Source: Zelonia costaricensis (lineage: Eukaryota > Euglenozoa > Kinetoplastea > Trypanosomatida > Trypanosomatidae). Taken from it: DNA of 28,816 nucleotides. How positions within the stretch are numbered: the first letter of the stretch is position 1; the number at the start of each line of letters is the position of its first letter. The position numbers and the translations under genes were made by a program. The stretch spans positions 1 through 28,816 of the forward strand of contig JASAOO010003208.1 in NCBI GenBank assembly GCA_030849075.1, in the 5' to 3' direction. A model generated the notes under the pieces. That model did no database searches. It was given only the letters and a program-made list of their open reading frames with translations, and was not told where the DNA came from. Positions 1-28,816 of the stretch are shown here, one piece after another.

Positions 1-660
1 GAAGTGGAGTTGTGCTGTTGAGGAGAAGCGAGGGAGAGAGACAGAGGGATCAGTCGAGCGTGGGAGAGGAGGTAACGTATACAAGGGAGGCGGTGGACAG
101 CAGCAGCGAAGTGCTCTCCAGTTGGCTTAGTTTTGTGCGCGCGGCGAATCCTGAGAGCGGAAGAGGGGGGGGGAGGGGTGGAGGAGGTAAAGATACGAAA
201 TAGATAGAGGGGGCGTGGTGGCTGTGCTGCCGATTGCCAATGCTGATGTTGATAGTACACAGGGCTGTGGAGGTTGGTTGCACACCAAACTCATCAAGGG
301 AAGAGGGGGGAGGAAGGGAGGTGAAGCCCCTTGCGGCGGCTGCGGGGGCTGGAGACTTCGTGCACTTCCCTGCGCCGGGGACACTGTGCGAGATCGGGGA
401 GGGGAGGGGCGTTCGGTGTGTGCCTGTGTGGGAGATACAGGAGGCGGGTGGCGGGTGGGGGTGCTGGTGGTGAGAATCGGGCTTTTGTTTTGGCGAAGGC
501 GCGTGTGTATGAGGCCGACGTCAGCGCAACAACAAACAGAAATTCAACAACAAAAAACAAGAGAAAGGCTGCCTTGTTGCTCCTTTTCTCCACCCTCGTA
601 GAGCGGTGTCAAGTCCGGGTGAGGTTGTCGCGTAAAGATGCGCACAACCCCCCACACACA

Positions 661-700
661 CACAAACACACAAGCAGACGCACAAACACACAAGCAGACG
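661..700. repeat. 20-bp perfect tandem duplication
   Basis: The unit cacaaacacacaagcagacg occurs twice back to back (661-680 and 681-700) with no mismatch, inside a CA-rich stretch that begins near 651 and trails off near 708. It is a simple minisatellite-like duplication in non-coding sequence. No function is apparent. Confidence 0.9.
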
Positions 701-1000
701 CACACACTTGTTAATGGGAGGCTGCCTGCAGGTAGGGAGGGGGGGGGGGGAGGAGAGACAGAAGCGAGAGAGCGAAGCAGTAGAGTGAGCTGGCGAATGG
801 GGAATAAGACGTGAGAGAAGCTCTGAAGTGAGCTGGAAGGGCAAGAGAGGAGGCAGGCACCGCAAGGACGCGGCTGCGGCACACAAGAGAGGTGGTGGTG
901 GTGGTGTGGGCGTGCACGTGATAGCGCCAGAGACAGGAAGGGAAGGGAGGGGTGGGGGTGGGATTCAAGAGCTGTCTCGCTGCCGATGCCGAGAACAGAC

Positions 1001-1038
1001 GCACACACACACACACACATACACACACACACACACAC
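1001..1038. repeat. (CA)n microsatellite
   Basis: Nearly pure CA dinucleotide repeat interrupted once by a TA step near 1020. A second, similar tract lies at about 1233-1262. Both are in non-coding sequence. Confidence 0.9.
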
Positions 1039-2091
1039 CAACACGGACGGAATGGAGCACAGGCAAACTGCACGACGAGGGTGCGAGGAGGAAAGGAAGT
1101 GCCACGTGGTAGTCGATCCGCCCTCCCAGGACGAGAAAGCAGGCAAACACAGAAAGATAATCCACGAAGTAGGTACAAAGATGGGAGGCGGGGCGGGGGG
1201 AAAGATTGGTGAAACACACGGAGGTCGGTGAATGAGCCACACACACATACACACACACACACAGAGGGCGAGGGGGGAAGGGGGGGGTGGTGGTGGCCCG
1301 CGAACTGGGGAAGAGGCGGATTGGAACGTGAAAGACGGCGAGGGGCGAGGGGGCAGATGTGTGGCAATACAAGCCAAGGGCGTGGAGGATAGGATTGGAC
1401 CGGCAGACCCCGGAGGGGAGGGGGGGGGGCCGGAGCGACGAGGAGAGCAGACGCAGTCTCTTGGGGGAGGGGGCGTACACGCGACACTAACACACACGCA
1501 CACGAACGCAAAGAGAAAAAGAAAAGAGAGGAAGCAGTCAAACGCGTGTGGAGTAGGCCGACTTTGTGCAGACGTGTGTGCGCGCGCGTGCGTGCGTCCC
1601 CTTTGTGATCAGTTCGAGCAGGCGAAAGCGGCGACGGTGCGGCGGGGAAGGGGATCGCAGAACGGTGTTGGCGTGTGCCAGGTGCCCTCCCCGGACTAGC
1701 TCGACTAAGGCGTGTGTGTGTGCGCGCGTGTGAGTGTGTGGATGTGCGTGATGCCCAACGCGAACAGTGAGGAGATGGAAGGTGACACGGTGTGTTCAGT
1801 AGTTGGGAGAGTGACAAGGGGGAAACGGTGGGGGTTGGTGGTGGTGGTGGACCGGCAGTGACTCGCCACGACTGACACATGGCACGTTCAGACACGTCAG
1901 TAAACCCTATAGCTACACATGCGGCGTGCTTGTGAGTTGCATCGAAGGGAAGAGCTACGATAATTAAACCAAGCCACCGGCATACACACTCACACACACC
2001 TGCACCTCAGCGCGCGTCTGCATCATTCGCTTCGGCCATGCTGCGGCCTCGTACTGCAAGATGCATCGTCCCCACGAGATCGACGTCAACA

Positions 2092-2125
2092 ACGCGCGCG
2101 CGCGCGTGTGTGTGTGTGTGTGTGC
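2092..2125. repeat. Alternating (CG)n(TG)n tract
   Basis: About 34 bases of uninterrupted purine-pyrimidine alternation: a CG-repeat block that passes directly into a TG-repeat block. This composition is the classical Z-DNA-prone type. It is about 315 bases beyond the stop of the LYR gene on the minus strand, so it may fall in its 3' UTR or in the spacer. Confidence 0.85.
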
Positions 2126-2372
2126 CGGTGCTGTGGGAGGGGGTGGGTGGGTAGCGTTCGTGAAGGGTTTCCTTGCGATAACGTAGATGTGAGCTGGTGT
2201 GCGTGCGTGTGTGTGTGTGTGTGCTTGTGCAGTGTGCGCTAGTTGAAGAAAGAGAGAAAGCGAGTCGCCAAGGGCCGGAGCGGAGCGCGCTGCAGTCGCT
2301 CGATCGATCACAGCGCCCTCGCGTTCCACTTCCCTCACACGCTTCGATGCACCTCTTTGGCCTCTCTCTCCT

Positions 2373-2416
2373 CCACACACACACAAACCCACATCCACAC
2401 AGACACACACACACAT
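2373..2416. repeat. CA-rich tract just past the LYR stop codon
   Basis: Imperfect CA repeat on the plus strand, which is UG-rich in the transcript. It begins about 24 bases after the stop codon of the LYR gene and therefore lies in its 3' UTR. Similar tracts sit just past the stops of the pseudokinase gene and the kelch kinase gene. Confidence 0.8.
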
Positions 2417-2439
2417 TCTCAAGAACGCAAAGATGAGCA

Positions 2440-3489
2440 TCAGCTGGCCATTCCAGGTGGCGGCGGTGGGCGCAGTGCCTTGTCCTCGTCGCAAATCTCG
2501 ACCTTGAAGCCCTCCGAGGACTTCTGGTCTTTCCAGTGGTGCGCCCCGGAGGTGGGGCCGAGTCCCTGCCGATGCTGGTGCTCCTTCCCGGGCTGCACAT
2601 CCGTGAAGTTCTGGAACTGCATGCGCGACTGCTCGGGGTCGTACACCTCCTCCATGTACGTCTTCACGTCTTGCCCCGTGTCCTTGGGCATCGTCATGGT
2701 GTCGAACTCGTAGTTGCCCGTCTTGGTGAAGTTGTGATGCTTCTCCAGCACGTAGATGCCGCGCCGGCACTCTTCGATGCACTCGTCAATCAGCAGCTTC
2801 TCCGTTGCCATGGCGCGGCGCCGAAAGCACATCCGCGCGTACGCGATCATGCTGCGCCGCCGCACGCTCTTGTAGTTCACCAGCCCCTTCAACACGTTGC
2901 GGTACAGCAGCAGCACCAGCGCCCTATGCTCCGCCGTGGGCGTGAACTCCCACGCCGCGCGGTGGCGACGCGGATCACCGGGGCGGCGCGGCATGTTGAG
3001 TTCGTCGAAGTCCTGCAGGTGCGCCGCTGTTGCCTGCTGCGCCTTGGCTTCCCGAATGCGCGCGGTGCGGTGGGCTTCGAGGTCGTACGAGACGGGACGG
3101 CGGTGTGGCCCGGTCAAGTGCGCCGCGCGCTCCATCAGGATGTCGTCGATGGGCTGCTTCGGCACGGTGGAGCCCGGCGCCGCGCCGCCGCCGCTGCCGG
3201 TCCCGTGCATGCCTCGCCCGGCGCGCCCGTCCACGCCGGCTTGGCGGTAGCTCGCCGTGCTGTTGCCTGTCCCCTCTATCGCCTCGTGCGCTTCGTTGGC
3301 CATGGGCTGGCCGACGTCTTGGCGGCCGAGGCCCATGGCCGCCTCGCTGATGAACGTGTCCTTCGCCGCCGCCCGCAGCGAGGACTCAGGGCCGCCGCGG
3401 TGGGCGCTGCTCTGCCCCAACCACGAGAAGAAGAGCAAGGGGCGGGTGGACTGCAGCGCCAGGCGCCGCACCGCGCTGCCACGCAGCAT
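2440..3489 (-). CDS. LYR-motif (Complex1_LYR-like) protein, probably mitochondrial
   Basis: This encodes 349 residues. The N-terminus (MLRGSAVRRLALQSTRP) is basic, hydroxylated and free of acidic residues, like a mitochondrial presequence. Residues 188-250 carry an LYR motif (LLLYRNVLKG, LYR at 195-197), a following basic helix and a conserved-type Phe (CFRRRA, about 222), the pattern of the three-helix LYR family. Family members bind mitochondrial acyl carrier protein and act in complex I, Fe-S transfer or mitoribosome assembly. The helix spacing and downstream region loosely recall NDUFB9/B22, but this is not decisive. Residues 20-185 and 255-349 are extensions beyond the usual 90-150-residue family size; the C-terminus has a run of five prolines. 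The frame stays open upstream only from a GTG. I chose the ATG at 3489 because it is the first ATG after a likely splice acceptor and begins the presequence. Confidence 0.85.
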   Translation of the reverse strand: MLRGSAVRRLALQSTRPLLFFSWLGQSSAHRGGPESSLRAAAKDTFISEAAMGLGRQDVGQPMANEAHEAIEGTGNSTASYRQAGVDGRAGRGMHGTGSGGGAAPGSTVPKQPIDDILMERAAHLTGPHRRPVSYDLEAHRTARIREAKAQQATAAHLQDFDELNMPRRPGDPRRHRAAWEFTPTAEHRALVLLLYRNVLKGLVNYKSVRRRSMIAYARMCFRRRAMATEKLLIDECIEECRRGIYVLEKHHNFTKTGNYEFDTMTMPKDTGQDVKTYMEEVYDPEQSRMQFQNFTDVQPGKEHQHRQGLGPTSGAHHWKDQKSSEGFKVEICDEDKALRPPPPPGMAS

Positions 3490-3494
3490 CGCGC

Positions 3495-3542
3495 CTACAC
3501 GCGTACGTGTGTGTGTGTGTGCCGCCCGAGAAGAAGGGAAGG
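3495..3542 (-). promoter_or_regulatory. Candidate trans-splice acceptor for the LYR gene
   Basis: On the minus strand a 15-base polypyrimidine tract (3542-3528) is followed by CA-rich sequence, and the first AG is a TAG at 3497-3495. This would leave a 5-nt 5' UTR before the ATG at 3489. The short leader is unusual but would make that ATG the first one in the mature mRNA. Confidence 0.45.
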
Positions 3543-4012
3543 TGTCAGTCAAACACGCGAGAAGCAGTGCCTCACACGCTGTAGCTCCGCCTGTAGGGTG
3601 CTGTGTGTTTGTGCGCGCGCGTGTGTGTATGTGTGTGTGTGTGCGCCGAAAAGGAGGCAAATACAGGGGCGAAGGGTGCGTGTTGAGGATGCTGCATCGA
3701 GAAGCGTCCACGTGACAGACGTGGCGTGGCTACGCGAGGTGCGGGGAGAGAGAAAGGATAGGCAGGAGGGTTGGGTGTACACCACTCCCAGTGGAGTGCG
3801 CTCTCGTGCTCAGCCTTACTCCCTGCTGCTACGCCACACACACACACACACACACACAGAGAACACGAGTGCGACGGCAGCCTCACTCCCCCCTCGTCGG
3901 CCACCCCTCAAGAGCTTCCGCCGCCACCTGCCCACCCATAACGTGGCAGTCAGCGCGCAGGCAGATGCTGTGTCTTTGCGAATTGCGGACTCTTTTTACT
4001 CGAACAGCGACA

Positions 4013-4016
<4 letters not shown>

Positions 4017-4063
<47 letters not shown>

Positions 4064-4100
4064 ACAAATACACGCGCATGTGTGTGTGTGTGTGTGTGTG
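4017..4100. repeat. Opposed (CA)21 and (TG)11 tracts
   Basis: A run of 21 CA units (4017-4058) is followed after about 20 bases by 11 TG units (4079-4100). Because TG is the complement of CA, the two arms can pair with each other as an imperfect hairpin in single-stranded DNA or RNA. The element lies about 135 bases beyond the stop codon of the neighbouring kinase gene, probably in its 3' UTR. Confidence 0.85.
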
Positions 4101-4234
4101 ATGACAGCAATAGAAAGATGGAAGGGACGTACGCTGCGGCCTCGACCCTCGACCGCCGTCGCCCCGCCCCCCCCCTCCTCGCGTTCTCTCTCCAGCTCCC
4201 CCTCCTCATCGTCACAACCTCGGGGGGGGGGGCC

Positions 4235-7200
4235 CTACAGATCCAGCACGTTGCTGAAGAAGGGGCTGTTGGGATCGAACCGAACCTCACCGTCGGCAAC
4301 GCAGAAGCACTGCGAGGCCTGCGCCGCCGTGGGCCGCTTCACCGGGTCGACGACGAGCAGCGAGACGACGAAGCTGGCGAACGCAAGCGAGTAGCGCTTG
4401 GCGAGGATGTCGTTGAGCATGCGCGACGCGAAGCCGTCCTGCTTCGCCTCCTGCGACATGATGCGCACGTTCTTGGCCACCAACCGGCACGTCGCCAGCG
4501 CATACAGGACGCAGCCTAGACTCCACACATCACTCGCCGTGCAGGTGCCGCCGTGCCAGCTCTCCGGCGCGATGTACGGCCGCGTGCCACCGCCACGCCC
4601 CCCGTGCGGCCGACCGTGCACATCCTGCAGGATGGCCAGGCCGAAGTCGGTGAGCACGACGGGGACGACGGCGCGGGTGATGCGGATGGGCGGGAGTGGC
4701 CCAGACGTGCCCATCGCCGCGGCGGCTGCCCGCACCGCCGCCGGAGTGAGAGACGGCGTCACCGGTGAAGTGGAGGACTTGTCCATGACACTTTGGTTTG
4801 CGCCGAGGCGGGCGTGGCTGGTGTTGCTGTTGCTGCCGTGCTCTCGCACAGCCGCTGTGGCGGGTCGCGCGTGCCCGTCCGGGGCAGCGCTCGCGGGGAG
4901 CGCCGCGTCGTTCGTCGTGGTCCAACTCTGCGGCGCCGCGGCCGCCACTGCCGCAGCGCTTGTCCTGAGGGTGCTCAAGTCGAGGTAGTCGGTCAGCTCC
5001 CCCTTGACTAGAATGTTCTCGGGCTTCAAGTCGCGGTGGATGATGGGCGGGTTCTGCCGGTGCATGTGATCTAGCACGGAGGCGAGCTGGTAGGCGATTG
5101 ACAGTAGCTGGGCCTCGGTCAGCGGGTTGTCGCTGGTGGGGTCCGCCTCGCCGGACGGCAGCTCGTGCGTGTCCGCGTACTCGTCCATCGCCGGCGCGGA
5201 GGGCTGGCCAGCGGCCCCCGCGGAGGCCACCAGCGGCAGCTCGCTGCGACTCGCCGCCGGCCGCATCCGCCACGTCGCCACCGCCGCCGCTGCAATGAGC
5301 GATGCCGCGGTGGTGGGGTCGCTGCTGCCGTCGCCATGCACGTCGGCCTGGGCGGTGGTGGAGGGCGAAGGGTGCAGATGCTGACACGGCACCGAGCTCC
5401 GCTCCGAGTCCTCGGTGGCCGTGTGGAGGGTGCTCGCACTGGTCACCATTGCCGGGGCCGGCGAAACCGCCGCGGAGGACGGGCTCGCCACGCTCGCCAA
5501 CCCGCTCACCACCCCGCCCCCACCCGCAGCGGAGAGCTGGGGACGCGGCGTGGGCGACGACTGCGGCTGCTGCTGCTGCTGTTGGTGGAGTTCGAGTTGG
5601 TGCTTGGCGCGCAGCGCGTAGCGGCAGAGGTCGCCCATCGGGTGGTACTCCATGACGAGGCACAGATATCCCGTGTCGCGGGCATCCAGCAGGAGACTCC
5701 CGCTGCTCGTGGTGGGCGAGTTCACGCTGGCCGACGTGGTGCTGCTCTTGGCGCCCCTACCCGTGGGGCTGCCCGACGGCGACGACGACGGCGCCGCCGC
5801 AACGCCGCCGCTGACGGCCTTCAGTGGCACCCCCGTGAGGGCTGCGACGGCGGCGGCGCAGGCGGCGTCGACGTGCGGGGGTGTGTGCGAGCCGGCGCCC
5901 GTGGCCGTCCACGCCTGCGGGGTGCCGACGTTGGCGTAGCGCACGGAGGGGCCCGCCACCGCAGCGGCTGACGCCTCCGCGGCAGAGCCAAACGCCGCGC
6001 GGCGCGCAGGAGAGGACGGCTGCAGCCCATCACGCGCGCGAGCCTCCTGCGCCGCGCCGTGGCACTTTGGCGTGCCAGGGCCATCCGTCATGCTGCCGCC
6101 TGCGAGCAGCACACCGAGGTTCGTGTACTGCGGCTTTGTGGGAGACGGGGCATCGTCGTACGGCGGGGCACTCGTGATTGTCGACCGCACGCCACCCACC
6201 GCCGGCTGCTGCTGCTGTTGGAGCGCGTGCAGGGGTGTGGGTCGGTGCGGGGCTTGCGCGGCGGTCACCGCCGCACTGACTGACACGGGCACGTGGATGT
6301 GCGGCTTGCCATCGTTCCCGTGCATGCGCTCGCCCTGCTGGCCCGCCCGCGCCGCGCGTATTGCGGCAGAGACGCTCAGGCGCCACCTCAGCCCCGCCTC
6401 GCCAGACGAGGCCGGGAAGGGCGCGCTGGTGTCGCCCCGAGCTGCGCCCACATCAGCCGACCCGCACGCGGTCGGCGAGGCGATGTTGGTGGGGTACAGC
6501 TCGGCCTCCTGCAGCTGCTTCTGTAGGTGCAGCTGCGAGGGCAGCGCGACGGACGGGGGTGAGAGGGCGGGCGGTATAAGGTTGCCGTAGCGCAGCGGCG
6601 CGTACGTGTTGCGCACCGCAGGGGCGGGGGTGGTGAGTGACGGCACCGGCGCGGCGGCGGTGTTGCGCGGCGGCGCTGCTGGTGCATACGAGCTTGGCGC
6701 CGCGCCATGCCCGTTGTACGAAAGGGGAGTGTTCGTGCCGGACGCAGACGACGATGCCGCCGCACCGCTCGTGGCGATGCCGCTGCTGGCCAAGGTGCTC
6801 GCGTTGCCGGTCTGCGTCACGCCATTCGAAGGCGTCATGAAGCTGCCATAAGAAGCCGGTGCCGTTGTGGCTGTGGCAGCCATCGACGCGCCGGCAGTCG
6901 GGCTGGGCGGCACGACGAGTCCGCTGTACCGAACACCACCGCGCGGCGCGTAGGAGGTCCGGGCTGGCGCCGGTGCCTCCTGTGCGTCGGTTGCGTGACT
7001 GAGGTAGGGGTTCACGTAGGCGCCGGTCTGGCGATCCCGCGCGAGGCCCACCGGCGGCGTCGGCATCGCGCCGCCAGCCTCAACCAAGGCGCCCGTCGCC
7101 GCTGCCTGTGCGCTGGGGGACCTGCAGTTGCCGTAGGACTGTGGCACAGGGCACACTCGTGCGACGCTTGCGTTGTGCGGTGGCTGCTGCTGCTGCTGCT

Positions 7201-8559
7201 GCTGCTGCGTCGCTACGAAGTTGGAGGACTCTCGGAGCATACCCGCCCACGACGCTGACGGGGGCGGTGGGGCGGGTGAACTTGGCGCGGCGGGAGACGT
7301 GTGCGCTGGCGTAAAGTCCTTATAGCGCACGGGAGCCTCCATCGGTACCGCGGTCCCAGCCGGCGCGGACGCGCGGGCCGGGGCGTACGTGGCCGCCGCC
7401 GCCACCGATGACGTCTGCAGTGGCAGCTCGCGTGATGCCGCCGGTGCCGACGCATGCGGGCTTCCGGCGTTGGCGACGGGGCTGGACGGCGCGTAGGATG
7501 GGGCGGGCGATGTCGCAGTGCGAGTGTCTGCGGCGGCGGCAGACGGCGGCTTCAACGCGGTCGCCGCCGTTGCAAGCGGGAAGTTCGAGTAGCGGTTGCC
7601 AGCTGGTGCCCCGCCGTTCATGGCGCTCCTCGCTGGTGCGTAGCTGGCGAAGGTGCTGGCCGTTGCGGTCGCCGTCGTAGCGGCTGCCACGTCGGGCGTG
7701 CCAACCGCCGTCGGCGGGTGCGCGGGCGGCGTGGCTGGCGAAGACGTCCGCGGTGCCGCTGCCGTTGCCGCCGCAGGTGACGCAGGCGGCGGGTGCATGA
7801 AGGAGGGCGGCGGGACGAGAATGCGGTGGATCGGCTGGGTCGGCTCCTCCTCCTCTCCACTGGTGCTCGTCACGCTGGAGCTGCTGCCGGTGCCTGCGTC
7901 GTGTGCCGAGGCGGTTTCCGCAGCGTCGCCTTCGTCCTCTGCCTCCGCGCCCTCCGCCGCGCTGCGCTCGGCGCTTGTGTCACCGCCTCGACTCGTTCCT
8001 GTGTGCAGCGCCGTCCCGCTCAGGCCCCCTCCACTGATCGCCGCTGTCGTGGTTGTCGCGGCAGCCGTGGCCGACACCGCCCCCGCCTCCGTCGCATCCC
8101 CCTCCACGTCCTCCACCTCAGTCACGCGCTCGCACGCGGGCGAGAGACACGCGTCGGCACCGGCGGCGCGCGCGAGGGCGCCGCGGCTCGAGAGGGGCGC
8201 TGTCGATCCGATGCGGGGGCGTCCGTGCGAGGCTGCGGGGACTGCCCCAGGGCTTCCAACGCTGCTGACATGCGTGTTAATGTTGGGTGTCTTGCACCAG
8301 TAGTCTGCTGCGGCAAACGTGGTAGCAACGGCAGCAGCAGCAGCGGTGGCGGTGGTGGCGGCAGGGGTGCCGAGGCTCGTGGGCGACACACCGAAGGGGT
8401 GCGCAATCAGGTTCACGCTGCTGCTGTTGCTGCGGCTCGCACGTTGCATGCTGTACTGCAGCGAGCGGCCATCGAACGAGGAGGCGGAGGCGGACGCGTT
8501 GCCGCGCCACGTGCCCTGTTGCGACTGCGTTGTCTGCACCGGCTGTGTTCGTGTTTGCG

Positions 8560-8596
<37 letters not shown>

Positions 8597-11080
8597 GTGC
8601 TCGCGGTGCTGACGTTGCTGGCGCTGCTGCTCTCGCTGACGCCGCCGCTGTCGCTGCAGCCGCCGCGCGTCGACGAGAAGTCGCTCTGTGTCCGCCGCAC
8701 TGAGGATGGGCTGCTCCGAGGACGCCAACCCATCGCAGTCTGCGTGGACAGCTGTGCCACGACCACTCGCGGCGTCGCTCTCGTCCACGTAGCCCAGCCC
8801 TCCCGCCGTGGACGCAAACGAGCCATCTTCGTCCTCGTCGACTGCGCCGCGCGCCGCCGCTGCTGGTGCTGCTGCTGCTGCCGTTGCCGCAGGTCTGCCG
8901 CGACTACCACCGGCCCAGCACGCATTGAGCCGCGCGCCCCCACTCCCCTCCTCCCCTTCGTCGCCGGAGAGGGACTGGCGTCCGTGCGCAGGGGTCGCCC
9001 GCTGCGGCACGGCCACGCCGAGCCGGCGGATGCGCGACTGCAGCGCTGCCGTCACCTCCGCGTCGTCCAGCCGCGTTGCACTCGCCACCTTGGTCATGAC
9101 CGTGTCGCCGAGACCCTTCAACTGCACCCCCACCCACCGCGTCGTTGCCGGGGACGCCTGCGGCAACACCAGCGATGTCGACACCGCAGTCGCGCTCGTC
9201 GCAGCAGAGGAGGGCCGTGCCCCCGAGGTCGCGGGTGCGGCGGCGTGCTGGCGCGGATGCGCTGCGGGCGGTGCGGCCTCTGCGACGACAGCCGTGGGCT
9301 TCGCGGCCTCGACGGGAAACGAGCGAGCAGCGCCGGACTTCTCCTCGCCCGCTCCCCCCGTCGGCGAGGCGGCAGCGCCTTGGAACTGATAGTTCATGAA
9401 CATGTCCACGATGCGTATCACCTGGGGGTGACCCTGCAACGTGTGGATCAGCTCGCACTCCCGCAGCGCCGCGACCCGCTCGCGGTCGTCCTTGCACAGG
9501 ATGTACTTGAGTGCGTACCGCTGACCTGTTGTCTTGTGCTGGACGAGGTAGACGGAGGAGAAGGCGCCGGTGCCGATGCGCTGCAGCAGCCTGTAGCGCG
9601 AGTCGTGCGTGGTGTTGTAGACGACCTTGTCCTTCTCCGTGGTGGCCGTGAAGACCGGCAGCGACGCGGTCGGCGTGGTGGCCGTGGCGCGTGCCGCCTC
9701 CTGCGCGGCGGCGCGTCGTCCGCTTGCCGAGGCGGGCTGCAGGCTGCCGTGCGTCTCGCTAGCGCCGCAGTCGGCGCTGTCGTGACCACGACGAGAAGAA
9801 GGGGGCACCCCGGCGGCACTGACGCTGGCCTGGCCACACGCAGAGGTCCCCGGTGCAGGTCGCACCGCCGCCGCGGCGCGAGGTCGCCGTCCTGCATCGT
9901 TCCCACTGCTGCTCCTGCTGCTTCGGCCGCCGCGGAGGCTGCCGTTGCGGCCCACCAGGGTGGCGGCAGGACTGTGCCGGTCTTGCCGGCCACGCCGCCG
10001 CGCCGCCGCCGCACACGGGGAATCGACGTCGTCATCGCCGCCGAATGCCCTCGCGTCTTCGAAGCGCCGCTGACCAGCTGCGGTGGAGCTGCTGCCCCGC
10101 TCGCGTGCAGCGTGGCGACGGCGCCAGCGGGGGTGGCGATAGCGGCCCTGACCTTCATCGGAGCTGCGCGCGGAGCCGGCACTGTCTTCGTCGTCGTCGC
10201 CAGTGGTGGACGCGTCGCGGCGATGCCCGTGTGCGGTGGCGCTGACACGAAAGAGAATCGTAAGCGCGTCGATCACGCCCATCGAAGCGGGGGCGGCCGT
10301 CGGTGAGTACGCGGTGTCACGTGCCTGTGATGCTGCTTGCCGGCGCCGGCGTCCACCGCCGTGGCCGCTGCCGTCCCTGCGGCCGGTTTCGGTGGTGGCG
10401 CCGAGGAGCGGCTGCGCTTCGTCCAGCGCGTAGCCTGTGGCGGGACCCCGTCCACGGGCGCGCCGTGCGCTATCGCGTGCCGCTTCTCTGTCACCTTCTA
10501 TTTCCACCACCTCCTCCGCCTCGTCGTCCCTGAGATACGCGTCATTGGCGCTGTCGTCGACGTCGACGCGGGCGCCATACACCTGCCGCGGGTGTTGCTG
10601 TTGTTGTTGTTGTTGCTGCCGTCGCCGTCTTCCAGCCCGTTCAGCGCGCGCGGCCTCGGCCACCGCGGCCGCGGATGCCACGCGCTTCAGCAGCCGCACG
10701 CCGAGGATCAGCACGACGACGAGCACCACAAGAAGGGTGCACGCCACACTCGTCGCCACAAGCAGCGCGTCGAATGCGTAGACGCCACTGGCGGTTGTAG
10801 TCGTAGTCTCTGGTAACACCAGGGCATATACCCCGGAGGATTCGTTCGCAGCGGACACGTCCAGTGGTTTCAGAGTGAGCGACGGTGATGCAGGCGGCGC
10901 TGTCGTCCTGCGAGGGGTGGGCGACTGCACCGCGCGCTGCATGACCGGCTGTGGCGATGCAGACGCGGTGGGGGCGTGGGGATACGATCCGGTGCTGGCG
11001 TGGTCCGAGCGTGCGATGGCCGAGGAGGGGGAGGGAGATGGGAAGTGGGAGGCGCTGAGGGGTCGTGCGGTGGCGTGCAT
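4235..11080 (-). CDS. Membrane protein kinase with a giant insertion in the kinase domain
   Basis: 2281 residues. A strongly hydrophobic single membrane span lies at about 105-130, preceded by about 100 Ser/Pro/Ala-rich residues with no signal peptide and followed by a basic poly-Q juxtamembrane segment. The kinase domain spans about 495-2260: Gly loop GTGAFS (503-508), VAIK-type Lys525 (YALKYILC), alpha-C Glu543, HRDLKPEN with Asp2017, DFG at 2145-2147, APE at 2171-2173, then DVWSLG. All catalytic residues are present, so a Ser/Thr kinase activity is predicted. The domain is interrupted by about 1240 residues between beta4 and beta5 (about 560-1800), 155 between alpha-D and alpha-E, and 105 between the catalytic loop and DFG. 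These inserts are low-complexity, with poly-Q runs and a repeated Tyr motif. By eye the N-lobe recalls NAK/STK16- or STE-type kinases, but the family is not assigned. The frame is open from a GTG at 11110; the first ATG after the splice site is 11080. It resembles the next two genes upstream but has no kelch ectodomain. Confidence 0.93.
5920..7660 (-). repeat. Degenerate Tyr-Ala-Pro / Arg-Tyr motif array in the kinase insertion
   Basis: Within the giant insertion (residues about 1140-1720) two short motifs recur. YAP occurs at least six times (FASYAPAR, APSYAPSS, ATYAPARA, TSYAPRGG, SSYAPAAP, NTYAPLRY). An RY-x-x-[FLV] type occurs at least five times (NRYSNFPL, VRYKDFTP, VRYSGLVVPP, LRYGNLIPP, VRYANVGTP), with looser forms QSYGNCRSP, ASYGSFMTP and PQYTNLGV. 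The two types often sit as pairs, for example NTYAPLRYGNLIPP. The surrounding sequence is Ala/Pro/Ser-rich and shows little other conservation. Confidence 0.7.
8561..8596 (-). repeat. Poly-Gln coding repeat in the membrane kinase
   Basis: Alternating CAA/CAG codons encode about 12 consecutive glutamines in the beta4-beta5 insertion. Other Gln runs in the same protein are encoded near 7180-7207, 6207-6222, 5566-5582 and 10590-10618 (juxtamembrane). All remain in frame. Confidence 0.85.
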
Positions 11081-11131
11081 GTGCGATGATGCTGTCGACA
11101 CCCAATGCACACAACCACACTTACACCTAGC

Positions 11132-11143
11132 CTAAAAGAAAAA
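11132..11143 (-). promoter_or_regulatory. Trans-splice acceptor of the membrane kinase gene
   Basis: On the minus strand TTTTTCTTTTAG (11143-11132) is a compact pyrimidine tract ending directly in AG. Splicing here gives a 51-nt 5' UTR with no ATG before 11080, so it decides the start codon and rules out the GTG at 11110. No transcript data are available here to confirm it. Confidence 0.65.
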
Positions 11144-12028
11144 CCTGTGCTGATGGAGGTGAGCGTTCCGCTGCACGCGCCGGGAAAGAACAGTGAGCGG
11201 GCGTCTGAATGCAAGATACCGTTGATCGACCACGCCAGTGTGGGCGAAGCTTGCTGACACGCTGGCAGGGGAAAGGAACAACACAACACACACACAACAT
11301 GCACACACACGACAAAGGCGAGCTGTGGGCAGCGGTGTAGGGAGGTGATGGAGGATAGAGGGGGTGGGGCCCCCCCTAGCGAGATGGAGGGGAGGAGTGA
11401 CGCGTGCGCTGATGTACTTCTACGCACACACGGGGGGAGGAAGGGAGACGCGATGCCACGCCGGGAAGGTGCACAAAGGCGTGTAGGGGGCAGCGGCTGC
11501 TTAGGTGAGCGTCGCTGCCGGTGCTAGCCGTTGCTGCGCGTGCTGCTGCTGCTCCGGCGTGTGTAGAGAACATTCAAGCGGAGGTGAAGAAGCAGGAGTG
11601 GGAGGTGGCGGTGATGACGTCGCCGATGACGTGGCGTGGCGAAGGGGCGCTCTCACTGCTGCTGGCCTTGGTGCACGCGGGAAGGGGACAAAGCCACACG
11701 TTCGCGATGCGGCGTAAAACCCGGCGAGGTGAGGCGAGGGGAAGGGTGTGTGGGCCTCGGGTGCGACGGACCGCTGCCGATGGCGACTGCAAGGCGGAGC
11801 GTCGCGCGACGAGTGATGCCTGATGCGGTTAAATGTCTGTTTGGCGGTGACGTTGTGGGAGGGGCGGGGGCCAACAAGGTGCCGCGCGCCAGCAATAAAT
11901 AGAAACTGCTGAGCCTGGCTCACGACACACAACGCGCGGAGGCAATAGGGAAGCTGAAGAGAGCGAGGTGGAGACGGGGAAGGGAGCGCCACACGGAGGC
12001 GAAGTAGATACACGGATACGAACATACT

Positions 12029-12031
<3 letters not shown>

Positions 12032-12071
<40 letters not shown>
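12032..12071. repeat. (CA)20 microsatellite in the kelch kinase 3' UTR
   Basis: An uninterrupted run of 20 dinucleotides that reads (UG)n in the transcript and begins 30 bases after the stop codon at 12102. Its position parallels the tract after the pseudokinase gene. Confidence 0.9.
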
Positions 12072-12074
<3 letters not shown>

Positions 12075-12101
12075 ACCCGCACAGAAGCTGGTGCAACGCG
12101 A

Positions 12102-15100
12102 TCAGAGGTCGTGTGCGTCGAACCCCGCGCGGGACGGGCTCGACATCGGCATCGCCGTCGAGGTGCTGGACGGCACGAAGGTCGAGGGCACCACTTCTGA
12201 CGCCACCCCCATGCTGCGTGCGCCGGCGCTGCAAACGCTGCTGTCCACTCTGTCCTCCGGTAGCGCCGCCACAGTCGAGATGGACACATCGACGCGCGCG
12301 TTGTGCACCGCACGGTGCGACACGGACGCTGCGTGTGGGCCACTGCTGGGGACGTCGAAGCCTGCCGCCAGCTCTCCGCTCGGCGGAGGCACCGTGCTCG
12401 CCACCCGCGTGAGCAGCTCCGACGAAGGCGGCGACGGCGGCGTGCGCCGGTGCGCGGCGGCACTGCCCGTCACGACGCCCTCGACGTTGCGATGGTGCGC
12501 AGCAGCGTCGTCTTCGTCTTCGTCTTCGTCGTTTGTCTGATGCGAGATGGCGAGCGAGACGTCTTGGGACCCGTGGAGCGGCTCCAGCGGCGAGTCCTTC
12601 TTCTCGGCGGACGTGTGCATCTCCTGCTGTCCCTGCTGCTGCGGCTGCTGTTCGCCTTGCAGCACCGACGTGAGATGCGGAGGCACGTGATGCAGCGTGG
12701 TACCCTCGCGGGTGGGCGCCAGTGTCGCCGACTTGTCGCCGCCCATGGGCGTGTCCGGACCATCCGGGGTGTACGCCGGGGTCTCCGAGGACGGCCACGA
12801 CACGTCGCGGTCGCCCAGCAGCAGCAACGGCGTGGCCGCCGCTGTTGCCGTGAACGCGTCGGTGCGGCGCAGGGGCTCGCGGGAGGACGTGGAGGAGCCG
12901 AGGTCGGGCTGCGACACGGCGCGCAGGAGCGACGCCAGCGGTGGCCCATCGAACACGGACTCGCCCGCGGTGTTCGTGGCGGGCCGCCGCAGCATGCGCA
13001 GTGCCTCGGCGGCGGTGGGGCGGTCGTCCGGCTTGACGGCGAGCAGAGCCGTGATGAACCACGCCAGTGCGGGGCTGTAGCCGTACACGTGCACCACCTC
13101 GTCCCGGAGGCGATCGTGGAAGTCGGCCTGCGCGCACTCGCTGAACATCACCTTCACGGTGCTGCTGTCGACCCGCTTCGAGCACACGGCGTAGAGGACG
13201 CAGCCGAGGGCCCAGATGTCGACCTTCGTCGAGTACCGCCGCTGCCAGCACTCCGGCGCGACGTACGGCAGCGAGCCCACACCTGTCTCACAGAAGGTCT
13301 TGTCCATCACCCGCGAAAGCCCGAAGTCTGTCACGACGATGGGCAGGAAGTACTCGTTGACGTCCTCGTAGTGCACGTGCGAGGTCAGCAGAATGTTCTC
13401 CGGCTTCAGGTCGCGGTGGATGATGGGCGGGTGGTGGCGGTGGTGCATGTAGGCGAGCAGCGACAACACTTGGAAGCCGATGCTAACGATGGTGGCCTCG
13501 GGGATGTACGGCTGCAGCGCGCGACGCTGCCGCACCCACCGGGCGAGGTCGCCGCGCTCGTGGTAGGCCATGACGAGGCTGAGGTAGCGCTCCGCCTGCA
13601 GCGCGTGCCGGCCACCACCCCGGCTACCGCCACCGCCGCCGCTGCTGCTGCCGCTCGGGCTGTCGTAAGTGTGCGTGGCGGCGGTGTTGCCCTCCGCGCG
13701 CTGCAGACGTGGGGTGGTCGCGCCGCTGCTGGCATCGGGGTCGCGCAGGATGCCGGCTGTCATGGCGTCGAGGTACTCGCTATTCATGTGCACGACGGCG
13801 CGGTGTGACGCGGAGGTGGCGTTCGAGTTGCACTCCGTCGACGGGGCGGCGGCCGTCACTGGTGTGGCTCCTGCCGCCGCTGCTGTCATCATGGGCGTCG
13901 TGCTTGGACTCGTTTTCGGTGTCGTGCTCGTGCTGGGCGTGGAGACTGTGATAGTGGCGATGGTGGTGGCGGCGTGCTGGCTGACCGGGTTCGCCTCCGC
14001 GCCGGCGATGTCGCTGGTGGGGTTGAGCAGGGCGGTGGTCGCGCTGCTGCTGCTCACGCCGGCGCTCGAGTCCTCGTCCACGACCGAGGTGGTGCGGTTG
14101 GGCTGCTGCTGCTGCAGCTGCTGCGGCGGTTGCTTGTCGTGGACGTCCAACTTGCACCGATGCGTGCCGCCACCGGCGTTGGCCTTGCTGGAGCGGCCGT
14201 CACGCTGGCGGGCCGCGACACTGGAGCCTGGCACGGTGACCATGTGTCGGTCAAACCGGTACGACATGAACATGTCGAAGAGCTGGATAACATTCGGGTG
14301 CCCCTGCAGCGCGTACACGACCTCGCACTCCTTCATCGCCTCGTGCCGGTCCACGTCGTCGCTGCACTGAACGTACTTGAGGGCGAAGCGCTTGCCGTCG
14401 GTGATGCGGCGGACGAGGTAGACGACGGAGAAGCTGCCCTTGCCCAGCTTGCGGATGACTTCGTACTTGCCGTCCAGCAGGCGGCGCCGGGTCGCGGCCT
14501 CGGCGGGGCTGTCGCTCCCGTCCCAGCCCGCTCCGCCAAGACCGAGGTTCGCGAGTCCGGGCACGCCCACGCCGGCCGCCGCCAGCGCCGCCTCGTACTC
14601 ATCCGGCAGGTCCTCGAAGCCAAACCGCTCCACCGCACTCCCCAACCCGGCCACCGCCGCCCCACCCGCCCCTACGCCGACTCCACCACCACCACCACCA
14701 CCAACACCACCACCACCGGCGCCGAGCAGGAACGTGCGTGCCTCGCTGTACGGCAGCAGGCCGCGCTGCGGGTCGTCGCCGTCGTCCAGCATGTCGTCCT
14801 GGCCGCCCCCCACCCGGCGGCCGCCGCCGTTGCCGCCACCACCGCCGCGGTGCATCTTGCGGAGCACGTGCATCGGCATCAGCGCGAACGACCCGAGGAT
14901 GCCGGAAAGGATGACAACGAGCAGCACGACGCAGATGGTGAGCAGCATCCAGGGGCGCAGCAGGTGCGTCGACGGCGCCGGATCCGGGTTCGGCGTCGGC
15001 GGGTCTGCGCTGTCGCTGCTGTTGTGGTCGTCACCGCCATCGCCGTCGCCGTGCTCGCGTGGCGTCCACGTCAGCACCGGCGAGAGCACAAGCGCCTTGC

Positions 15101-18053
15101 ACGGATTGAGGGGGATGTAGAAGCGGGAGCTGCAGGCGGCGTCCTCGCCGCGGAGAAGGTGCGCCGGTCGCGTGCTGGCGGCGTTGCCCACCTGATCACC
15201 GCGCATCGGGGCTCGCGGCTGTGCGGTACCTTCTGGTGTTGGCGCGTTCGCGGAGCGGACAGAGCCTTCGGCGGCGCTCACCGGCGTGCCCGCCCCCAGC
15301 GATGGCGTACCGCAGTGCGCCACCGCGCTGGGGGCAGCCGAGAAGCACACGTACACAAAGCGCTGCTCGTAGAAGAGGGCATTGCCGTGGGTTGGGTCGC
15401 TTGGTGGGGCCGAGGAAGGTGTGTCGTGCGTCCTGGCCGTGGGGTGGCCGGCGAAGAGGTACGAGAGCGGCGCCGCGCTGATGCGAGCGCCGTGTTGGGA
15501 AGTCCGGGATCGATCAAACTCTCCCTCCACGGCGCTCCTCTGCGTCTGCGCCGTGGCCACGGAGTCGGTGTACCGACCGTCCGCGCCACTGAAGAACACG
15601 TGCGCCACTCCGCTCTTCAGCGAGCCGATCAGCAGCGTGCGCCCGACGGCCACGGCGTCGGCGTAGGTGACGGTCGTGCTGGCCGCAGCAGCCGCAGCTG
15701 CTTCAGCGAATGTAGCGTTCGTGGTGGGTACGCGAACGCGGCGCGTGTTGCGTGGGCTGAGGAAGCGGAACTCGGCCAACGCGGCGTCGCAGTGCGGCGA
15801 GGTCGAGAGCATCAGCGAGCAGTTCGAGTACGACGGCGCGGCTGCCGGTCCATCAGGAGAGGACGTGTCGGACGCGTTCGCGGCGGGCGACGTGAGAGCC
15901 ACGACGCCGGGGCACGCCGCCAGAGTCTCACGCAGGGGCAGTAGCACCGAAAAAGAAAAGTTGTACCAAAGCGGCTCGTGGCCGTTGACGTAGACGGAGG
16001 TGCTACCGTCCTGGTTGGGGATGTCGCCGTCGTCGTCGTTGACGACGGCGCGGGGACGGGCACTGGCGGGGTGCGCGGGTGCCATGACGCGCGCGTACGA
16101 GAAGCCCAGCAGGCGTGGCATGACAAGAGTCGCCGCGGCGCGGTCCTGCACTGCGCTCGCACCCGTCGCCGTCGCCGCCGTGCCGTTGCGTGCGGCAACC
16201 CCCTTCGCACCGCTGCTGCCGCCTTCGCAGAGTGTGACGGTGGCGACGAACATTTGCTGCTCCGCCGCGTACGCGTCGCCGCCGGCGGCAGGAGGGAGCC
16301 GCCCGCCGAGAAGAAAGAACTTCACCGTCCGACTGCCCTCCGCCGCAGCACCCTCGTCACCGTCGGGGCTCTGCCGCCTCGGCGTCTCGAGCATCGGCAC
16401 CATCGCGAGGGCGGCGTCTTGCCGCGACGGCGCAAAGGCGAAGGCACCGAGCTCGAAGACAGTCGATTCCTCGTCTCGTACCCCACCGCTTGGGTTGCTT
16501 GTCGTGGCGCTGCGGCTGCGGCTGCGGCGGAGCCCCTCCGCCGCCTCATGCCCGGCTTTGTGATGAGCCCCGTCCATCAGCGACCGGACGCGCCGCCCAG
16601 ACACGTGGCCTGCCGAGGCAGACATGTCCTTCCAGTACGCCAGTCGTCGGTACGCCGATGCATCGCTGGCGGACCCGAGCATGTAAAGCTGCGTGCCGTG
16701 CGCGAAGAGCTGCGGAGCCGTCCATTGCAACTCCTGCTCTGCAACCGTGGCGGTCGCGTACTGGGCGACGGCGGCGTCGTACAGGTCGCGGTGCGTGTCC
16801 ACCACCGCGACGCTCGTGTGGTACTCGCGGCGCGTTCTAGACGGATTGAAGAGGCTCGGGTCGGGCACCACCGAGAAGCCACCCGCGATGAACATCAGCC
16901 CATTGTCGGACGTGGCCGCGGGCGTCATGACCGGCGCATCGAGCGACCACACCCCTTCCACGAAGGTGTCCGTCACGGTGTCGTACTGCGCGACGCTCGC
17001 AAGCGCGTCCCCGGTGCGGGCGTTGACACCGCCGATGATGTACACGACGCCGCTTGCGCCAGTCACGCACGTCGCGTTGAAGCGCAGGGTCATGGAGGGT
17101 GGCTGGTGGAGCAGTTCTTGGTGCAGCACGTGCGCGTCTCGCCCAGCGAACTTCTTCTGGAACGGGCGGATGCGCAGCACCGAGCGCAGGTAGTCCTCGA
17201 CCGCCTGCGCTTGTGGCGAGGGCGTAGAGATGACGTGCCCGCTGTCGGCCACCACGTCAACGCCGTCGTTCCCATTGCCGCCGCTGGTGCTGCTGCTGCG
17301 GCGGCCCGCGCGAAGCTGATCAAGCCGCACCGCGTCGGGGACGGTGTTGCAGGCACCGATGGCGTACACGCCACCATCAACCTCGACGACGCTGCCGGCG
17401 CCCACGACGGGGACGAGAAGCGACACGGGCACGACGCCCTCCGCGCCGCTCTCCTCGTCCGCACTACCACCGCTGCTGGCGTTGACCGGCTCGATGCAGC
17501 GGGCGCCGATCGGGCACACCGTGCTACTCACGTTGCGGACGAGCTCGAGCGGCGCGTGCACGGCGTAGGTGCGGGGGTTGACGAGGTTGACGCGCCGCTG
17601 AGTGTGCCGCGTCAGGTACGTGTAGGCGTCCACGCTGTCCCGCACGTGCGCGATGCCGCCGAGGACGAGAATGTGGCGGCTGACGGGGATGGCAGCGGCG
17701 AGGTAGCCAATACCGTCGAGTGTGGCATTTCCCACGAGCGACCAGCCTGCGAGCTGCGGTGTGCATGCGGCTGCCGTGCGAGGCGCACGGAGCTGCTGCG
17801 GGGGGCTGTGGTGCGCGGCGGCGCTCCTGCTCGGGGACGGGCCGAGGAAGGTGGTGGGTGGGTCATCCAGGGCAGACGCCTCCGCGCTGATGAGTGTGTC
17901 GCGTGCGTACGTGGTGCAGCGGGCGAGAGCGACGAGCCACGCCACCGCGAAGAGGCGTACGAGCGGCGGCACTCGCACGGCGACGCCTCGTCGTTCCCGC
18001 TCCCGCCGCAGCCCCCACGCGGGCGGCTGCATGTGCTCTACTGCACTGGGCAT
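12102..18053 (-). CDS. Receptor-like transmembrane kinase with kelch-like ectodomain
   Basis: 1983 residues. A signal sequence (about 29-46, VRLFAVAWLVALARC) is followed by a roughly 990-residue ectodomain with N-glycosylation sequons and kelch-like blades. The clearest is at about 336-375: VVYIIGG, then VAQYDTVTD and a following Trp. Others have Gly-pair cores near 128 (ILVLGGI), 388 (MFIAGGF) and 581 (FFLLGGR). A membrane span lies at about 1036-1058 and a Gly-rich juxtamembrane stretch at about 1105-1140. The kinase domain is about 1196-1685: Gly loop GKGSFS (1204-1209), Lys1226 (FALKYVQC), Glu1244, HRD with Asp1548, DFG at 1576-1578, APE ending at Glu1601, DIWALG. All catalytic residues are present. 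An insertion of about 220 residues separates beta4 and beta5, and a disordered C-tail of about 300 residues follows. The predicted topology is ectodomain outside, kinase in the cytosol. The ligand is unknown. The ATG at 18053 places the signal sequence near the N-terminus; ATG 18032 is an alternative. Confidence 0.95.
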   Translation of the reverse strand: MPSAVEHMQPPAWGLRRERERRGVAVRVPPLVRLFAVAWLVALARCTTYARDTLISAEASALDDPPTTFLGPSPSRSAAAHHSPPQQLRAPRTAAACTPQLAGWSLVGNATLDGIGYLAAAIPVSRHILVLGGIAHVRDSVDAYTYLTRHTQRRVNLVNPRTYAVHAPLELVRNVSSTVCPIGARCIEPVNASSGGSADEESGAEGVVPVSLLVPVVGAGSVVEVDGGVYAIGACNTVPDAVRLDQLRAGRRSSSTSGGNGNDGVDVVADSGHVISTPSPQAQAVEDYLRSVLRIRPFQKKFAGRDAHVLHQELLHQPPSMTLRFNATCVTGASGVVYIIGGVNARTGDALASVAQYDTVTDTFVEGVWSLDAPVMTPAATSDNGLMFIAGGFSVVPDPSLFNPSRTRREYHTSVAVVDTHRDLYDAAVAQYATATVAEQELQWTAPQLFAHGTQLYMLGSASDASAYRRLAYWKDMSASAGHVSGRRVRSLMDGAHHKAGHEAAEGLRRSRSRSATTSNPSGGVRDEESTVFELGAFAFAPSRQDAALAMVPMLETPRRQSPDGDEGAAAEGSRTVKFFLLGGRLPPAAGGDAYAAEQQMFVATVTLCEGGSSGAKGVAARNGTAATATGASAVQDRAAATLVMPRLLGFSYARVMAPAHPASARPRAVVNDDDGDIPNQDGSTSVYVNGHEPLWYNFSFSVLLPLRETLAACPGVVALTSPAANASDTSSPDGPAAAPSYSNCSLMLSTSPHCDAALAEFRFLSPRNTRRVRVPTTNATFAEAAAAAAASTTVTYADAVAVGRTLLIGSLKSGVAHVFFSGADGRYTDSVATAQTQRSAVEGEFDRSRTSQHGARISAAPLSYLFAGHPTARTHDTPSSAPPSDPTHGNALFYEQRFVYVCFSAAPSAVAHCGTPSLGAGTPVSAAEGSVRSANAPTPEGTAQPRAPMRGDQVGNAASTRPAHLLRGEDAACSSRFYIPLNPCKALVLSPVLTWTPREHGDGDGGDDHNSSDSADPPTPNPDPAPSTHLLRPWMLLTICVVLLVVILSGILGSFALMPMHVLRKMHRGGGGGNGGGRRVGGGQDDMLDDGDDPQRGLLPYSEARTFLLGAGGGGVGGGGGGGVGVGAGGAAVAGLGSAVERFGFEDLPDEYEAALAAAGVGVPGLANLGLGGAGWDGSDSPAEAATRRRLLDGKYEVIRKLGKGSFSVVYLVRRITDGKRFALKYVQCSDDVDRHEAMKECEVVYALQGHPNVIQLFDMFMSYRFDRHMVTVPGSSVAARQRDGRSSKANAGGGTHRCKLDVHDKQPPQQLQQQQPNRTTSVVDEDSSAGVSSSSATTALLNPTSDIAGAEANPVSQHAATTIATITVSTPSTSTTPKTSPSTTPMMTAAAAGATPVTAAAPSTECNSNATSASHRAVVHMNSEYLDAMTAGILRDPDASSGATTPRLQRAEGNTAATHTYDSPSGSSSGGGGGSRGGGRHALQAERYLSLVMAYHERGDLARWVRQRRALQPYIPEATIVSIGFQVLSLLAYMHHRHHPPIIHRDLKPENILLTSHVHYEDVNEYFLPIVVTDFGLSRVMDKTFCETGVGSLPYVAPECWQRRYSTKVDIWALGCVLYAVCSKRVDSSTVKVMFSECAQADFHDRLRDEVVHVYGYSPALAWFITALLAVKPDDRPTAAEALRMLRRPATNTAGESVFDGPPLASLLRAVSQPDLGSSTSSREPLRRTDAFTATAAATPLLLLGDRDVSWPSSETPAYTPDGPDTPMGGDKSATLAPTREGTTLHHVPPHLTSVLQGEQQPQQQGQQEMHTSAEKKDSPLEPLHGSQDVSLAISHQTNDEDEDEDDAAAHHRNVEGVVTGSAAAHRRTPPSPPSSELLTRVASTVPPPSGELAAGFDVPSSGPHAASVSHRAVHNARVDVSISTVAALPEDRVDSSVCSAGARSMGVASEVVPSTFVPSSTSTAMPMSSPSRAGFDAHDL

Positions 18054-18087
18054 CCGCGCCCAACGGCGACAGGGGGGCGGAGGTCAA

Positions 18088-18129
18088 CTAACAAACGAGG
18101 CGAGTCTCCACGCGTGGCGGCTCGCACAT
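18088..18129 (-). other. Possible upstream ORF of the kelch kinase mRNA
   Basis: A 13-codon frame (MCEPPRVETRLVC, ending in TAG) lies 34 bases before the kinase ATG. It would be in the mRNA if splicing uses the first AG after the pyrimidine tract (at 18146-18145), and could reduce translation of the kinase. If splicing instead uses the TTAG at about 18089-18088, the uORF is lost. Confidence 0.3.
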
Positions 18130-18144
18130 GAATTCAAGATTGCA

Positions 18145-18165
18145 CTCGAGGAAGAGAGAGAGAGT
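18145..18165 (-). promoter_or_regulatory. Candidate trans-splice acceptor for the kelch kinase gene
   Basis: On the minus strand a CT-repeat-like pyrimidine tract (about 18164-18149) is followed by the first AG at 18146-18145, giving a 5' UTR of about 91 nt. The AG is preceded by G, which is less favoured than CAG or TAG, so later AGs remain possible. Confidence 0.4.
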
Positions 18166-19317
18166 GTGCGTGTGTGCGTGCACGTGTATGAGGAAGCAAA
18201 GTTGCTCCACCGTGACGGCGGGCGTAGCAGAGAAGACCCCGCAAGAAGAAGAAGAGCGAGTGGCGATAGCAGGGGGGGAGGCCCGACAGCGGAGCTGCAC
18301 TCACGCAAACAACCGCAAAGGCGCAAAGACGCACAATAAAGGAGAAAAAGGAAAGACAGAGGGGATGGAGGCAGGGCGGGGTGGGAGGGGGGGGGGCGTA
18401 CACGCGCACGCACACACACACCCACACACCGGAGAGTTGAAGAAGCGAGATCGAGTCGATCAGTACAAGAACGTCGCACACCTTCCCTTTTCGCCTCCCC
18501 CAACTGCGCGTCACCCTACACACTTCGTGAGCTACCAAAAAAGAGCAAACAAGACGACGACGACACTCGGGAAGATTAGAAGGAGGAAGCGGGCAACGTG
18601 CAACGACAAACAAACCCAACAACAAGAGTAACACCAAGCGGGTATGAGTGGGTGTGGGTGGGTATGAGGGGAGGGGGTGTTGTGGGTGTGTGGGCGGGTA
18701 TGGAAGCCGAACGCGCCGTCAGCGGCCGTCGACGCAAGCAGACGTCGCACACAGAGAGACACGAGAGAAGCGGAACCAGAAAAGAAGGAGGAGAAAAGAA
18801 TCGGAAAGAAGAGCAGAGCAGCAGTGGTAACTTGAGAAGGCGGTGGTGGTGGTGGTTGATGTGGCGATTGCGGTGGTGATGACCTCTCGGTACACACACA
18901 CACACACACAGACAGACGTACGCGGTCACACGCACACAAACACACAGCAGAGTTCAAATTGGCGCGCCACGAGAAGCGGAGGTAATGCAACTGCGAGCAC
19001 AGTCGCACACCAGTCACACCCAAACACACGGACACCGTGAGGAACACGCAGACGCAACGACGGATGTCGTCCCGTATACGGACACAGTGAGCTAGATAGA
19101 GAGAGATGGGAAAGCAGTAGAGACGCGCAGGGATGTGCGGAGGGAAAACGGGCGCGGGTCTCCTCGAAGGAGCCGCGGACGTGGAGCGCTGGCGAGGCGT
19201 AGCGCACCCTGACTCGGTCGAAGCGCGTATGGTGGGTGTAGGTGGGGAGGCGAGGGATGAGGAGGGACAGAAGAAGAGTGCGTAGGAGATGAACAACCAC
19301 GTGAAGGCGCTGAGACT

Positions 19318-19344
19318 CACACACACACACACACACACACACAC
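19318..19344. repeat. (CA)13 microsatellite
   Basis: Uninterrupted CA dinucleotide run in the intergenic gap. A longer, interrupted CA/CATA/TGCA-containing relative lies at about 19650-19711. Confidence 0.9.
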
Positions 19345-20102
19345 TCTTGCGCACCGAGGCAAGTCGTGCGAACTAGTGTGCAGTGCGTGCACGGCAAGTC
19401 AGAGGCTTGCCAGGGCGGCGCGTGACGGTGCCGCAAAGGGGCTTGAATGTCTTCACGCGGTGAAGTGGAGCCGAGGGCGCCGGTGGACCGAAGCGTCCTC
19501 CCTTTCTGAGCTTGACGGTGCGACACGAGGGGCGGCGAGGCTCGGAGGAGGGGGGGGGGGAGGGTGCGCAGCGAGGTGACACGGTTCTCCTATCGGGGTG
19601 GTTTCATGTCGGGGACGCGAGAACGGGAGTTGCAGGAGGCCAAGGCAGGCACACACGCACACATACACATACACACACACACACATGCACACACATGCAC
19701 ACACACACACCCAACACGAAGAAACAAGCGACGAGGAGTGATGGTGGGTGAGCAACGCCATACTCACCACACGACAGCCGGGGACACGAGCAGCAGGGTG
19801 AGGTGGAGGGGGGGAGAGACCGAGGAGGAGGAGAAGACGCGAGCTCGTGCGTGTCACGGGGCGGCGGTGGAGGAACACCGCAGTGACACACGTGCGCCCA
19901 CCTCGCGTGTACACGAGCGAGGGTGTGTGGAAGGGGGAGGGGGGACAGGCACGCCTGCGGAGTCACAGAGGGCCGCCGCTGGCACGACGGAAAGAGGAGG
20001 ATGAGGGGAGGGGCAGGGGAGGGAAGACACAGCTGAGTTCATTCGCGTGTGTGTGTGTGTTTGACAAGGTCTTTTTTTCTCTTCTCGATAGCAGACGCAC
20101 AA

Positions 20103-20137
20103 ACACACACACACACACACACACACGTACACACACC
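20103..20137. repeat. CA tract immediately after the pseudokinase stop codon
   Basis: A CA run (20103-20126) and a second short run after a GT step (to 20137) start about 8 bases beyond the stop at 20146 and read (UG)n in the transcript. This is the most stop-proximal example of the repeated pattern in the cluster. Confidence 0.85.
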
Positions 20138-20145
20138 CAGGCACT

Positions 20146-23100
20146 TCAGCGTCGACTTCGAAGGGCCATGTGCGCGGTCGCCTCGTCGAGCACCACGGCG
20201 GAGGCCGCCTCGCTCGTGGCGGACCAGCCGCCGCCGCTGCCGCGCGTGGCCGGCGCTGCGCCGCTGCCCTTTTCGCTCTCATCACTGAAGACACCGCTGC
20301 CCTCACCGAACGGGGCTGCCGTGACAGTCCCACGCGCGCCGTTCGGTGAAGGCGTGGCCGGACGCAGCGAGCCGGCCGGTGCCAGCACGACAAGACGGAG
20401 CTGGTCAATCACCGCGGCGGCACTTGGCCGGCGTGCCGCGACGGGGGACAGCAGCGCGGCCATGAGCGCCGCCATGTTGCGCGAGTACCCAGCATCGCGA
20501 AACACGCGTGCCACCTCGTCCTCGACGGCGCAGGAACGTGGCCAGCGCGTGCGATCGCCGGCTGCACCGGTCTCGTCGTTGTTGTCGTCGCCGACATTGC
20601 TGTCGCCCTTGTCCAGCTCTTCGGGGCTGCCGCTGTGGGAGGGCCGCCCCGGAGGATCGAGGCCGCCAATGCCGCCATCGTGCCGCGCTGTCGCCGCTGT
20701 GGTTGCGGTGCAAGAAGAGTTAACTGCCTCACCGGCGGCGGCAGCGGCGATCCCGGCGGACACGTCGCTTGTCTTGGCGAGGTCGAACAAGTCGCCCAGC
20801 AGCGCCGCGAAGGCCCGCTGCGCCAATCCCGACGCCGCACTGCAGCCCACCAGCGCAAGTGCCGCCGCCGCGGCGGCGTCTACGCGTGTGCCGTTCGTCT
20901 CCTGCGGCGGCGGCGGCAGCGGTGATGTTGGCAGCTCCGTCATGTCGTCCACGCAACTCGCGTAGAGCAGCACGCCTAGACTCCACAAGTCGCTGGCTGT
21001 GTCCAAGGCAAGCACGCGCTGGACCAGGAGCGCGTACACGGTGGAGGAGCCGCCGGAGGCGCCGTTGCCACTCGCCACGGAGCCGCTCGTCTGTCCACGC
21101 AGCAGCCCCGGTCGGACCGCCGACGCGTTGCCGTGCGGCATCGATGGCTGGGCCGATGCCGCAGCAGGGCGGAGCAGGGGTGAGGGGAAGCGTGAGCTGG
21201 GCTGGGGTGCAACAGGGGCGGAAGAGTCCGGCAGCGGCGGGGCATCAGGGAGGCTCGACGGCACGCCTCGGCTGGTAAGAGTTGAGTCGTGCGGCAGCGG
21301 GAGCAACGCCGCTTCCGGGATAGGGCTGCCTGCTGCAGCTGCAGCGACACCCAATGCGTGTGCGGCCTCTGACGGTGAAGAGGACGCCGCCACCACGCCC
21401 GGCTCCAAGCCCGTTGCGGGCACTGCCGCGGCGCCCGGACGATGATGCTGCGGTCGCTGCGGGGGCTCACGAGGCCGGCTGCTGCGCGGGACGCGGGTGA
21501 GCCCCTCGGCACGCCACATCGCCGTCGTCAGCGCCACTACCTCCGCCCGAGTGAAGACAGCTGTCGCAGTGTTGATGCTGCTGCTGCTGCCCACCTCGTG
21601 GTCGACGTCCTCGTCGTTGGTGGCTTCGGTGGTGCTGTCGCTGGCGCGGGACTCGGCGTCGCTGTCGACGGCGCTGAGGGGGCTGCTGACGCGGCCGTGC
21701 GCGGAGGCGCGCTGTGGCGAAGGTGAGGGTGGGGCTGGCGCGGGTAGTGCGGCACCAGTGCGACACCCGTTGGCCACTGCCCCTTCGCCACCCGCCAGCG
21801 ATGGCGGACTGGGCAACCCAACGCCGTCCATCGCGTCCGAGCGGGGCTCCGCAGCGAGGCCGCTCATGAACGACACGGGCATCGCGTCAACCGCCGCAAC
21901 CGCCACTACGCCCGCCGCAGCAGCGCGGTACGTCCGGTCCTCCCGCCCACCGCCGCCACCGCGCGCAGCGCCACGGCGGCGCCTGTGGTGGACGCGCGAC
22001 GTCGAGCCCGACCCGGCCATCACTGCCGCGTCGTCCGGCAGTCCCGGCTCCTGCGGCGTGAGAGAGCAGAGTCGCCCCCACAGCAGCTCCGGCGCGATGT
22101 GCGTCGGCACGTCGATAAAGGTGAAGAGAAAGTGCGCGAGCGCCGCCACCGCATGGTCGGACGGGGTGGCGGACCGCGCGCGATGGGAGCCGGTGTGGAA
22201 GTGCGGGGAGGGCGGCGGGGAGGTTGGGACCGTGGGGCTGACGCACGACTCACGAATCGGTGCCTCGTGGCGGCGGAGCCAGCACTCCCCGGCGGCGGTC
22301 TGCCGCAGCGTGGAGCGCGTGGTGCGCCCGAAGCAGCCGCGCAGACGTTGCGGCAGCTCGATCGTCAACCACCACGACATGCCGCCGTCGGCCAGGCTGA
22401 TGGGCACGTAGGTTTGCGAGCGCAGCGGCGCGGATGCCTTGCTGGGCCGCGTGCACTGCTGCTCCGCGGGCGCCATCAGGGACGCGTGGGCCGCGCCCGG
22501 CGACCCCCGCCCCGACCCGTCCTGCGTCCCAGCGAGGGACGGTCGGTGCGTGGTGGCCCCCGACAAGTCCGGCGGGGTGTGCAGCGTCGGCGAGCCGGCG
22601 CCCCACGTCGTCGCTCCCGCCGCAGTCGCCACGAGCCCGCCCGACCCCCACCGCGATCCGAACACCGCCGCGGCGGCGGCTGCCGAGGCCGGGCCGCGCG
22701 CGGAGGCGGGGCGGGAGAAGCGCGGCGGCGGGGAGGCGGACCGCGGCTTGGCGCGCGTGCTGCCGCGACTCCCGCTGGGGCCGGCCGCCGGACCGCCCGG
22801 ACTGCCCTCGTCCCACTCCACCCCGTCCGCCGCCGCTGCCAGCGCCTCTACCGAGTCCACCGCCACGACGCGGCGCCGGGCTACGGAGAAGATCGCCGGG
22901 TCGCGGAGCAGCACATTCGTGCCGCGAACATTGCCGTGCAGGATGGGCGGCGACTGGGCGTGCAGCAGCCGCAGCCCGGCGCAGACCTGGAACAGCAGCG
23001 AGCACAGCAGCGACTCCGTCCAGCGGTGCTGCACCGAGGTGACAGGTGGCAGCGCCCCCGCAACGCTGCCCTCACCCGCGAGGGAGGACCACGCCGCACC

Positions 23101-26100
23101 CGCACCCTCGTCCACGCCGTCGCGCGGCCACTGCGGCCGTGTCTGGAGGCACCGGTGGATCATGTCGGCGAGGTTGCCGGCGCGCTCGTATGGCATGACG
23201 AGGCAGAGGCTCCAGGGGCTGACGGTCGTGGGCTGCAGCGGGTTCACACACGCGGCCCAGCAGACGCGTGGGGCCGGCAGTGCCCAGAAGGGCATGGGCT
23301 CGCTGGCGGTCTCGCGGCTGCAGCGGCGGACCGTTGACCGCCACCGCTGCACGCTGCGGTGCCGCCGGGTGCGCCGCGGGTACGCCGGGGGGTCCTCCTG
23401 CGCCTCGGCCTTCTCGGCGCCTCTCTCCAGCGCGTCATCGATCCCGGGCCACACCTGCGCGGTGTTCCACCGCACGGCTGCCCGGCAGACACTCCGCGCG
23501 GTGAGGCACGGCCCCTGCGTGTTGCGGGCGTGGTGGCTCGTCCACCACGACGAGCCCGGCCACGCCTCTGCCCCCGTGTAGCCCTGGTGTGGCTGCCGGA
23601 AGCGGTGCTGCTGCTGCTGTTGCTGCTGGAGGTGGTGCAGCTGATGGAGGACGCTGACCTCGTACGACACGAACAAGTCTTCTGGAAGCAGCAGGAACAG
23701 CGAAAGGACGATGCTCACCTCATGCGCTTCCAGCCAGGCGCAGGCCCCCGGCACGTCGCCGTCTGCAGCCGCGCCGCCGTCCCCATCGCCGTCGCGCTCG
23801 ATGTCGCGTGTCATCGGGCTGGGCATCGGCGGGGCGCGGTGACCGGCGCCGGCGGGAATGTCGTACGCGCCGTCGCGGCGCTGGCCCCCGACCTGTCCGC
23901 TGGTGCGAAGGCTGTACCGTGGCGCGCCGCCCATCCGGGCTGAGCTCACCGTGGCCGCGGTCGCCACAGCGTCCGCCTGCAGGTCGCGCAGCCGCTCGCA
24001 CAGCCGTGTAATGACCGCGCGCGTGGCGTCGTCGGGGCACTGCGTGTACTTGACAATAACCGCCATGTTCTGCTCGTGCCGCGCCGCCCACAGCGCCGAG
24101 GCCCGACTGGCCATGAGGGGTGCGGCAGTGCCCGATGTGCGGGGGCGCGCGCCGGTCGGGAAAGGGGCGATGGTGCGCGTGAAGGGCGTGAGCCGCCGCA
24201 GGGCGTTGGCTGCATCGGCGAGGGTCGCCATGACGCCCCCGCTGCTGCCACCGCCGTGGTGGCCTGTCGCGGCTCCTCCCCCTTCCAGTTCGTGCGACTG
24301 CGGCGATGGCGAGTACAGGGAGCCGTAGGTGTTGCCGGTGTTGGTGTTGTGGTTGTGCGTATAGTGGTGCGGCGGTGGTTGACGGTCTGGGCGCTGCTGC
24401 GGCAACGGCGGTGGAGGAGGTGGCAGGGCCTTGCGCAGTGCGAGGAGGCAGAGCGAGTAATCGCCCTGGCCGATGCGAGACAGCACGCGGTAGCGGTGCT
24501 GATGCAGGCGCAGCACGTCCGCCGCGGTCACCAGCAAGCGTGCCTCGCTGTCCTCTTCGGCGGTTGCGAGCACGTACAGGAACGCCGCACGGGTTGTGAT
24601 GGGCTGGGGCCAGTCATCGACGTCGTCGCCCCCATCGAACCCGCCAACCACGCGCCCCTCGGCTGCTGCGAACGCCGCCGGGGCGTGGCCGCCGCCGGAT
24701 GTCGGCCAGTCGCACAAGCCGCTGCCCCCATCCACGCTGCCGAGACTGCCGCGCAGCAGCCACGCCCGGCGACTCCGCCGCTCCGCCGCACCGGCACGCC
24801 CGCCGCTGCCGCGCGATGGCGCCGCGCCCGCACGGCCGTCACTGCCGTCAGCACCACCACCAGCACCACCGGCGGTGGCGACCCCGATGACCGGGGGCGC
24901 ACCGTCTCCGCCAGCGAGGAAGGGACCTGTGGTGAGCAGCCCATCCTCCGGCACGTGCTGCAGCCGCGCGACGAGCAGCACGGCGACGAGCAGCGTCACC
25001 ACTGCCACCGACACGGCGAGCATGAACAGCGGGGAGCTCGTCGTGCGGTCCGCGGGGTCGCGCGTGGGCGCCGGCGTCGGCGCGCTTGTGGTTGGGCTGT
25101 TATCCAGGATGCGGAGCGGCATCATCGGGTTGAGGTTGGAGAAGGTCCGCTCGCTGCGGCACACCGACCACAAGATGGGTTGCACGTAGTAGCCGAAGCA
25201 CACATACACCGGGGTCGTGCTGCCGCTGGCGCTGAAGCGTACCACGGCGCTGGGGCGGCCGTCGTGGGCGGCGTCGAGGGTGCCGGCGGTGTTGCCGACG
25301 CAGTCGCGGCGGCTGCTCAGCCGCACGGCGCACACCGCCTCGGCATCCGCAGCTGCGCCGTACTCCGGTTCGCCACGCTCTTTCCATGTGCAGTACTGCG
25401 TGTAGTCGGCGTTGGCAAAGGCCAGCTCGATGATGCCCTCTGACGTGGTCTGCAGCGTGAGCGCCTCGGGCCAGATCGGCGTGGGCATCATCAGCGCGAG
25501 GAGCTCGGGTCGCCCGACGTCGAAGCTCGCGTCCGGCAGCTGACGCAGGGCCCAGCGCTGCGCGGGCTCGCGGCGCACAACCGTGTCTGAGAAGTCAAGT
25601 GCGTTGCCGATGTAGGACCGTGCCATGCGGGGCACTCCGTGACCCTCCGCGACCTCGAGGCGTGCTGCAGCTCGACGCGCGTCCGTCTCCTGCGTCCAGA
25701 CATCCTCGCCGCCGAGGGCGTGGTAGACAAGCGTGATGCCGCTGGCGGGGTCCGTGTGTGTGCTGTTGCCCCTAATGGGCGCCCCGGTGCTCGATGTGGC
25801 CCGCGTGAAGGCGAGGGCGACGAGCGTCGGCCGCATCCAGGAGTAGTGGTAGACCGGCGGCGGCGGCGGCGGTGCTGTCGAAGTGGTCGTTGTTGTTGTT
25901 GTGGTGGTGGTGGTCGTCGTGGTGGATCCCGGAGACGAGGATGCGGATGCCGACGAGGCCGCGCCGTGTACGCTGCTGGAGGTGTCCTCGCCACCGACGC
26001 GTTTAACGCAGCGCGCGTGCCGAGGCAGCAGCGCACGAGAAGCGAACCCGGGCGTCGACAAGACAGTGCGCCGCGCGGCTCGCCCGCTCGAGGTCGCCCG

Positions 26101-27456
26101 CACGTCGAGCACGGCGATGTGATCGAGGTTGTGGTCGGTGAGCACCACCTGGCCTCCAAACACGTGAACGTGACAGCCGGACGGGGAGAGCAGGATGTCG
26201 TTCACGGCGGACTGCGGCAACGCTGAGGACGGCACAGAGAACTGGCAAACGCCATCGCCGATGCCTCGCACCGCTGCACCACCGCGGCGTGGCGCTTCGA
26301 CTGCCGCCGCCGCGAGGGTGGCCTCGCTTCCGAAGAAAAGCAGGTCGAACAGGTACGGGGTCACGGGCCGCGGCGGAGCCGGCGCCCGAGTCGTCCGCTC
26401 CACACGCGCCGTTCCATTCACTGGACGCTCGCGCGCCCCCGCCCACTCAAACGTCCAGCCGCCCGTGATGGCGGCCAGGCCGGTCGACGTCGCCACGGAC
26501 GGCTGCAGCACCGGCTCGCTCAAGTACGCCACGTCGGACTCGTAGCGGCGCGTGACGACGTCGAAGGCGTCGACGCTCGCCGTGACACGCCCGCTGGAGA
26601 GCAGGAAGCCGCCGACGATGAGAATTCGGTTGGCGCTCGGCATCGCGGTGCAGCTGGCGTTCACGCGCACGCGGTCCAGCGGGACCTCGAAGTACGTCAA
26701 GTTCACCGCGGCCGTTCCCGTGGCAGAGGACCGCGCCGCTGGCGTGCTGAGGTGCGGGCCGTGTGAGGCGCCACCCTCTTCGGGGTAGAGGGCCACCACC
26801 GGCGCGTACGCCGCCTGCAGAGCCGCCAGCTCCGACTCCGTCATATTCGCGATGTCGACGGGCGAAAGCGAGCTCATGGTGCAGCTGCGCGCCACGTAGA
26901 CGCTGTCGGTCAGCGTCACGGCAGCGTGTCGGCCGGCAAAGCCCAACTTCGGTGGCAGAGTGAGCCGCGGCAGCCCCACGGCCGCCCCCGTCTCCACGCT
27001 GAGCGCGATGGAGCGCACGTGGTACGGTGAATCCCGGTCCTCGCTGGAGGGCGTGCCGATGGGTGTGGCGCAGGTGGCCGTCACACACCCGCCGAGCAGC
27101 ACGATCGAGTTGCTCAGCACGGCGATGGCCGGGTAGAAGATGGGATAGGGTAGCAGCGTGTCGTTGAGGGTCTGCCACGGTGCAGCCGGCGTGGCGGGGG
27201 GGAGGGGATCGGTCACGCGCAAGTGCGCGTGCGCCACGATACATGGCCCCACCACCAGTGAACCGGGAGCGGGGACAAGCAGAAGAGCAGCGAGAAGATA
27301 TAGAAGAAGCGGCACACACGCAGGCCGGGCGCCGCGCGCTGCTCGCCACCGCGGCACGGCGAAGTTCCCTCGTCGGGAGAGGAGCCCTGCCACATAGACG
27401 GGTGCAGCATGAGTGGCGGCAGCGCCATGCTGCAGTGCCTCCGCAGCGACGCGCAT
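20146..27456 (-). CDS. Receptor-like transmembrane pseudokinase with kelch-like ectodomain
   Basis: 2436 residues. A hydrophobic signal or anchor (about 47-70) follows a basic N-region. The ectodomain (about 71-811) has kelch-like cores at about 115 (IVLLGGC), 278 (ILIVGGF, then VDAFDVVTRRY), 325 (AAITGGW) and 428 (VHVFGGQ), plus a poly-Thr/poly-Pro hinge at about 512-533. The membrane span is at about 812-835. The kinase-like domain spans about 988-2360 with several long inserts: Gly loop GQGDYSLCL (996-), with Cys in the usual Val position; Lys1136 (VIVKYTQC) and Glu1154 retained; the HRDLKPEN equivalent is HGNVRGTN (1507-1514), so the catalytic Asp is Asn1509; DFG is DGG (1690-1692); APE (1788-1790) and DLWSLG (about 2157) are retained. 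Loss of the catalytic base predicts no or very weak phosphotransfer, while fold landmarks and nucleotide-contact residues partly persist. It appears to be a diverged paralogue of the next two genes. The frame is open throughout, so it is a maintained gene and not a decayed one. Confidence 0.93.
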   Translation of the reverse strand: MRVAAEALQHGAAATHAAPVYVAGLLSRRGNFAVPRWRAARGARPACVPLLLYLLAALLLVPAPGSLVVGPCIVAHAHLRVTDPLPPATPAAPWQTLNDTLLPYPIFYPAIAVLSNSIVLLGGCVTATCATPIGTPSSEDRDSPYHVRSIALSVETGAAVGLPRLTLPPKLGFAGRHAAVTLTDSVYVARSCTMSSLSPVDIANMTESELAALQAAYAPVVALYPEEGGASHGPHLSTPAARSSATGTAAVNLTYFEVPLDRVRVNASCTAMPSANRILIVGGFLLSSGRVTASVDAFDVVTRRYESDVAYLSEPVLQPSVATSTGLAAITGGWTFEWAGARERPVNGTARVERTTRAPAPPRPVTPYLFDLLFFGSEATLAAAAVEAPRRGGAAVRGIGDGVCQFSVPSSALPQSAVNDILLSPSGCHVHVFGGQVVLTDHNLDHIAVLDVRATSSGRAARRTVLSTPGFASRALLPRHARCVKRVGGEDTSSSVHGAASSASASSSPGSTTTTTTTTTTTTTTSTAPPPPPPVYHYSWMRPTLVALAFTRATSSTGAPIRGNSTHTDPASGITLVYHALGGEDVWTQETDARRAAARLEVAEGHGVPRMARSYIGNALDFSDTVVRREPAQRWALRQLPDASFDVGRPELLALMMPTPIWPEALTLQTTSEGIIELAFANADYTQYCTWKERGEPEYGAAADAEAVCAVRLSSRRDCVGNTAGTLDAAHDGRPSAVVRFSASGSTTPVYVCFGYYVQPILWSVCRSERTFSNLNPMMPLRILDNSPTTSAPTPAPTRDPADRTTSSPLFMLAVSVAVVTLLVAVLLVARLQHVPEDGLLTTGPFLAGGDGAPPVIGVATAGGAGGGADGSDGRAGAAPSRGSGGRAGAAERRSRRAWLLRGSLGSVDGGSGLCDWPTSGGGHAPAAFAAAEGRVVGGFDGGDDVDDWPQPITTRAAFLYVLATAEEDSEARLLVTAADVLRLHQHRYRVLSRIGQGDYSLCLLALRKALPPPPPPLPQQRPDRQPPPHHYTHNHNTNTGNTYGSLYSPSPQSHELEGGGAATGHHGGGSSGGVMATLADAANALRRLTPFTRTIAPFPTGARPRTSGTAAPLMASRASALWAARHEQNMAVIVKYTQCPDDATRAVITRLCERLRDLQADAVATAATVSSARMGGAPRYSLRTSGQVGGQRRDGAYDIPAGAGHRAPPMPSPMTRDIERDGDGDGGAAADGDVPGACAWLEAHEVSIVLSLFLLLPEDLFVSYEVSVLHQLHHLQQQQQQQHRFRQPHQGYTGAEAWPGSSWWTSHHARNTQGPCLTARSVCRAAVRWNTAQVWPGIDDALERGAEKAEAQEDPPAYPRRTRRHRSVQRWRSTVRRCSRETASEPMPFWALPAPRVCWAACVNPLQPTTVSPWSLCLVMPYERAGNLADMIHRCLQTRPQWPRDGVDEGAGAAWSSLAGEGSVAGALPPVTSVQHRWTESLLCSLLFQVCAGLRLLHAQSPPILHGNVRGTNVLLRDPAIFSVARRRVVAVDSVEALAAAADGVEWDEGSPGGPAAGPSGSRGSTRAKPRSASPPPRFSRPASARGPASAAAAAAVFGSRWGSGGLVATAAGATTWGAGSPTLHTPPDLSGATTHRPSLAGTQDGSGRGSPGAAHASLMAPAEQQCTRPSKASAPLRSQTYVPISLADGGMSWWLTIELPQRLRGCFGRTTRSTLRQTAAGECWLRRHEAPIRESCVSPTVPTSPPPSPHFHTGSHRARSATPSDHAVAALAHFLFTFIDVPTHIAPELLWGRLCSLTPQEPGLPDDAAVMAGSGSTSRVHHRRRRGAARGGGGGREDRTYRAAAAGVVAVAAVDAMPVSFMSGLAAEPRSDAMDGVGLPSPPSLAGGEGAVANGCRTGAALPAPAPPSPSPQRASAHGRVSSPLSAVDSDAESRASDSTTEATNDEDVDHEVGSSSSINTATAVFTRAEVVALTTAMWRAEGLTRVPRSSRPREPPQRPQHHRPGAAAVPATGLEPGVVAASSSPSEAAHALGVAAAAAGSPIPEAALLPLPHDSTLTSRGVPSSLPDAPPLPDSSAPVAPQPSSRFPSPLLRPAAASAQPSMPHGNASAVRPGLLRGQTSGSVASGNGASGGSSTVYALLVQRVLALDTASDLWSLGVLLYASCVDDMTELPTSPLPPPPQETNGTRVDAAAAAALALVGCSAASGLAQRAFAALLGDLFDLAKTSDVSAGIAAAAAGEAVNSSCTATTAATARHDGGIGGLDPPGRPSHSGSPEELDKGDSNVGDDNNDETGAAGDRTRWPRSCAVEDEVARVFRDAGYSRNMAALMAALLSPVAARRPSAAAVIDQLRLVVLAPAGSLRPATPSPNGARGTVTAAPFGEGSGVFSDESEKGSGAAPATRGSGGGWSATSEAASAVVLDEATAHMALRSRR
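22930..22938 (-). other. Degenerate catalytic triad codons (HGN in place of HRD)
   Basis: These three codons encode His1507-Gly1508-Asn1509, aligned with His-Arg-Asp in the two neighbouring kinases (ILHGNVRGTN against IIHRDLKPEN). The invariant catalytic Asp is replaced by Asn and the following Lys by Arg. Confidence 0.88.
25883..25924 (-). repeat. Poly-Thr coding repeat in the pseudokinase ectodomain
   Basis: Fourteen consecutive Thr codons (a mixture of ACA, ACC and ACG), then Ser-Thr-Ala and six prolines, at residues about 512-533. The run lies in the predicted extracellular part and resembles an O-glycosylated or phosphoglycan-type spacer. That reading is inference. Confidence 0.85.
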
Positions 27457-27499
27457 GGGTGTGCTGCTGTGCGACGCGCAGTAGTGAAATCGCTGTGCG

Positions 27500-27547
27500 C
27501 TGACGTGTGTTTGTGTGTGTGAAGAGAGGGAAGAGGGGGGGGGAAGG
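27500..27547 (-). promoter_or_regulatory. Trans-splice acceptor of the pseudokinase gene
   Basis: On the minus strand a 27-base polypyrimidine tract (27547-27521) is followed by CA-rich sequence and then the first AG, a CAG at 27502-27500. This gives a 43-nt 5' UTR with no ATG before 27456, which supports the chosen start. Confidence 0.6.
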
Positions 27548-27847
27548 TGATCGGCCGATGCAGACAGACAGACGGGGGGGGGATGAATGGAGGAGGCGGT
27601 GATGAAACATGCGAAGGGAACAAGACGACGGCGGCGTGATGAACAACGTCAACGTGGTGTGCTTGTGTTTGTGTGTGTGTGTATTCAGAAGAGTCCCACA
27701 TCAGGCCCCCCCCCTCCGCCTTCCTCATTTGCCGTTCCTCGGTAGCTTAGTATCGTCAGCCCCTGTGCTCTCCAACCGGTGCACCCGCCGTGCAGTGATG
27801 GAGAGCATCGGCGAACGGCCGCGTCCAGGTTGCCCTGAAACGGCTAC

Positions 27848-27874
<27 letters not shown>
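27848..27874. repeat. (CA)n microsatellite
   Basis: Uninterrupted CA dinucleotide run in the upstream gap. A further run lies at about 28590-28615. Confidence 0.9.
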
Positions 27875-27879
<5 letters not shown>

Positions 27880-28816
27880 ACGGGGACGCTGCCAGCTGCA
27901 CAGCGCTGAGCTTCGAGGCCCCTCTCCTGTGCTTGACGCGCGATCCGTCCCCATAAGGCAGGCGAGGTTGAGTTGCTGTGTGTTTGCCTTGAGGCGTGTT
28001 TGATAGTAGTTAGAGCCCCCCTCCCCCCGCCGCCGCCCACCGACCCTCCCCATGCGGGCGGCACCCTTCTCCTCTGTTGGGGCATGACCGGGGGTGGGGC
28101 GGGGGTGGAGGGACGCTTAACGTGATGTTCGACAAGGGCATGCGAGTTGCGTGGACGCGCACGCGTGAGTTATGCGTCAGAAGAAGCTCGAAATCGAGTT
28201 TGAGGTGAGGAGGGAGAGAGGGAGGGAGGCACAGTGCGCGTCAGCGGTGTGCGTGATCAGAACACTTCAGGATGCCTCCCACCCCCCGACCTCTACCGCC
28301 GCTACGCGATGCCCCGCCCCCTTCCTCTCGCCCCTCCCTCGCTTCACCCGCGTGCGCACCAACGCACGTGCGAGCGCAGACACTCGTGGGGCAGGAGCGG
28401 AGAGTGGGGGAGGAGAAGTTCAGGAAGAAAGACGTAGACGGAGCCACGAAGAAGTCGTCACGTGGCCCGCCCCGCCCCCCCCCCCCTCGACACAGGAAAC
28501 AGCAGAGCCCCCTCCCCCCCCCGCCAGACCAAATCGGTGAAGCATTTTCAGACAAGGCCGCATCAGCAGCACGCACCCGCACCACACGCTCACACACACA
28601 CACACACACACACACCACCTCAAGATGCTCTACTCCATTGCATAGCGTTCTCCCCTATCCCTCTCCTGTGAGACGCAGGAGACGTGCGGTGCAGAAAACA
28701 CTCGATAAGAGAGTGGAGGAGGGGCTGTGCCTCGTTCGCGTCGGTGTCAGTCTGCGTTTGTGATCGTGGACTCGCTTGGCAGTTTATTCGTTTTTGAGTG
28801 CCCGTGCTGATGTGCC

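What the first reader, a model, noticed from the sequence alone, without database searches (positions are those of the whole stretch)
4235..27456. Tandem cluster of three paralogous receptor-like transmembrane kinases in a trypanosomatid
Three consecutive minus-strand genes each have one membrane span followed by a kinase-type domain. Shared details point to tandem duplication: Lys-Tyr-x-x-Cys-x-Asp-Asp after beta3, Cys-Glu exactly 18 residues after the Lys in all three (525/543, 1226/1244, 1136/1154), a D-[ML]-F-[MV]-[NS]-Y motif ending beta4, and an insertion directly after it. Trypanosomatid kinomes are known for lacking classical receptor tyrosine kinases and having few membrane-spanning kinases, so a clustered family of this kind would be a notable candidate surface-signalling system. 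T. brucei RDK1 is, as I recall, a membrane-associated kinase affecting differentiation; whether it is related is unknown.
Basis: partly seen in the sequence, partly recalled or inferred. Interest (0 to 1): 0.9.

Follow-up and report, generated by a model that had tools for sequence, protein, structure and literature searches.

The report
Sensor and kinase split between genes
Three neighbouring genes of a trypanosomatid (a single-celled parasite group) encode related kinases with one predicted membrane span each; one has a large predicted outer domain but lacks the catalytic aspartate, another has the catalytic residues but no such outer domain, so the two likely work together as the two halves of one sensor.

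Summary
In detail: three minus-strand genes (4235-11080, 12102-18053, 20146-27456) encode paralogous single-span kinases sharing motifs found in 0 of 60 other kinase domains sampled from this genome. The reading needs correcting. Gene 2 is a complete Kelch-propeller/span/kinase protein, related to a T. brucei kinase that is probably the published, ER-located Tb927.5.3150. Gene 3 has a Kelch-like outer domain and a degenerate kinase (HRD is HGN in 10 of 12 orthologues, QGD in 2; DFG is DGG/DAG in 12 of 12). Gene 1 has an intact kinase but no outer domain in 14 of 14 proteins outside Trypanosoma, whereas its two T. rangeli relatives carry one. Searched against this genome, a T. rangeli protein comes apart: kinase to gene 1, outer domain to genes 3 and 2. 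In two Leishmania species genes 3 and 1 have consecutive locus tags, and no named Leishmania protein was among the gene 2 hits. Likeliest mechanism: gene 3 senses and allosterically drives gene 1, like trypanosomatid 'prozymes'. The pairing is inferred; the kinase tree does not resolve it. Published locations favour endomembrane over surface. New variant of a known kind.

The parts
20146..27456 (-). Gene 3: outer domain, span and degenerate kinase, 2436 residues
27250..27306 (-). Gene 3 N-terminal hydrophobic stretch, likely signal peptide (residues 51-69)
   Evidence: hydrophobicity only
25033..27219 (-). Gene 3 outer domain, Kelch-like (residues 80-808)
   Evidence: Kelch_1 in 9 of 12 orthologues at E up to 0.1, best 7.1e-4; profile match to gene 2 ectodomain; genome search finds only itself and gene 2. 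Fold prediction failed
24961..25026 (-). Gene 3 membrane span (residues 811-832), unusually conserved
20383..24507 (-). Gene 3 degenerate kinase domain with large inserts (residues 984-2358)
22930..22938 (-). HGN in place of HRD (residues 1507-1509)
22381..22389 (-). DGG in place of DFG (residues 1690-1692)
12102..18053 (-). Gene 2: complete Kelch/span/kinase protein, 1983 residues
16224..17762 (-). Gene 2 Kelch propeller (about residues 98-610)
   Evidence: Kelch_1 hit; model and fold matches
14886..14954 (-). Gene 2 membrane span (residues 1034-1056)
12984..14480 (-). Gene 2 kinase domain with one large insert after beta4 (residues 1192-1690)
4235..11080 (-). Gene 1: short N-terminus, span, intact kinase with very large inserts (frame opens at 11110, first ATG 11080)
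10697..10771 (-). Gene 1 membrane span (residues 114-138)
4295..9613 (-). Gene 1 kinase domain including inserts (residues 500-2272); HRD at 5030-5038
11132..11143 (-). Pyrimidine tract ending in AG, a likely trans-splice acceptor about 50 bases before the gene 1 ATG
   Evidence: sequence read; function inferred

Best explanation
Three tandem genes encode related kinases with one predicted membrane span each; gene 3 has a predicted Kelch-like outer domain and a kinase domain without the catalytic aspartate, gene 1 has the catalytic residues and no such outer domain, and the two likely act as the sensing and the catalytic half of one receptor kinase in an inner membrane. Proposed working: the outer domain of gene 3 (inferred to lie in the ER or secretory lumen, or outside) binds a ligand; its well conserved membrane helix and its degenerate kinase domain, which keeps the Lys, Glu, Asn and Asp that normally hold ATP and magnesium, would contact the gene 1 helix and kinase and switch gene 1 on, as dead paralogues do for two trypanosomatid polyamine-pathway enzymes. 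Gene 2 would be the undivided form that senses and phosphorylates by itself. Shown: motifs, domain content, conservation, pattern of presence. Inferred: orientation, location in this species, ligand binding, pairing, activation, and that gene 1 lost an ectodomain rather than never had one.
For: Gene 3 lacks the HRD Asp in 10 of 12 orthologues and the HRD Arg and DFG Phe in 12 of 12, yet keeps beta3 Lys, alpha-C Glu, catalytic-loop Asn and DFG Asp in 12 of 12, and its kinase blocks stay 82-87% identical: a kept, degenerate kinase. Gene 1 catalytic residues are intact in 16 of 16 while its span starts by residue 135 in 14 of 14 proteins outside Trypanosoma (the fragment P0046 lacks that end). 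The gene 1-type T. rangeli proteins P0047 and P0048 have the span at 608 and 505 behind a Kelch ectodomain (P0047, Kelch_1 9.6e-10). P0047 against this genome: kinase to gene 1 (8.4e-55, 62%), outer part to gene 3 (residues 62-283, 1.1e-5) and gene 2 (212-289, 1.8e-6), none of the 34 rows upstream of gene 1. C[IV]GNxAGTxD: 2 of 2 T. rangeli, 11 of 12 gene 3, 0 of 17 gene 2 ectodomains; GGC-x(3-7)-C[AT]TP: 1 of 2, 8 of 12, 0 of 17. Genes 1 and 3 share an insert before alpha-E (128-189 residues in the 13 of 16 measured; 47-56 in 12 of 12) where gene 2 has 19-20 (13 of 17 measured). Gene 3 span 85% identical against 55% for the gene 1 span in five matched species, and 82% against 38% for gene 2 in three. 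Consecutive locus tags of genes 3 and 1 in L. sp. Namibia (07630/07631) and L. martiniquensis (07192/07193). Precedent: deoxyhypusine synthase activated by a dead paralogue (PMC3663545, abstract).
Against: The kinase tree joins genes 1 and 2, not 1 and 3 (95/90); 1+3 is merely not rejected (p-AU 0.36), and 2+3 is not rejected either (0.26). The ectodomain tree has no outgroup, so its 100/99 split shows only that gene 2 ectodomains are one group. By BLAST the T. rangeli ectodomain scores slightly higher with a gene 2 protein (62.4 bits, 106 columns) than with any gene 3 protein (55.8 bits, 265 columns), though a second matched piece occurs with gene 3 proteins only. The whole gene 3 outer part is better conserved than that of gene 2, not the span alone. 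Two gene 3 orthologues keep the Asp (QGD). No call shows an interaction, an activity or a location in this species.
Confidence: 0.42

Rival explanations
1. The three paralogues diverged long ago and act independently: gene 2 a sensor kinase, gene 1 a membrane-tethered kinase without a sensor, gene 3 a ligand-binding scaffold or decoy.
For: Best kinase tree has gene 3 outside genes 1+2; each gene is a clade of its own (99-100). No interaction data.
Against: Complementary loss pattern, shared insert and ectodomain motifs of genes 1 and 3 and consecutive tags in two Leishmania species.
Confidence: 0.3
2. Gene 3 partners with gene 2, or with both, as a pseudokinase co-receptor of the complete Kelch kinase.
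For: Ectodomains of genes 2 and 3 are homologous; 2+3 is not rejected by the kinase tree (p-AU 0.26).
Against: No named Leishmania protein is among the gene 2 hits, while gene 3 is kept in Leishmania (8 named rows with Leishmania or Porcisia names). The gene 2 span is poorly conserved.
Confidence: 0.13
3. One reading: three surface receptor kinases of one kind.
For: Shared architecture of genes 2 and 3, spans, sequons denser on the outer side (10 in 1036 against 2 in 927 residues in gene 2; 6 in 811 against 3 in 1605 in gene 3).
Against: Gene 1 lacks an outer domain, gene 3 lacks catalytic residues, and published locations of the T. brucei Kelch kinase and of LmxM.08.0530 are ER/endomembrane. 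Jensen et al. could not exclude that some protein reaches the plasma membrane.
Confidence: 0.08
4. Gene 3 is still an active, atypical kinase.
For: Lys, alpha-C Glu, Asn and DFG Asp kept in 12 of 12; Asp at the HRD position in 2 of 12.
Against: HRD Arg and DFG Phe changed in 12 of 12, HRD Asp in 10 of 12; 66-92 residues between DFG and APE against 17 in gene 2.
Confidence: 0.07

Closest known systems
T. brucei Tb927.5.3150, Kelch-bearing transmembrane kinase (PMC8519429; a Kelch-bearing 'unique' T. brucei kinase is also in Table 2 of PMC1266030)
   Same: Signal peptide, Kelch stretches, span, C-terminal kinase, as in gene 2. P0012 (T. brucei, found with gene 2) is probably this protein; no call ties the id to the sequence.
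   Different: Papers describe one such gene in T. brucei, not a trio; neither the degenerate-kinase member nor the ectodomain-less member is described in what was read.
LmxM.08.0530 (L. mexicana 'Other/unique' kinase, endomembrane, not deletable; PMC7902614, PMC11684651)
   Same: Chromosome 8 kinase, as are the Leishmania relatives by the tag LdCL_080010200 (gene 3); annotated 'protein kinase', so probably gene 1.
   Different: Identity with gene 1 or gene 3 not established here.
Trypanosomatid prozymes, e.g. deoxyhypusine synthase (PMC3663545)
   Same: Dead and live paralogues kept together; the dead one activates the live one.
   Different: Metabolic enzymes, not membrane kinases; activation is unproven here.
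Receptor pairs with a pseudokinase, such as HER3 (recalled, no call)
   Same: A sensor with a poor kinase would drive an active partner.
   Different: Tyrosine kinases with their own ectodomains; here the active partner has none.
STK16/NAK and NEK kinases
   Same: N-lobe profile of genes 1 and 2 scores best with STK16 (9.5e-14); gene 2 C-lobe with NEK2 (3.5e-18).
   Different: The two lobes point to different families; kinome papers class such kinases as 'unique'.

Membership tests
Kelch transmembrane kinase (Tb927.5.3150 type) | Kelch propeller in the N-terminal part | tested here: met
Kelch transmembrane kinase (Tb927.5.3150 type) | One span between outer domain and C-terminal kinase | tested here: met
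   Genes 2 and 3 by hydrophobicity, also in relatives.
Kelch transmembrane kinase (Tb927.5.3150 type) | ER/endomembrane location | not testable with these tools
   Only published locations of relatives.
Pseudokinase (gene 3) | Missing catalytic motif residues | tested here: met
   HGN in 10 of 12, QGD in 2 of 12; DGG in 11 and DAG in 1 of 12; Lys kept 12 of 12.
Pseudokinase (gene 3) | No phosphotransfer activity | not testable with these tools
   Needs an assay.
Receptor tyrosine kinase | Kinase domain of the tyrosine kinase group | tested here: not met
   Pkinase outscores PK_Tyr_Ser-Thr (156.5 against 77.1 bits gene 2; 121.8 against 56.7 gene 1); the 60 rows shown are Ser/Thr-type kinases. 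In gene 3 PK_Tyr_Ser-Thr is the better of two weak scores (22.5 against 12.0).
NEK or NAK/STK16 | Best match to one family over the whole kinase domain | tested here: inconclusive
   C-lobe NEK2, N-lobe STK16.
PERK-like eIF2 kinase (PEK) | Best match to eIF2 kinases (insert after beta4 alone is not enough) | tested here: inconclusive
   None seen as a full kinase among 60 rows shown of 1230 and 60 of 607.
RDK1 (STE11-like membrane kinase) | Kinase domain groups with RDK1 | not tested
   RDK1 was not identified or placed in a tree; architectures differ by the papers.
Prozyme pair | Dead paralogue binds and activates the live one | not testable with these tools
   Only the dead/live pattern was seen.

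The most novel reading that the evidence does not exclude
A receptor kinase has been cut in two by gene duplication and complementary decay: gene 3 is the sensor whose kinase died and became the allosteric switch, gene 1 is the kinase that shed its sensor, and together they form a two-subunit transmembrane receptor, a 'receptor prozyme', which is what Leishmania keeps of the trio.
Probability: 0.35. Interest if true: 0.85.

Novelty: new variant of a known kind. Interest (0 to 1): 0.6.

Why it matters
Trypanosomatids have few membrane-spanning kinases (ten predicted in T. brucei, PMC8519429), and how they sense their surroundings is largely open. A locus that sets a pseudokinase with an outer domain beside a live kinase without one, found in Leishmania and insect relatives, would give a concrete, testable signalling unit and a natural case of a receptor divided by duplication. 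A chromosome-8 kinase that probably belongs here could not be deleted in L. mexicana (PMC7902614, PMC11684651).

Tried and rejected
(a) Gene 1 as a truncated or misassembled gene with its ectodomain upstream: none of the 34 rows of the P0047 search lies between 11110 and 12102, a pyrimidine tract with AG stands about 50 bases before the ATG, and 13 other proteins share the short form. (b) A further member elsewhere: the nearest other kinase, own_L079 on contig C112, stands beside the family (joined to it at 96 in the quick tree, 98/93 in the careful one; set apart from it at only 77 and 90/79), but has neither motif and no Kelch region is evident in its 602-residue frame, which was only read by eye. 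(c) Joining genes 1 and 3 by the kinase tree: not obtained, not rejected. (d) Fold of the gene 3 ectodomain: prediction failed (pLDDT 40.5), so not searched. (e) PERK-like eIF2 kinase: considered for the insert after beta4; inconclusive. (f) RDK1 kinship: 8 cyclase (PF00211) matches lie on contigs without a kinase match, so no RDK1 candidate was picked out. (g) Other Kelch kinases in this genome: 9 Kelch_1 stretches, none in a frame that one search lists; that search did not list gene 2 either, so it is not exhaustive. (h) Literature: searches (open-licence papers, supplements not available) turned up no description of the trio; Tb927.5.3150 and LmxM.08.0530 were the only leads.

Full report
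WHAT IS THERE. The window is bases 1-28816 of contig C398 of an unnamed 28.7-Mb genome. Three long minus-strand frames encode proteins of 2291 residues (2281 from the first ATG), 1983 and 2436 residues. In order of transcription they are gene 3, gene 2, gene 1. Pfam finds kinase domains in genes 1 (4.5e-35) and 2 (1.1e-45), only a trace in gene 3 (8.3e-5, just under the curated cut-off), and a Kelch motif in gene 2 (2.7e-4). Each has one strong internal hydrophobic span.

KINSHIP. Homologue searches gave 21, 11 and 16 proteins for genes 2, 3 and 1; in each only about 7970 candidates were scored. Named gene 2 relatives are Novymonas esmeraldas, Leptomonas seymouri, L. pyrrhocoris, T. brucei, T. 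cruzi (and T. c. marinkellei), T. grayi and T. rangeli. Of the 21, P0020-P0022 are gene 1 types and P0023-P0024 lack the family's motifs by their annotation; these five were not put into the gene 2 alignment. Gene 3 relatives are Leishmania species, Porcisia, Leptomonas, Novymonas and one unnamed; gene 1 relatives are Leishmania, Leptomonas, unnamed proteins and two T. rangeli proteins, the fragment P0046 being left out of the alignment. Kinase trees: a quick one with 26 of the 45 family rows and all 60 own kinases and a careful one with the same 26 and 21 of the 60. Each gene is a clade (99-100). The three together stand apart at 90/79, with own_L079 next to them. Genes 1 and 2 are sisters at 95/90; genes 1+3 (p-AU 0.36) and 2+3 (0.26) are not rejected. 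One L. seymouri protein of each gene shares a contig of 280173 bases; so do genes 2 and 3 of Novymonas (270790) and genes 1 and 2 of L. pyrrhocoris (429499), so the cluster is likely older than this genome.

GENE 3, OUTER DOMAIN WITH A DEGENERATE KINASE. In 12 orthologues beta3 Lys, alpha-C Glu, catalytic-loop Asn and DFG Asp are kept 12 of 12; HRD reads HGN in 10 and QGD in 2 (P0033, and P0034 of L. seymouri); DFG reads DGG in 11 and DAG in 1. 66-92 residues lie between DFG and APE, 17 in gene 2. Three kinase blocks are still 82-87% identical on average, so the domain is kept. The outer domain is a weak Kelch match in 9 of 12 at E up to 0.1, matches the gene 2 ectodomain by profile over 160 columns (96.3% probability), and finds only itself and gene 2 in the genome (8.5e-5). 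It has 11 invariant Cys in about 810 residues, against 10 in about 1600 on the other side, a mild hint only. The span is 85% identical in five matched species, that of gene 1 55%; in three matched species 82% against 38% for gene 2. The rest of the gene 3 outer part is also better conserved than that of gene 2 (64 against 51 and 39%), but less than its span. A span that conserved suggests specific helix contacts (inference).

GENE 1, KINASE WITHOUT AN OUTER DOMAIN. Catalytic residues are kept in 16 of 16. The span starts by residue 135 in 14 of 14 proteins outside Trypanosoma, but at 608 and 505 in the T. rangeli ones, which carry a Kelch ectodomain (P0047: Kelch_1 9.6e-10; P0048 is 87% identical over that part). 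P0047 against the genome comes apart: kinase to gene 1 (8.4e-55, 62%), outer part to gene 3 (residues 62-283, 1.1e-5) and to gene 2 (212-289, 1.8e-6), nothing directly upstream of gene 1. By BLAST among ectodomains the best single score is with a gene 2 protein (62.4 bits over 106 columns); gene 3 proteins give up to 55.8 bits over longer stretches, plus a second piece near the membrane that gene 2 proteins do not give. Two motifs are shared by T. rangeli and gene 3 ectodomains and absent from 17 gene 2 ones, two of which are incomplete. Genes 1 and 3 share an insert before alpha-E that gene 2 lacks. The ectodomain tree has no outgroup and cannot decide.

MECHANISM. The reading that fits most of this is duplication followed by complementary decay, with the two halves still working together. 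Trypanosomatids do this with metabolic enzymes: deoxyhypusine synthase is activated 3000-fold by a dead paralogue (PMC3663545, abstract). In the two Leishmania species where both tags are visible, genes 3 and 1 are consecutive, and no named Leishmania protein is among the gene 2 hits (several hits are unnamed). No Trypanosoma protein is among the 11 gene 3 hits. LmxM.08.0530, a chromosome-8 'unique' kinase, is endomembrane and could not be deleted (PMC7902614, passages; PMC11684651, passages). It is likely gene 1, as gene 3 is named 'conserved hypothetical' in L. mexicana and LmxM.08.0540 is 'hypothetical protein, conserved' (PMC5678721, passages), but no call ties these ids to the sequences. 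Shown: sequence content and conservation. Inferred: orientation, location, sensing, pairing, activation.

VERDICT. A real, conserved trio. The full Kelch kinase is known; a pseudokinase with an outer domain set beside a live kinase without one was not found described in the searches made. New variant of a known kind, with a bold and testable mechanism whose key step, the pairing, is unproven.

Noticed in passing
window 2440-3492, minus strand (frame opens at 3711): A fourth gene downstream of the trio: a protein with a weak LYR-family match (Complex1_LYR, 0.013, under the cut-off) and a basic N-terminus from Met 74 that looks mitochondrial (read by eye).
   Followed up: partly
gene 1 inserts, about window 5570-9365: Short repeated stretches around Tyr-Ala-Pro and Arg-Tyr-x-[Asn/Asp] stand in otherwise unconserved inserts; one (TSYAPxGGxRY, near 6926-6961) is largely invariant in 16 of 16 including T. 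rangeli. They could be docking or phosphorylation sites.
   Followed up: no
contig C112 (L081), 602-residue frame: The kinase nearest to the trio in the trees has a Cys-rich, zinc-finger-like N-terminal part and no evident span (by eye).
   Followed up: no
gene 3 orthologues P0033 and P0034: In L. seymouri and one unnamed relative the catalytic loop reads QGD, so the Asp is kept while His and Arg are gone; elsewhere it is HGN.
   Followed up: partly
window 7793-10306, plus strand: An 837-codon open frame antisense to gene 1 without any Pfam match; probably a by-product of high G+C.
   Followed up: partly
own-genome Pkinase scan: The three window genes are not in the list of 133 kinase stretches (117 of 190 candidates scored), probably because inserts break up the domain, so kinome counts made this way can miss such genes.
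   Followed up: no
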